Shown: positions 1 to 64,000 of the stretch, in pieces
Layout of the letters: every line of letters starts with the position of its first letter
Numbering within the stretch: the stretch's first letter is position 1
DNA from: Fistulifera solaris
Taxonomy: Eukaryota > Bacillariophyta > Bacillariophyceae > Naviculales > Stauroneidaceae
Direction: 5' to 3'
Assembly (NCBI GenBank): GCA_030295235.1
Contig: AP026133.1
Location: forward strand, 620,001-684,000
DNA: 64,000 nucleotides
The notes under the pieces: model-generated
Database searches by the model: none
Told to the model about the DNA's origin: nothing
The model's input: the letters and a program-made list of their open reading frames with translations, nothing else
Program-made: the position numbers and the translations under genes

Positions 1-77
1 GTGACCGCACATGAATTTTTGGCCTCGCCGCAACCGAGATTCGAGCTCATAATTTTCACAAACCAAAACTTTCCACC

Positions 78-896
78 ATGCTCTTTCGATCCAGTCTCGT
101 CGCCGCCCTTTCGGCTGCTTTCCTTCAAAGCGCTGCAGCTGAAATCACGACCGATGTCGTTGGAAAAGCGGAAAGATCAAGATCTTCGACGCTGCCGGAA
201 TCCGAGAAGACCGAAACGCCATCATGATGACAATGGACTTTCTCTACGAGTTGGACGCCAACGAGAAAATTGTTGGAAAGAAAGGCTCCCAAAAACACGG
301 TACCCAAACTTTTGCCAACCAGCAGTTCACCTTTTCTGATGTCGAAGAGGTGACTTACTCCAACGTCACGGCAGATTACTTCTCCTTCGAGGCGAATGTG
401 TACGAGGCCGGTTCCATCAAGGTTGAGACGTACGTTTTCCGTGAAGATGGTGTTATCACTACTAGTGCCGAAGAAACGTTTGATGTCTTTGCAGGCGACT
501 TCAAGTTTTCCATTGAGCTCATTGATTGGAAATGGTGCGATCCCTGTGACAGCAATGAATATGGCGCCTTCGTTGATGTGGGTATCGAGTTGAAGGGAAG
601 CAAGGCCGAGCCGTCCGAGGAAGACCTCGGTGGTGGCATCCCTGTCATCTTGTCCAGCAAGATTTTGGCCGATGATGTCGTAATTGACATGCCCGCCGGA
701 TACCCTAAGGTTGTCTCCAAAGATGCCTACGACTTGGATGGAGATGGTGTCGAAGACGGTGATGGCGGTGGCAAGAAGCTCTTTATTTTCCGTTTCCCCC
801 AAAGAAGGGGGTGCCGCCCTTTACGACTATGACCCGATCATTCGTACAGGTGGGGAAACCTGCGGCATCTTCTGTCGTGCCCTTCCTTGCTTGTAA
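78..896 (+). CDS. Secreted protein of unknown function (two frame breaks)
   Basis: The ATG at 78 opens a classical signal peptide (MLFRSSLVAALSAAFLQSAAA, cleavage expected before EI). The frame is lost near 165-172, where one base seems missing, and resumes through 224-795 with an acidic, beta-rich sequence containing a WKWCDPCDS motif and a run DLDGDGVEDGDGGG that resembles a calcium-binding loop. A second break lies in the C run at 796-800, where one extra base would restore KEGGAALYDYDP and a Cys-containing tail ending at 896. With both breaks repaired the protein is about 272 aa. I do not recognise the family; extracellular or cell-wall location is inferred from the signal peptide. The two breaks fit the indel pattern seen across the window. 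Confidence 0.6.
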
Positions 897-989
897 TGTA
901 AAAGCCCGAGGATGGATTCATAAGCGCATAACTTCAAATTACAATATTAAAAAGCAAATTACAAGCAAATACAATTTATCGATTCCACT

Positions 990-2767
990 TTAGTTATACC
1001 TTGATGCTTCGTGTAGTTCCAACTCATGGCCTGTGTTGTATTCGTTAGGGAACATATGCTGGTACTCAGACCCACCTGTCAGTCGTCTCACTCGTTCGGT
1101 CAAAATGCCAAATTTACCTTGTCGAATCACAAAAACGGATGCCACAAAACCGGCGACAAAAATCCAAAATAATTTACAAAACGACCCGCAAATTGTATTT
1201 GATGTTTCTCCGCCAGTTTGAGCAGGATATTGCTTCTTCTCCTTCGTAGGTGCAGGAACAGGCGACAGCGGATTCACGGGTGCAGCTACAGGTGAAGAGT
1301 TCGGCGAAACATTTCCCGATGGGGCAAAACCTTCTTTTCAACAAGATGAGTGTAATCGCAGTGGCTTTCTGCCCATCCTACTCGGTGGTTCTTTGTGTCA
1401 AACAAAACATCATGACCCATGATCGCGTTTGCGCCCAATAAGCTGCCACTTTGTGGAGGCTCTTCCATATTGAAGCGAGCATAATAAGCACCTGTTGCTT
1501 CACTTAGCTCCATGTAATGGGTTGGAGGAAGTGCTAAGAGCACATCGTACGGGTGTTCGGGGTCAAGGTTTCCAGCCAGACTGACAACTTTATTGGGGTC
1601 GCCGACTTCTTTATTTAGTTCAATGGCACCCTGTAATTGGAGAATGATTGTGGGCAATTTCTGAATCTGCTCGTAGGTTAGATAAACTGCTCTGTTGTTG
1701 TACGCTGACCCCGTCATGGACTTCCATACTTGCTGAAACGGTTCCGCGAGTTTGTTCGTAAGGTAAGTATCTGTAGTTCCTGACTCGATTATGACAGGGC
1801 CTTGATTAAGAGCTTCTTCCGATACATCGACTTGTATAATTTTTAAGCTGGGATCTGTCGAGTTGATAGAATCACCGCCTCCTCCTTCTCGTATATAAAC
1901 TTTTCGCAGCAGTACACCATAGCTTCGTTCCCAATCCTCATCGTGAAAGGTAAACACCATCGGAGTCAGGTGAAAACGATCGTCTGTACCACCCAATGTC
2001 ATGGCTCCTGATTCGGTGCCACTTCGGTTCACATGCGGCTGACGAGAATAACACAAGGAGAACTTTTCCTCTTCCATCATGTGCGCCTCGTACATTTGAT
2101 GCCAAAAGGATTTGTCAGAATTGTCCATTCCCAAGATACCATCCGCCAATTGCTCAACAAAGAGTCCCGTGATGGAAGTTTGACAGCCAAACAACAAATC
2201 AAAAGCAAAAGCTACCGCGTGTTCCGGATCTAAATCGTCGTGTCCGCCATCATCGATGCTAATCGGCTTATTGTGCAAGCCGCCGATGTAGCAGTGATCT
2301 AAGCTTTCTTTCGCCCGCCAGCTCGAACCCTCCACATACGAGACACCGAACTGACAAAAACACTGTTTCGAAGGATCGTCGGACGATTTTGTTCCCAGAA
2401 AACATTCATCACAACTCACTTGACGGAAAGAAATCGAGTTTTCTTCTTGAAAGTAATTGTCAACGTGATAATCGATGCCACAATCATGACAGTCGGAACA
2501 GGGAAAGGCCGTACCGGGGCCTCCGGTATTGAGGATCACCGTTTGTCGTTGCGGAGGAGTTCCGCACCATAAATCCACATAGTGCGTACCGTACCCTTGA
2601 TAGAGGGCATCCACTTGTGTCGCATGGCCTTCTTCTTCAGTCGCAGATGTTTCCCCGACTAGTCGCCGGTTCCGCTGTCGAATGGCATGTTCAGGGAACA
2701 AGGGAATGTGCACGAGGCCTAGCGCCAAGTGTAGATGAAGGACCAGGAGTATTTGTTGTTGCAACAT
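990..2767 (-). CDS. Membrane-anchored pepsin-like (A1) protein lacking both catalytic Asp
   Basis: Start chosen at the ATG at 2767, which begins a hydrophobic signal peptide (MLQQQILLVLHLHLALGLVH). The A1 aspartyl-protease fold is recognisable from GTPPQRQTVIL, paired Cys motifs (CSDCHDCG, CDEC), YVEGSSW and the C-terminal GHDVLFDTKNHRVGWAES. The first active-site triplet reads NTG (codon AAT) and the second ESG (codon GAG) within IIESGTTDTYL, where active members have D[TS]G, so it is predicted to be catalytically dead. The frame breaks at the A4 run opposite 1335-1338; one missing base restores a Pro/Ser linker, a transmembrane helix (LFWIFVAGFVASVFVI) and a cytoplasmic tail ending at 990. 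Repaired length is about 592 aa. A single-pass, secretory-pathway topology is inferred. Confidence 0.85.
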
Positions 2768-3557
2768 TGTGCAACGAAACGTTTCTTTGGTCAGTAGGAG
2801 ACAGGATGATACGACTTGACATGCAATGAGCAAAACTTGGAGCTCGTAATTAATTTCTCTCCACTACTTTTTCTCCTGTTCACACCGTCGTATCCTCTAT
2901 GAAAGCAAGAAACGGTATGGGTAGATAGGAGCAAGGGGTTGAGTTCCACGACGATACGAATGAAGTATGAAAAAATAATGTTTATCACGATCATCGCAAA
3001 ATCTTTTGTCACGAAAAGATCCGCGCGCACCTATCGTTGCAAGCCCTTTTGAAAAGACAATTCGCCTACTTTTCGTTTGAGTGCATGAAGTACCGGTTCA
3101 GTCTCCGTTATGGGTCAGGTTTGCCTTAGAAAATTGTTTAGACATAAGACATAACACTAGGTTTTACGCCTTGCGACGTGCGACTTCATTTCAATCACGA
3201 ATAGTATGAAACAAAGTATTTCCCCGGCTCACTCTGCTAGCTGGATATTGTTGACAGGACCATCACACTATTTGAATCCTTTCAACGACAGCAGTTGTAT
3301 CACATTCACATGTCAACTGTTGTTTTGGTAGATCACTGTAGACACCATGTGTTGGTTTACGACGTAGTGAATGCATTTCAGTCATGATCTTTTCGAGCCA
3401 AACTGCCACTTGACACTAATTATTTGACCTCGCTCATTCTGCTACCAATTAAGACTCATTGGACCATCTTTCAAATATCATTACAAGCCGAAATGCCATT
3501 TCACACATGCAAGAATCGATTAACAATTGGATGACTTTATTGGGAACACACTCTCAT
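2768..3557. other. Intergenic region
   Basis: Between two genes transcribed leftwards. No open frame with coding character, hairpin or repeat stands out. It must hold the promoter of the pepsin-like gene on its left side and the 3' end of the hydratase gene on its right. Confidence 0.5.
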
Positions 3558-4444
3558 TTACAATCGCGCTTTATAGTTAGGCGGTCGGTGTTTTCCGTTT
3601 GAACCAATTTTCAGTGACTTGGCCGCTTCTAACGTGTGTCCATTATCGAATCGTTCGTCCAGATGGACTAACTCTCTTCGACAGACTTCCTGTAACTGCT
3701 CTTTTCGGCAACCACCACGAATGAGATGTACGAAATAGGAGCTCGTGCGTGCACCCAACGGCAACGATAGAAGACTACGATCCAACTCTGAGCATAAATT
3801 TTCAGCCACGTTGTTGGTATAATCGAAGGAGGTCTTGTCATTCGGAATGTTCGGCTCGACTACTCTCGAAATAATATTGTAGTCCAAAGCCGTGGCAGCA
3901 TCAATCTTTTTCCCAGTAGCAACAATTCATTCGCTTTCGAGAGACCCATGCTTTCTCGAAATGTCACGGAGGAACACAGCTCCGGCACCAAAGCTAAACG
4001 AGTAAAGGGTGCCCAGAATGAGGCATCTTGCGATGCGTGTACCAAATCGCAGTGCATCAGAAGCGTCACGGCGATTCCCACTGCTGGACCTTGTACCGCC
4101 GCGGCAATGATTTTGGGGTAAGCGATCAGTGACATCATAAAACGACCGGCTGGTTTTTGCAACGTCCGTCGTCCTCCAGCTTCGGGGTGGAAGTTTCCGT
4201 TTTTGAGATCTGCACCGCTACTAAAGTATTCCCCCGTTCCGGTCAATACAATAGCAGCTATCGAGTCATCATCAATAGTGGCATTCATTAAATCAATCAA
4301 ATCTTCGTACATGTCATCGTTAAAAGCGTTCATGGAGCGCGGGCGGTGAAGAGCCACCATCAGAATAGATCTTTCTTTGCCACGTCGACAAACTCTGAGC
4401 ATACCCCGCCCGAAGAGGACTGATGAAATTCCAGAAGCGATCAT
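3558..4444 (-). CDS. Enoyl-CoA hydratase/isomerase, probably peroxisomal
   Basis: Crotonase-superfamily protein. Start taken at the ATG at 4444 (MIASGISSVLFGRG). Family marks in order: LHRPRSMNAFNDDMY (substrate-binding N-terminus), GTGEYFSSGADLKN (first oxyanion-hole segment), QGPAVGIAVTLLMHCDLVHAS (second oxyanion-hole segment) and LVPELCSS, where Glu sits as in the catalytic PEGCSS motif of peroxisomal delta3,delta2-enoyl-CoA isomerases (ECI2/PECI). The frame breaks at the T5/A5 run 3907-3911; one missing base gives GKKIDAATALDYNIISRVVE, typical of the family. Repaired length is 295 aa. The C-terminus is KARL, matching the PTS1 consensus [SAC]-[KRH]-L. The likely role is handling unsaturated fatty acyl-CoA in peroxisomal beta-oxidation; isomerase rather than hydratase is an inference from the PE-CSS motif. 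Confidence 0.8.
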
Positions 4445-4605
4445 GATATCTCCGAGAAGGAATAAAGCCGAAGGTGCAATTTGCAATACTAAATGCAAAG
4501 GAAGTACGGTACCGGTACCCAAATTAGGTGTTTGTCTCGTGTGCGATAGCGGTTTGAGTTTTAGGTGTGCGGTGTGCGGTGTGCGTAGCTCTTTTGTGTG
4601 TACCA

Positions 4606-4767
4606 GGGAAGGACGTTAAAATTCTGCCTCCCTGTACAAGGTTCTACGTAGCGTCTACGAAGAGGCAGAATTTTAACGCCGTTCCCCGGGAAGGACGTTA
4701 AAATTCTGCCTCCCAGTACAAGATTCCACGTAGCATCTACGACGAGGCAGAATTTTAACGCCCTCCC
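4606..4767. repeat. Two tandem ~80-bp palindromic MITE-like elements
   Basis: Two head-to-tail copies, 4606-4686 and 4688-4767. Each starts GGGAAGGACGTTAAAATTCT and ends with a near-perfect inverted copy (TIRs 4606-4630 / 4662-4686 and 4688-4712 / 4744-4767). The ~30-bp centres are also related (ACGTAGCGTCTACGA versus ACGTAGCATCTACGA). The outer flanks TACCAGGG and CCCAGGTA extend the symmetry and contain GTAC. The pair sits upstream of the hydratase gene. Structure is seen directly; a transposon origin is inferred. Confidence 0.75.
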
Positions 4768-5787
4768 AGGTACGTTGTAGGTGTACGTAGTGTGAAGGAC
4801 GACCTGATAAATACAAAGTAACTAGTACAGAACTCCATTGTATCGCTCCGGGTCTTGTGGCAGGATTTTCAACAGTTTCATTAATTTGACAGCGTTCTCC
4901 ATACCATGTACAAAGTAGTCGTAAGGTCCAAGAACATGCATCTTGTTCGTGCTCCACCTCGTTATCTAAAACCCTCTGCCTCACTCCATCCTAAAAACCC
5001 TAAGAATTGAGTATCTCTCTTCGCCATATTGGCTTTGATCTGTTTGTAGTAACTGTTCTATATCTTTTAACAAAGATATGCTATCCTTGGATAGCTTTTT
5101 GTTATACTATTCTTTGCGAACGGGAGGAATCCGCTGCGCTTGCGCAGTCTCCTCCACGCATGGTCTAGGCATTTCACACACCGCCCTGACTGTGCAACCC
5201 CCTCAATCCTAATCAATCCTTTCCACATCAACCCCCTTATTTATTATCCCCACTCACACCTCATGCAATGCAAACCGTTCACAGAACGAAAGTGTAATGC
5301 TTACATTATCATTAGCGTTCTATTTATGTATAATGTTTTCTGTGTAGCTCTGTTCATCGTTGCATCATTCCTAGCACCAACTTTTCCGCCATGAAAGAAG
5401 AAAACTCTATCCCAATCTTTGTGTTATGTTTTAGTAAAAGACGATTTCAGGATAGTGCCTAATGCAATAATTAAGGCGTTTCCCATGATTGCCAAATCAT
5501 ACATGAAAAACGCTTCACTGTCTTTGATTTCCTTCGATCATCTATCACGGTTATCGTTTTGGTGGACGATTCGCAGTGCGCATCTCGATCATCTGACATT
5601 TTTGCCTCGTGGTAATACAGGAATTCGTATGCAGTGGAGTATTTATGGTATCATCAAATCTTAGAGGTGATCAACCGGTATTTCAGCAAAGCATAATGAG
5701 AACATTGTGTCGTGAAATACGACCAGAAAGCAGTATGTCTGTGGTTGGTGGCTGGTCAATCGTTGGTCATTTTAGACAGCAATCGTC
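4768..5787. other. Intergenic region, no convincing gene
   Basis: Several short open frames occur (for example 5140-5394 and 5419-5664, plus) but have no recognisable domain or coding composition. An imperfect hairpin (GAGGAATCCGCTGCGC with GCGCAGTCTCCTC) lies near 5123-5155, and an AT-rich stretch with CTATCC..GGATAG near 5080-5095. Confidence 0.4.
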
Positions 5788-6540
5788 CTAGCCATACTTG
5801 GACTTCATGGCATCACTCATTTTCAACAATTGCATCCAATGATCCACCACATGTTCCCCCTTTTCCTTTAGTTCATTGACACCAGCGTACGTTAAGACTT
5901 GCCGTGAGTGTCCCGCTAACACAATCAAAGTCGGAATCTCTCGTTTGCGTGCAATTTTCAGTACCGACATTTCTTTCTTCGCGCATGTTTTAAAGTGGCG
6001 TTTGATATTCTGACGGTCCTCGGAATCGAATGGGACGGTCATCCAGTTTCGCCGAATGTATTGTTGCATCTCGGCGTCGTTGCGATCCGAAGATATGAAG
6101 ACCAACGAAAGGTCATGGACTTCTTCGGGAGCCGCATTGTCGCCATTTTGAGGAGGCAATAGTAAATCACCGAGTTTTTCGTCAATCATTTTCGTGACCG
6201 GTGTTGACATTGGACACCAGGATGCAGCGAAGTAGAGGAGGACTATTTTGGAGTTTTGTAAAGCATATTGCAGGGACGGAAATTGATCCAGAGGTTCGGC
6301 ATTCTCGTCAAGTAGGGCACTGGAATACATTTCGACAACGGTAGAGCGACTACCCAGTATCCGATGCAACACAGCGACAGTAACAGCCAATACGAAAAGA
6401 AGTCCGATCCATTTGAGACGTCGTCGGATATCGGAGCTGCGTCGTCGTTGCCGGCGTTCACCGACACGCCGTGAGGTTACTGCGCTCGCGTCTTGTGTTG
6501 TCATGGGTAAAGTAGCACGTTGATTTATTCGTTTCTGCAT
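5788..6540 (-). CDS. Membrane thioredoxin-like (tryparedoxin/nucleoredoxin-type) protein
   Basis: 250 aa, start at the ATG at 6540. A basic N-terminus (RRVGERRQRRRSSDIRRR) precedes one transmembrane helix (LKWIGLLFVLAVTVAVL), giving a signal-anchor topology. The rest is a thioredoxin fold of the tryparedoxin/nucleoredoxin type: KIVLLYFAASWCPMS, then LVFISSDRNDAEMQQYI and the conserved WMTVPFDSEDRQNIKRHF, then IPTLIVLAG with the cis-Pro. The active site is WCPMS, so only the first Cys is present and the resolving Cys is Ser; a two-Cys disulfide reductase cycle is not possible there, although a Cys occurs in HFKTCAKKE. Redox or chaperone-like function on a membrane is inferred. The frame is intact. 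Confidence 0.8.
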   Translation of the reverse strand: MQKRINQRATLPMTTQDASAVTSRRVGERRQRRRSSDIRRRLKWIGLLFVLAVTVAVLHRILGSRSTVVEMYSSALLDENAEPLDQFPSLQYALQNSKIVLLYFAASWCPMSTPVTKMIDEKLGDLLLPPQNGDNAAPEEVHDLSLVFISSDRNDAEMQQYIRRNWMTVPFDSEDRQNIKRHFKTCAKKEMSVLKIARKREIPTLIVLAGHSRQVLTYAGVNELKEKGEHVVDHWMQLLKMSDAMKSKYG

Positions 6541-7788
6541 TTTGGTAGGAGTATTGATTTGACTCGCTGCGTTTGATTCATGTTGGACGAGGGGATAAAA
6601 TAATATTGGGTCATGCGGTCATGGAAGGACGGAGCGCGCAATGCGAGGTTCGAGGTGTGAGAGCATCGTGATGTTTATTCGTACTCCGTAATTCACACTG
6701 ATATCCGACTAAAAATCGAGTCCCGATCCTAGCATTCCTTAATGAGGTCAAAGTCTACTGATCGTAAAAACAACAACATATAATTATTGCCTTTATTTTG
6801 CTCTGCATTTTTGAAAGATAGTGCTGAACAGATAGCGGTGTTTCATTCCTTTGCCATCGCCGTTCAAGAAAAAGGATCGAGCTATCGATGAACGATTTCA
6901 TCTTGAGTGGGGCGGCGGGGTTCAGAGTTCCACCTTCAAAAAGCCGCCTCATGCTGCGAGTTGCGTGTGAAGAGTGAAGAGAGGAGAGGAACTTTAAACC
7001 GGTGACTTAGGACTTAGGACTTGTAAAGAACAGGTTTCTTGACTCTGGACCGCGATCCTCAATCCGACCTTTCTTCATTGCTCACCAAAAGTTCCACAGT
7101 TCATGGTTCATGGTTGGTCGTAAAACTTACCCATTGGCCAACCAGTGATCATAATAGAACCAAAACATTCGTGAGTCATTGACCACTGATCACTTCATGG
7201 GTCTGTAGCTTTTGACTATAGAAATATTTGTGAGGATTACAGATCTCTGTGAATAGCAACTACATTCATACTAGAATGAGACCCAAAGGCCCAATCACAA
7301 TGGCTTCAAGTTGCAACGTTGCATGACCATCAGAGAACGTGAATCGAGAAATATCGAAACATTTGAGAGTTGAGAGTTCAGAATCATATTTTGTTAATAG
7401 GTAGTGTTGTAGTTTTAGTACTCCGTAGTCTGTATCATGCCTGGCGCTTGGATGCCGAAGCCATCATGCTTACTGTAAATCCACTCTATAGCCAATAGCC
7501 ACATTTACCAGTGAACTTTATGACTGTTTATTCCTAAAAACGGTAGAAGAAATCGCGTTACCAGGTACTTTACTGTACAGAACCATGATTCAGCGTCCAA
7601 GCCCACATCGAACATTTGCCCACAACTGAGCGCTAAACGCCCTTTCGCTTCCGGCTTTTGAATCTCTCACCAATATCCAGCGTCAACACTTTTATTCACT
7701 TTTTGCTAATTGGTCTTTTAGCAGAGGTGCGACTCACATCAAAGCGAAAACAAGATTCTGTTTGCCTTGCACCTCGATCGATAGGAAA
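6541..7788. other. Intergenic region between divergent genes
   Basis: Divergently transcribed genes flank it (thioredoxin-like leftwards, SdrD-like rightwards), so both promoters should lie here. I see no credible open frame or strong repeat; only short partial repeats such as GTGAGTCATTGACC..CTGATCACTTCATGG around 7140-7200. Confidence 0.4.
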
Positions 7789-10700
7789 ATGAGATTGATA
7801 ACATCAATAGTTGGAACCAGCTTCTTGCTCAATCTTGCTGCTCATGGGAGCGCAAACAGTCTTCCTCCCGAATGCCGCAATATTACAGCTCCAGCACCAG
7901 AACCGGAAGAAGAACCGTCGTGCTTCGCAGAGAACGAGATCTGCACTACGGACGAAGACGGTTGCTGCCAAGGTCTTTCTTGCAACGGATTCGGGTTCTT
8001 TAAGAAGTGCACTGAACCGCCGGTTTGTTTAACGAGATGGCAACAGTGTAACGGCGACGTCTCTTGCTGCTCTGGATTGAAGTGCGTTATCCGAGAGAGT
8101 GGAAGTATGGAATGCGACGAGGAACAAATCGGAACGCGAACCCTCGAGCTTGTCGAGGCATCGCTGGTAGCAGCTACCGCATCTCCAACTGGGGCTCCGC
8201 GAAATTCGAATCTCGTCACGACTCATCCTCCTCCTGGCGCCAAAGTCGAATTCAAGGGGGCAATCACATCCGGTGATCCGCATATTACCACTTTTGATGG
8301 CCATAAATATGATTGCCAGTAAGTAATATTCATTCTTTGCGAAGCATTTCATATACCTGACCTAACACAAGCTTTCAATCCACCAGAGCGGAGGGCGAAG
8401 TAATTTTGGCAAAGTCCTTGGTAACCAGACGTGAAGTGCAAGCCAGATACAAGCACATGTCAAACAGGAAAGCGATAAGCGTTGGAACAGGCGTTGCCAT
8501 TCAGGACGAGGGTGATACTCCGCTCATCGAGATTTCGATAGCCTCATTGCCAGAGACGGTAGGAAACAAAATGGATGACTGCACTCTGCTCTTTTTTTGT
8601 CGATAGGGTTCAGAAGGATCTGTTTCAAGGCTATGAGGATCAGAAGGTTGTTGTCAAGTTCGTCAAGTCCAGGATAACTGTTACTTACAAAGCAACAGGC
8701 ATGGAGACAACGATCAACTACACTAGGTGCCGTATGGATATCAGTCTGAAAATGCCCTTAACTGACGTCACATATGGAGTTCTTGGGACGCCAAACGGTA
8801 ACGCGGCTGATGATTGGACGACATTGTCTGGGGAAATCTTTACGCCAGTCTCGCGCGCCGATAGTATGAGGAAGGCTGGTTACGACTTTTGTGCGCAAAA
8901 TTTTTGTCTCCGAGACCCAGAGCTAAGTCTCTTTACCTACGCTGAACCTGGCATGGACTTTGACCGATACAATCGCTGCGACCTTCCGTATGGTGAGACC
9001 CTTGATCAGTTCATAACCGAAGTTCCCCAGTGGGTTGTTGATGCTTGTGGATCGGATTTGTAAGTACTTGTTATCTTGATGCCACATATTCCTTGCTTTT
9101 TCTTACACCAACTTTTCATCCAGGGCATGCATCATGGATGTGCGTAACGGAGATGTTGAAGACGCCCGTATGCTGCGACTAGCTCGCTTGGAGGTTGCTC
9201 AGATTTGCAATCCGACAGGCGGAGAATGCGATGAATCGTCATGCTGTGGCAACGTTCAATGTGTGGATTATGGTGGGAACGCAGGAAAGTTGTGTGGTGG
9301 CGACATGACGGTGAGTTACTGTCAGGCACGTTGTTTCAACTAGCTACTTCCCAGATGGACTCACTCTCATTTAAAACTTATTGCTGCAATGCAGTGCTCT
9401 CCCGAGTTTGGAAACTGTGCCAGATTAGGATGCTGCGGAGATATGACTTGCGTCGAATTAAACGACGGCAGCATGCAATGCCGCAAAGAATTAGTTTGTC
9501 AAGAGGAATGGATGAGTTGCGGATCCGATAGCGATTGCTGTGACGGAACTGTCTGTCTCAACAACACAGTCAAAGGCGTGAAACAGTGTCGCAAACTACC
9601 TACCTGCATGAAGAATCTCGATGACTGCAGCTTAGTTGGTTGCTGTGGGAGCTTGAAATGTACCACTCTTTCCAATGGCGCTAAACAGTGCATAGATCAG
9701 CCTGGATGTTGGCGAGACCAATGGAAGGATTGTTCTGTGACTCCATGCTGTGACGGCTTGCATTGTATAAGGGAGACAGATGGCCGTAACGTGTGCAAGC
9801 GACTTCCCCAGTGCGCAAAACTTGGCACAAGCTGCCAACATATCCCTTGTTGCGAAAGTAACGATGGCCCAACACAATGCATTGAAGTCACTGACTTACA
9901 TGGAAATACGGGAAAACAGTGCCGCCTTGTACCCGGTGATATTGAAGTAAAGGTATTCCATGATATGAATGGCAACGGCGTGCTCGACACTGACGAAGTG
10001 GGTGTGGAAGGTGTGAAACTCGCCATCATGGAAGAAATCAACCAACACGGTGTTCAGAGAATTAAGATTACAGATGATCGTACTACCAATGCCGATGGAA
10101 TTGTTACTTTTCAATCAATGCCCAAGGGGAAAAATCTCAGAGTTGTTGTTGTAGAAGCCCCCGTGGAGCAATTCCTACCGCAAAGACACCATCTGGGGCG
10201 GACAGAAAAATTGACTCCAATCTTCGCAGTGACGGAATGTCAGACATCTTCAAGCAAGTAGGTACAAAATACACTGACACCATGTTGGGATATAGACTTC
10301 CTCGTGATGTTGAGGTTCGTGTTTTCAATGACGCAAATGCCAATGGTATCCAAGACGAAGGAGAAGTTGGCATTAAAGGCGTCCATCTTCGATTGGTTCA
10401 GTCCAATTACTCAGATATCGCCAATGTCGGAGGGAATGCTCATGAGGAACATGTAACTGACGAAAATGGATTCGTTCGATTTCAGAGTGTGCCCCAGAAC
10501 GTGCACATGCGTGTGCAAGTTACCAAAAAGCCCGACGGAGCAATCCCAACGCATAAAGACAGAGGCGACAAGCACCAGGATTCTGATTTGAATACAAACG
10601 GATACACCGATACTTTCTCCGTCGGAGCTGGCTCTGGTGTCTATGCAGAGGTAAGAGAAGAGATTCAGCAGCGGTAACCCCAATCACGAGCACTTCCTAA

Positions 10701-13438
10701 CAATGCTATCATCTCAGACGGACATTGGCTACCGAATGCCTGACAGCGTCATTGTTACGTAAGTGCATTAGTAGCTTTCTAGCCAACTGAATTGCTGACG
10801 TTTGACTCACAAACGCATTCTTTGCCACTTGACACAGTGTGTGGGATGATGTAAACCGAAATGGAATCCAAGACGTGGGCGAAAAAGGTCTTCCCAACGT
10901 CCCTCTCCAGCTTGTTCTCTCCGATAAAGTAACAACTCTGGCTGACGTGGGAGACGGTGGAACTGCACATTTGATAGTGAAATCTGATGCCGACGGGATC
11001 GTTACGTTCACGATGGTGCCCATGAACGTTGATCTCCGTGTAAAAGTCGTGCAAATGCCAGCAGGCGCAGTACCAACACTGAGCAACAGAGGTAATGAGA
11101 CTGTTGACTCCGATCTGAACAGTGACCTGACAACAGATTCTTTCCGTCTTTCTGGAGGGGGGAGCCTTTACAGCAAGGGATATCGGCATCTCTATGCCTG
11201 GTTCAGTGATTGTGCGGTATGTATTTAGTGCGCATGTGTCTCTTTGATTGAGGCCTTTTTCGCTCAGGCTCTATTGTTTGCAGCGTTTGGGATGATGCCG
11301 ACGGAGATGGGATACAAGACGAGGATGAAGTGGGAATCCCAGGGGCAACGTTGCAATTGGTCGATGCCGTAACGTCTGCACCGCTTGGAAGCACAGGAGG
11401 AAACGCGCACGAGTCCCAGGTCACTGACAAGAATGGCTATGTTGTCTTTACTGGTGTCCCTCAAAATGTGAACATCCGGTGCCGCGTCGTTAATAGCCCC
11501 CAGGAGCTATTCCTACATCAAAGGGCGGAGGCAATGAAACCACGGATTCCGATCTTAATAGTAACGGTCTCAGTGACTCATTCAGATTGGTTGGTTCCGA
11601 ATTTAGTGAGGTACGACTTCGTCTCGATAATGCATTTAGTGGTAGAAGAACCAAAAATGATCACATTGCGTGCTAACTATTTGCTTTCCAGATTGATCTT
11701 GGCTATAAAATGCCCGACGTCGTAGAGGTGCGAGTGTGGGACGATGCGAATGAAAACGGAATTCAAGATGAAGGGGAGACAGGAATAGAAGGAGTTGAGC
11801 TTCGACTTGTGAATGACACCCGACAGGATCTTGCCGTACAAGCGGAAGGCAATGCTCACGAAGTGCTGACAACGGATGCGAACGGTATCGCTCTGTTTAC
11901 GATGGTCCCCAAAGGGATTACTTTGCGTGTGAAAGTCGTCAATCGACCTCCTGGGGCTATCGAAACCTCGAAAAGAATCGGAGGCGATAGCAATAACGAC
12001 TCGGATCTAAACAGCGACTCATTTAGCGATTCATTCGATCTGCGCAATTTTAATGGAGGTGTTTACGGATCGATTGACTTGGGTTATCGAATGCCTGAAA
12101 CTCTTGAGATTCACGTGTGGGATGATATGAACTCGAACGGTATCCAAGATACTGGCGAGCCAGGTCTGCCTAACGTTGTGCTTAAGCTCGTGAAATCCGA
12201 CAGAACTGAGATTGCCGCCATTCAAGGAGGAACGGCGCACCAAGCAATAACCACGGGTCCGGACGGAGTGGCCCGTTTCTTAAAAGTTCCCAAGTCCGAG
12301 ACTATCCGAGCCATGGTGGTTGCTCCGCCGCCTGGAGCCAAGCCCACATCTAAAAACCAAGGTGGCGATGAGATGCTGGACAGTGACCTAAACGGCGACA
12401 TGTACAGTGATTCCTTTCAAATGGCTTCCTTCCGTGGCGCTGGAGCTCTCGGCATGGTACGTATTGTTCAATGATCTTGTTGTTGACTAAGAGTCTTTGG
12501 AAAGGAACGTTTCATGCACTAATCTTTCGCTCTGATTGCTTTACAGCTGGACCTCGGATTCCAAATGCCGGCTGACATGGTCGTTCGTGTTTGGGATGAC
12601 TTTAACGGAGATGGAATCCAAGACGCTGGTGAACCGTAAGTACTTGTTGTGGTTGTTGTTTCTTGATGGCACCCTCGTTGGATTGAAATCTAATTGTTGT
12701 GCATGTTCTCCGTCGAACGACAGAGGAATTCAAGGTGTCGAACTAGGAATGGTCTTGAATGATAAAGTCACGCCCTTGCCGAATATTGGAGGCGGCAGCA
12801 ATGCTCATCTGGTAAAATTCACTGACGAAAATGGCTACGCCACCTTTGTGGGGGTGCCTCGGACCGAAACCGTACGGATCAAAGTCATGAATGCCCCGCC
12901 TGGTTCCGTGCCGACTCATCGAAACCGCGGTACAGATGACCAGGCCGACTCGGATATGGGAACGGATTTAGTGACCGACTCTTTCGATATGAACAACTTT
13001 AAAGGCGTCGGAGCTATCGGTCAAATGGACCTCGGCTTCCGCATGCCCAAGACAGTGGTCGTCCGTGTTTGGAGAGATACCGACGGCGATGGCATTCAGG
13101 ATGAGAACGAAGAAGGCTTTGAAGGTATCCGCGTACAGATTGTGAACGCCACGACCCGCCTCCCTCTTCCCGAACAAGGAAACAACGGGACCGCACACCA
13201 GGTCCTCACCACAGGTTCCGACGGACGGGTTCGTTTCACCAAAGTTCCGCAGAGCACTTCCATTCGAATTCGAGTTTTGAATCCTCCTACCGGCTTCCGC
13301 GTCACCCTGAAGGATCGTGGAACAGATGATCAGCTAGATAGCGACTTGAATACTGATCACTTTACGGATGGCTTCCTTCTACCGAGCAATGTCGCGGAGC
13401 TTTTCGACATGCGAGACTGCGGATACAGGCCCATTTAA
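7789..13438 (+). CDS. Secreted VWD / cystine-knot-like / SdrD-B-repeat protein (11 exons)
   Basis: Start at the ATG at 7789 with a signal peptide (MRLITSIVGTSFLLNLAAHG). Exons with GT-AG introns: 7789-8318, 8387-8558, 8614-9059, 9124-9310, 9395-10650, 10718-10758, 10838-11216, 11284-11610, 11692-12456, 12547-12635, 12724-13438. Order: two Cys repeats; a VWD domain (SGDPHITTFDGHKYDC spliced to QAEGEVILAKSL); six more Cys repeats of type CX5-6CX4-7CCX4CXnC; then eight SdrD-B/Cna-B-like repeats, each with a V-VWDD-N-NGIQD-GE signature and a calcium-binding-like D-D-N-NG-D loop. Three frame breaks need repair: one base missing in C5 at 10158-10162, one extra near 11177, one missing in C5 at 11497-11501; the total is then exactly 1635 codons plus stop. 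Cell-surface adhesion or matrix function is inferred. The last four repeats are duplicated downstream. Confidence 0.85.
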
Positions 13439-13887
13439 TTCTTCATGCGGGCAATTTCCCAGTCCTTTAGTGATTCGCATACTTGATCTTCATATCTCAA
13501 TACATAATATAATTAAAAATAATCAATTTCAAAGTAAAGAAGCCAAGTATAGTAACCTCATGGATTATTGAAACAAATAATGTTGCTGCGTTTCGCTTTT
13601 GCGCAATACCTGGTAAAGCGTCAAGCTCGAGAGTGATCTGTGCCTCGTGACTAAAATGCAGTCGTGGCGAAATACAGACTACACAATAGAGCGATAGTCA
13701 TTGTGGATGAGCACAATCGGAACCGCTTTTTGCTGTAAAGAATTAAGTGACAATGGAACTGGTATGAACGATAATTGCATCATGAATAAGGCGCTGGAAG
13801 ATTGTTGATCGTGCAACACGGATCAAATACAACCAGGTGACGAGTAAGCACAATCATTAAGCCGTTAACGAAAACTATAGTCAAAAA
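13439..13887. other. Intergenic region (unit 1)
   Basis: Lies between the convergent ends of the SdrD-like gene and the ribosome recycling factor gene. It contains an AT-rich run (13500-13530), a TACCTGGTA motif at 13607 and, at 13656-13667, ATGCAGTCGTGG, the core of the repeat family also seen at 52201-52815. Confidence 0.5.
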
Positions 13888-14781
13888 TTATTCCACCGCC
13901 ATGATACTATTATGTTTCTCTTCGGCTGCACGATTGAGCTCATGAATCGCTTCTTCGGTTGCCGCCTCAACTTCTTGTTGAACTCGGAACGCATCATCTT
14001 TCGACACATGCTCCAATTTCCCGCGACACCTTTCTTCGTGACATCCATCGCCTTGCGGCGCACTTGTCGAATGCCTTGACGATACGACTCGGCACGTTTT
14101 GCCAATGTCATGGCAATCTTTTGACGACTTTCTAACGAGATACGAGGAAGGGGGAATGTTAACGACGCCATCTTCGGCGGAGGGATTGAGATTGAGCTGT
14201 TGTGAGACGGCCATGCGTACCGCCTTGGCAAGGGACGGATCAAAGCAAGTAGCTGTCGCCAACGTGGGTGATACCAACACGACTTGTGCGACCGATTGCA
14301 ACGAAGTGCGAGCACCGTACGCTTCCACTTGGACGTTGTCAAAGAGCGCGACGGTCGGCTCGGCGCCGCGCATGTTTTTGAGCGAATCGACAAAGCGTTG
14401 CACAATTTGTTTCATTTTGAGTTTAGTTTGTTTCGGGTCGGGGAGTAAATTCTGCTCTTCTTCTACTAGTTGCTCATCGTCCTCTTGATATAACTCTTCT
14501 TCGGGTTGCTCAACAGCTGCTGCCTCGTTTGTCGTCTCCGCTTTCCTTGACTTCTTTTTTTGACGACGCTCTTGAGCCTTTTTCTGACTTTGTTCGTGCG
14601 CCAGTTCATCCAAACGCTCCAAATGTTGTCCCATTTTCGCACCCGAGTGTTTAAAACGCCACGACGATGCTACAGTATCCACCATCGGAAGTGTCGAGGG
14701 ACGGAGGTTGACGACGACTCCTCGACGTCCCGTGTATTGCAGAGATTGTCGTAAGAGAGAGGGGAAACGCGAGGCATTCAT
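13888..14781 (-). CDS. Ribosome recycling factor, organellar (unit 1 copy)
   Basis: 297-codon frame, start at the ATG at 14781. An N-terminal basic region rich in Arg/Ser (MNASRFPSLLRQSLQYTGRR) looks like a mitochondrial presequence, followed by a Lys/Glu-rich linker and the RRF domain: FVDSLKNMRGAEPTVALFD, VEAYGARTSLQSVAQV, FDPSLAKAVRMAV, LNLNPSAEDGVVNIP, then the helical QGIRQVRRKAMDVTKK and the C-terminal helix ending NSIMAVE. RRF splits post-termination ribosomes with EF-G. Compared with unit 2, this copy has an extra G at about 14151-14155 and a missing C at about 14018-14022. The two breaks cancel, so the middle of the RRF domain is read out of frame while the ends are normal. Probably an artefact or a damaged copy. 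Confidence 0.85.
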   Translation of the reverse strand: MNASRFPSLLRQSLQYTGRRGVVVNLRPSTLPMVDTVASSWRFKHSGAKMGQHLERLDELAHEQSQKKAQERRQKKKSRKAETTNEAAAVEQPEEELYQEDDEQLVEEEQNLLPDPKQTKLKMKQIVQRFVDSLKNMRGAEPTVALFDNVQVEAYGARTSLQSVAQVVLVSPTLATATCFDPSLAKAVRMAVSQQLNLNPSAEDGVVNIPPSSYLVRKSSKDCHDIGKTCRVVSSRHSTSAPQGDGCHEERCRGKLEHVSKDDAFRVQQEVEAATEEAIHELNRAAEEKHNSIMAVE

Positions 14782-15089
14782 TGTTGCGTAGGAAAGAACT
14801 GAACGAAATCAAAAGTAGAGACGCTGAGGTAAGGCTCATTGTTTTGGATGTGAATGGTCAACATGAAAACGGCGCGCATCACAATTTACATCATAATACC
14901 TGGTACCCCGTAGTAGCATCAGATTGGCGGAGTCCGTCCATCGTACGTTACGTGGTGAGAGTTAAAAGGCAAAGCCGACGAGGCGAGCGACCACGAAAAA
15001 AATCTCTCAGGCATCAAACTATTCTATTCTGAAAAGCAGAAAATAGCTGCAAAGAGTGTCATGACAACTCATTTCCTTTTCCTTCTTTC
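14782..15089. other. Divergent promoter region, RRF / FAD oxidoreductase (unit 1)
   Basis: 308 bp between two divergently transcribed genes, so probably a shared bidirectional promoter. It carries an ATACCTGGTACC motif at 14896. No other structure is evident. Confidence 0.4.
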
Positions 15090-16485
15090 ATGAATCTCAT
15101 AGCACTGCGGAATTACGCCAAAACTACGGAAGCTCTCGCAACGACATCCTCTCGCATTGCCGTCATCGGAGGAGGGGCCAGCGGCATTTTCGCGGCCATT
15201 GCGGCCGCCCAAAACGGCCACAACGTTACCGTCTTTGAAGCCGCGGCCAAGACACTCTCCAAAGTCCAAATCTCGGGTGGTGGACGCTGCAATGTGATGC
15301 ACAATGCGAGTCGACCAGTCACCGAATTGTTGCAACAGTATCCCAGAGGACAACGCGAATTGCAAGGCTTGTTTCAAAAACGATTCCGTCCGGAAGAATG
15401 TCGGGCGTGGTTTGAACAACACGGTGTTGTCTTGAAAACAGAAGCAGATGGTCGCATGTTCCCCGTTACCGACTCGTCACAAACGGTCATGGATGCCTTG
15501 TTACAGGCGGCGGCGCGAGCGCGCGTGAAGATACGGACGCGCTGTCGAGTTCAAGCGTTGCAGAAACCCAACAACAATCAAACATTTACGGTTTCTATAG
15601 TCGACAAGTCCGTATCAGATCAAGCTATAGTAAAAGAATGCTATGACGCTGTGATCTTAGCTACTGGCTCAATGCCTTTGGGCTATCAATTGGCCAAGTC
15701 GGTGGGGCATTCGCTTGTAAATACGGTGCCGTCGTTGTTCACATTGAATGCCGATGAGGCCGTTCGTCCGGGAGGTGTTTTGCATGGATTGTCGGGTGTT
15801 TCGGTGCCGTTAGGTCGGGTCTCGTACTGGCCGCCGAACACGGAACCGGTGCGGAAGAAAGTATTACACGAACAGGAAGGTCCGTTGCTCATTACGCACT
15901 ACGGATTATCCGGACCAGCGGCATTGCGAGTCAGTGCGTTTGGAGCGAGGCTTTGGCGGAGCATTCCTACAAAGGAACTCTGAAAGTACACTGGGCACCC
16001 TCGTTTGGATCCAGCGTAGAGGATATTTTCGATCAGCTGTGGTTTATGACGACGTCAAATCCGCGAAAAATCATTTCGACGGTGTGCCCGTTGATTCGAG
16101 CCGATCCGGTGACGAGCACTGTGACAACTGCCATTCCACGACGTCTATGGAGTGCACTGGTGCAAGCGGCCGGTGTCGACGAAGCGACAGTCTGGGGCGG
16201 TGTTTCAAAAAGGTCGTTCGCCAGCTGGCACTGCAAGTGGCGGAATGTCCCATTACGATGACCGGTAAGGGAACGTTCAAAGAAGAATTCGTAACAGCAG
16301 GAGGTGTTCCGTTGAAGGAAATTGATATGACACAAATGGAAAGTAAAGTGTGTCCTGGTTTGTTTCTTTGCGGGGAAGTCATCAATGTGGATGGAGTGAC
16401 GGGTGGTTTCAATTTCATGAATGCATGGGGGACGGGATACGTGGCTGGAAATGCAGTGGGCGACTCGATCAGGAGAGCGGCATAA
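15090..16485 (+). pseudogene. FAD-dependent oxidoreductase, BaiN/HI0933 type (unit 1 copy, frame broken)
   Basis: Start at the ATG at 15090. The N-terminal dinucleotide-binding motif VIGGGASGIFAAIAAAQNG and the family motif SGGGRCNVMHN are intact. Relative to the intact unit 2 copy (34595-35992), one A is missing near 15951 (GAGGCTTTGG versus GAGGACTTTGG) and one in the A run near 16211-16215. The frame is therefore lost between about 15952 and 16213 and resumes for the C-terminal LFLCGEVINVDGVTGGFN motif. If the breaks are real, the protein would end shortly after the first one. See the unit 2 copy for function. Confidence 0.75.
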
Positions 16486-16681
16486 AAGGAGAGAAAGCTG
16501 GCTACAGTTTATGCTCTAAGTTATCGCTATGCTCATGACATGGCATCTATTGTTTCGATGAGCGAGAACAACGTCCGTCCCGACACAGATGCATGATCTC
16601 AACTTTGCCATTTTGAAAAAGCTGGTGGACTGGGTGCTGTATCCGTCTGTGAGCAACAGTAAAGGACCCTTTGTCGTGATT

Positions 16682-17530
16682 TCAATTTTTCTGTTGCCTT
16701 GTCGGCCTGATTTCTCCAGGATTCGTCAACCAGTCCTGGGAAAAGGTGAGACCAGTGACTGCTTCCAAGTCCGTCCACCGAACCAAGAAATCTTGATAGT
16801 CGCTTTTCTCGGGAAGCTTTTCATTCGGAACCACGAAACAGGCGAATTCACGGATAGAGTAAGCTCTCTCTGGTTGATTTGGATCAACAACTACAACGAC
16901 TTTAAACAAATGAGTCGGAACAGATACTAATGATGGCGGATTTCCCAATCCTTTGTATTGGTATTCAAATAGCTTGTCTTCGAGTTTTCGTTGCGGAAGC
17001 CAAAGAGGCCCCGTCACGACGTAGGTCTCGTATTGTTGTTGTTTCGCTCTTCGTGCCACTCCTCGTGTCCACTTTTCCAGCCCCGCCCAAACCCCTCGAT
17101 TCATATCGGACGATTGTGGGGCTATATTGATGAGATTGTAAGTGTCTGATCGATTGTCTTGGAAGTCTGCCGCTGGTGCCATGTGCCCTCGGTCGTATCC
17201 TGATAAGTGATAATGCGAATTGCGAGAACGAAACCACTCGGGAAGCGATTTTTCTTCGTAAAAGCGATGTCGACGTTGATCTGTATTGGTTGTTTCGTCC
17301 GTGACGGTGAGGCGTTCCATGACATAGACGGGTGTCCTAGTTCGAACGTCAAAAGCTATTTCAAGATAATCATTCGGTCGGAAAATACGAATCGGAATCC
17401 AGGGCGACAGATTTGCGTTCGCCCAATCGCTTTCCGAAGTGTACAAGGTGCCGCCTACTGTCGTCGACAAGACGAGAGTTGGAAGGGCTATCCCTCGGAG
17501 TACTGCATTATGAAAGATCCGGGAGGCCAT
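16682..17530 (-). CDS. Endonuclease G-like DNA/RNA nonspecific nuclease (unit 1 copy)
   Basis: 282-codon frame from the ATG at 17530. The catalytic motif DRGHMAPAADF of the beta-beta-alpha-metal NUC family is present, with the downstream NLINIAPQSSDMNRGVWAGLE (metal-ligand Asn). The N-terminus is hydrophobic (LRGIALPTLVLSTTVGGTLY), as in mitochondrial or secreted EndoG proteins. Near 16741-16745 this copy has A4 where unit 2 has A5, so it ends GLTFSQDWLTNPGE... instead of GLTFFPGLVDESW...; the unit 2 reading (LTFFP) is closer to known EndoG proteins. It is tail-to-tail with the FAD oxidoreductase. Cleavage of nucleic acid in mitochondria or outside the cell is inferred from the family. Confidence 0.85.
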   Translation of the reverse strand: MASRIFHNAVLRGIALPTLVLSTTVGGTLYTSESDWANANLSPWIPIRIFRPNDYLEIAFDVRTRTPVYVMERLTVTDETTNTDQRRHRFYEEKSLPEWFRSRNSHYHLSGYDRGHMAPAADFQDNRSDTYNLINIAPQSSDMNRGVWAGLEKWTRGVARRAKQQQYETYVVTGPLWLPQRKLEDKLFEYQYKGLGNPPSLVSVPTHLFKVVVVVDPNQPERAYSIREFACFVVPNEKLPEKSDYQDFLVRWTDLEAVTGLTFSQDWLTNPGEIRPTRQQKN

Positions 17531-18031
17531 GGGCCCTTGGTGTTAGAAAATGTTATTGAAGTGAGACTTGGAGGCTGTTGAAAGAAGAAAGGTACCTGGT
17601 ACATGCCGCATGCCGATAACAGAGAGCAAAATGCGCCGATGACTTTTGCGGACGCGTAAACGGAAAAGTGCGCATCCCTGTTAGGGATAAGGGATAGAGA
17701 CTGACCGGTGCTATGTGCTATGGTTTTTCCACAGTAGATTTTGAAAACCGGTTTAGGAAGATCTAGGTTTTACTGGCGACCACAATGTCATAAGATCAAC
17801 TCAAATCAGAATTCAGCTAGCTTTCTTCTCCCCTTCGTAGTTACTACGTAATAAAGCTTGTCGGCACCTCTGTTCATTCCTTATCCAAACACAAAACATT
17901 CGCGAGCCGAAGGTTCCAGTGAAACAGCAACGTGCGCATCGGTGATCAGAGCGTTGTCAGTTATTGGATGAGAGAATGATGAATAGTTTAGTCTAGTGAC
18001 CACTTGATTCAAGCAAACGTTGCTGAACATC
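17531..18031. other. Intergenic region between divergent genes (unit 1)
   Basis: About 500 bp between the nuclease gene and HMG-A. Contains GGTACCTGGTACATG at 17591 and a short direct repeat TTAGGGATAAGGGATA near 17680. No open frame of note. Confidence 0.4.
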
Positions 18032-18946
18032 ATGAGCCTGTGGAATGAAAGGAAACCGCAGGCAGACAGCGACCGCGTCAAGCGGCTTAAACGGAGGGCC
18101 CGAACATCAAGGTCTTCCACAAACTGCTTATCCTTATTCCCTCGCCAATCAATTGCCGCTCGGTTATACCATGAACGCACCCCTACCACCTTATGATGAA
18201 CTAATTCATCCTTATTCGTCCGTAACATCGTACAATGTCCGAGACCAACTTTTGACACAACTGATCGCAGCACAACTGACCGGATCTATCCTGTACTCCC
18301 AATTGTTTCCACTGCATCCATACTTTCCGATAAGAAACGAAACCGTGACATTTATACATGAGCACCATAATTCCGGCGTCTTTCGAATGCAACCTAACCA
18401 ACCATCCGATCTCGTAAGCAGCGATGAACCGTCACAACATTCAGCTTCCTTCTCGGCACTCATACCGCCAGTCACAATCGACAGCCGACAACAGATACCG
18501 GCTGAAGAATCCACGCAACAAACACCTTCTAGTTCGTTACTTAGCAAGCCAAAGCGTCCGTTATCCGCTTACAATGTTTTCTTTCAAGAAGAACGTGCGA
18601 GGATTGTCAAAGAGAGGGAGCTCCAAAACAGTAAAGATGCTCCATTAGACTCGTCAAAGCAGCGGTACCAGCCAAACGGGACCGGTTTCGAAGATCTGGC
18701 AAAGGAAATTAGCAAGAGATGGAAGAGCATCGACAAGAAGCGTCTTGACAAATGTTCACAACTTGCCGAAACTGATACGGTAAGATACCAAAAGAGCTGG
18801 CTGCGTACAAGGAGCAAAGAGAGGCCAAGCTTTCGGCAATGCAGCAAGCTCAAGTAGCATCTGTATCGGAAGAGGCATGGAAGCGCTATATCGCGGAAGC
18901 AGAAAAACAAAAGCCTCTTAGGAACAGGAAACGGAAACGAAAATAG
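18032..18946 (+). pseudogene. HMG-box protein A (unit 1 copy, frame broken)
   Basis: Homologue of 37542-38461. The ATG at 18032 starts MSLWNERKPQADSDRVK but the frame is lost near 18088, where unit 1 has an extra base relative to unit 2 (CGGCTTAAACGGA versus CGGCGAAACGGA); the next frame runs 18045-18857. The HMG box is clear: KPKRPLSAYNVFFQEERARI, then NGTGFEDLAKEISKRWKSID. The second break at the A4 run 18790-18793 is shared with unit 2; one added A gives a charged C-terminal tail (LAAYKEQREAKLSAMQQAQ) ending at 18946. DNA-bending chromatin protein by family. Reading frame status is uncertain for the reasons given in the summary. Confidence 0.75.
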
Positions 18947-19125
18947 TGTTCGCAACTTTCTTCAAATGCTTTTGTCAACGTCTTTCAACACAGAACAATG
19001 ACTAACGAAAAAATCTCGACGAAAACGCGAGTTCCCCATTCTCGTGCAAACAATCGTAATGTATCTTTCACTATAAATGATGATGGTTTTGTTTTAGTTT
19101 CATCAGCGTCGACCTTCATTCCTGG

Positions 19126-19467
19126 TCAGAAACGGTTTGGTGGCATAAATAATGAAGCAAAACCCTCGCCGTTTGGCCGGTGGCAGCGCACGCACTGGCT
19201 GATGACTGATGATGATTCATTCACGCGAAGCGTAGATCGAGAATTTAGACACGAGTGCTCATTTTCGCGATCTTCGCGCGGCGACTTTTTTGTACACCCT
19301 CCTCTTCGTAAAATATCAACAATATCTGCTGATTCCTGACTAATTTCATCTTCGTTTGTGTCATTGTAAGAGATTTGGTGTTTCCCGCTAGATTCTTCTT
19401 TGTCCGATGACAATCCACTGTCAGGAAGCAAGAAAAGGGGTTCCTTGTCCGATGTATGACCATCCAT
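19126..19467 (-). CDS. Small acidic hypothetical ORF (unit 1)
   Basis: 113 codons from the ATG at 19467 (MDGHTSDKEPLFLLPDSG), acidic Ser/Asp/Glu-rich, without recognisable domain. The unit 2 counterpart starts at 38977, with replacements S to P, N to D and D to E in the first 50 codons, and loses the frame after GGCTK because of a T-run difference. The amino-acid changes are mild but not clearly under selection. It could be a real small nuclear-type protein or a chance frame. Confidence 0.3.
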   Translation of the reverse strand: MDGHTSDKEPLFLLPDSGLSSDKEESSGKHQISYNDTNEDEISQESADIVDILRRGGCTKKSPREDRENEHSCLNSRSTLRVNESSSVISQCVRCHRPNGEGFASLFMPPNRF

Positions 19468-19614
19468 GCCTCTCTTCTACACAACTGTCGAGAGCAACAG
19501 TGTGAATAAAGGCTCATGCGGGCACAAACCCCCATGTCGAAAAACAAGTCGCTTTCCTAGCAAACCGCACCAGCAAGTTATATCGCAGCACTCTTGTAAG
19601 CCGTTTCCGCATCA

Positions 19615-19970
19615 TCAACGTTGGTAAAGCACAAAACTGTGCCCTTCGTCTGGGTCACGAACAACGAAGGCAAAATCAATAGTTCCGGTAAATTCTCCAT
19701 CAGCATCGAGCAAAAATCCCAAATGCAACACCTATCGTCAAAACTACCATTGTCGCGAATCCTTCTCTTTTCCCATTCCTTCTCTCTTATTCATTGCTTT
19801 TCTGGCCATTTCGCTTTTCTTGACGTCGGCCGACATGACTTTAAAACTCTGATCAGGAAAGGTGTCGATAACCATAAAACCCTCTCGGAACTGGGACAAT
19901 GTTGAAAGGTACTTGTCAAAATAGGCAACAAAACCGATTGTGTGTTCGATTGCACTGCATAACTACATGA
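19615..19970 (-). pseudogene. Fragment of an unidentified protein-coding gene (unit 1)
   Basis: Reading leftwards from about 19970, a coherent stretch appears: TIGFVAYFDKYLSTLSQFRE, then GFMVIDTFPDQSFKVMSADV, KKSEMARKAMNKRE, and after a frame break near 19757 a hydrophobic VLTIGVAFGIL and a terminal DFAFVVRDPDEGYSFVLYQR before the stop at 19615. No start codon is visible; an AG at about 19955 could be a splice acceptor. Copies in both units differ by single-base indels. I do not recognise the family. It may be the last exon of a gene or a decayed remnant. Confidence 0.4.
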
Positions 19971-22900
19971 CATTGCAAGAAAAAGGAGTCAAATGCACAA
20001 CAGGACGTCGGCATTGTAAGAAACGTTCTCACTGCGTCGTGGTTTCCAGTTCACTTTCTGACCGATCGAGATTGAGCAACGAGCAAACACTTTCTCATTA
20101 TTCCTGACACAGTTACTTTTATGTCACGTGCTTCTCAGTTTCAGGAGGCCAGTACATTTCAAGTTCGTGACCCCTGACCTTTGGCTCGCTGTTCCATGGT
20201 CTATATAAACGTTGAACATGATGACCTTTTGCCCTTTGATTCAAGGGCGTAGAAACGGCTCATGACGAGGTTGCCATGCTAGTTTGAATCTGCTTCTTTT
20301 CCACTTTTTGCGACAACAGTTGCACTTGCCGCAACCCTCAACACGCCAGATGATAACAATAACAATGAATGAATACGGAGTAATGAAGCAGAGGAGGAAG
20401 CAATTAAATGTACTATTCCGTATTGAACAGTTACAACGGCACAATGACCGTTTGCGGCTTCACGGCTCACGGCCCGGATGTTCGCATCCCGCATCCCGCC
20501 CGCAATATGACTTAGGTGCTTAGGAGTTACGAGTTACGACTTACGCCTTACGACCTCCGCTTACAATGTATAGAATGAATAAGTCTGACGTGTGACTCAG
20601 AAGCAGTCTTTCGTCTTTGTTCGTCTACGACTACGAGGTTAGCGATTAGCGATTTACGAGTAATGACTTTTGACATAATTTATTGCAGAAAGTACCAGTA
20701 GAACCAACGGAGAAATAAAAACCACATTATTTTAAGTAGTAGTACAATGAAAGAAAGAAGTCGCAGTGACGAAAACAGGAATTGTCAGTATTCCGTATGT
20801 TGTAGGCTGATTCTTCTCAATGTTTCCGACCCTGGACATGACACTGACACATGGCAACATAGCAATGACACTTCATGAAGGCGAGAGCCATTCAAAATTC
20901 AAACTACTCTGAAAATGACAAGACGAGAGGCGTTGAGAACTGACATTTCTGTTGATGAGATCTGACTTAAGATACAAAATGCGGAGCAAATGAGATGGGC
21001 CACGAATGCATCGATTGAAGATTGGAGATGGGAAGAGGGATGAAAAGCAGCAACAGCAGTTCTGCAGCTGGTTTCCATCCTTCCCTTCGCTTCACTTGGT
21101 CGTAATTCGCTACTGCACATGCTGATGGGACACCATCCAACGTCAAGGTGGTGCTGACCGAATCGTCAGCTTCACTTGATCTATCATTGACATGAGCCAT
21201 ATGCGAGTTGAGAGCGTATAGATGGAGAGCGATGACACAAATGATCGCCCGTGTCTGAATGTGATTCAAGTTGGAGAAGACGTCTTAGTTTCTAAGAGCA
21301 GTCGGATGGTGACAGCTACAACAGTGCAATCGACCCGCGTAGAAAGGACGGATGGATTGACAACCTTCGACTAGCTTCGTAAGCAGCCAGATACCACTTG
21401 TACAAGGCATTGGCCCTTCCTTTTACTGCAATCATCAGCATCACTTTGATGTCGATACCTGGTACTTGTCGAACAATCATCGCATGTGAATCTTTCAGTT
21501 CCGCACCCCATTGATTCAAGCATTAGGAAAGTTACAAATCCAACGATAGCAGCATACGATATTGCGGCCATTCCACATCACTCCAACAAAAGATTGGACA
21601 TTATCACTTCCTTGATCTCACATAAGGAACTGGATGGAACTACCACAAACGAATCGACCTCGAAGCTGTTAGCGAGCAAGGTACTGTCAAAGAAAAAACC
21701 GATGGAGATTTCAAGATCATATCTGACCTTGAGTCAGGCTCTGGAAATAGATTGATCAAGGTCTTTCTTGTTCATTAGCGAAGTGTCTGCAAAACGGCCA
21801 GTACGAGTGGTTCTTGGGTAAAATTGCATTCAGAGGGCTAGTCAGAGATTTCGAGAATGGACTTGAGCGTAGGAATGAGCATTGCAAAGGTATGAGTGGA
21901 GAAGAGTGTGGGCTGTGTATCTCTGCCGTCAATTGTTTCATCGCAATCAAATGTTAATTGGAAGTTCCGTATCCTTGTTTGCTTTGCAGGACCTACAGTT
22001 CAGCTTGCCCGAAATGACAATCAATTCCATGAATCATACTGTAACAAGATTAAAGGCAAGCAGTATAAGAACGCAAGACGTGGTTACAAGCATCGGCACG
22101 CCTTGCACGCTAACACTCAGTGCTTGCTTTATCAGCGAAGCTCGGTACCATCGTTTCCGACTGACTAGACCACTAATCTTTCAGCCGTGTGGCTTTGCAT
22201 TCTTGATTGTCCACGATTTCTAAGAGTAATCAAATTTGGGGAATTGATTTGGTCCCAAAGCTTCGCTTTTATGTAATTGCACCGTGCTAGAGAAGGCGCT
22301 GCACAACACCAGGATTTCGTCTGGTCGTCCGCGTGAAACGTGGAACAACAGAGAGAAAAGCGCGACTGTCGGATTATAAATTTCTGAATGAATCCTATGA
22401 CTCAGATCGTCGTTTGGTCATTGTTTTCGGCCAAAGACAAAAGACTGAGTTTCGGGATGATGATTTGGTTTAAGGTGCATTACGGACTTAAGGAAATTCG
22501 AAATGTTAATGTTGAGTTTCCGTTTATGTTGACGATACCTGGTACGGGACACGAAAAACATGCTGACATCTGACCGCCGACTTGCCGATGCCGACAGCCA
22601 ATATCCGATAGGTATTTCGGCTATAATTAGATTGATCGATGATCAAATTAAAAAGATTTATTTAGTTTTCGGTCGTGAACGATCAACAAAAGTGGGGCGT
22701 AATATCTTCTGTGACTAGTAACACCTAATCCACTGGTGCCTAAGGCTGAGGTCGATCCTACATCTAGCTCGATTACCGACAGGATCCATTTTTCAAAGAA
22801 GTTTTCTCGAAAAACGGTTCACTCGCGACTTCCACGCTTAATTCTGTGTCATTAGTCGATAACGTGAGCCTTTCTTGCCTACCTATTTCGCAATCCTGGC

Positions 22901-23756
22901 CATAGCAAGCAAACTCTGGCGACTGCTATCAATTGGAAGCTTCCTATTCAACCATTTGTAGATCACAATGACCAGCTTTGCTTTATCTTTGTCGCAGTTT
23001 GTTTATTGCAAATGCAGCTGAATCCCAGGAAGGGTGATATGAATTTCGTTCGATCGAGGCCCCTCTAAAAGTAACAAAATAGTTTCCTACAAAACGGAAA
23101 GTGACAACTAATACTGACATGATCAAAATTCAAAATGTTGTGATGCTAGACTAATTCGATGAGAAGGATCTTAATAAGTCAGTCGAGGAAGAAGAGTCCA
23201 CAAGAGACATTATCACGCACACGGGAAATTCGGAAAAGTGGCCGAAAGAGCTTTCCATCGATTTCGTGCACAGCAACGGATTACTTTGGCAGTCGTCAGT
23301 CATCACTGCATCTCAAATCATCACAAGCTTCTCCGCGCTCTTTGAGTCCCAGATTTTTTGCTCCCTAAGATCAAACTGGCATTTTAGATTCTGTTTCGGG
23401 AGAAAAGACTAAGAGTTACGTCAGTCGACATTTAGTAAGGCGAATATTGTCATAAGATACGTATTGTAAGTAGAGAAACTAATACTCTAAAGGACAATTT
23501 CAATAAAATATTCCTTCTGTACAAAATACTCGCTAATGGGAATCCGAGACATCATGACCTATAGCATGGAGCATTAACGAACGCACCTCAACCGCCATCG
23601 TGAACATTCAACTGTGAGAGATTGTCAGTCCGTTCAGCACCCAGCGGCAACAACAAACGAAAGAAAGCATATATCCATTTCCTTGCACCCTGAGACCTTG
23701 CAACTTACAATCAGTGAGACAACTGCCAGCTAGCTCGTTCAGCAGCGGCGAAGAAC
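19971..23756. other. Long gene-poor region (unit 1)
   Basis: About 3.8 kb with no gene I can support. It contains simple TTACGA-rich stretches (20520-20650: repeated GAGTTACGACTTACGCCTTACGACC), ATACCTGGTAC motifs at 21455 and 22535, and short open frames (such as 21486-21755 plus) whose differences between units are mostly amino-acid changing, so not evidently selected. This is the part of the unit that differs most from its partner, including a ~29-bp segment at about 22755-22790 missing in unit 2. Confidence 0.4.
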
Positions 23757-24631
23757 ATGAAGCGATCGGTGAAGAAAACAGATGAATCAGAAGGCGGCAA
23801 TTTAGAAAAATGGGCAAAAGATAGGCTAGAGCAAAACCATCCGCAGCACGGCAGCGCCATGCCAATCTACCAGGTTTCGAATGCGCCGATACATCTTAAC
23901 GATTACTTGTTGCCTTCCGTAAACAACCAATTCGTTGCAGCACAACATCTCACCGCAGTCATCAATTCTAATGCATCGAATTTGCTCGGACGACCCACTT
24001 CTAATAGTTCCGCAGTATATTCACCGCAGATCGCGAGCCTCGACACTGCAATGCGCGCGGATTTGGTGCCTAACGCACTGATACCCTATCAGGCTCAGCC
24101 GATTGCACCAAGTCGTCAAACAGAGAAGGTATCTGTCGCACTTGCGAATTCTACCGAACGTTCGCTTTCCGGACCCACGCCAGGCAAGCCTAAGCGTCCT
24201 TTGTCTGCGTACAATGTCTTTTCCAAGAAGAGCGTGCAAAAATAATAGAAGAAAGAGAAGGCGTAGAGAGAAACGACTCATCCGGCAACTCGCCAACCAA
24301 CAAAAAACAGCGTTATCAACCGAATGGAACAGGTTTCGAAGATCTAGCTAAGGAAATCAGCAGACGATGGAAGGCTGTCGACAGCGAGCGGCTTTCTGAA
24401 TGCACCCGGCTTGCGGAAGCCGATACGGAAAGATATCAACAAGAGCTCGCAGAGTATAGTAAATTGAGAGAAGAGAGGCTATCAGCGAAGCAGCGCGCTC
24501 AAGCCGCCTCAGTGTCCGAAGAGACCTGGAAAAACTATCTTGCAACTGCAGAAAAACAAAAGCCACCGCGGCCATCGCGGAAGCGGTCAAGGAAAGGGAT
24601 AGATCATAAGATCACGGATAAAAACGTGTAA
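23757..24631 (+). pseudogene. HMG-box protein B (unit 1 copy, frame broken)
   Basis: Homologue of the intact 43225-44103. Starts at the ATG at 23757 (MKRSVKKTDESEGGNLEK). The frame breaks inside the HMG box at about 24222-24226, where T4 replaces the T5 of unit 2, turning SAYNVFFQEERAK into SAYNVFSKKSVQK and a stop at 24245. Beyond the break the rest of the box (NGTGFEDLAKEISRRWKAVD) and the tail are intact to a stop at 24629-24631. Confidence 0.8.
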
Positions 24632-26560
24632 ATCGAGGCAACATACGAAGTTCGTCACGTTGAAAATTGTTAGCTTTTCGCTCGCCGAAGGAGGAGTAAA
24701 GGTTCGAATAAGGATCTGAGAAAAGCGAGACTGATGAGTATGAAGGCTTGTATTGAAGATTGCGAAGCCCTCACGATAGTGCGTTGGTACGCTCAGATTC
24801 GAAGCGGAGAAACAAGCAGTTGCTCTGGTTTCCAAATGTGCTATCCAGGGTGAGCTCATGGGCAAGCTGCGACGAATAAATTGATTTGCCCCGTTGATTT
24901 TGCAATAATGTGAGGGCTTGCAATTCCAGTGATGGGTTTAAAGACATGAAGTCCAGCAATCGAACCAACGATCGCAACCATCGATTGCGTGGTGCGGAGA
25001 TCGTTTAGTGTATGTTTTCATTCAGGCGTCATGCGTCATAGCGCGGTCTAAAGCCGCGGAGTTTTCAGTGTTCAGGATTCAGGATTCATACTGCGAAATT
25101 TCTATAGTCTTTGTAGCTATTGTCTTTTCGGGCTGGGACGAATGACGAATGCCGAATGTCATTACGAGTGCTACTTAGCTCGATGATTTGATTTGAGTCC
25201 CTTTTGTTCTTTCGGGAACATAAAAACTAGAGAGACATCAAGCCAACGTCGCATGTCAAATTTAATCTTCTTCATATTAGTTCCTTTATTTTGCATCCGG
25301 TTTTAAGCGTATTAAGCCGCAGCTGTGTATCCTCTACTCGCGACAAATTATCAATAATTACATTTCTTTCAAAAGCGTAACTACGATGTATGAACTTCTT
25401 CAAGGCAATTAATGGCAAATTTTCCAAAACCATACCCTGCATTGATTCCAGTAAGAATGTAGTCGTTGTAGCTAATCAGAATTCAGAACAGTAGAAGTTG
25501 CGCTAAAAATCCAACAGATGCCGGCAACACGAAAGTCATGTTTGATGAAAGAAAGGCAATCACATTCATACGGTTGATAATGTAGCAAAATCAATCTGCT
25601 CAGAGCAATTGTTGCATGTTGTCGGTTTGATAATCAAGTATGAAGACTCTGAGTGCCAATGATTTCAGTCCATGACAAGAAATAGAATTTTTATCACTCT
25701 GTTCCATTCCAGAGATTAGCTAAAGGTATCCAGCCCTACCAGGTAGCCATGCTTCATGCTAGGCTGCATCGGTCGTTGGCAAATACTTGAGCGGCATTTC
25801 TTAAATCTCTTCTCATGACTACTTAGCTATTGTATGCCGCTCACCCGCCCTAGCTAGAAGGCGGTTTCTTTCTAGGGTCTAGGGTCTCAAAAGTCTCTAG
25901 TCTCTAGTAGAGTCTAATTAGGAGGTATTAGTCCATGACGAGAAATAGAATTTTTATCACTCTGTTCCATTCCAGAGATTAGCTAAAGGTATCCAGCCCT
26001 ACCAGGTAGCCATGATTCATGCTATGCTGCATCGGTCGTTGGTAAATACTCGAGCGGCATTGCTTAAATCTCTTCTCATGACTACTTAGCTATTGTATGC
26101 CGCTCACCCGCCCTAGCTAGAAGGCGGTTTTTATCTGGGGTCCAGGGTCTCAAAAGTCTCTAGTCTCTAGTAGAGTCTAATTAGGAGGTTTGTTTAAGTA
26201 GAAAGCCTCTGGGAGAGGGAGCTGGAAAGAAAGAAACGCATGTTTTATGTCGTCGGTTGTCGGTTGTAGGTTGTAAATGATGTACGATGTGGGATCCAAA
26301 ATGGTTTACTGAGGAATAAACTGTCATATGATATTACGAAAGACCGTGTCGTCGCCTATTTAGACTATTTAAGAAAGTCCGAAGCTTTGGATCCTACATC
26401 TACATCTGGCTTAAACCTTCGTCGAAGCGTATCACCAACATCAGTGGATCTGAGGCAAAACGGAAAAAATTAGGACATGAAAGCAGCAGTTGGCTCAAAA
26501 TAAAGATGGGAATCAAAATGCTCATTCGATGCAGCTTTGTGGGTGAATGCAGCAACAATC
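24632..26560. other. Intergenic region with nested repeat (unit 1)
   Basis: 1.9 kb between HMG-B and HMG-C. No gene is visible. It holds the 263-bp tandem repeat described separately. It is almost identical to 44104-46033 (1,929 versus 1,930 bp). Confidence 0.5.
25667..26189. repeat. 263-bp tandem repeat, two copies (unit 1)
   Basis: Copy a 25667-25929 and copy b 25930-26189, both starting AGTCCATGAC(A/G)AGAAATAG and ending TAGAGTCTAATTAGGAGGT. They differ by a few substitutions. Each contains the imperfect run TCTAGGGTCTAGGGTCTC and TCTCTAGTCTCTAGTAG. No coding capacity. Confidence 0.9.
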
Positions 26561-27574
26561 ATGAGCCAAGCGAATGCCAACAAACGGTCTTTGGGCGCAC
26601 ATAGCGTTGCGCGGAAACGCGAATGCAAACGCATGCAAGACGATCTTCAAATTCAAACCATTGTTGCACAAGCCATTGAACACGAACTTGTGCCATTGCC
26701 ATCAGTTACACAAGTTCCTTCTCGTTTTAATCCACATCACTTGTCGACACTAAATTCTTCAAAAGCGACAGCGGATCATTGCAACAGCTTGAGCCACAAA
26801 CAAGTTCAATTGATCCGCACGATCGCGCTTCAATTCTCGGTCTTACTGTAGTAGCTATCCTTGAGCACCATCATCAATGCCACCAAATTAGAGATGTCGA
26901 CCACATGTTGCGAAGGGACTCGGCGTCAATTTACAGTGCAGCTGATTCTCATTCGGCCCTAATCACAGGCACCAAAGCTGTCGACAAACGGGTGAGTCTG
27001 TCAACGGATCAAAACTCCAGCGGCGACCACCAAACTTCTTCCGATTTAAAACGTCCCTCTGTGGCGTCAACCGCCTCAGCCATTCACAGTCCTTCAAATC
27101 AATCTGCTGCTGGTAGTTATTCGCCGCGATATCATTCCGAGTCAAAACTTGCCAAGCCGAAGCGTCCCCTATCAGCTTACAATGTCTTCTTCCAGGAAGA
27201 CCGCGCCAAAATCATTGCCGATCAAAAGGTAATCAGCCCGCTTCTCCTCCGGAATCGTCGCCTAACCGAAAGCAAAGATATCGACCAAACGGAACTGGGT
27301 TTGAAGATCTCGCCAAAGAAATCAGCAAACGGTGGAAACATGTCGAAAAGGAGCGCTTGGAAGAATGCACTCAGCGCGCAAATGCCGATATGGTTCGGTA
27401 TGAAACCGAGCTGGCTCTGTATAATGAGCAAAGGAGGCACGCCTGTCGGCGAAGCAGCGTGCTCAAAGAGCCACGGTGTCCGAAGAAGCTTGGGCGCAGT
27501 ATCTCGCCGCTGCCGAAAGTCAAAAGCCTCCCCGAAAGAGAAAGTCAAAGAAACGATCTTACCAAAATCCCTGA
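26561..27574 (+). pseudogene. HMG-box protein C (unit 1 copy, frame broken)
   Basis: Start at the ATG at 26561 (MSQANANKRSLGAHSVARKR). Relative to unit 2, one A is missing near 26761-26764 (TTCAAAAGCG versus TTCAAAAAGCG), and one C near 27261 inside the HMG box (CGCCTAACCG versus CGCCCTAACCG). A third break near 27432, shared with unit 2, would need one more G to give EQREARLSAKQRAQ. The box KPKRPLSAYNVFFQED is plain. The repaired end is the TGA at 27572-27574. Confidence 0.75.
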
Positions 27575-28168
27575 GAGGGCTGTATGTTTTTGAGGCCAAC
27601 GAGCGATGAGAACGCATGAAGATTGAACCGATAATGAAAACAAGAACTTGAGTTCAGTGGTTCGAAATGCGGTCTTCAAAAACAGTTTGGTCGCTTTGTG
27701 ATGAAGGATTTTCCGCCAAAAGCTTTTTGGCTATCATAGTTTTCCACTACTTTTTACCCAAATCATGAAACTTTCATCTTAGTTGAGAACTGTCTTTGCA
27801 ACCAAGTCGCCTTCCCAAGTAGCCTAGTTACAGCGTACAACAAACAATACTTGGTAGAAACATGATCAATGTGAAAGAATATACCAAGTACTCCGGTAAA
27901 AAGGAACATTCAAGGCGGAAGCAGCGGTTAGCACGTTTATGGTCGCGTGCCGCGTGTGAAAACGAGGATTTCTTGGGTACCGGTACCGATACCGGGTACG
28001 GTACCTGGTACCAGAGTAACTACGTAGTAGTAGACGACTCTCCTCGTGACCATTATTTCTCCATACTGTACAGCTAAGTAAAAGCGTCCGAAGTATCAAC
28101 GGAAATAACGCTTTTGGGTACGAAACTCGTCCGAGTACCGCATATCGCCGAAGCGACTTCCAAGAATT
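27575..28168. other. Intergenic region with GTAC-rich palindrome and empty transposon site (unit 1)
   Basis: Contains a dense cluster of KpnI-like palindromes at 27976-28013 (GGTACCGGTACCGATACCGG followed by GTACGGTACCTGGTACC). The GTAC at 28008-28011 is the unoccupied target of the 978-bp element found in unit 2. It precedes the PI-PLC start. Confidence 0.7.
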
Positions 28169-30246
28169 ATGAAAGTTCAAGAGGAGGTCACAGTCCTCTC
28201 TCTCTACCTGGTGTTGTTGCCTCTCTTCTCTTTTAATTCGTCCAGGCAGCGTGTCAAGGTGGATTTCTCAGAGAATGCTCTACCGAAGAGGTTATCTATA
28301 GGCGCTCGTCATAGCAAAGGCGGGCTTATGAGTCGCCAAGCCCGCTGGTCGAAGAAAATCACATTTGCTTTAACCAGTGCTGCGATTGCGTTCTCCGCCG
28401 TCAGATTACATCATGGGACACGAATTGTCCGGCAACTTCGAAATCTCCAGACTCCAAAAGATGTCTTCGTGGACAATCTGAGAAGTTTCTCGACTTTGGA
28501 GCGAGAAATAGGAGGCATCTCTCTGCGGCATGTCCCATTAGCTAGTTTCATTTATACTGGTACAGGAGATTGGATGTCTTTTTTAGATGACAGTACGCTT
28601 CTTTCCCAAATTTCGATTCCTGGTACTCACGATAGTGCGGCTGCCATTGGGCGGCCGCTTTGTGATACGCAAAATTGGAACATCTTGGATCAGCTGCGAA
28701 GTGGAATACGCTATTTGGACATCCGCTGTCGTCCTGTGGACAACCATTTCAACATTCATCACGGTGTTTGCTTCCTTCATCAACGATTTGATGATGTTTT
28801 GAAAGTCGTATCCGGTTTTCTTTCAAATCACGCGGGCGAGACCATCATTATGCGAGTATCTAATGCATTCCGGCCTTCTCACGACGCAATAAGCTTCGAG
28901 CAAATATGGAATAGATACATGGAAGATACTACCTACGGAACTTTATTTGTGCCCAATTTGAGCAGTATCCCTACTCTGGGTGATGTGCGAGGGCGAATCA
29001 TTGTTGTCAGCAATGAGCTAGGACCCCGACCGAATTATGGATATCAGTTTTTGGAGGATCATTCACGAGTATTCAGGACGCATTCGAAATCGATAGTGAT
29101 GAGAAAGTTGCTGAAAAAGTCGATCTTATTGTCACTCAGATGGAGAAAGCACCACTTCAACCTGAAAGGCTTACTTTTAATCATTTGAGCGGAACTGGAC
29201 TTCCTGATTTACGTTTTACTCCAGAAGATGTGGCAGTGACGACTAATAATGCTGCCTACGATCTAGTCGGCTTTGGTGACTTTAAGCGGGTGGTTGGGAT
29301 TTTAATTGCAGACTTTCCAGGCGAAGGACTCATTGGTCGAATCCTTTTTAGTAATTTCGGAAAAGAGCTGGAAGAAAAGCTCAGGGCCCAGAATCAATTT
29401 CAACTATATTCCACGACGAATTGCGAAGAAGGGAAACAAGTTGGGTACCTAGATTACCCCTACCGCGGAGGATCGGTCACAACACGCTTGTCGGATGAAC
29501 CTGACGTAGAAGACAATTCGGCGAGATCCATACTTCTTTCCGGGCCAGTGGAAGCAGGGACTAGGATTCTTGTTGGTGGGCTGTCTGATCTACTGGGGAA
29601 AAGCGATAGTACAATCATAACCGTCGTTGAAGATGTTCTGGAAGGGGGTTCTATTTGCATTGAGAATCTCAGGAAATCAACGATTGAAAGTCAATTCGTA
29701 CAAACATACCAAGAGTTTGCTGAAAGAAAAACCAATCTTCCGTCTTCTGTCCGAGTGGAAAGACCAACCGATGAAACCAAAGAGTTTGCTGTCACATTGA
29801 CGAGGGAACTGCATTGGACGGGACGATTTTGTGCTGGAAAATCCTCCGAGAGTGCCCGGGGAGGTCTCGTCACTGGCATTCTGCGGTCTCACATTAAAGG
29901 TTGCCAGTCACTAGCGCAGTCCAAAACAAAAATCTGTGCTGGAGAGTCGTCGTCGTATTGGACGAGCTTCGTTTCGCTCCTACGCAAGTCGAACCAGTGT
30001 CGAAAGGGATATTATGTTGGACAAACAAAATGCTTAGGACTAAAGTGCTCGCGAATGATGATTCGGTGCTACAAAACAACGAGCTTGTGCTCACTCGACG
30101 CCAACGGACCAACATCGGTGCGTAAACTGCGTTATGGTGACGAAGATTTCTGCCCCTTTGGAACAATTTTAACCGGCGTAGAGTGTCAAAGACCAGCCTG
30201 CGTTGTCCTTACCGCATATTGCACAAAACTGACTTATACTCCTTAA
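28169..30246 (+). CDS. PI-PLC-X domain protein with Cys-rich C-terminus (unit 1 copy)
   Basis: Start at the ATG at 28169. A hydrophobic N-terminus (LYLVLLPLFSF) and a second hydrophobic segment near residue 65 suggest secretion or membrane attachment. The X domain is of the bacterial/GPI-PLC type: QISIPGTHDSAAAIG (first catalytic His), GIRYLDIRCRPVDNHFNIHHG (second catalytic His in HHG), GETIIMRVSNAF. At T5 29048-29052 a base is missing (shared with unit 2); repair gives GGSFTSIQDAFEIDSDEK and a continuous 692-aa protein. The region from about residue 580 is Cys-rich and unassigned. Cleavage of phosphatidylinositol or GPI anchors is the family activity; no metal-binding EF-hand or C2 domain is seen. 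This is the better preserved of the two copies. Confidence 0.8.
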
Positions 30247-30282
30247 TAGTTGAACTAATTTACAAAAAAACACTATTGTTTC

Positions 30283-31140
30283 TCAAATGTCAGGTGCGGC
30301 AATTACGCTATCCACCCAGTACTCCTCCCTCTTTTTCTTTCGTGATCTCGTCGAGCGTTGTTTTGTTTTCCTCTCTGACACTTCTGTCCACGCATTTAAG
30401 TGTCGCTCTGCAGGATATAAGCCAGCCCCCGTCATGTTCTGCAATGCTTCGACTGCACCGGTCCAGTTCCCCACAGAAACTGCTCCTTGCACCAAGAGTG
30501 CGTACGATGCTTTGTCTTTCGCTCCTACATCATGAACATTGAATTGATCTTCTCCGTTTTCCGGTTCGGGACCGCGCGATCTTTCTGTCAGATTGTCAGA
30601 TAGCAACAGTGCAGCTTCCTGGTGAAGTCCCAAAGATTGATATACTGCGGCAATCGGATTCACATGCCGCGAAACTAACGGAATACGGTCTGGCAATTGT
30701 TTTACCACTTGCACTGCGCGATCCAAAGGTTCCCTTCGACTGGTTAACGATAAATGCTTCTTCTCCCGTGCCGCGCAAACACAGGCCCTCATTAAGCTCA
30801 TAATCATTGTGTCCGTGATAAAAACGGTAGGTTTGAATTTCCTTCGTGATCGTCGACTTTTAGTAGCCGATTCTGTACTCACTCGGTCTAGCCATTTGTT
30901 TTCTCTTTGTTGTACTTCGTTGTATATTTCCAGTGCCTTCTCCCATTCTCCCAGCTTCGAGCATGCCACCAACGCACCTTCGTAATGAATGTTGGTTCGT
31001 TCAACTCTTCCTACACTACTACCACTAGTAGCAGTGGTGTTAGTCGGCATCACCATACGATCATACGAGCGCAACGCATACCTCCACATGGCCGGCTGTG
31101 CCGACTTTCGTGCATTCTTCCAGATGGTCCCCGCGTATCC
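30283..31140 (-). pseudogene. PPR-like protein, 5'-truncated by the duplication junction (unit 1)
   Basis: The C-terminal part of the gene at 50723-51962. It matches that gene from GYAGTIWKNARKSAQPAMW to the stop at 30283, but upstream of 31140 the sequence switches to an SdrD-gene intron, so the plastid signal and N-terminus are lost. The open frame runs on into the junction (to 31161) by chance. Without its promoter it is unlikely to be expressed normally. Confidence 0.85.
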
Positions 31141-31193
31141 TAGCGGTAGAAGAACCAACAATGATCATTGCGTGCTAACTATTTGCTTTCCAG

Positions 31194-32939
31194 ATTGATC
31201 TTGGCTATAAAATGCCCGACGTCGTAGAGGTGCGAGTGTGGGACGATGCCAATGAAAACGGAATTCAAGATGAAGGGGAGACAGGAATAGAAGGAGTTGA
31301 GCTTCGACTTGTGAATGACACCCGACAGGATCTTGCCGTACAAGCGGAAGGCAATGCTCACGAAGTGCTGACAACGGATGCGAACGGTATCGCTCTGTTT
31401 ACGATGGTCCCCAAAGGGATTACTTTGCGTGTGAAAGTCGTCAATCGACCTCCTGGGGCTATCGAAACCTCGAAAAGAATCGGAGGCGATAGCAATAACG
31501 ACTCGGATCTAAACAGCGACTCATTTAGCGATTCATTCGATCTGCGCAATTTCAATGGAGGTGTTTATGGATCGATTGACTTGGGCTATCGAATGCCTGA
31601 AACACTTGAGATTCACGTGTGGGATGATATGAACTCGAACGGTATCCAAGATACTGGCGAGCCAGGTCTGCCTAACGTTGTGCTTAAGCTCGTGAAATCC
31701 GACAGAACTGAGATTGCCGCCATTCAAGGAGGAACGGCGCACCAAGCAATAACCACGGGTCCGGACGGAGTTGCCCGTTTCTTAAAAGTTCCCAAGTCCG
31801 AGACTATCCGAGCCATGGTGGTTGCTCCGCCGCCTGGAGCCAAGCCCACATCTAAAAACCAAGGTGGCGATGAGATGCTGGACAGTGACCTAAACGGCGA
31901 CATGTACAGTGATTCCTTTCAAATGGCTTCTTTCCGTGGCGCTGGGGCTCTCGGCATGGTACGTATTGTTCAATGGTCTTGTTCTTGATTAAAAGTCTTT
32001 GGAAAGGAACGTTTCATGCACTAATCTTTCGCTCTGATTGCTTTACAGCTGGACCTCGGATTCCAAATGCCGGCTGACATGGTCGTTCGTGTTTGGGATG
32101 ACTTTAACGGAGATGGAATCCAAGACGCTGGTGAACCGTAAGTACTTGTTGTGGTTGTTGTTTCTTGATGGCACCCTCGTTGGATTGAAATCTAATTGTT
32201 GTGCATGTTCTCCGTCGAACGACAGAGGAATTCAAGGTGTCGAACTAGGAATGGTCTTGAATGATAAAGTCACGCCCTTGCCGAATATTGGAGGGGGCAG
32301 CAATGCTCATCTGGTAAAATTCACTGACGAAAATGGCTACGCCACCTTTGTGGGGTGCCTCGGACCGAAACCGTACGGATCAAAGTCATGAATGCCCCGC
32401 CTGGTTCCGTGCCGACTCATCGAAACCGCGGTACAGATGACCAGGCCGACTCGGATATGGGAACGGATTTAGTGACCGACTCTTTCGATATGAACAACTT
32501 TAAAGGCGTCGGAGCTATCGGTCAAATGGACCTCGGCTTCCGCATGCCCAAGACAGTGGTCGTCCGTGTTTGGAGAGATACCGACGGCGATGGCATTCAG
32601 GATGAGAACGAAGAAGGCTTTGAAGGTATCCGCGTACAGATTGTGAACGCCACGACCCGCCTCCCTCTTCCCGAACAAGGAAACAACGGGACCGCACACC
32701 AGGTCCTCACCACAGGTTCCGACGGACGGGTTCGTTTCACCAAAGTTCCGCAGAGCACTTCCATTCGAATTCGAGTTTTGAATCCTCCTACCGGCTTCCG
32801 CGTCACCCTGAAGGATCGTGGAACAGATGATCAGCTAGATAGCGACTTGAATACTGATCACTTTACGGATGGCTTCCTTCTACCGAGCAATGTCGCGGAG
32901 CTTTTCGACATGCGAGACTGCGGATACAGGCCCATTTAA
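31194..32939 (+). pseudogene. SdrD-like gene, 3' fragment (unit 2)
   Basis: Exons equivalent to 9-11 of the complete gene: 31194-31958, 32049-32137 and 32226-32939. Only SdrD-B-like repeats 5 to 8 remain, without signal peptide, VWD or Cys repeats, because the unit begins inside the preceding intron. In addition, G5 of unit 1 is G4 here at about 32351-32354 (GTGGGGTGCC), shifting the frame within repeat 7. Splice sites are conserved. It has no promoter of its own. Confidence 0.85.
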
Positions 32940-33391
32940 TTCTTCATGCGGGCAATTTCCCAGTCCTTTAGTGATTCGCATACTTGATCTTCATATCTCA
33001 ATACATAATATAATTAAAAATAATCAATTTCAAAGTAAAGAAGCCAAGTATAGTAACCTCATGGATTATTGGAAACAAATAATGTTGCTGCGTTTCGCTT
33101 TTGCGCAATACCTGGTAAAGCGTCAAGCTCGAGAGTGATCTGTGCCTCGTGACTAAAAATGCAGTCGTGGCGAAATACAGACTACACAATAGAGCTATAG
33201 TCATTGTGGATGAGCACAATCGGAACCGCTTTTTGCTGTAAAGAATTAAGTGACAATGGAACTGGTATGAACGATAATTGCATCATGAATAAGGCGCTGG
33301 AAGATTGTTGATCGTGCAACACGGATCAAATACAACCAGGTGACGAGTAAGCACAATCATTAAGCCGTTAACGAAAACTATAGTCAAAAAA
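32940..33391. other. Intergenic region (unit 2)
   Basis: Same content as 13439-13887, with a few indels in short A runs. It includes ATGCAGTCGTGG near 33159 and TACCTGGTA near 33109. Confidence 0.5.
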
Positions 33392-34285
33392 TTATTCCAC
33401 CGCCATGATACTATTATGTTTCTCTTCGGCTGCACGATTGAGCTCATGAATCGCTTCTTCGGTTGCCGCCTCAACTTCTTGTTGAACTCGGAACGCATCA
33501 TCTTTCGACACATGCTCCAATTTCCCCGCGACACCTTTCTTCGTGACATCCATCGCCTTGCGGCGCACTTGTCGAATGCCTTGACGATACGACTCGGCAC
33601 GTTTTGCCAATGTCATGGCAATCTTTTGACGACTTTCTAACGAGATACGAGGAAGGGGAATGTTAACGACGCCATCTTCGGCGGAGGGATTGAGATTGAG
33701 CTGTTGTGAGACGGCCATGCGTACCGCCTTGGCAAGGGACGGATCAAAGCAAGTAGCTGTCGCCAACGTGGGTGATACCAACACGACTTGTGCGACCGAT
33801 TGCAACGAAGTGCGAGCACCGTACGCTTCCACTTGGACGCTGTCAAAGAGCGCGACGGTCGGCTCGGCGCCGCGCATGTTTTTGAGCGAATCGACAAAAC
33901 GTTGCACAATTTGTTTCATTTTGAGTTTAGTTTGTTTCGGGTCGGGGAGTAAATTCTGCTCTTCTTCTACTAGTTGCTCATCGTCCTCTTGATATAACTC
34001 TTCTTCGGGTTGCTCAACAGCTGCTGCCTCGTTTGTCGTCTCCGCTTTCCTTGACTTCTTTTTTTGACGACGCTCTTGAGCCTTTTTCTGACTTTGTTCG
34101 TGCGCCAGTTCATCCAAACGCTCCAAATGTTGTCCCATTTTCGCACCCGAGTGTTTAAAACGCCACGACGATGCTACAGTATCCACCATCGGAAGTGTCG
34201 AGGGACGGAGGTTGACGACGACTCCTCGACGTCCCGTGTATTGCAGAGATTGTCGTAAGAGAGAGGGGAAACGCGAGGCATTCAT
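33392..34285 (-). CDS. Ribosome recycling factor, organellar (unit 2, intact)
   Basis: 297 aa, ATG at 34285. Domain content is as in the unit 1 copy, but here the whole RRF domain is in frame, including NIPLPRISLESRQKIAMTLA and VTKKGVAGKLEHVSKDDAFR, which fit bacterial RRF (VPLPPLTEERR, ISEDD...). The basic N-terminus suggests mitochondrial import. The position of the ~100-residue charged linker before the RRF domain is unusual compared with the ~185-aa bacterial protein. Divergent from the FAD oxidoreductase gene. Confidence 0.92.
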   Translation of the reverse strand: MNASRFPSLLRQSLQYTGRRGVVVNLRPSTLPMVDTVASSWRFKHSGAKMGQHLERLDELAHEQSQKKAQERRQKKKSRKAETTNEAAAVEQPEEELYQEDDEQLVEEEQNLLPDPKQTKLKMKQIVQRFVDSLKNMRGAEPTVALFDSVQVEAYGARTSLQSVAQVVLVSPTLATATCFDPSLAKAVRMAVSQQLNLNPSAEDGVVNIPLPRISLESRQKIAMTLAKRAESYRQGIRQVRRKAMDVTKKGVAGKLEHVSKDDAFRVQQEVEAATEEAIHELNRAAEEKHNSIMAVE

Positions 34286-34594
34286 TGTTGCGTAGGAAAG
34301 AACTGAACGAAATCAAAAAGTAGAGACGCTGAGGTAAGGCTCATTGTTTTGGATGTGAATGGTCAACATGAAAACGGCGCGCATCACAATTTACATCATA
34401 ATACCTGGTACCCCGTAGTAGCATCAGATTGGCGGAGTCCGTCCATCGTACGTTACGTGGTGAGAGTTAAAAGGCAAAGCCGACGAGGCGAGCGACCACG
34501 AAAAAATCTCTCAGGCATCAAACTATTCTATTCTGAAAAGCAGAAAATAGCTGCAAAAGAGTGTCATGACAACTCATTTCCTTTTCCTTCTTTC
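34286..34594. other. Divergent promoter region, RRF / FAD oxidoreductase (unit 2)
   Basis: Counterpart of 14782-15089. An open frame extends upstream of the chosen start of the oxidoreductase to 34349, but it is closed in unit 1, so it is probably untranslated. Contains ATACCTGGTACC near 34401. Confidence 0.4.
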
Positions 34595-35992
34595 ATGAAT
34601 CTCATAGCACTGCGGAATTACGCCACAACTACGGAAGCTCTCGCAACGACATCCTCTCGCATTGCCGTCATCGGAGGAGGGGCCAGCGGCATTTTCGCGG
34701 CCATTGCGGCCGCCCAAAACGGCCACAACGTTACCGTCTTTGAAGCCGCGGCCAAGACACTCTCCAAAGTCCAAATCTCGGGTGGTGGACGCTGCAATGT
34801 GATGCACAATGCGAGTCGACCAGTCACCGAATTGTTGCAACAGTATCCTAGAGGACAACGCGAATTGCAAGGATTGTTTCAAAAACGATTCCGTCCGGAA
34901 GAATGTCGGGCGTGGTTTGAACAACACGGTGTTGTCTTGAAAACAGAAGCAGATGGTCGCATGTTCCCCGTTACCGACTCGTCACAAACGGTCATGGATG
35001 CCTTGTTACAGGCGGCGGCGCGAGCGCGCGTGAAGATACGGACGCGCTGTCGAGTTCAAGCGTTGCAGAAACCCAACAACGACCACACATTTACTATTTC
35101 TATAGTCGACAAGTCCGTATCAGATCAAGCTATAGTAAAAGAATGCTATGACGCCGTGATCTTAGCTACTGGCTCAATGCCTTTGGGCTATCAATTGGCC
35201 CAGTCGGTGGGGCATTCGCTCGTAAATACGGTGCCGTCGTTGTTCACATTGAATGCCGATGAGGCCGTTCGTCCGGGAGGTGTTTTGCATGGATTGTCGG
35301 GTGTTTCGGTGCCGTTAGGTCGGGTCTCGTACTGGCCGCCGAACACGGAACCGGTGCGGAAGAAAGTATTACACGAACAGGAAGGTCCGTTGCTCATTAC
35401 GCACTACGGATTATCCGGACCAGCGGCATTGCGAGTCAGTGCGTTTGGAGCGAGGACTTTGGCGGAGCATTCCTACAAAGGAACTCTGAAAGTACACTGG
35501 GCACCCTCGTTTGGATCCAGCGTAGAGGATATTTTCGATCAGCTGTGGTTTATGACGACGTCAAATCCGCGAAAAATCATTTCGACGGTGTGCCCGTTGA
35601 TTCGAGCCGATCCGGTGACGAGCACTGTGACAACTGCCATTCCACGACGTCTATGGAGTGCACTGGTGCAAGCGGCCGGTGTCGACGAAGCGACAGTCTG
35701 GGGCGGTGTTTCAAAAAAGGTCGTTCGCCAGCTGGCACTGCAAGTGGCGGAATGTCCCATTACGATGACCGGTAAGGGAACCTTCAAAGAAGAATTCGTA
35801 ACAGCAGGAGGTGTTCCGTTGAAGGAAATTGATATGACACAAATGGAAAGTAAAGTGTGTCCTGGTTTGTTTCTTTGCGGGGAAGTCATCAATGTGGATG
35901 GAGTGACGGGTGGTTTCAATTTCATGAATGCATGGGGGACGGGATACGTGGCTGGAAATGCAGTGGGCGACTCGATCAGGAGAGCGGCATAA
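34595..35992 (+). CDS. FAD-dependent oxidoreductase, BaiN/HI0933 (YhiN) type (unit 2, intact)
   Basis: 465 aa from the ATG at 34595. N-terminal FAD-binding Rossmann motif RIAVIGGGASGIFAA, family signature SGGGRCNVMHN, the mid-protein LATGSMPLGYQLAQSVGHSL, and the highly conserved C-terminal LFLCGEVINVDGVTGGFNF followed by NAWGTGYVAGN. In bacteria this family includes the flavoproteins BaiN and RdsA; the substrate in eukaryotic algae is not known to me. The short N-terminus (MNLIALRNYATTTEALATTS) could be an organelle presequence but has no ASAFAP-like site. It ends 30 bp from the tail of the nuclease gene. Confidence 0.9.
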   Translation: MNLIALRNYATTTEALATTSSRIAVIGGGASGIFAAIAAAQNGHNVTVFEAAAKTLSKVQISGGGRCNVMHNASRPVTELLQQYPRGQRELQGLFQKRFRPEECRAWFEQHGVVLKTEADGRMFPVTDSSQTVMDALLQAAARARVKIRTRCRVQALQKPNNDHTFTISIVDKSVSDQAIVKECYDAVILATGSMPLGYQLAQSVGHSLVNTVPSLFTLNADEAVRPGGVLHGLSGVSVPLGRVSYWPPNTEPVRKKVLHEQEGPLLITHYGLSGPAALRVSAFGARTLAEHSYKGTLKVHWAPSFGSSVEDIFDQLWFMTTSNPRKIISTVCPLIRADPVTSTVTTAIPRRLWSALVQAAGVDEATVWGGVSKKVVRQLALQVAECPITMTGKGTFKEEFVTAGGVPLKEIDMTQMESKVCPGLFLCGEVINVDGVTGGFNFMNAWGTGYVAGNAVGDSIRRAA

Positions 35993-36022
35993 AAGGAGAG
36001 AAAGCTGGCTACAGTTTATGCT

Positions 36023-37039
36023 CTAAGTTATCGCTATGCTCATGACATGGCATCTATTGTTTCGATGAGCGAGAACAACGTCCGTCCCGACACAGATGCA
36101 TGATCTCAACTTTTGCCATTTTGAAAAAGCTGGTGGACTGGGTGCTGTATCCGTCTGTGAGCAACAGTAAAGGACCCTTTGTCGTGATTTCAATTTTTCT
36201 GTTGCCTTGTCGGCCTGATTTCTCCAGGATTCGTCAACCAGTCCTGGGAAAAAGGTGAGACCAGTGACTGCTTCCAAGTCCGTCCACCGAACCAAGAAAT
36301 CTTGATAGTCGCTTTTCTCGGGAAGCTTTTCATTCGGAACCACGAAACAGGCGAATTCACGGATAGAGTAAGCTCTCTCTGGTTGATTTGGATCAACAAC
36401 TACAACGACTTTAAACAAATGAGTCGGAACAGATACTAATGATGGCGGATTTCCCAATCCTTTGTATTGGTATTCAAATAGCTTGTCTTCGAGTTTTCGT
36501 TGCGGAAGCCAAAGAGGCCCCGTCACGACGTAGGTCTCGTATTGTTGTTGTTTCGCTCTTCGTGCCACTCCTCGTGTCCACTTTTCCAGCCCCGCCCAAA
36601 CCCCTCGATTCATATCGGACGATTGTGGGGCTATATTGATGAGATTGTAAGTGTCTGATCGATTGTCTTGGAAGTCTGCCGCTGGTGCCATGTGCCCTCG
36701 GTCGTATCCTGATAAGTGATAATGCGAATTGCGAGAACGAAACCACTCGGGAAGCGATTTTTCTTCGTAAAAGCGATGTCGACGTTGATCTGTATTGGTT
36801 GTTTCGTCCGTGACGGTGAGGCGTTCCATGACATAGACGGGTGTCCTAGTTCGAACGTCAAAAGCTATTTCAAGATAATCATTCGGTCGGAAAATACGAA
36901 TCGGAATCCAGGGCGACAGATTTGCGTTCGCCCAATCGCTTTCCGAAGTGTACAAGGTGCCGCCTACTGTCGTCGACAAGACGAGAGTTGGAAGGGCTAT
37001 CCCTCGGAGTACTGCATTATGAAAGATCCGGGAGGCCAT
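36023..37039 (-). CDS. Endonuclease G-like nuclease (unit 2 copy)
   Basis: 338-codon frame, ATG at 37039. Same DRGHMAPAADF active site (His base plus metal-binding Asn further on) as the unit 1 copy. Here the A5 run near 36249 keeps the frame through GLTFFPGLVDESWRNQADK, the form expected from EndoG families, and continues to a stop at 36023. The extra ~45 residues after SRQRVLYCC have little family resemblance, and a further indel near 36180-36200 could end the protein earlier. Mitochondrial or secreted location follows from the hydrophobic N-terminus. Confidence 0.85.
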   Translation of the reverse strand: MASRIFHNAVLRGIALPTLVLSTTVGGTLYTSESDWANANLSPWIPIRIFRPNDYLEIAFDVRTRTPVYVMERLTVTDETTNTDQRRHRFYEEKSLPEWFRSRNSHYHLSGYDRGHMAPAADFQDNRSDTYNLINIAPQSSDMNRGVWAGLEKWTRGVARRAKQQQYETYVVTGPLWLPQRKLEDKLFEYQYKGLGNPPSLVSVPTHLFKVVVVVDPNQPERAYSIREFACFVVPNEKLPEKSDYQDFLVRWTDLEAVTGLTFFPGLVDESWRNQADKATEKLKSRQRVLYCCSQTDTAPSPPAFSKWQKLRSCICVGTDVVLAHRNNRCHVMSIAIT

Positions 37040-37541
37040 GGGCCCTTGGTGTTAGAAAATGTTATTGAAGTGAGACTTGGAGGCTGTTGAAAGAAGAAAG
37101 GTACCTGGTACATGCCGCATGCCGATAACAGAGAGCAAAATGCGCCGATGACTTTTTGCGGACGCGTAAACGGAAAAGTGCGCATCCCTGTTAGGGATAA
37201 GGGATAGAGACTGACCGGTGCTATGTGCTATGGTTTTTCCACAGTAGATTTTGAAAACCGGTTTAGGAAGATCTAGGTTTTACTGGCGACCACAATGTCA
37301 TAAGATCAACTCAAATCAGAATTCAGCTAGCTTTCTTCTCCCCTTCGTAGTTACTACGTAATAAAGCTTGTCGGCACCTCTGTTCATTCCTTATCCAAAC
37401 ACAAAACATTCGCGAGCCGAAGGATCCAGTGAAACAGCAACGTGCGCATCGGTGATCAGAGCGTTGTCAGTTATTGGATGAGAGAATGATGAATAGTTTA
37501 GTCTAGTGACCACTTGATTCAAGTAAACGTTGCTGAACATC
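37040..37541. other. Intergenic region between divergent genes (unit 2)
   Basis: Counterpart of 17531-18031, nearly identical, including GGTACCTGGTACATG near 37100. Confidence 0.4.
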
Positions 37542-38461
37542 ATGAGCCAGTGGAATGAAAGGAAACCGCAGGCAGACAGCGACCGCGTCAAGCGGCGAAA
37601 CGGATGGCCCGAACATCAAGGTCTTTCACAAACTGCTTATCCTTATTCCCTCGCCAATCAATTGCCGCTCGGTTATACCATGAACGCACCCCTACCACCT
37701 TATGATGAACTAATTCATCCTTATTCGTCCGTAACATCGTACAATGTCCGAGACCAACTTTTGACACAACTGATCGCAGCACAACTGACCGGATCTATCC
37801 TGTACTCCCAATTGTTTCCACTGCATCCATACTTTCCGATAAGAAACGAAACCGTGACATTTATGCATGAGCACCACAATTCCGGCGTCTTTCGAATGCA
37901 ACCTAACCAACTATCCGATCTCGTAAGCAGCGATGAACCGTCACAACATTCAGCTTCCTTCTCGGCCCCACCACTCATACCGCCAGTCACAATCGACAGC
38001 CGACAACAGATACCGGCTGAAGAATCCACGCAACAAACACCTTCTAGTTCGTTACTTAGCAAGCCAAAGCGTCCGTTATCCGCTTACAATGTTTTCTTTC
38101 AAGAAGAACGTGCGAGGATTGTCAAAGAAAGGGAGCTCCAAAACAGCAAAGATGCTCCATTAGACTCGTCAAAGCAGCGCTACCAGCCAAACGGGACCGG
38201 TTTCGAAGATCTGGCAAAGGAAATTAGCAAGAGATGGAAGAGCATCGACAAGAAGCGTCTTGATAAATGTTCACAACTTGCCGAAACTGATACGGTAAGA
38301 TACCAAAAGAGCTGGCTGCGTATAAGGAGCAAAGAGAGGCCAAGCTTTCGGCAATGCAGCAAGCTCAAGTGGCATCTGTATCGGAAGAAGCATGGAAGCG
38401 CTATATCGCGGAAGCAGAAAAACAAAAGCCTCTTAGGAACAGGAAACGGAAACGAAAATAG
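37542..38461 (+). CDS. HMG-box protein A (unit 2 copy)
   Basis: ATG at 37542 (MSQWNERKPQADSDRVKRR). An N-terminal ~170 residues without known domain, rich in Pro/Tyr/Gln, precede one HMG box: KPKRPLSAYNVFFQEERARI and NGTGFEDLAKEISKRWKSID. A single base is missing in the A4 run 38305-38308; with it the frame continues into a charged helical tail (EAKLSAMQQAQVASVSEEAW) and a basic end RNRKRKRK before the stop at 38461, 306 aa in all. The same tail motif in HMG-B and HMG-C supports this reading. Architectural DNA-binding protein; the basic end may be a nuclear signal. Confidence 0.85.
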
Positions 38462-38770
38462 TGTTCGCAACTTTCTTCAGATGCTTTTGTCAACGTCTTT
38501 CAACACAGAACAATGACTAACGAAAAAATCTCGATGAAAACGCGAGTTCCCCATTCTCGTGTAAACGATCGCAATGTTTCTTTCACTATAAATGATGATG
38601 GTTTTGTTTTAGTTTCATAAGCGTCGACCTTCATTCCTGGTCAGAAACGGTTTGGTGGCATAAATAATGAACCTAAACCCTCGCCGTTTGGCCGGTGGCA
38701 GCGCACGCACTGGCTGATGACTGATGACTCATTCACGCGAAGCGTAGATCGAGAATTTAGACACGAGTGC

Positions 38771-38977
38771 TCATTTTCGCGATCTTCGCGCGGCGACTTT
38801 TGTACACCCTCCTCTTCGTAAAATTTCAACAATATCTGCTGATTCCTGACTAATTTCATCTTCGTCTGTGTCATTGTAAGAGATTTGGTGTTTCCCGCTA
38901 GATTCTTCTTTGTCCGGTGATAATCCACTGTCAGGAAGCAAGAAAAGGGGTTCCTTGTCCGATGTATGACCATCCAT
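38771..38977 (-). CDS. Small acidic hypothetical ORF (unit 2)
   Basis: Counterpart of the 113-codon frame at 19126-19467. Here the frame is diverted after ILRRGGCTK by a T-run difference near 38801. No domain is recognised. Confidence 0.25.
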   Translation of the reverse strand: MDGHTSDKEPLFLLPDSGLSPDKEESSGKHQISYNDTDEDEISQESADIVEILRRGGCTKVAARRSRK

Positions 38978-39125
38978 GCCTCCCTTCTACACAACTGTCG
39001 AGAGCAAAAGTGTGAATAAAGGCTCATGCGGGCAAAAACCCCCATGTCGAAAAAACAAGTCGCTTTCCTGGCAAACCGCACCAGCAAGTTATATCGCAGC
39101 GCTCTTGTAAGCCGTTTCCGTATCA

Positions 39126-39480
39126 TCAACGTTGGTAAAGCACAAAGCTGTACCCTTCGTCTGGGTCACGAACAACGAAGGCAAAATCAATAGTTCCGGT
39201 AAATTCTCCATCAGCATCGAGCAAAATCCCAAATGCAACACCTATCGTCAAAACTGCCATTGTCGCAATCCTTCTCTTTTCCCATTCCTTCTCTCTTATT
39301 CATTGCTTTTCTGGCCATTTCGCTTTTCTTGACGTCGGCCGACATGACTTTAAAACTCTGATCAGGAAAGGTGTCGATAACCATAAAACCCTCTCGGAAC
39401 TGGGACAATGTTGAAAGGTACTTGTCAAAATAGGCAACAAAACCGATTGTGTGTTCGATTGCACTGCATAACTACATGAC
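39126..39480 (-). pseudogene. Fragment of an unidentified protein-coding gene (unit 2)
   Basis: Counterpart of 19615-19970. The stretch GFMVIDTFPDQSFKVMSADV is open here, and the terminal part LTIGVAFGILLDADGEFTGT to FVLYQR is read cleanly in one frame, since this copy has A4 rather than A5 near 39227. One break near 39266-39272 remains. Confidence 0.4.
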
Positions 39481-42400
39481 ATTGCAAGAAAAAGGAGTCA
39501 AATGCACAACAGGACGTCGGCATTGTAAGAAACGTTCTCACTGCGTCGTGGTTTCCAGTTCACTTTCTGACCGATCGAGATTGAGCAACGAGCAAACACT
39601 TTCTCATTATTCCTGACACAGTTACTTTTATGTCACGTGCTTCTCAGTTTCAGGAGGCCAGTACATTTCAAGTTCGTGACCCCTGACCTTTGGCTCGCTG
39701 TTCCATGGTCTATATAAACGTTGAACATGATGACCTTTTGCCCTTTGATTCAAGGGCGTAGAAACGGCTCATGACGAGGTTGCCATGCTAGTTTGAATCT
39801 GCTTCTTTTCCACTTTTTGCGACAACAGTTGCACTTGCCGCAACCCTCAACACGCCAGATGATAACAATAACAATGAATGAATACGGAGTAAATGAAGCA
39901 GAGGAGGAACCAGTTAAATGTAATACTCCGTATTAAACAGTGACAACGACACAGTGACCGTTTGCGGCTTCAAGGCTTCAGCCCGGATGTTCGCATCCCG
40001 CATCCCGCCCGCGTTATGACTTAGGTGCTTAGGAATTACGAGTTACGACTTACGCCTTACGACCTCCGCTTTCAACGTATAGAATGAATAAGTTTGACGT
40101 GTGACTCAGAAGCAGTCTTTCGTCTTTGTCCGTCTACGACTACGAGGTTAGCGATTTACGAGTAATGACTTTTGAGTAGAACCGACGGAGAAATAAAAAC
40201 CACATTTTAAGTAGTAGTACAATGAAAGAAAGAAGTCGCAGTGACGAAAACAGGAATTGTCAGTATTCCGTATGTTGTAGGCTGATTCTCAATGTTTCCG
40301 ACCCTGGACACCTGGACATGACACTGACACATGGCAACATGGCAATGACACTTCATGAAGGCGAGAGCCATTCAAAATTCAAACTACTCTGAAAATGACA
40401 AGACGACAGGCGTTGAGAACTGACATTTCTGTTGATGAGATCTAACTTAAGATACAAAATGCGGAGCAAATGAGATGGGCCACGAATGCATCGATTGAAG
40501 ATTGGAAATGGGAAAGGGATGAAAAGCAGCAACAGTAGTTCTGCAGCTGGTTTCCATCCTTCCCTTCGCTCACTTGGTCGTAATTCGGCTCCTGCACATG
40601 CTGATGGAACACCATCCAACGTCGAGGTGGTGCTGACCGAATCGTCAGCTTCACTTGATCTATCATTGACATGAGTCATATGCGAGTTGAGAGAGTATAG
40701 AGGGAGAGCGATGGCACAAATGATCGCCGTGTCTGAATGTGATTCAAGTTGGAGAAGACGTCTTAGTTTCTCACGAGCAGTCGGATGGTGACAGCTACAA
40801 CAGTGCAATCGACCCACCTAGAAAGGACGGATGGATTGACAACCTTCGACTAGCTTCGTAAGCAGCCAGACACCACTTGTACAAGGCATTGGCCCTTCCT
40901 TTTACTGCAATCATCAGCATCGCTTTGATGTCGATACCTGGTACTTGTCGAACAATCATCGCATGTGAATCTTTCAGTTCCACACCCCATTGATTCAATC
41001 ATTAGGAAAGTTACAAATCCAATTATAGCAGCATAAGATATTGCGGCCATTCCACATCACTCCAACAAAAGATTGGACATTATCACTTCCTTGATCTCAC
41101 ATAAGGAACTGGATGGAACTACCACAAACGAATCGACCTCGAAGCTGTTAGCGAGCAAGGTATTGTCAAAGAAAAAACCGATGGAGATTTCAAGATCATA
41201 TCTGACCTTGAGTCAGGCTCTGGAAATAGATTGATCAAGGTCTTTCTTGTTCATTAGCGAAGTGTCTGAAAAACGGCCAGTACGAGTGGTTCTTGGGTAA
41301 AATTGCATTCAGAGGGCTAGTCAGAGATTTCGAGAATGGACTTGAGCGTAGGAATAGGTATTGCAAAGGTATGAGTGGAGAAGAGTGTGGGCTGTGTATC
41401 TCTGCCGTCAATTGTTTCATCGCAATCAAATGTTAATTGGAAGTTCCGTATCCTTGTTTGCTTTGCAGGACCTACACTTCAGCTTGCCCCGAAATGACAA
41501 TCAATTCCATGAATCATACTGTAACAAGATTAAAGGCAAGCAGTATAAGAACGCAAGACGTGGTTACAAGCATCGGGCACGCCTTGTACGCTAACACTCA
41601 GTGCTTGCTTTATCAGCGAAGCTCGGTACCATCGTTTCCGACTGACTAGACAACTAATCTTTCAGCTTTGTGTGGCTTTGCATTCTTGATTGTCCACGAT
41701 TTCTAAGAGTAATCAAATTTGGGGAATTGATTTGGTCCCAAAGCTTCGCTTTTATGTAATAGCACCGTGCTAGAGAAGGCGCTGCACAAAACCAGGATTT
41801 CGTCTGGTCGTCCGCGTGAAACGTTGAACAACAGACAGAAAAGCGCCGACTGTCGGATCATAAATTTTTGAATGAATCATAATATGACTCAGATCGTTGT
41901 TTGGTCATTGATTTTTTTGCCAAAGACAAAAGACTGAGTTTCGGGGTGATGATTTGGTTTAAGGTGCATTACGGACTTAAGGAAATTCGAAATGTTAATG
42001 TTGAGTTTCCGTTTTTGTTGACGATACCTGGTACGGGACACGAAAAACATGCTGACATCTGACCGCCGACTTGCCAATGCCGACAGCCAATATCCGATAG
42101 GTATTTCGGCTATAATTAGATTGATCGATGATCAAATTAAAAAGATTTATTTGGTTTTCGGTCGTGAACGATCAACAAAAGTGGGGGCGTAATATCTTCT
42201 GTGATTATTAACACCTAATCCACTGGTGCCTAAGGCTGAGGTCGATCCTACATCCAAAGAAGTTTTCTCGAAAAACAGTTGACTCGCGACTTCCACGCTT
42301 AATTCTGTGTCATTAGTCGATAACGTGAGCCTTTCTTGCCTGCCTATTTCGCAATCCTGGCCATAGCAAGCAAACTTTGGCGACTGCTATCGATTGGAAG

Positions 42401-43224
42401 CTTCCTATTCAATCATGTGTAGATCACAATGACCAGCTGTGCTTTTATCTTTGTCGCAGTTTGTTTATTGCAAATGCAGCTGAATCCCAGGAAGGGTGAT
42501 ATGAATTTCGTTCGATGGAGGCCCCTCTAAAAGTAACAAAATAGTTTCCTACAAAACGGAAAGTGACAACTAATACTGACATGATCAAAATGTTGTGATG
42601 CTAGACTAATTCGACGAGAAGGATTTTAATAAGTCAGTCGAGGAAGAAGAGTCCACAAGAGACATTATCACGCACATGGGTAATTCGGAAAAGTGGCCGA
42701 AAGAGCTTTCCATCGATTTCGTGCACAGCAACGGATTATTTAGGCAGTCATCAGTCATCAGTCATCACTGCATCTCAAATCATCACCAGCTTCTCCGCGC
42801 TCTTTGAGTCCCAGATTTTTTGTTGCTTATGATCAAACTGGCATTTTAGATTCTGTTTCGGGAGAAAAGACTAAGAGCTACGTCAGCCGACATTTAGTAA
42901 GGCGAATATTGTCATAAGATACGTATTGTAAGTAGAGAAACTAATACTCTAAAGGACAAGTTTCAATAAAAATTCCTTCTGTACAAAATACTCGCTAATG
43001 GGAATCCGAGACATCATGACCTATACCTGTAGCATGGAGCATTAACGAACGCACCTCAACCGCCATCGTGAACATTCAACTGTGAGAGACTGTCAGTCCG
43101 TTCAGCACCCAGCGGCAACAACAAACGAAAGAAAGCATATATCCATTTCCTTGCACCCTGAGACCTTGCAATTTACAATCAGTGAGACAACTTTCAGCTA
43201 GCTCGTTCAGCAGCGGCGAAGAAC
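39481..43224. other. Long gene-poor region (unit 2)
   Basis: Counterpart of 19971-23756, with many substitutions and indels: a shortened TTACGA-rich segment (40020-40180), a missing ~29-bp segment at 42255, and a duplicated CAGTCATCAGTCATCA near 42750. No gene is supported. ATACCTGGTAC recurs at 40935 and 42026. Confidence 0.4.
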
Positions 43225-44103
43225 ATGAAGCGATCGGTGAAGAAAACAGATGAATCAGAAGGCGGCAATTTAGAAAAATGGGCAAAAGATAGGCTAGAGC
43301 AAAACCATCCGCAACACGGCAGCGCCATGCCAATCTACCAGGTTTCGAATGCGCCGATACATCTTAACGATTACTTGTTGCCTTCTGTAAACAACCAATT
43401 GGTTGCAGCACAACATCTCACGGCAGTCATCAATTCTAATGCATCGAATTTGCTCAGACGACCCACTTCTAATAGTTCCGCAGTATATTCACCGCAGATC
43501 GTGAGCCTCGACACAGCATTGCGTGCGGATTTGGTGCCTAACGCACTGATAGTACCCTATCAGGCTCAGCCGATTGCACCAAGTCGTCAAACAGAGATGG
43601 TATCTGTCGCACTTACGAATTCTACCGAACGTTCGCTTTCCGGACCCACGCCAAGCAAGCCTAAGCGTCCTTTGTCTGCGTACAATGTCTTTTTCCAAGA
43701 AGAGCGTGCGAAAATAATAGAAGAAAGAGAAGGCGTAGAGAGAAACGACTCATCCGGCAACTCGCCAACCAACAAAAAACAGCGTTACCAACCGAATGGA
43801 ACAGGTTTCGAAGATCTAGCTAAGGAAATCAGCAGACGATGGAAGGCTGTCGACAGCGAGCGGCTTTCTGAATGCACCCGGCTTGCGGAAGCCGATACGG
43901 AAAGATATCAACAAGAGCTCGCAGAGTATAGTAAATTGAGAGAAGAGAGGCTATCAGCGAAGCAGCGCGCTCAAGCCGCCTCAGTGTCCGAAGAGACCTG
44001 GAAAAACTATCTTGCAACTGCAGAAAAACAAAAGCCACCGCGGCCATCGCGGAAGCGGTCAAGGAAAGGGATAGATCATAAGATCACGGATAAAAACGTG
44101 TAA
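43225..44103 (+). CDS. HMG-box protein B (unit 2, intact)
   Basis: 292 aa, ATG at 43225. Residues about 1-145 are low-complexity Asn/Ser/Ala-rich without domain. The single HMG box spans about 147-225: KPKRPLSAYNVFFQEERAKI, KKQRYQPNGTGFEDLAKEIS, RRWKAVDSERLSECTRLAEA. A coiled, charged tail (RLSAKQRAQAASVSEETWKN) and a basic end (PPRPSRKRSRKGID) follow. It is the only one of the six HMG-box copies with an uninterrupted frame, and serves as the model for the other two paralogues. DNA-bending or chromatin role by family. Confidence 0.92.
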   Translation: MKRSVKKTDESEGGNLEKWAKDRLEQNHPQHGSAMPIYQVSNAPIHLNDYLLPSVNNQLVAAQHLTAVINSNASNLLRRPTSNSSAVYSPQIVSLDTALRADLVPNALIVPYQAQPIAPSRQTEMVSVALTNSTERSLSGPTPSKPKRPLSAYNVFFQEERAKIIEEREGVERNDSSGNSPTNKKQRYQPNGTGFEDLAKEISRRWKAVDSERLSECTRLAEADTERYQQELAEYSKLREERLSAKQRAQAASVSEETWKNYLATAEKQKPPRPSRKRSRKGIDHKITDKNV

Positions 44104-46033
44104 ATCGAGGCAACATACGAAGTTCGTCACGTTGAAAATTGTTAGCTTTTCGCTCGCCGAAGGAGGAGTAAAGGTTCGAATAAGGATCTGAGAAAAGCGA
44201 GACTGATGAGTATGAAGGCTTGTATTGAAGATTGCGAAGCCCTCACGATAGTGCGTTGGTACGCTCAGATTCGAAGCGGAGAAACAAGCAGTTGCTCTGG
44301 TTTCCAAATGTGCTATCCAGGGTGAGCTCATGGGCAAGCTGCGACGAATAAATTGATTTGCCCCGTTGATTTTGCAATAATGTGAGGGCTTGCAATTCCA
44401 GTGATGGGTTTAAAGACATGAAGTCCAGCAATCGAACCAACGATCGCAACCATCGATTGCGTGGTGCGGAGATCGTTTAGTGTATGTTTTCATTCAGGCG
44501 TCATGCGTCATAGCGCGGTCTAAAGCCGCGGAGTTTTCAGTGTTCAGGATTCAGGATTCATACTGCGAAATTTCTATAGTCTTTGTAGCTATTGTCTTTT
44601 CGGGCTGGGACGAATGACGAATGCCGAATGTCATTACGAGTGCTACTTAGCTCGATGATTTGATTTGAGTCCCTTTTGTTCTTTCGGGAACATAAAAACT
44701 AGAGAGACATCAAGCCAACGTCGCATGTCAAATTTAATCCTCTTCATATTAGTTCCTTTATTTTGCATCCGGTTTTAAGCGTATTAAGCCGCAGCTGTGT
44801 AACCTCTACTGGCGACAAATTATCAATAATTACATTTCTTTCAAAAGCGTAACTACGATGTATGAACTTCTTCAAGGCAATTAATGGCAAATTTTCCAAA
44901 ACCATACCCTGCATTGATTCCAGTAAGAATGTAGTCGTTGTAGCTAATCAGAATTCAGAACAGTAGAAGTTGCGCTAAAAATCCAACAGATGCCGGCAAC
45001 ACGAAAGTCATGTTTGATGAAAGAAAGGCAATCACATTCATACGGTTGATAATGTAGCAAAATCAATCTGCTCAGAGCAATTGTTGCATGTTGTCGGTTT
45101 GATAATCAAGTATGAAGACTCTGAGTGCCAATGATTTCAGTCCATGACAAGAAATAGAATTTTTATCACTCTGTTCCATTCCAGAGATTAGCTAAAGGTA
45201 TCCAGCCCTACCAGGTAGCCATGCTTCATGCTAGGCTGCATCGGTCGTTGGCAAATACTTGAGCGGCATTTCTTAAATCTCTTCTCATGACTACTTAGCT
45301 ATTGTATGCCGCTCACCCGCCCCTAGCTAGAAGGCGGTTTCTTTCTAGGGTCTAGGGTCTCAAAAGTCTCTAGTCTCTAGTAGAGTCTAATTAGGAGGTA
45401 TTAGTCCATGACGAGAAATAGAATTTTTATCACTCTGTTCCATTCCAGAGATTAGCTAAAGGTATCCAGCCCTACCAGGTAGCCATGATTCATGCTATGC
45501 TGCATCGGTCGTTGGTAAATACTCGAGCGGCATTGCTTAAATCTCTTCTCATGACTACTTAGCTATTGTATGCCGCTCACCCGCCCTAGCTAGAAGGCGG
45601 TTTTTATCTGGGGTCCAGGGTCTCAAAAGTCTCTAGTCTCTAGTAGAGTCTAATTAGGAGGTTTGTTTAAGTAGAAAGCCTCTGGGAGAGGGAGCTGGAA
45701 AGAAAGAAACGCATGTTTTATGTCGTCGGTTGTCGGTTGTAGGTTGTAAATGATGTACGATGTGGGATCCAAAATGGTTTACTGAGGAATAAACTGTCAT
45801 ATGATATTACGAAAGACCGTGTCGTCGCCTATTTAGACTATTTAAGAAAGTCCGAAGCTTTGGATCCTACATCTACATCTGGCTTAAACCTTCGTCGAAG
45901 CGTATCACCAACATCAGTGGATCTGAGGCAAAACGGAAAAAATTAGGACATGAAAGCAGCAGTTGGCTCAAAATAAAGATGGGAATCAAAATGCTCATTC
46001 GATGCAGCTTTGTGGGTGAATGCAGCAACAATC
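44104..46033. other. Intergenic region with nested repeat (unit 2)
   Basis: Counterpart of 24632-26560, nearly identical base for base over 1.93 kb. No gene is visible. Confidence 0.5.
45139..45661. repeat. 263/264-bp tandem repeat, two copies (unit 2)
   Basis: Copy a 45139-45402 and copy b 45403-45661, same as in unit 1 with one extra C in copy a (CGCCCCTAGC). The small tandem repeat therefore predates or was copied with the large duplication. Confidence 0.9.
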
Positions 46034-47048
46034 ATGAGCCAAGCGAATGCCAACAAACGGTCTTTGGGCGCACATAGCGTTGCGCGGAAACGCGAATGCA
46101 AACGCATGCAAGACGATCTTCAAATTCAAACCATTGTTGCACAAGCCATTGAACACGAACTTGTGCCATTGCCATCAGTTACACAAGTTCCTTCTCGTTT
46201 TAATCCACATCACTTGTCGACACTAAATTCTTCAAAAAGCGACAGCGGATCATTGCAACAGCTTGAGCCACAAACAAGTTCAATTGATCCGCACGATCGC
46301 GCTTCAATTCTCGGTCTTACTGTAGTAGCTATCCTTGAGCACCATCATCAATGCCACCAAATTAGAGATGTCGACCACATGTTGCGAAGGGACTCGGCGT
46401 CAATTTACAGTGCAGCTGATTCTCATTCGGCCCTAATCACAGGCACCAAAGCTGTCGACAAACGGGTGAGTCTGTCAACGGATCAAAACTCCAGCGGCGA
46501 CCACCAAACTTCTTCCGATTTAAAACGTCCCTCTGTGGCGTCAACCGCCTCAGCCATTCACAGTCCTTCAAATCAATCTGCTGCTGGTAGTTATTCGCCG
46601 CGATATCATTCCGAGTCAAAACTTGCCAAGCCGAAGCGTCCCCTATCAGCTTACAATGTCTTCTTCCAGGAAGAGCGCGCCAAAATCATTGCCGATCAAA
46701 AGGTAATCAGCCCGCTTCTCCTCCGGAATCATCGCCCTAACCGAAAGCAAAGATATCGACCAAACGGAACTGGGTTTGAAGATCTCGCCAAAGAAATCAG
46801 CAAACGGTGGAAACATGTCGGAAAGGAGCGCCTGGAAGAATGCACTCAGCGCGCAAATGCCGATATGGTTCGGTATGAAACCGAGCTGGCTCTGTATAAT
46901 GAGCAAAGGAGGCAGCCTGTCGGCGAAGCAGCGTGCTCAAAGAGCCACGGTGTCCGAAGAAGCTTGGGCGCAGTATCTCGCCGCTGCCGAAAGTCAAAAG
47001 CCTCCCCGAAAGAGAAAGTCAAAGAAACGATCTTACCAAAAACCCTGA
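46034..47048 (+). CDS. HMG-box protein C (unit 2 copy)
   Basis: ATG at 46034. Long N-terminal region of about 205 residues with a His-rich stretch (ILEHHHQCHQIRD), then one HMG box: KPKRPLSAYNVFFQEERAKI, RYRPNGTGFEDLAKEISKRW. Near 46905-46920 two bases are missing relative to the expected EQREARLSAKQRAQ; without repair the frame ends at 47068 with unrelated sequence, and with repair the tail (ATVSEEAWAQYLAAAESQKP, basic KRKSKKRSYQKP) ends at 47048, 338 aa. The tail homology with HMG-A and HMG-B supports the repaired end. Confidence 0.85.
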
Positions 47049-47483
47049 GAGGGCTGTATGTTTTTTGAGGCCAACGAGCGATGAGAACGCATGAAGATTG
47101 AACCGATAATGAAAACAAGAACTTGAGTTCAGTGGTTCGAAATGCGGTCTTCAAAAACAGTTTAGTCGCTTTGTGATGAAGAATTTTCCGCCAAAAGCTT
47201 TTTGGCTATCATAGTTTTCCACTACTTTTTACCCTAATCATGAAACTTTCATCTTAGTTGAGAACTGTCTTTGCAACCAAGTCGCCTTCCCAAGTAGCCT
47301 AGTTACAGCGTACAACAAACAATACTTGGTAGAAACATGATCAATGTGAAAGAATATACCAAGTACTCCGGTAATAAGGAACATTCAAGGCGGAAGCAGC
47401 GGTTAGCACGTTTATGGTCGCGTGCCGCGTGTGAAAACGTAGGATTTCTCGGGTACCGGTACCGATACCGGGTACGGTACCTG
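47049..47483. other. Intergenic region up to the transposon target (unit 2)
   Basis: As in unit 1, including the GGTACCGGTACCGATACCGG palindrome cluster at 47453-47483 immediately left of the insertion. Confidence 0.5.
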
Positions 47484-47661
47484 GTACAGCTGTTTGCACA
47501 ATGGCCCAGACTTCATGTAGGTTCCGTAGAAGTCTACCACAACGGAGTTGAGTCGCGGTCCGACTACTCCTCCGCCCTACTCCCATCGCGACAAATCTCG
47601 TGTTGTTTTCGAGAATGCCGATCCTATCATTACATTGCTAATAACACTTGCAGACTGCTTT

Positions 47662-47735
47662 AGTCAGGCACGATCAACACACATATTGTTCCTTTTTTTA
47701 TTTAGCATCGATTGGTATATATATCGTGCCTGACT
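47662..47735. repeat. 74-bp inverted repeat inside the transposon
   Basis: AGTCAGGCACGAT (47662-47674) is exactly inverted as ATCGTGCCTGACT (47723-47735) around a 48-bp AT-rich centre. It could be a nested miniature element or a hairpin belonging to the host element. Confidence 0.75.
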
Positions 47736-48012
47736 CAAAACATTTCGGTTCTCAAAACTGTCGGTGAAAATTGGCACACGTTTGTGTGCAGTGATGACTC
47801 GCGGGCTATCAAGACAAATGGATTTGTGGAGAGCATTTTCCTTCAGACCTTGAAAGATCATCACCCAGCACTCAAAGAGAGCTTGGTTCAACAAAATTGA
47901 CACGATCATTGTTGAAGAAAGCCATTCCAATCATGAAATCGATGATGAAGACGGAAGTGACGATATGGACAAGTTGCCGTCAGAGGGCGAAATAGAGGAT
48001 GAAACAGACTAA
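47712..48012 (+). pseudogene. Coding remnant with acidic C-terminus inside the transposon
   Basis: A frame from 47712 to 47900 (NWHTFVCSDDSRAIKTNGFV, then ESIFLQTLKDHHPALKESL) is followed, one frame over, by IVEESHSNHEIDDEDGSDDM and DKLPSEGEIEDETD ending at the TAA at 48010-48012. An acidic tail after a short conserved-looking segment resembles the 3' end of a transposase-like gene, but no catalytic motif remains, so the assignment is only an inference. Confidence 0.4.
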
Positions 48013-48611
48013 ACAGCGCTGGATCGCTTCAGCGCTCATGGCAGAGTACTAATTTCATGTAATTTCAACTTACTTTATCAAGAAATTCGCTTTAAGATGC
48101 AGCAACATGAACAAGAATGGTAATGAGGGCATGTTGCAAGTTGCAAGAAGGGAGCGAGATTTTGCGCGAAACGGTGCGTGCCTGTCGGTCGTGTGACGAT
48201 GCGTGACTGACCCGGGACTGAAATGAAACCGACCATTTGTTCAAACAAAGGTAGGTTTAAAAGAATTGATGACAAGAAATTGCTGTCAAAAATGATTAGT
48301 ATCAGTATGATCAAATTTATTTTCTGAAAAAGATGCTTTTTCAGTCAAATCATAGGTTTTCGTGAAGTAGACTTAGCTCCTACGCGAAAATGGCACGTAG
48401 ATTTTGTACTATCCGGTACATTTTCTACGAAAGCTACATAGGTCAGTGACCGGAAGCAAACAGCTGTACCAGAGTAACTAGTAGACTCCTCGTGCCCATT
48501 TCTCCATACTGTACAGCTAAGTAAAAGCGTCCGAAGTATCAACGGAAACAACGCTTTTGGGTACGAAACTCGTCCGAGTACCGCATATCGCCGAAGCGAC
48601 TTCCAAGCATT

Positions 48612-50686
48612 ATGAAAGTTCACGAGGAGGTCACAGTCCTCTCTCTCTACCTGGTGTTGTTGCCTCTCTTCTCTTTTAATTCGTCCAGGCAGCGTGTCAA
48701 GGTGGATTTCTCAGAGAATGCGCTACCGAAGAGGTTATCTATAGGCGCTCGTTATAGCAAAGGCGGGCTTATGAGTCGCCAAGCCCTCTGGTCGAAGAAA
48801 ATCACATTTGCTTTAATCAGTGCTGCGATTGCGTTCTTCGCCGTCAGATTACATCATGGGACACGAATTGTCCGGCAACTTCGAAATCTCCAGACTCCAA
48901 AAGATGTCTTCGTGGACAATCTGAGAAGTTTCTCGACTTTGGAGCGAGAAATAGGAGGCATCTCTCTGCGGCATGTCCCATTAGCTAGTTTCATTTCTAC
49001 TGGTACAGGAGATTGGATGTCTTTTTTAGATGACAGTACGCTTCTTTCCCAAATTTCGATTCCTGGTACTCACGATAGTGCGGCTGCCATTGGGCGGCCG
49101 CTTTGTGATACGCAGAATTGGAACCTCTTGGATCAGCTGCTAAGTGGAATACGCTATTTGGACATCCGCTGTCGTCCTGTGGACAACTATTTCAACATTC
49201 ATCACGGTGTTTGCTTCCTTCATCAACGATTTGATGATGTTTTGAAAGTCGTATCCGGTTTTCTTTCAAATCACGCGGGCGAGACCATCATTATGCGAGT
49301 ATCTAATGCATTCCGGCCTTCTCACGACGCAATAAGCTTCGAGCAAATATGGAATAGATACATGGAAGATACTACCTACGGAACTTTATTTGTGCCCAAT
49401 TTGAGCAGTATCCCTACTCTGGGTGATGTGCGAGGGCGAATCATTGTTGTCAGCAATGAGCTAGGACCCCGACCGAATTATGGATATCAGTTTTTGGAGG
49501 ATCATTCACGAGTATTCAGGACGCATTCGAAATCGATAGTGATGAGAAAGTTGCTGAAAAAGTCGATCTTATTGTCACTCAGATGGAGAAAGCACCACTT
49601 CAACCTGAAAGGCTTACTTTTAATCATTTGAGCGGAACTGGACTTCCTGATTTACGTTTTACTCCAGAAGATGTGGCAGTGACGACTAATAATGCTGCCT
49701 ACGATCTAATCGGCTTTGGTGACTTTAAGCGGGTGGTTGGGATTTTAATTGCAGACTTTCCAGGCGAAGGACTCATTGGTCGAATCCTTTTAGTAATTTC
49801 GGAAAAGAGCTGGAAGAAAAGCTCAGGGCCCAGAATCAATTTCAACTGTATTCCACGACGAATTGCGAAGAAGGGAAACAAGTTGGGTACCTAGATTACC
49901 CCTACCCCGGAGGATCGGTCACAACACGCTTGTCGGATGAACCTGACGTAGATGACAATTCGGCGAGATCCATACTTCTTTCCGGGCCAGTGGAAGCAGG
50001 GACTAGGATTCTTGTTGGTGGGCTGTCTGATCTACTGGGGAAAAGCGATAGTACAATCATAACCGTCGTTGAAGATGTTCTGGAAGGGGGTTCTATTTGC
50101 ATTGAGAATCTCAGGAAATCAACCATTGAAAGTCAATTCGTACAAACATACCAAGAGTTTGCTGAAAGAAAAACCAATCTTCCGTCTTCTGTCCGAGTGG
50201 AAAGACCAACCGATGAAACCAAAGAGTTTGCTGTCACATTGACGAGGGAACTGCATTGGACGGGACGATTTTGTGCTGGAAAATCCTCCGAGAGTGCCCG
50301 GGGAGGTCTCGTCACTGGCATTCTGCGGTCTCACATTAAAGGTTGCCAGTCACTAGCGCAGTCCAAAACAAAAATCTGTGCTGGAGAGTCGTCGTCGTTG
50401 GACGAGCTTCGTTTCGCTCCTACGCAAGTCGAACCAGTGTCGAAAGGGATATTATGTTGGACAAACAAAATGCTTAGGACTGAAGTGCTCGCGAATGATG
50501 ATTCGGTGCTACAAAACAACGAGCTTGTGCTCACTCGACGCCAACGGACCAACATCGGTGCGTAAACTGCGTTATGGTGACGAAGATTTCTGCCCCTTTG
50601 GAACAATTTTAACCGGCGTAGAGTGTCAAAGACCAGCCTGCGTTGTCCTTACCGCATATTGCACAAAACTGACTTATACTCCTTAA
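48612..50686 (+). pseudogene. PI-PLC-X domain protein (unit 2 copy, frame broken)
   Basis: ATG at 48612. The X domain with GTHDS and HHG is intact. Breaks: the T5 run 49491-49495 (shared with unit 1), a T lost near 49787-49790 (CCTTTTAGT versus CCTTTTTAGT), and two bases lost near 50397 (TCGTCGTTGG versus TCGTCGTATTGG). If real, only an N-terminal part of the protein would be made. Amino-acid differences near the active site include QLRSG to QLLSG and DNHFN to DNYFN. Confidence 0.8.
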
Positions 50687-50722
50687 TAGTTGAACTAATT
50701 TACAAAAAAACACTATTGTTTC

Positions 50723-51962
50723 TCAAATGTCAGGTGCGGCAATTACGCTATCCACCCAGTACTCCTCCCTCTTTTTCTTTCGTGATCTCGTCGAGCGTTG
50801 TTTTGTTTTCCTCTCTGACACTTCTGTCCACGCATTTAAGTGTCGCTCTGCAGGATATAAGCCAGCCCCCGTCATGTTCTGCAATGCTTCGACTGCACCG
50901 GTCCAGTTCCCCACAGAAACTGCTCCTTGCACCAAGAGTGCGTACGATGCTTTGTCTTTCGCTCCTACATCATGAACATTGAATTGATCTTCTCCGTTTT
51001 CCGGTTCGGGACCGCGCGATCTTTCTGTCAGATTGTCAGATAGCAACAGTGCAGCTTCCTGGTGAAGTCCCAAAGATTGATATACTGCGGCAATCGGATT
51101 CACATGCCGCGAAACTAACGGAATACGGTCTGGCAATTGTTTTACCACTTGCACTGCGCGATCCAAAGGTTCCCTTCGACTGGTTAACGATAAATGCTTC
51201 TTCTCCCGTGCCGCGCAAACACAGGCCCTCATTAAGCTCATAATCATTGTGTCCGTGATAAAAACGGTAGGTTCGTATTTCCTTCGTGATCGTCGACTTT
51301 TAGTAGCCGATTCTGTACTCACTCGGTCTAGCCATTTGTTTTCTTTTTGTTGTACTTCGTTGTATATTTCCAGTGCCTTCTCCCATTCTCCCAGCTTCGA
51401 GCATGCCACCAACGCACCTTCGTAATGAATGTTGGTTCGTTCAACTCTTCCTACACTACTACCACTAGTAGCAGTGGTGTTAGTCGGCATCACCATACGA
51501 TCATACGAGCGCAACGCATACCTCCACATGGCCGGCTGTGCCGACTTTCGTGCATTCTTCCAGATGGTCCCCGCGTATCCTTGGGGATCCATCGGTGGAG
51601 GCTGCGTGCGAAAATTGGGATTGTACGGAGAAATGCCTCGGAAGGGGGTGCCATCGGGGCAAAAATGTCGAATCTGAGGACGGGCCAAAGGATCGTCGAG
51701 CCATTTCAAATATCATGGCGGTCCCGCCATTCAACGTTTTGACAAGATCACCTCGGCGAGTCGGTTCTTCGTCTTGTTGATTGCTGGACATGCTTGCCCG
51801 AACGGACGCCCTCTTGTCGTTGGAAAACGTTCGATAAAGCAACACATGGTTTGTAGGAGCGAAAGCAAAAGCCTGCCACCATCTGCTTGGTATTTGATTC
51901 AGAAAAAGGACCAGCAATGGTATTAGGACGAAGGGACGGCGTCTTGGTTGTTTCCTCGTCAT
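50723..51962 (-). CDS. PPR-like protein, plastid-targeted (complete copy)
   Basis: ATG at 51962. N-terminus RRPFVLIPLLVLFLNQIPS is a signal peptide followed by WQAFAFAPTN, an ASAFAP-type site used for diatom plastid import. The mature part has helical-repeat character: GYAGTIWKNARKSAQPAMWR, GALVACSKLGEWEKALEIYNEV, ASYALLVQGAVSVGNWTGAVEALQNMTGAGLYPAERHLNAW, the last two matching PPR motifs. Plastid RNA processing is the usual role. One extra base near 51708-51712 separates the targeting part from the rest; removal gives a 412-aa protein (AMILKWLDDPLARPQ). Its 5' end lies outside the duplicated unit, so this is the only complete copy. Confidence 0.8.
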
Positions 51963-54034
51963 CGTTCACTTTGACATTAATGCTTTTCCCCCGAGCAAAA
52001 GAAAGTGACACAAAGCGGCAGCAAGCAGCTGAAATCTTGCAGATACCAGAGGATATTGTATGCTGCTGGGTATGAACTGTAAGTCTCGACCTGGTAGTCT
52101 CGGTATATTTGCAACCACGCCGTTTTCACGTTTTTTTGTCGTAGTTGTTGAGGTTGATTTTGCGTGCTGACGCAAACCAACATTTTTAATGCCTGAATGC
52201 AGTCGTGGAGATGTTCCACACACTGGGTTCATACTAGCTACAAAGGAAAGACAAACAATTTGCAAGGCCTTATGACATCGTGAATCAACTCTTACATTGC
52301 TAAGCCTGCCGACTGTAATTGACTCCTGTAAAAGCAAATAAAACGGAGGTTTTAAACAGCTTCCTAGTCTAGTTCAAAGCAAAACGGTTCATGACTGAAA
52401 TGCAGTCGTGGCCTCCGAGAACCAACACTTTGGCGTATTTTTGACAACAAAAAATCGAGGCGTGTATTACCAATGATGCTGACGGTGAGTGTATTTTGTT
52501 GAAAACAACTGTAGCTCAAGAAGCTTGCAAACCGAACGAAAGTTAAGTAGAAGTCGGGCTCGGCCGAATAATGATCCGTGACACAATTTAGTCGTGGTAA
52601 AAAACGAGCAACACTTTGGCCTACAGTAAATACGAGAGAAAAACATTTTGCAAGGCGTTCCAACAAAAAGAATCGTGGCGGGTATTGCAAATGAAAATGA
52701 CGGAAATATTATCGTGCTAAACTCGACTGTAGCCTCAAAATCATGCAAAACGAACGGAAGTTAGGGAGCAGTTGGGCTCGCATTTTTATTCATAACTGAG
52801 ATTCACTCGTGGCACGAAAAGGTCTACACTTGGAAGGCATAATACCTTTGTCCGTTGAGCGACAGATGACAGATGACAGATGATGAGAATTTTGGGAGGG
52901 TCATATCAACTTCAGAATTCTCATCCAGACTTGACACCTTTTCTACGTATTTGCCAGTAGATTTTTTACGTGACACATTCGATCAAAATCGAGAATGCGT
53001 CCGCACGATAAAAGTGTTGCCTTTATAGTTTTTGTTTGCGTTTGATCGACATGAAAGTTTGACGTTTGACATCCGCACCATGCTATCACACACCAATCCT
53101 TTCCAATGATGACCTCGTCATGCGGCCACTTGGCTTTACACGTTGAGATCGGCGGGAGACTCTCCAGCGATCGGTAGGTCCGAGATCTTCCTTTTTTACC
53201 CCCTGGTCCTCGTGATCCTAGACTTTCCACGGACGGCTTTTTATGTTGAGTTCTATGCTTTTTTGTGGACGCGTTTGTGGTGAATACATTCCTTGTGAAC
53301 ACTTTTTACAGGCGGCTAGTCATTCGAATAAGTTTTTTTTTCATTCCAAGTGACATCGATCATGCAAAATCATTCCTACGTTTCAATGCGGTCCTGTAGA
53401 TCTTTCCAGCGATAATCGAAGAAACGGTTTCCCTTAAGTTTCACGTTCCCACTCTCCAAGATCAAAACCTTTCATCTGTCCTTTTCACCACTTTCAATGA
53501 ACGATCTCTTTCCTCGATTTCCCGTATCATGAGTTCCTTCGATGCCTTGGTAAGCTTTCACGTTTCATGTCTCGATCACTGACGTTACTTTATCAAGTTG
53601 CCATGTACGACTTTCCCGACTCCCAACACTTCATTCCCATATCATTACTTTTCACTATCCATATTTCCATTACGCGATATCACTATACCAACTCAACAAA
53701 CCGGGAGGGACTATTGTCTCTCCCCGCGGTTAGGGCAAAAAGCCCCGATCGTGCCCCCACCAACAATCAACCAGGTTAGAGTTCTTAGGAGTAGTACTAG
53801 AAATAACTAGTTTAGGTGACACACATTCTCAAGACTTTACCGAGTGTGTAGTGTTGTAGCCCTCGACGCGAACCGATTCATTCGGATTTAAAGCCGGAAA
53901 AAGGTGTAAACGCAACAATGGAATAATCAGTTGAATGTCAAAATTGACCTTTAACTTTAGGAAGCTAGGAATAAATACTCCGTATTAGGTATGTACGATA
54001 ATTATTCTAATTAGATTATTCATTTTTTCTGATT
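51963..54034. other. Gene-poor region between PPR and DUF2358 genes
   Basis: About 2 kb. The first 850 bp hold the degenerate repeat array described separately. From 52830 to 54034 there is a TGACAGATGACAGATGACAGATGA microsatellite (52862-52883) and AT-rich, Ser/Thr-coding-poor sequence. A 119-codon minus frame at 52943-53302 lacks any recognisable domain. Confidence 0.45.
52201..52815. repeat. Degenerate ~200-bp tandem repeat array (about four units)
   Basis: The core A(G/C)TCGTGG recurs at 52201, 52404, 52590 and 52805, spacings 203, 186 and 215 bp. Around each core are related blocks: CAACACTTTGGC (52420, 52608), TCG(A/T)GGCG(T/G)GTATT (52456, 52674), ACTGTAGC, TGCAAA(A/C)CGAACG, AAGTTA(G)..GGGCTCG. 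Units are strongly diverged. A related core occurs singly at 13656-13667. Confidence 0.7.
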
Positions 54035-55331
54035 TTAATAACGGTCCACGTCGGGAGGAACTTCGACGGGTACTCGAACGGGGATCATTTGCGGCTGGCG
54101 TTGCATATTTTGTAAGCCCACGAGCGCTCCGGAACTGCAACACATCTTTTGAAGCCAAAATCACAACAGATTTCGGGGCGATTGCAATCAAAGTTGCTTT
54201 CGCAAGTGTCCTTTAATAGATCTCCTCCCATGAGTTTTTCGAAAAAGTTCATTGGTTTCGGTTCTTTCTTGGCCGACGCAGCGGCAGTGGCTGCTTCAGA
54301 GGCGAGTTCTTTTGTTTTTCGCCCATTTCTTTAATTTGCGATTGGAGTTGCAAAAACTCTTCTGGTGTCAAAGCTTTGAGTCCAAACTTCATTCGTGACT
54401 TGTTCTTAGTTTCCAATGCATTCCAATCAAGACCAGGGTACTGGTCGTTGACCACGTGATTCTCTTCATTTTCATCGCTCGTTGCTTCAAATGCAAACAA
54501 ACTAGACGAATCTGGATCCGAAAAGAGTCGAACTTGTTGCTGGAACGGAGTCACCATGTTGGGTGAATCGCCTTCCGCGAGACGAAATACATGCTCCAAA
54601 CTATCATCCCGCGAAAAACTCGGAACAGTGACCGTGTGTTGCTGCTTGAGTGCTTCAATGACTCCTTCTTTTGGCTGGATGGGCATGTTATTCATCAATA
54701 AATGTTCAATGCGATGTTGCACGATTTCCCCCGTCACTTGACTGATTTCGTATACGGATATTCCGTCCACGTGCAAAGTCGTTCGACTTCCACCAAAGAT
54801 TTCACGTGGAATCACTTCCGCATTCCAGTGAATACGAATATTCTGGCGTGCCTTATCGAAACACATGCGGAACGTCAAGGTCGATCTGGCGGGGCAATAG
54901 ATGAAGCGCACCAAGGCATGGAGAATGCGAAAGCTGTTTTTGTAAGCAGAAAGGCCGTGTACTTTCACTCCGGAAGGATCCACGACTTCGATATCACTCG
55001 AATAAATATTAAAGTTCGGTTGTTTCGTCAAAATATCGGGATAATCGTTTCGTAATATATCCAGAGCCCGTCCTACGCGCAATTCAAACTCCTCCTTGTT
55101 GCCCTGACACGAGTCGTAACCCTTTTTGGCGAGAGAACGAGCCATAAAGCGGTTGACCGACGGTACATAGCGCGGAAAGGATGACGATTGATGAAATGCG
55201 AATGACGAAGGAACCGTTGATTGTAAGAGAAAGGTAGCCGAAAGAGCTGCCGTAGCAAATACAAAGCACCTTCGCACGGTGCTTTGCTTTCGTTTCCGGC
55301 GATATGACATTGTGTGTGTTCGTTCGTCCAT
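54035..55331 (-). CDS. Plastid DUF2358 protein with Cys-rich C-terminal tail
   Basis: Start at the ATG at 55331 (an alternative is the in-frame ATG at 55310). After a basic start come a hydrophobic signal (CFVFATAALSATFLLQ) and SSFAFHQ, a diatom plastid-import site. Residues about 85-225 form a DUF2358 (NTF2-like) domain: LDILRNDYPDILTKQPNFNI, YSSDIEVVDPSGVKVHGL, FDKARQNIRIHWNAEVIPRE. Two missing bases (T5 54315-54319 and T4 54147-54150 on the plus strand) extend it through an Ala-rich linker to NFFEKLMGGDLLKDTCESNF, DCNRPEICCDFG, KKMCCSSG and a stop at 54035; the repaired protein is 432 aa. The Cys motif may bind metal or form disulfides. Role unknown. Confidence 0.82.
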
Positions 55332-55781
55332 GTTGCTTCTAATTTTTTGTAGATTGTGCTCGAATAGCTTTGCAATGAAGAGCTACAAGTCAATTAGAAT
55401 GATTCACTGCTGATTGTGAGAGAGGATCAACACCAACCTGACACCAATCGTATGCTTTTACTTTCTCGAGAATACGACGAAGAATGCGATTTGCCTCGGT
55501 CGAACAGCCGTCGAACCGAAGCGAGAGCCGCTCACGTGGCCGAATTTCGGAAGGAATGAAATTGGCACGCGGTCAGACACGCAGCAGAAGCATCCGCACC
55601 TTCAATGCTGACTCATCACTCGTGATCCAATTCGATTCGGCGACTGGCAATTTGTTGCCTTTTTTCGTTGCAACATTTCGATAAACATATTTTTGTATCG
55701 TCACCTTGCACTCTTTTCTAACAATGATACTACGTCGATGCCCTCATTTCACTCTCTGGTTCTTTGCAGGGGCCTAGGAGA
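55332..55781. other. Divergent promoter region, DUF2358 / glycosyltransferase
   Basis: 450 bp between divergent genes. A TTTGCAG just before 55770 could be a splice acceptor for an upstream 5' exon of the glycosyltransferase. No other structure is seen. Confidence 0.35.
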
Positions 55782-57038
55782 ATGAGTTGGAGTAATCCGT
55801 GGCGCCAAGGCTTTCGAAAGTCGACACTTCTACGCCTTTCGATTGCTCTTGTCTCTTTACTCTTGTTGGGAACGAATATTCTTACTGCTTTTCGCGGCGT
55901 ACGCATCCATCCAAGTCATCTTGCCTTCCAAGAAAACGATCTTTTACAGCGGCACGAGTACTCCAATCATACAGCTGATGCAATAAAGCTCCCACCTTTC
56001 ACTCCACAAGAATCTTTTGGTGCGTGTGCACTGATTTTGAATCAGAATCATCGTATCACGGAATGGATTGCCTATCACTACTTTGCTTTACCGATGCGTA
56101 CTTTGATTGTGGCGTATGATCCCAAAAGCACACAACGCGCGACCAACTTGTTGCATCGATGGCGCACCGTCATCGATATCGTCGAATGGGAAGAAGACGA
56201 CTATTTACCAGCGAATTGGTCGGATGGAATCACCCGGCAAACATTCTGGGCGAAACCCGTCGAATCAGTCATTTACGAAAACCGACAAATTTATTTTATG
56301 CAAGAATGTACGCTGGCGATGGCGGCCAAGAATGTTTCTCGTGTCATCCACCACGATGTCGACGAATACTTGCGCATTCATACCAAGGTAGTCCAGGGAT
56401 ATGATACGACCCATCCGGGGCATATTACCGAGTTTCTCAATCAAAAGAATAATACAATATCGGACATTGTTCCGGGATGGTCGCTCAATGCGAGTTGCTG
56501 GGTGTTTCATCGCCTTTTGTTTACTCCGATGCGAAAAGACTGGTCTACGGAACAGCAATCCATCTACCAAAAAAATGATCTTCCTTGGGTCCGCCCAATG
56601 CACTTTGAAACTTTGCGATATCGTTACCGGAATGCACATATTCAACAAACTGGAAAAGGAATACTTCAGCTGAATCACATACCATCCACTGTTCTCTTTC
56701 GTCGAGAGAACTTTTTCGACAAGTGGTTGAAAGTACACAATCCGCTGGGACGATCTCTGTGTCAAGGTCCTTGGCCATTGTCGTCCACTCCGTTGATATT
56801 GAATCATTATACGGGTAGTTATGAGGCGTACTTGTACGCGGCACAATGGGATCCGCGTTTCCAAGACCGCACCGAGTGGGAACGGCGGACGGCTCATGGA
56901 AAAGGTGTTCCCCGTTTGGAGGAGGGCATCACTAACTGGGTCGCTGCTTTTGTGGCGTGGCTTTCCGAACCGGTGGCGCGGGCGTTAATGAGTGACGCCG
57001 GTTGGAGGGATGAATGGAATCTTGGGCACGATGCATGA
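55782..57038 (+). CDS. Golgi-type glycosyltransferase, GT92-like
   Basis: 418 aa from the ATG at 55782. The N-terminus MSWSNPWRQGFRKSTLLRLS leads into a signal-anchor helix (IALVSLLLLGTNILTAF), giving type II topology. The catalytic part has the GT-A outline of GT92/DUF23: ACALILNQNHRITEWIAYHY, LIVAYDPKSTQRATNLL, WEEDDYLPANWSDG, HHDVDEYLRI (DxD-like metal site), CWVFHRLLFTP and LILNHYTGSYEAYL. Transfer of a hexose onto a protein- or lipid-linked glycan in the Golgi is inferred; the donor and acceptor are unknown. The frame is intact. An upstream exon cannot be excluded. Confidence 0.75.
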   Translation: MSWSNPWRQGFRKSTLLRLSIALVSLLLLGTNILTAFRGVRIHPSHLAFQENDLLQRHEYSNHTADAIKLPPFTPQESFGACALILNQNHRITEWIAYHYFALPMRTLIVAYDPKSTQRATNLLHRWRTVIDIVEWEEDDYLPANWSDGITRQTFWAKPVESVIYENRQIYFMQECTLAMAAKNVSRVIHHDVDEYLRIHTKVVQGYDTTHPGHITEFLNQKNNTISDIVPGWSLNASCWVFHRLLFTPMRKDWSTEQQSIYQKNDLPWVRPMHFETLRYRYRNAHIQQTGKGILQLNHIPSTVLFRRENFFDKWLKVHNPLGRSLCQGPWPLSSTPLILNHYTGSYEAYLYAAQWDPRFQDRTEWERRTAHGKGVPRLEEGITNWVAAFVAWLSEPVARALMSDAGWRDEWNLGHDA

Positions 57039-57289
57039 AGTTCAAGAGTCGTCGGCACACATTGATGTTGAGCTAGTTCGTAATTATCAAGATTAACTTA
57101 GTGTCTACTGTGAAACTCAGGGGAATGGTGAAAGAGTCTTCGATATGGTAGTTTGACTATCTTGGCACAAAAGGCTTGAAAAAGTGGGATAAACAACCGT
57201 TTTGCTTTGGCTGAAGGATCAGGCGCAATACAAACCAAGAAAGCTGCGCAAAACGTCCTAGTGCTGCGTATTGTCGACATTTTACACTT

Positions 57290-57613
57290 TTAGAACGGCA
57301 GATACAGTTCACCTCGCGAGTAAAGTCGGAGCATTTCGTAGCCGTATGCTCCTGTAAACCCGGCGATCGATACCAGCGTGATTATTGGAATAAACAAGTC
57401 GCGCTCTTTTTGCGGTGTGGTGGTTGACAAGGGCTTTTCCTGCAAGGATTTTAAGAGCTTGATATTGTCTTTCGCTTGATTTTTCGTAACGCCAGTTTCT
57501 TCATTCCATCCATCATCCGATGCTTTCAACGTACGTATGGCTTTCCTGGCGCGTGGATGAGGCATGACAAAACTCTCGACACTTATCCAGAGGAAGAGCG
57601 ACAAAACAGCCAT
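57290..57613 (-). CDS. Small plastid-targeted membrane protein
   Basis: 107 aa if started at the ATG at 57613 (MAVLSLFLWISVESFVMPHP); in-frame ATGs further upstream at 57658 and 57646 are possible. The start forms a signal peptide ending in ESFVMP, an ASAFAP-like plastid site, followed by a basic transit-like stretch. The mature part has one transmembrane helix near the C-terminus (LFIPIITLVSIAGFTGAYGY) and ends GELYLPF. I do not recognise the family; the layout resembles small thylakoid or envelope proteins. Confidence 0.65.
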   Translation of the reverse strand: MAVLSLFLWISVESFVMPHPRARKAIRTLKASDDGWNEETGVTKNQAKDNIKLLKSLQEKPLSTTTPQKERDLFIPIITLVSIAGFTGAYGYEMLRLYSRGELYLPF

Positions 57614-58187
57614 AGATTTGCACCTAGTTCGTCGTACTGGCCTCATTGGAGCAAGCATGAGGAATATTTTTGTGGCAAATGAAGCTTCTTGGGCTTTGCG
57701 TCGATAAATCAATTGCAAATGCTTAACTAGATTAACAATAACAACACCAATAACAACAATCATCATTTTTTTGTCGAAACAGTACTCTTTGTGTCAGTGC
57801 GACTTTGATTTTCGATAGTAAATCTCTTCACTTGTGAAAATCTAGCGTAAGTACTCTAATATTGCTTACACAGACTGACTCAAAGCCACGGTACACACTT
57901 AATGTGCGTTATCCGTTGATGTTTATTGACTTCTAGAGCAATATGCGCCTCGCGCTGCGTTTTGCTGGCAAAACGCAACGTGCACCGCCAGCGGAGAATG
58001 AATATTAAAAAGCTCAATCATTCTTGTCAAAAAGTTGTTTTGTATACCGATTTGTCTTACTTGTTTGACACATTAGAGGGTTTCGGGCGAACTAGAGCAA
58101 GGAATAGCGAAACGTTGAAGCGCAACTAAATTCAATTTGCACGCGGCGAACTTTCTCCAGCGGTGTGTCTTTTGACGCGACAAAACA
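57614..58187. other. Divergent intergenic region
   Basis: Between the small plastid protein and the coiled-coil protein genes. Contains a perfect hairpin GCGTTTTGCTGGCAAAACGC at 57957-57976. No gene is supported. Confidence 0.4.
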
Positions 58188-60243
58188 ATGAATCCGCCCG
58201 GCTTGCGTTTGGAAGAGAAGAAAAGCGCCGACGAAATCCGATCCCAAATTTCTTACAAATCGACACAGAGCAGTAGATCCTCGGTACTGCAACGAGCACG
58301 AGCCTACAACCGTCGCATCGACGAACAAAAGCAAAACGAAGACAACAGACGAGCCATGTCGTTAGAACGCCGAAGCGACGACGGGAGTGCTCCTGTAGAT
58401 ACATCTCCACCTCGATCAAAGTCAGCAGGACGTACTACTCAACAACAACAAGTGCAAAGTGCGAGTTCGGCTTTGACGAAACACCAGAGCCGTGCGAAAG
58501 CCTTGGAGAGCGTCCGACGCGATTCGAGATTACGGTCAATTAATCACGATCTGTCGACAAAACGAACCACAGAAGTGCAGCCGATGCAAAGGAATTCTTT
58601 AATACCCGCTGCTTCCGAAAACCGAATCACTCAAGAGAATCTTTTCGGGTCGCCGGATGCGGACAAGATCACCGCTGCCCGCCAGCAGCGTTCACAAAGT
58701 AATCCCCGACAAAGTTTCAGCACGAACAACTCGGCAGATAAGCCAGCTCATTCACCTCAACCACCTGGAAAGGAAATCATACAAGAAGACCAAGGACGTG
58801 TTCAAGAAAATCCTATAATTACGCCCGAATTGCTCGTGGAAGCGCTTTCGGGACATGAGGATGGGCTCCTGGCAATTGCGGAAAAACTGATGGAACACTA
58901 TGATTCAGGGTACGACGCAATGGGCGAAGCCATTATTGATGCCTTTGCGGATGTACAGAAGCTTTTTCAGCATGTGGTAGAAGCCGCGCATATGGAAGGG
59001 GCTGCTTTTGAAGCGAGTCGGCGTGAGAATGAAACCGCCGAGCGAAAAGGAGATTCTATCGGCAAAGAGGAAGGAATTGAGAGTCCCAACGACGCTCCAA
59101 TGACACCATCCACACCACAAGGGGGGCCTTCAAGGCACGATGAGTTTATCGATCAGGATGTTCAAGATATACTGCAAGAAGCGATTAAGAAAGGAAATGT
59201 GTTTCGTGACGCCAATCGTCACACGGAATGCTTTCAACTCTTTGAAAGCGCTTGCCAGGCTGCGTCGTCGCTCTTGCCTGTTGATTCCGATCATCGTGGC
59301 CGTTTGCAGCTCAGTCTCGCTCGCGCCGAATCCATGAGCCACGATCGAGCTTGCGCCATTTTACGGTACGCCATGGATGACGTACTACGGTCCAATATCC
59401 GAGCCGCCAAAACACCGCTCTTTGATGTGAGTAAGCGCGCGGACGTTGTTTTATCGAGGCCGGTAGTACACCCGAGTATTACGGCCAGTCGACAACCTTT
59501 GGGCGTTGTACAAAGTTCGGATGAAGCCTTGGCGAGTTTAATGGAAGAGATGAAAGAAATTTTGAGCGCACCGGTTTATAATGACACACCACTACAGGCT
59601 GTGGCCGGTCGATTTTGGGCAGCACTCCACGATGCCCAGAAAATGCAGCAGAAAAACGAGGAGCGTTTGGAGCACAATTTGGGAAAACTGAAGGGGGAAT
59701 TTCTTTTGGCTCGTGCGGTAAGTAATTGAATGAAAGCTTTCACGTGAAGCGAAACTCAACTTGGTCTCACAATGATGTTTTCGGTCACAGGAATGGGAAG
59801 AAAAGTTAAATCAATCTACCGAGATGGCAGAATCTTGGAAGGAACGATACGAGCAATTAAAAGAGCTACGTAGGGCCGATGGGTATATGGACCAAGCGCG
59901 GTCGTTCGCTAGTCGTATGTCGGAAAATGTCGGCCACGAAGATCAAACTCACGAAGCACCTAGCTTGTTTGGAACCGTCAAAAACTTTTCAACTCCGGCT
60001 AAAGCTGCTTCTGTAGCATCCTTTAGTAGCGGATTAGCGCAACAGGCAAAAACGTTGGTATCGCAAATGAATAGCTTCAATTGCAGCACAATGAATGAAA
60101 GAACAGGACCGACTGTCGCCTCTGAGATTGTTGAAGATGAAGCTGTAGAGAATGAGGAAGCGGTACTCGAAATCAGTCATTCAAAATCCAGGCAGCAGCG
60201 GACCACGTACTCGCGTTCTCCACAACGATCAGCGGATATTTGA
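58188..60243 (+). CDS. Coiled-coil protein with MIT/TPR-like segment (2 exons)
   Basis: Exons 58188-59717 and 59791-60243 with a 73-bp GT-AG intron; 660 aa. The first ~200 residues are disordered, Ser/Arg/Gln-rich (RSVLQRARAYNRRI, SLERRSDDGSAPV). A helical segment follows (LLVEALSGHEDGLLAIAEKL, MEHYDSGYDAMGEAIIDAFA), then a helical-hairpin region that resembles MIT/TPR domains (DILQEAIKKGNVFRDANRHT, ECFQLFESACQAASSLLP, RGRLQLSLARAESMSHDRAC). The C-terminal part is coiled coil (EWEEKLNQSTEMAESWKERY) and a Ser-rich tail. A role in trafficking or cytoskeleton would fit but is not shown; I do not recognise the gene. Confidence 0.7.
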
Positions 60244-60737
60244 TGCTGAAAGCGTAATCTTTGTCATTTGTGTTTGTGTAGACTAGGCTAGTCTAACCTA
60301 GGCTCCGTTTTCCAGTTCCCATTCGGTGACTCGAATTTACAAGAGTATTTTAATTTTTTTAAACGTGTCCTTTTAGTATTCCTTTTGGACGATTTTTATC
60401 ATTTAGGGCATGTTAGAAACGGAAATTAATTCATTAACGGCATCAACCATGAGTGTTAATGTGCTTATCAAGACTTGCTCTAAATGGTAAAAGGTAGACT
60501 ACTTGACCGAGTGCAGTTGATTTCACGGGTGAAGTGAAATTGGTCGTGGTCGAGCATTACCGGGACTGCGATGCCCTTTTAGTCACGTCAAGTCACACCT
60601 AAGTTGCTTAGCGCGCGAGCCGCGTCGTCTTTCCGTTGTTATGGCTTTCGGCATCAACAAGTCGCGACCCAAAACGACGTTTGCCCTCATTTTTAGTTGC
60701 CAATGATTGCCTCTACGTGTCTCTTTCTATTGAGAAA
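60244..60737. other. Intergenic region
   Basis: AT-rich 3' sequence of the coiled-coil gene followed by the promoter of the next gene. An ATG at 60641 starts a short frame (MAFGINKSRPKTTFALIFS) that ends before the next gene; it might be a 5' exon, but no splice connects it convincingly. Confidence 0.35.
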
Positions 60738-61960
60738 ATGAAAAAACCTCCGCTTCCCAGTCTAGAATCAATTTCTTCACCGCGATGGTGGTCGGATGCA
60801 TTTGTCAGTGAGCAAGCCGACGCTTTGTGTTCGGTTGTGGCTGGAGCCGTTACCTTCGGATCGACTTTGGCTTTTTCAACCTGGACGCAATGGAGAATTC
60901 TGGGGATACAAACCGGAACACCCGGGCCTGCTCCGTACGTGACTGACGTGTCATTTCTTTGTGCTGCCATGAAATGAGTCTCATATCATATCTTCCCTGA
61001 ATTTGTTTCGGAAAGGTCTGTCGTAGGAATGGCCTCGGTGTGTCTCGCCTCGTGGGCGTGCCATCAAGCTGCCTTATTTACACTGTTCAGTCGAGATCAC
61101 ATTCGATCTTCTTATAGCAATAATCGCGTCATCGATATTTCTAATCAACTTCGATCGAGTTGGACTTCCTGGCGACAAGAACAACAACGTGTTGCCATGG
61201 CGTACGATCGTCGCTATCGCGATGATCATGTCGATGCCAGATACTTTCGACTTCCCATGCATACCATACGAGTGTAAGTACAACCTGCGGTATTGTCAGT
61301 GACGCTATAACAGAATCATATCTTACCACTCTTCTTTTAAGGTGCGCCATTGGTGTCCTGGCATTCAAACTGATGGGTGGAAGATTTTGGGCTATTTCTC
61401 CGAGTAGTTACGCGAACATTGGATCTTTTGCTCGACAAAGCATACCTGCTACCGAACGATACGCGACTCCGGCAGAGCGCTTGAAATTAGATCGCATTGG
61501 ACGAATATGGGGATGCCATACCTGTGGTTCGAGATCCCGGTCATTTGTGGGCGATCACATGCCTCCTAAATCGGTCGCGGAAACGATGATGAAACGACGC
61601 AAGCTATTCTTCTTGAAACCAAAGCCGGTGAGCTTTCGCTTCTATCCGCAATGTGAAAGATGCTCGAGTCAACAGGGCAGTATTTTATCTAGAGCGACAC
61701 AACAACTTCGATTAAGTCGCAAGAAAGGTTTTCAGCTTCACAAGGATCGGGCCAATGCGTACTTTCATGGACACAAATTTCGACTCGTACATCATTTAGC
61801 TGGTGCTGCCGTTGCTGGCATATCCATTGGCGGAAGCAATCAAGATATCATGGACGGGAATCGTAGTCGATTTCGCAAGATTGAAAAACAAATAGAAAAG
61901 GACTTGCGTGTGGCATGGAAAACAGGTGTGAAACGGGCTTTGCAGCTAGTGTCTCCTTGA
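60738..61960 (+). CDS. Membrane protein with paired CxxC and GDHMPP motif
   Basis: Start at the ATG at 60738 (MKKPPLPSLESISSPRWWSD). Exon 1 contains a hydrophobic segment (ALCSVVAGAVTFGSTLAF). The first splice (about 60938 to 61016) cannot be placed in frame, perhaps because of an indel; exon 2 continues VVGMASVCLASWACHQAALF to 61273, an intron 61274-61341 follows, and exon 3 runs to 61960. Exon 3 encodes another hydrophobic stretch (CAIGVLAFKLMGGRFWAI), then GCHTCGSRSRSFVGDHMPPK and FYPQCERCSSQQGS. Two CxxC pairs bracketing a D-H-PP motif look like a treble-clef/HNH-type zinc site. A later hydrophobic stretch LVHHLAGAAVAGISIGG precedes a charged tail. Function unknown. Confidence 0.65.
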
Positions 61961-62117
61961 TCTTTGCATGATAATTTGCCCCACACAAGCAAATGATCAA
62001 TTAAGCAATACAATAGGTTGTAAAAGTTTTTCGACAGCTACCACGCCCGGGACTATTCTTTAGCGTGAAAACTTTGATAAACAACAAAAATTTTGGCAAC
62101 AACAGGTCTATATTTAC

Positions 62118-63555
<1,438 letters not shown>

Positions 63556-63610
63556 GATTCTCACAAACAATACAGTTCGTTCTATTGAAGTAGAATGAAG
63601 CGAGCGTTCG

Positions 63611-63808
63611 ATGACGGCGGTTCTTGCCGATCGACTCTTCGTGTTTTCGCTTTGCCGTGCGAGTGTCGCCGCCGCCGCGAGGAAAACGCCAAGCAAGTTC
63701 AAAAATCGGGTTCCTTTTGCTGCGGCATCTTTGCAATCTCCTGCTTCAACGCGCGTCGCGCGATTGAGTGCGCGGCATGAGAGGACATTGTCTCGTGACT
63801 GGATTTGA
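63611..63808 (+). CDS. Short ORF divergent from hemF, doubtful
   Basis: 65 codons, Ala/Arg/Ser-rich (MTAVLADRLFVFSLCRASVA, ARKTPSKFKNRVPFAAASLQ). It could be a transit-peptide-like first exon of a gene running off the window to the right, or a chance frame. There is no domain. Confidence 0.2.
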   Translation: MTAVLADRLFVFSLCRASVAAAARKTPSKFKNRVPFAAASLQSPASTRVARLSARHERTLSRDWI

Positions 63809-64000
63809 GTCTTGTTCATAAAGAAGCATCAATTCTTTACTTACTACTATTTTACATGAAAAACATGTTTGTCCAAAATCTCTGTAACGACAAAGCATTC
63901 CATGTTTCCAAGTTCAAACAATAGCTCTCTGAATCCAATGGATTCACAGGAAGTTGATGAAGGGGCAGATGAACTGAAAAACCTGCAAAGAGCAAACAAA
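63809..64000. other. Right end, nothing supported
   Basis: No feature visible beyond a possible continuation of a rightward gene near 63960-64000. Confidence 0.3.

Follow-up and report, generated by a model that had tools for sequence, protein, structure and literature searches.

When two near-identical gene blocks stand in series on one contig, the question is whether the chromosome carries a duplication or whether the assembler placed two diverged haplotypes one behind the other. Such a locus lies on contig C8 of the 51.7-Mb, 61-contig Fistulifera solaris assembly, and we analysed it within the 64,000-nucleotide window C8:620001-684000, to which all positions without a contig name refer. 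Tandem segmental duplications of nuclear genomes are direct, low-copy repeats of more than 1 kb that are more than 90% identical.

Self-BLAST of the window returned a direct repeat on the same strand in two pieces, pairing 11637-28011 with 31141-47487 (97.9% identity) and 28008-31141 with 48466-51581 (98.7%), and the sole interruption between the pieces consisted of 978 additional bases in the downstream copy. Self-BLAST and alignment together define Unit 1 (U1) at 11637-31140 (+ strand; 19,504 bp) and Unit 2 (U2) at 31141-51580 (+ strand; 20,440 bp including the 978-bp insertion). The initial annotation had described two direct tandem copies of ~19.5 kb at these positions, and both the copies and their placement are borne out; the length is correct for U1 but not for U2, which is longer owing to the insert. 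A match of 19 kb at ~98% identity rules out chance. In a three-way alignment with the corresponding unit of contig C7 (see below), U1 and U2 differ by 230 substitutions over 19,407 aligned sites (1.2%) and by 61 gap events; when polarised by the C7 outgroup, 76 of the differences are derived in U1 and 98 in U2, while 56 cannot be placed on either branch.

The boundaries at 11637, 31141 and 51580 are exact to the base, with a single T assignable to either side. At the junction (31136-31146, no strand assigned), the end of U1 passes into the start of U2 with one ambiguous base and no Ns, confirming the earlier description of a gap-free join at 31140/31141, and no N occurs anywhere in C8 600001-704000, junction included. 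A 301-bp query spanning the junction had one whole match in the genome, with half-matches at C8:631637, C8:671581, C7:756994 and C7:776208. A repeat-mediated origin of the breakpoints was considered and rejected: the longest common word within ~100 bp of both breakpoints was 8 bp in direct and 7 bp in inverted orientation, and only 1 bp is common to the two sides at the join.

Gene order and orientation are identical in the two units, as the initial annotation had claimed and as ORF lists, Pfam and homology agree: SdrD-like, RRF, HI0933-like FAD, Endonuclease_NS, three HMG-box genes, PI-PLC, a Pfam-less ORF and PPR, with the SdrD-like gene truncated at its 5' end in U2 and the PPR gene in U1. 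The Pfam scan covered some of the gene copies, and the remaining copies were named by alignment or homology. The SdrD_B-domain gene crosses the left boundary (7735-13435, +), with Pfam SdrD_B on two exons and an extent taken from frames conserved relative to C7; its 5'-truncated U2 copy, SdrD', occupies 31141-32939 (+; self-BLAST, ORF list). The RRF-domain gene lies at 13888-14808 in U1 (-; Pfam RRF) and at 33392-34312 in U2 (-; ORF list, alignment to U1). The HI0933-like FAD protein has an open frame in U2 (34307-35992, +; Pfam HI0933_like) and a frame broken by single-base indels, probably consensus errors, in U1 (15033-16485, +). The Endonuclease_NS gene (16682-17542 in U1 and 36023-37051 in U2, both -; Pfam) shows zero substitutions between the units.

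Further downstream, HMG-box gene 1 (18032-18943 and 37542-38458, +) was identified in both units by Pfam and by homology to FisN_UnNu004, and HMG-box gene 2 by homology to FisN_2Hu327 in U1 (23622-24628, +) and by Pfam and homology in U2 (43090-44100, +). HMG-box gene 3 was assigned by homology to FisN_2Hu328 in U1 (26731-27571, +), where the copy had no Pfam match by itself, and by Pfam and homology in U2 (45977-47068, +). The PI-PLC-X gene (28109-29188 and 48525-49631, +; Pfam) is followed by the Pfam-less ORF (29017-30246 in U1, from the ORF list; open part 49729-50565 in U2, from the ORF list and alignment; both +), which may be part of the PI-PLC gene, as there is no firm separation between them. 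At the end of U1, the 5'-truncated PPR gene, PPR' (30283-31140, -), has a frame that crosses the junction by a few codons and a first in-frame Met at 31089; its full-length counterpart crosses the right boundary (50723-51962, -) and matches the L homoeolog FisN_2Lh332. The breakpoints fall inside both genes, and PPR' and SdrD' lack their 5' parts and are oriented away from each other.

The second haplotype of the F. solaris genome is C7. The hybrid diatom F. solaris is described as an allodiploid whose chromosomes form two homoeologous sets (PMC13276009, PMC5935921), and protein matches place C7 in the H set and C8 in the L set. The C8 PPR gene matched the partial protein FisN_2Lh332 at 229/229 residues (two frames, one frame break), whereas the C7 PPR gene was 100% identical to FisN_2Hh332 along the first 338 of its 362 residues, also in two frames. 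C7 further matched the H-type HMG proteins FisN_2Hu326, 327 and 328 at 98.5-100%, covering 304/304 residues of FisN_2Hu326 at 100%, 353/353 of FisN_2Hu327 and 202/218 of FisN_2Hu328 at 100%; of the three 100% matches on C7 (FisN_2Hh332, FisN_2Hu326 and FisN_2Hu328), two contain single-base frame breaks. The two contigs are collinear over C8 606597 to 700653 (compared with C7:730001-810000), barring small off-diagonal and inverted matches, with identities of 82-90% in the 13 aligned pieces that exceed 2.5 kb and of 69-79% in many shorter pieces.

C7 carries a single unit, at 756994-776208, with the same neighbours and with flanks collinear on both sides. Since C7 has one unit, two copies are probably the derived state; that C7 lost one is the less simple alternative. 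C7 and C8 thus form a homoeologous pair of the kind described for F. solaris genes (PMC5935921), but U1 and U2 are unlike such a pair in that both lie on the L chromosome and differ far less from each other: pooled, uncorrected synonymous differences amount to 1.45% between U1 and U2 and to 24% between U2 and H.

Two copies of ~98% identity lying serially on one contig also resemble a false heterotype duplication (PMC9516828), in which case the L subgenome would be heterozygous and the assembler would have put two L alleles in series, one per unit. The topology of left flank, two units and right flank, together with the mosaic of identity described below, matches what is expected of alleles. 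In the account of PMC9516828, false duplications are most often separated by gaps and sometimes joined across a depth gap, whereas the junction here contains no assembly gap and a second haplotype is already accounted for by a separate contig. That the organism is described as allodiploid, with C7 as its second set, also argues against two L alleles; the absence of allelic pairs within a subgenome is assumed here from the papers that call the species allodiploid (PMC13276009, PMC5935921).

In searches of the assembly, C8 yielded two matches to the nuclease region and C7 a single one. For the right flank (55714-60290), two full-length matches were found, C8 itself and C7 at 84%, and the 11 others were all at or below 74%. 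The left flank (1-7000) matched C8 as a whole, C7 in pieces and one further sequence at 69%, besides many short matches to a ~170-bp element at 4600-4773, among the 40 of 419 candidates scored. No third near-identical copy of the flanks or the unit, and no further contig carrying one, was listed in these searches, although a collapsed assembly would conceal one.

A haplotype misjoin, with two L alleles in series, is therefore an unlikely source of the U1/U2 arrangement, given a gap-free junction and a partner haplotype that is a separate contig with one unit. Instead, the locus is very likely a genuine and fairly recent tandem segmental duplication on the L homoeolog of F. solaris chromosome pair 2, the reading toward which the initial annotation had leaned. 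It is a tandem duplication of the ordinary kind: the units are directly adjacent and ~98% identical, the breakpoints lie within genes, the copies at the junction are truncated, a transposon is present in U2 only, and there are signs of homogenisation between the units. It departs from the usual case in that both units sit on one subgenome of an allodiploid, for which the single-copy homoeolog serves as a built-in outgroup. Among the titles listed in literature searches, none dealt with the U1/U2 duplication, although the genome papers (Maeda 2022, Tanaka 2015) may describe it.

A genuine duplication would have arisen on the L-subgenome homoeolog of chromosome pair 2 through breakpoints within two genes with at most 1 bp in common at the join, presumably through end joining or through template switching during replication, with sister or homologous chromatids as the partners. 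Each outer boundary would then have kept a complete gene, the junction would have received the two remnants without 5' parts, PPR' on the left and SdrD' on the right, pointing in divergent directions, and every gene between the breakpoints would have come to be present at twice its former dose in the L subgenome. Gene conversion has probably since homogenised U1 and U2 in part.

The older F. solaris annotation provides a separate witness, albeit one drawn from a draft that is described as a de novo NGS assembly only and in which, according to its authors, misassembly is possible (PMC5935921). It contains both a U2-type gene, FisN_2Lh332, and a U1-type gene, FisN_UnNu004, the latter on a 6,350-bp contig and, going by its name, probably unplaced ("Un"). 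FisN_UnNu004 matched U1 HMG-box gene 1 at 303/304 residues, the match being split into three pieces by frame breaks, compared with 5 mismatches and one gap within the first 256 columns against the U2 copy. The variant-rich block that holds this gene measures 6,403 bp in U1, compared with 6,365 bp in U2, and is flanked by substitution-free runs of 1,639 and 952 bp; the agreement between the size of the 6,350-bp contig and that of the ~6,400-bp block is suggestive only. The partial FisN_2Lh332 is of U2 type and ends at 51275, with a variant site on either side (51274 and 51276). These two sites and 51345 are the last three U1/U2 differences, and a 792-bp run that is identical in the two units starts at the end of FisN_2Lh332, where the older contig probably ends as well.

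Judged from the sequences, such break points should be what a short-read assembly yields when it meets two near-identical units. They also bear on the reading of two L alleles in series: an allelic bubble would be expected to close at the common right flank, and the older L gene stops just inside it. It is evident from the older annotation that the species has both sequences, but by itself this is no proof of a serial arrangement, and the presence of both unit types without evidence of linkage would suit two alleles as well. For the FAD gene, no FisN protein was found among the best 120 of 7,989 matches, in which clusters possibly hide members.

Divergence between U1 and U2 is distributed in patches, with substitution-free tracts of 0.8-1.9 kb interspersed with tracts at 2-3%. 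Low-divergence tracts selected post hoc contain 24 differences in 9,628 bp (0.25%), compared with 206 in 9,779 bp (2.11%) in the remainder; the fair test is a longest-run simulation, in which substitutions were placed in proportion to local H divergence (with 0.30 assumed where H was unaligned). The two longest substitution-free runs measure 1,862 and 1,639 bp; none of 5,000 simulations reached the former with its longest run or the latter with its second longest. Synonymous differences per gene range from 0/213 sites (nuclease) and 0/206 (PPR) to 8/188 (SdrD exon), and the 37 differences are unevenly distributed among genes (Monte Carlo P = 0.0006 by sites and P = 0.0018 when scaled to H divergence).

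Gene conversion between the units would account for this patchiness, but so would older allelic variation, and the identity mosaic would also fit two alleles from a recombining population. The duplication may thus have joined two L haplotypes that had already diverged, most of the U1/U2 differences being older than the event. Such an origin would be one form of the favoured explanation, compatible with a real junction, and it does not require gene conversion. The sharp switching between substitution-free and 2-3% tracts speaks for it, and the all-synonymous changes in the truncated SdrD' suit pre-existing allelic variation. On the other hand, the changes in the truncated PPR' are nonsynonymous in 3/3 cases and all on the U1 branch, as expected after truncation, albeit in small numbers, and there is no sign of L heterozygosity among the assembly matches listed. 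On balance we regard an inter-haplotype origin as rather unlikely.

The 978 bases specific to U2 are a non-autonomous DNA transposon (47488-48465, +) with inverted ends AGCTGTTTGC and a GTAC target duplication, which was present in 3/3 copies checked, including the one in U2. The genome search listed ten full-length copies at 98-100%, again counting that in U2, and two of the other copies are identical to it. Since U1 and C7 have no transposon at the matching place, the element would have inserted after the units were duplicated or, if one of the rival readings holds, would be allelic.

Single-base indels between the units number 38, and 22/38 lie in, or within ~11 bases of, a run of at least 4 copies of the base concerned. 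Frame breaks are also found beyond U1: HMG-box gene 1 has one frame break relative to the older protein that is common to U1 and U2, and on H the frames of PPR, HMG-box 2 and HMG-box 3 are broken relative to otherwise matching FisN proteins, that of HMG-box 1 being unbroken. Pseudogenisation of U1 as the main cause of its frameshifts was rejected given the proximity of the indels to homopolymers and the breaks in U2 and H, and the U1 frameshifts mostly look like homopolymer errors in the long-read consensus. As the U1 breaks are probably of this kind, no internal gene is called dead. The missing base falls in U1 in 26 of the indels and in U2 in 12, an excess of ~2-fold that counts against a plain consensus-error reading.

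Changes within genes are few, and their directions conflict. In PPR', 3 changes were counted, every one nonsynonymous and on the U1 branch, whereas the branch of SdrD' in U2 carries 4 changes, none of which is nonsynonymous; in PI-PLC, the U1 branch has 7 nonsynonymous changes and 1 synonymous, and the U2 branch 3 and 1. More nonsynonymous changes than are seen in SdrD' would be expected of a dead fragment, so that SdrD' either has been retained, has been converted from U1, or diverged before it was truncated. The variant-rich block diverges by ~2.4% (156/6,403), compared with 1.2% overall. At the base substitution rate measured in Phaeodactylum tricornutum (4.77e-10 per site and generation; PMC6604790), a divergence of 1.2% to ~2.4% would date the duplication to roughly 12-26 million generations ago, an age that would be a lower bound because of conversion and that the borrowed rate and, if the origin was inter-haplotype, older alleles could make too high or too low.

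The locus also affects how the older gene catalogue is read. On H, all three HMG genes have names with "Hu", while the neighbouring PPR gene is named "Hh"; judged from the names alone, "u" probably denotes unpaired and "h" homoeologous. By homology at this locus, each of the three "Hu" HMG genes has two L partners. Non-homoeologous genes on chromosome 2 are given as 122 on H and 56 on L (PMC5935921). It is possible, if somewhat doubtful, that the two L units evolve in concert by repeated conversion and that unresolved tandem duplications of this kind make genes appear "H-only", an assembly effect that would account for part of the reported non-homoeologous excess of H.

If real, the duplication doubles the L-subgenome dose of RRF, the FAD protein, Endonuclease_NS, the three HMG-box genes and PI-PLC, and knock-outs in this region of an industrial oil diatom would face three copies per gene rather than two. 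It would also explain why the HMG genes seemed to be H-only in the earlier annotation, where a single L copy stands apart on a short contig. The duplication is useful mainly for correcting "H-only" gene calls, and the single-copy homoeolog offers a means of dating it and of measuring how far its units have been homogenised.

The three HMG-box genes of each unit lie in a stretch (window positions 17700-28000 in U1, the left copy of the tandem gene block, and 37200-47500 in U2, the right copy) across which the L-type contig C8 and its H-type homoeolog C7 aligned poorly, at about 69-82%; the adjoining parts of the unit matched at 88-90% between L and H. The HMG and PI-PLC proteins had L-versus-H dN values of 0.11-0.15, compared with 0.02-0.07 for the remaining genes measured. 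Genome-wide, at least 109 matches to HMG_box (PF00505) were found when 150 of 164 candidates were scored. Among the matches listed, several had two or more boxes near each other, and several apparently fell on homoeologous contig pairs.

Self-BLAST of the window revealed a ~260-bp sequence in two tandem copies, 96% identical, at 25667-26189 in U1 and again at 45139-45662 in U2. Since this pair is found in both units, it is probably older than the unit duplication. A separate tandem pair of about 0.76 kb lies upstream of the unit (C7:741705-744126; L007:1705-4126), and cross-matches placed it on the C7 and C8 homoeologs alike.

To the left of the units, a short repeat of about 170 bp (4600-4773) recurred at dozens of genomic places on both strands; it matches its own reverse complement at 75% and is MITE-like. 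Searching the genome with the 978-bp transposon of U2 (47488-48465) yielded at least 10 full-length copies at 98-100%, as well as shorter, more diverged relatives. Given these near-identical copies, this transposon family has been recently mobile; the GTAC target duplication was present in all three family copies checked.
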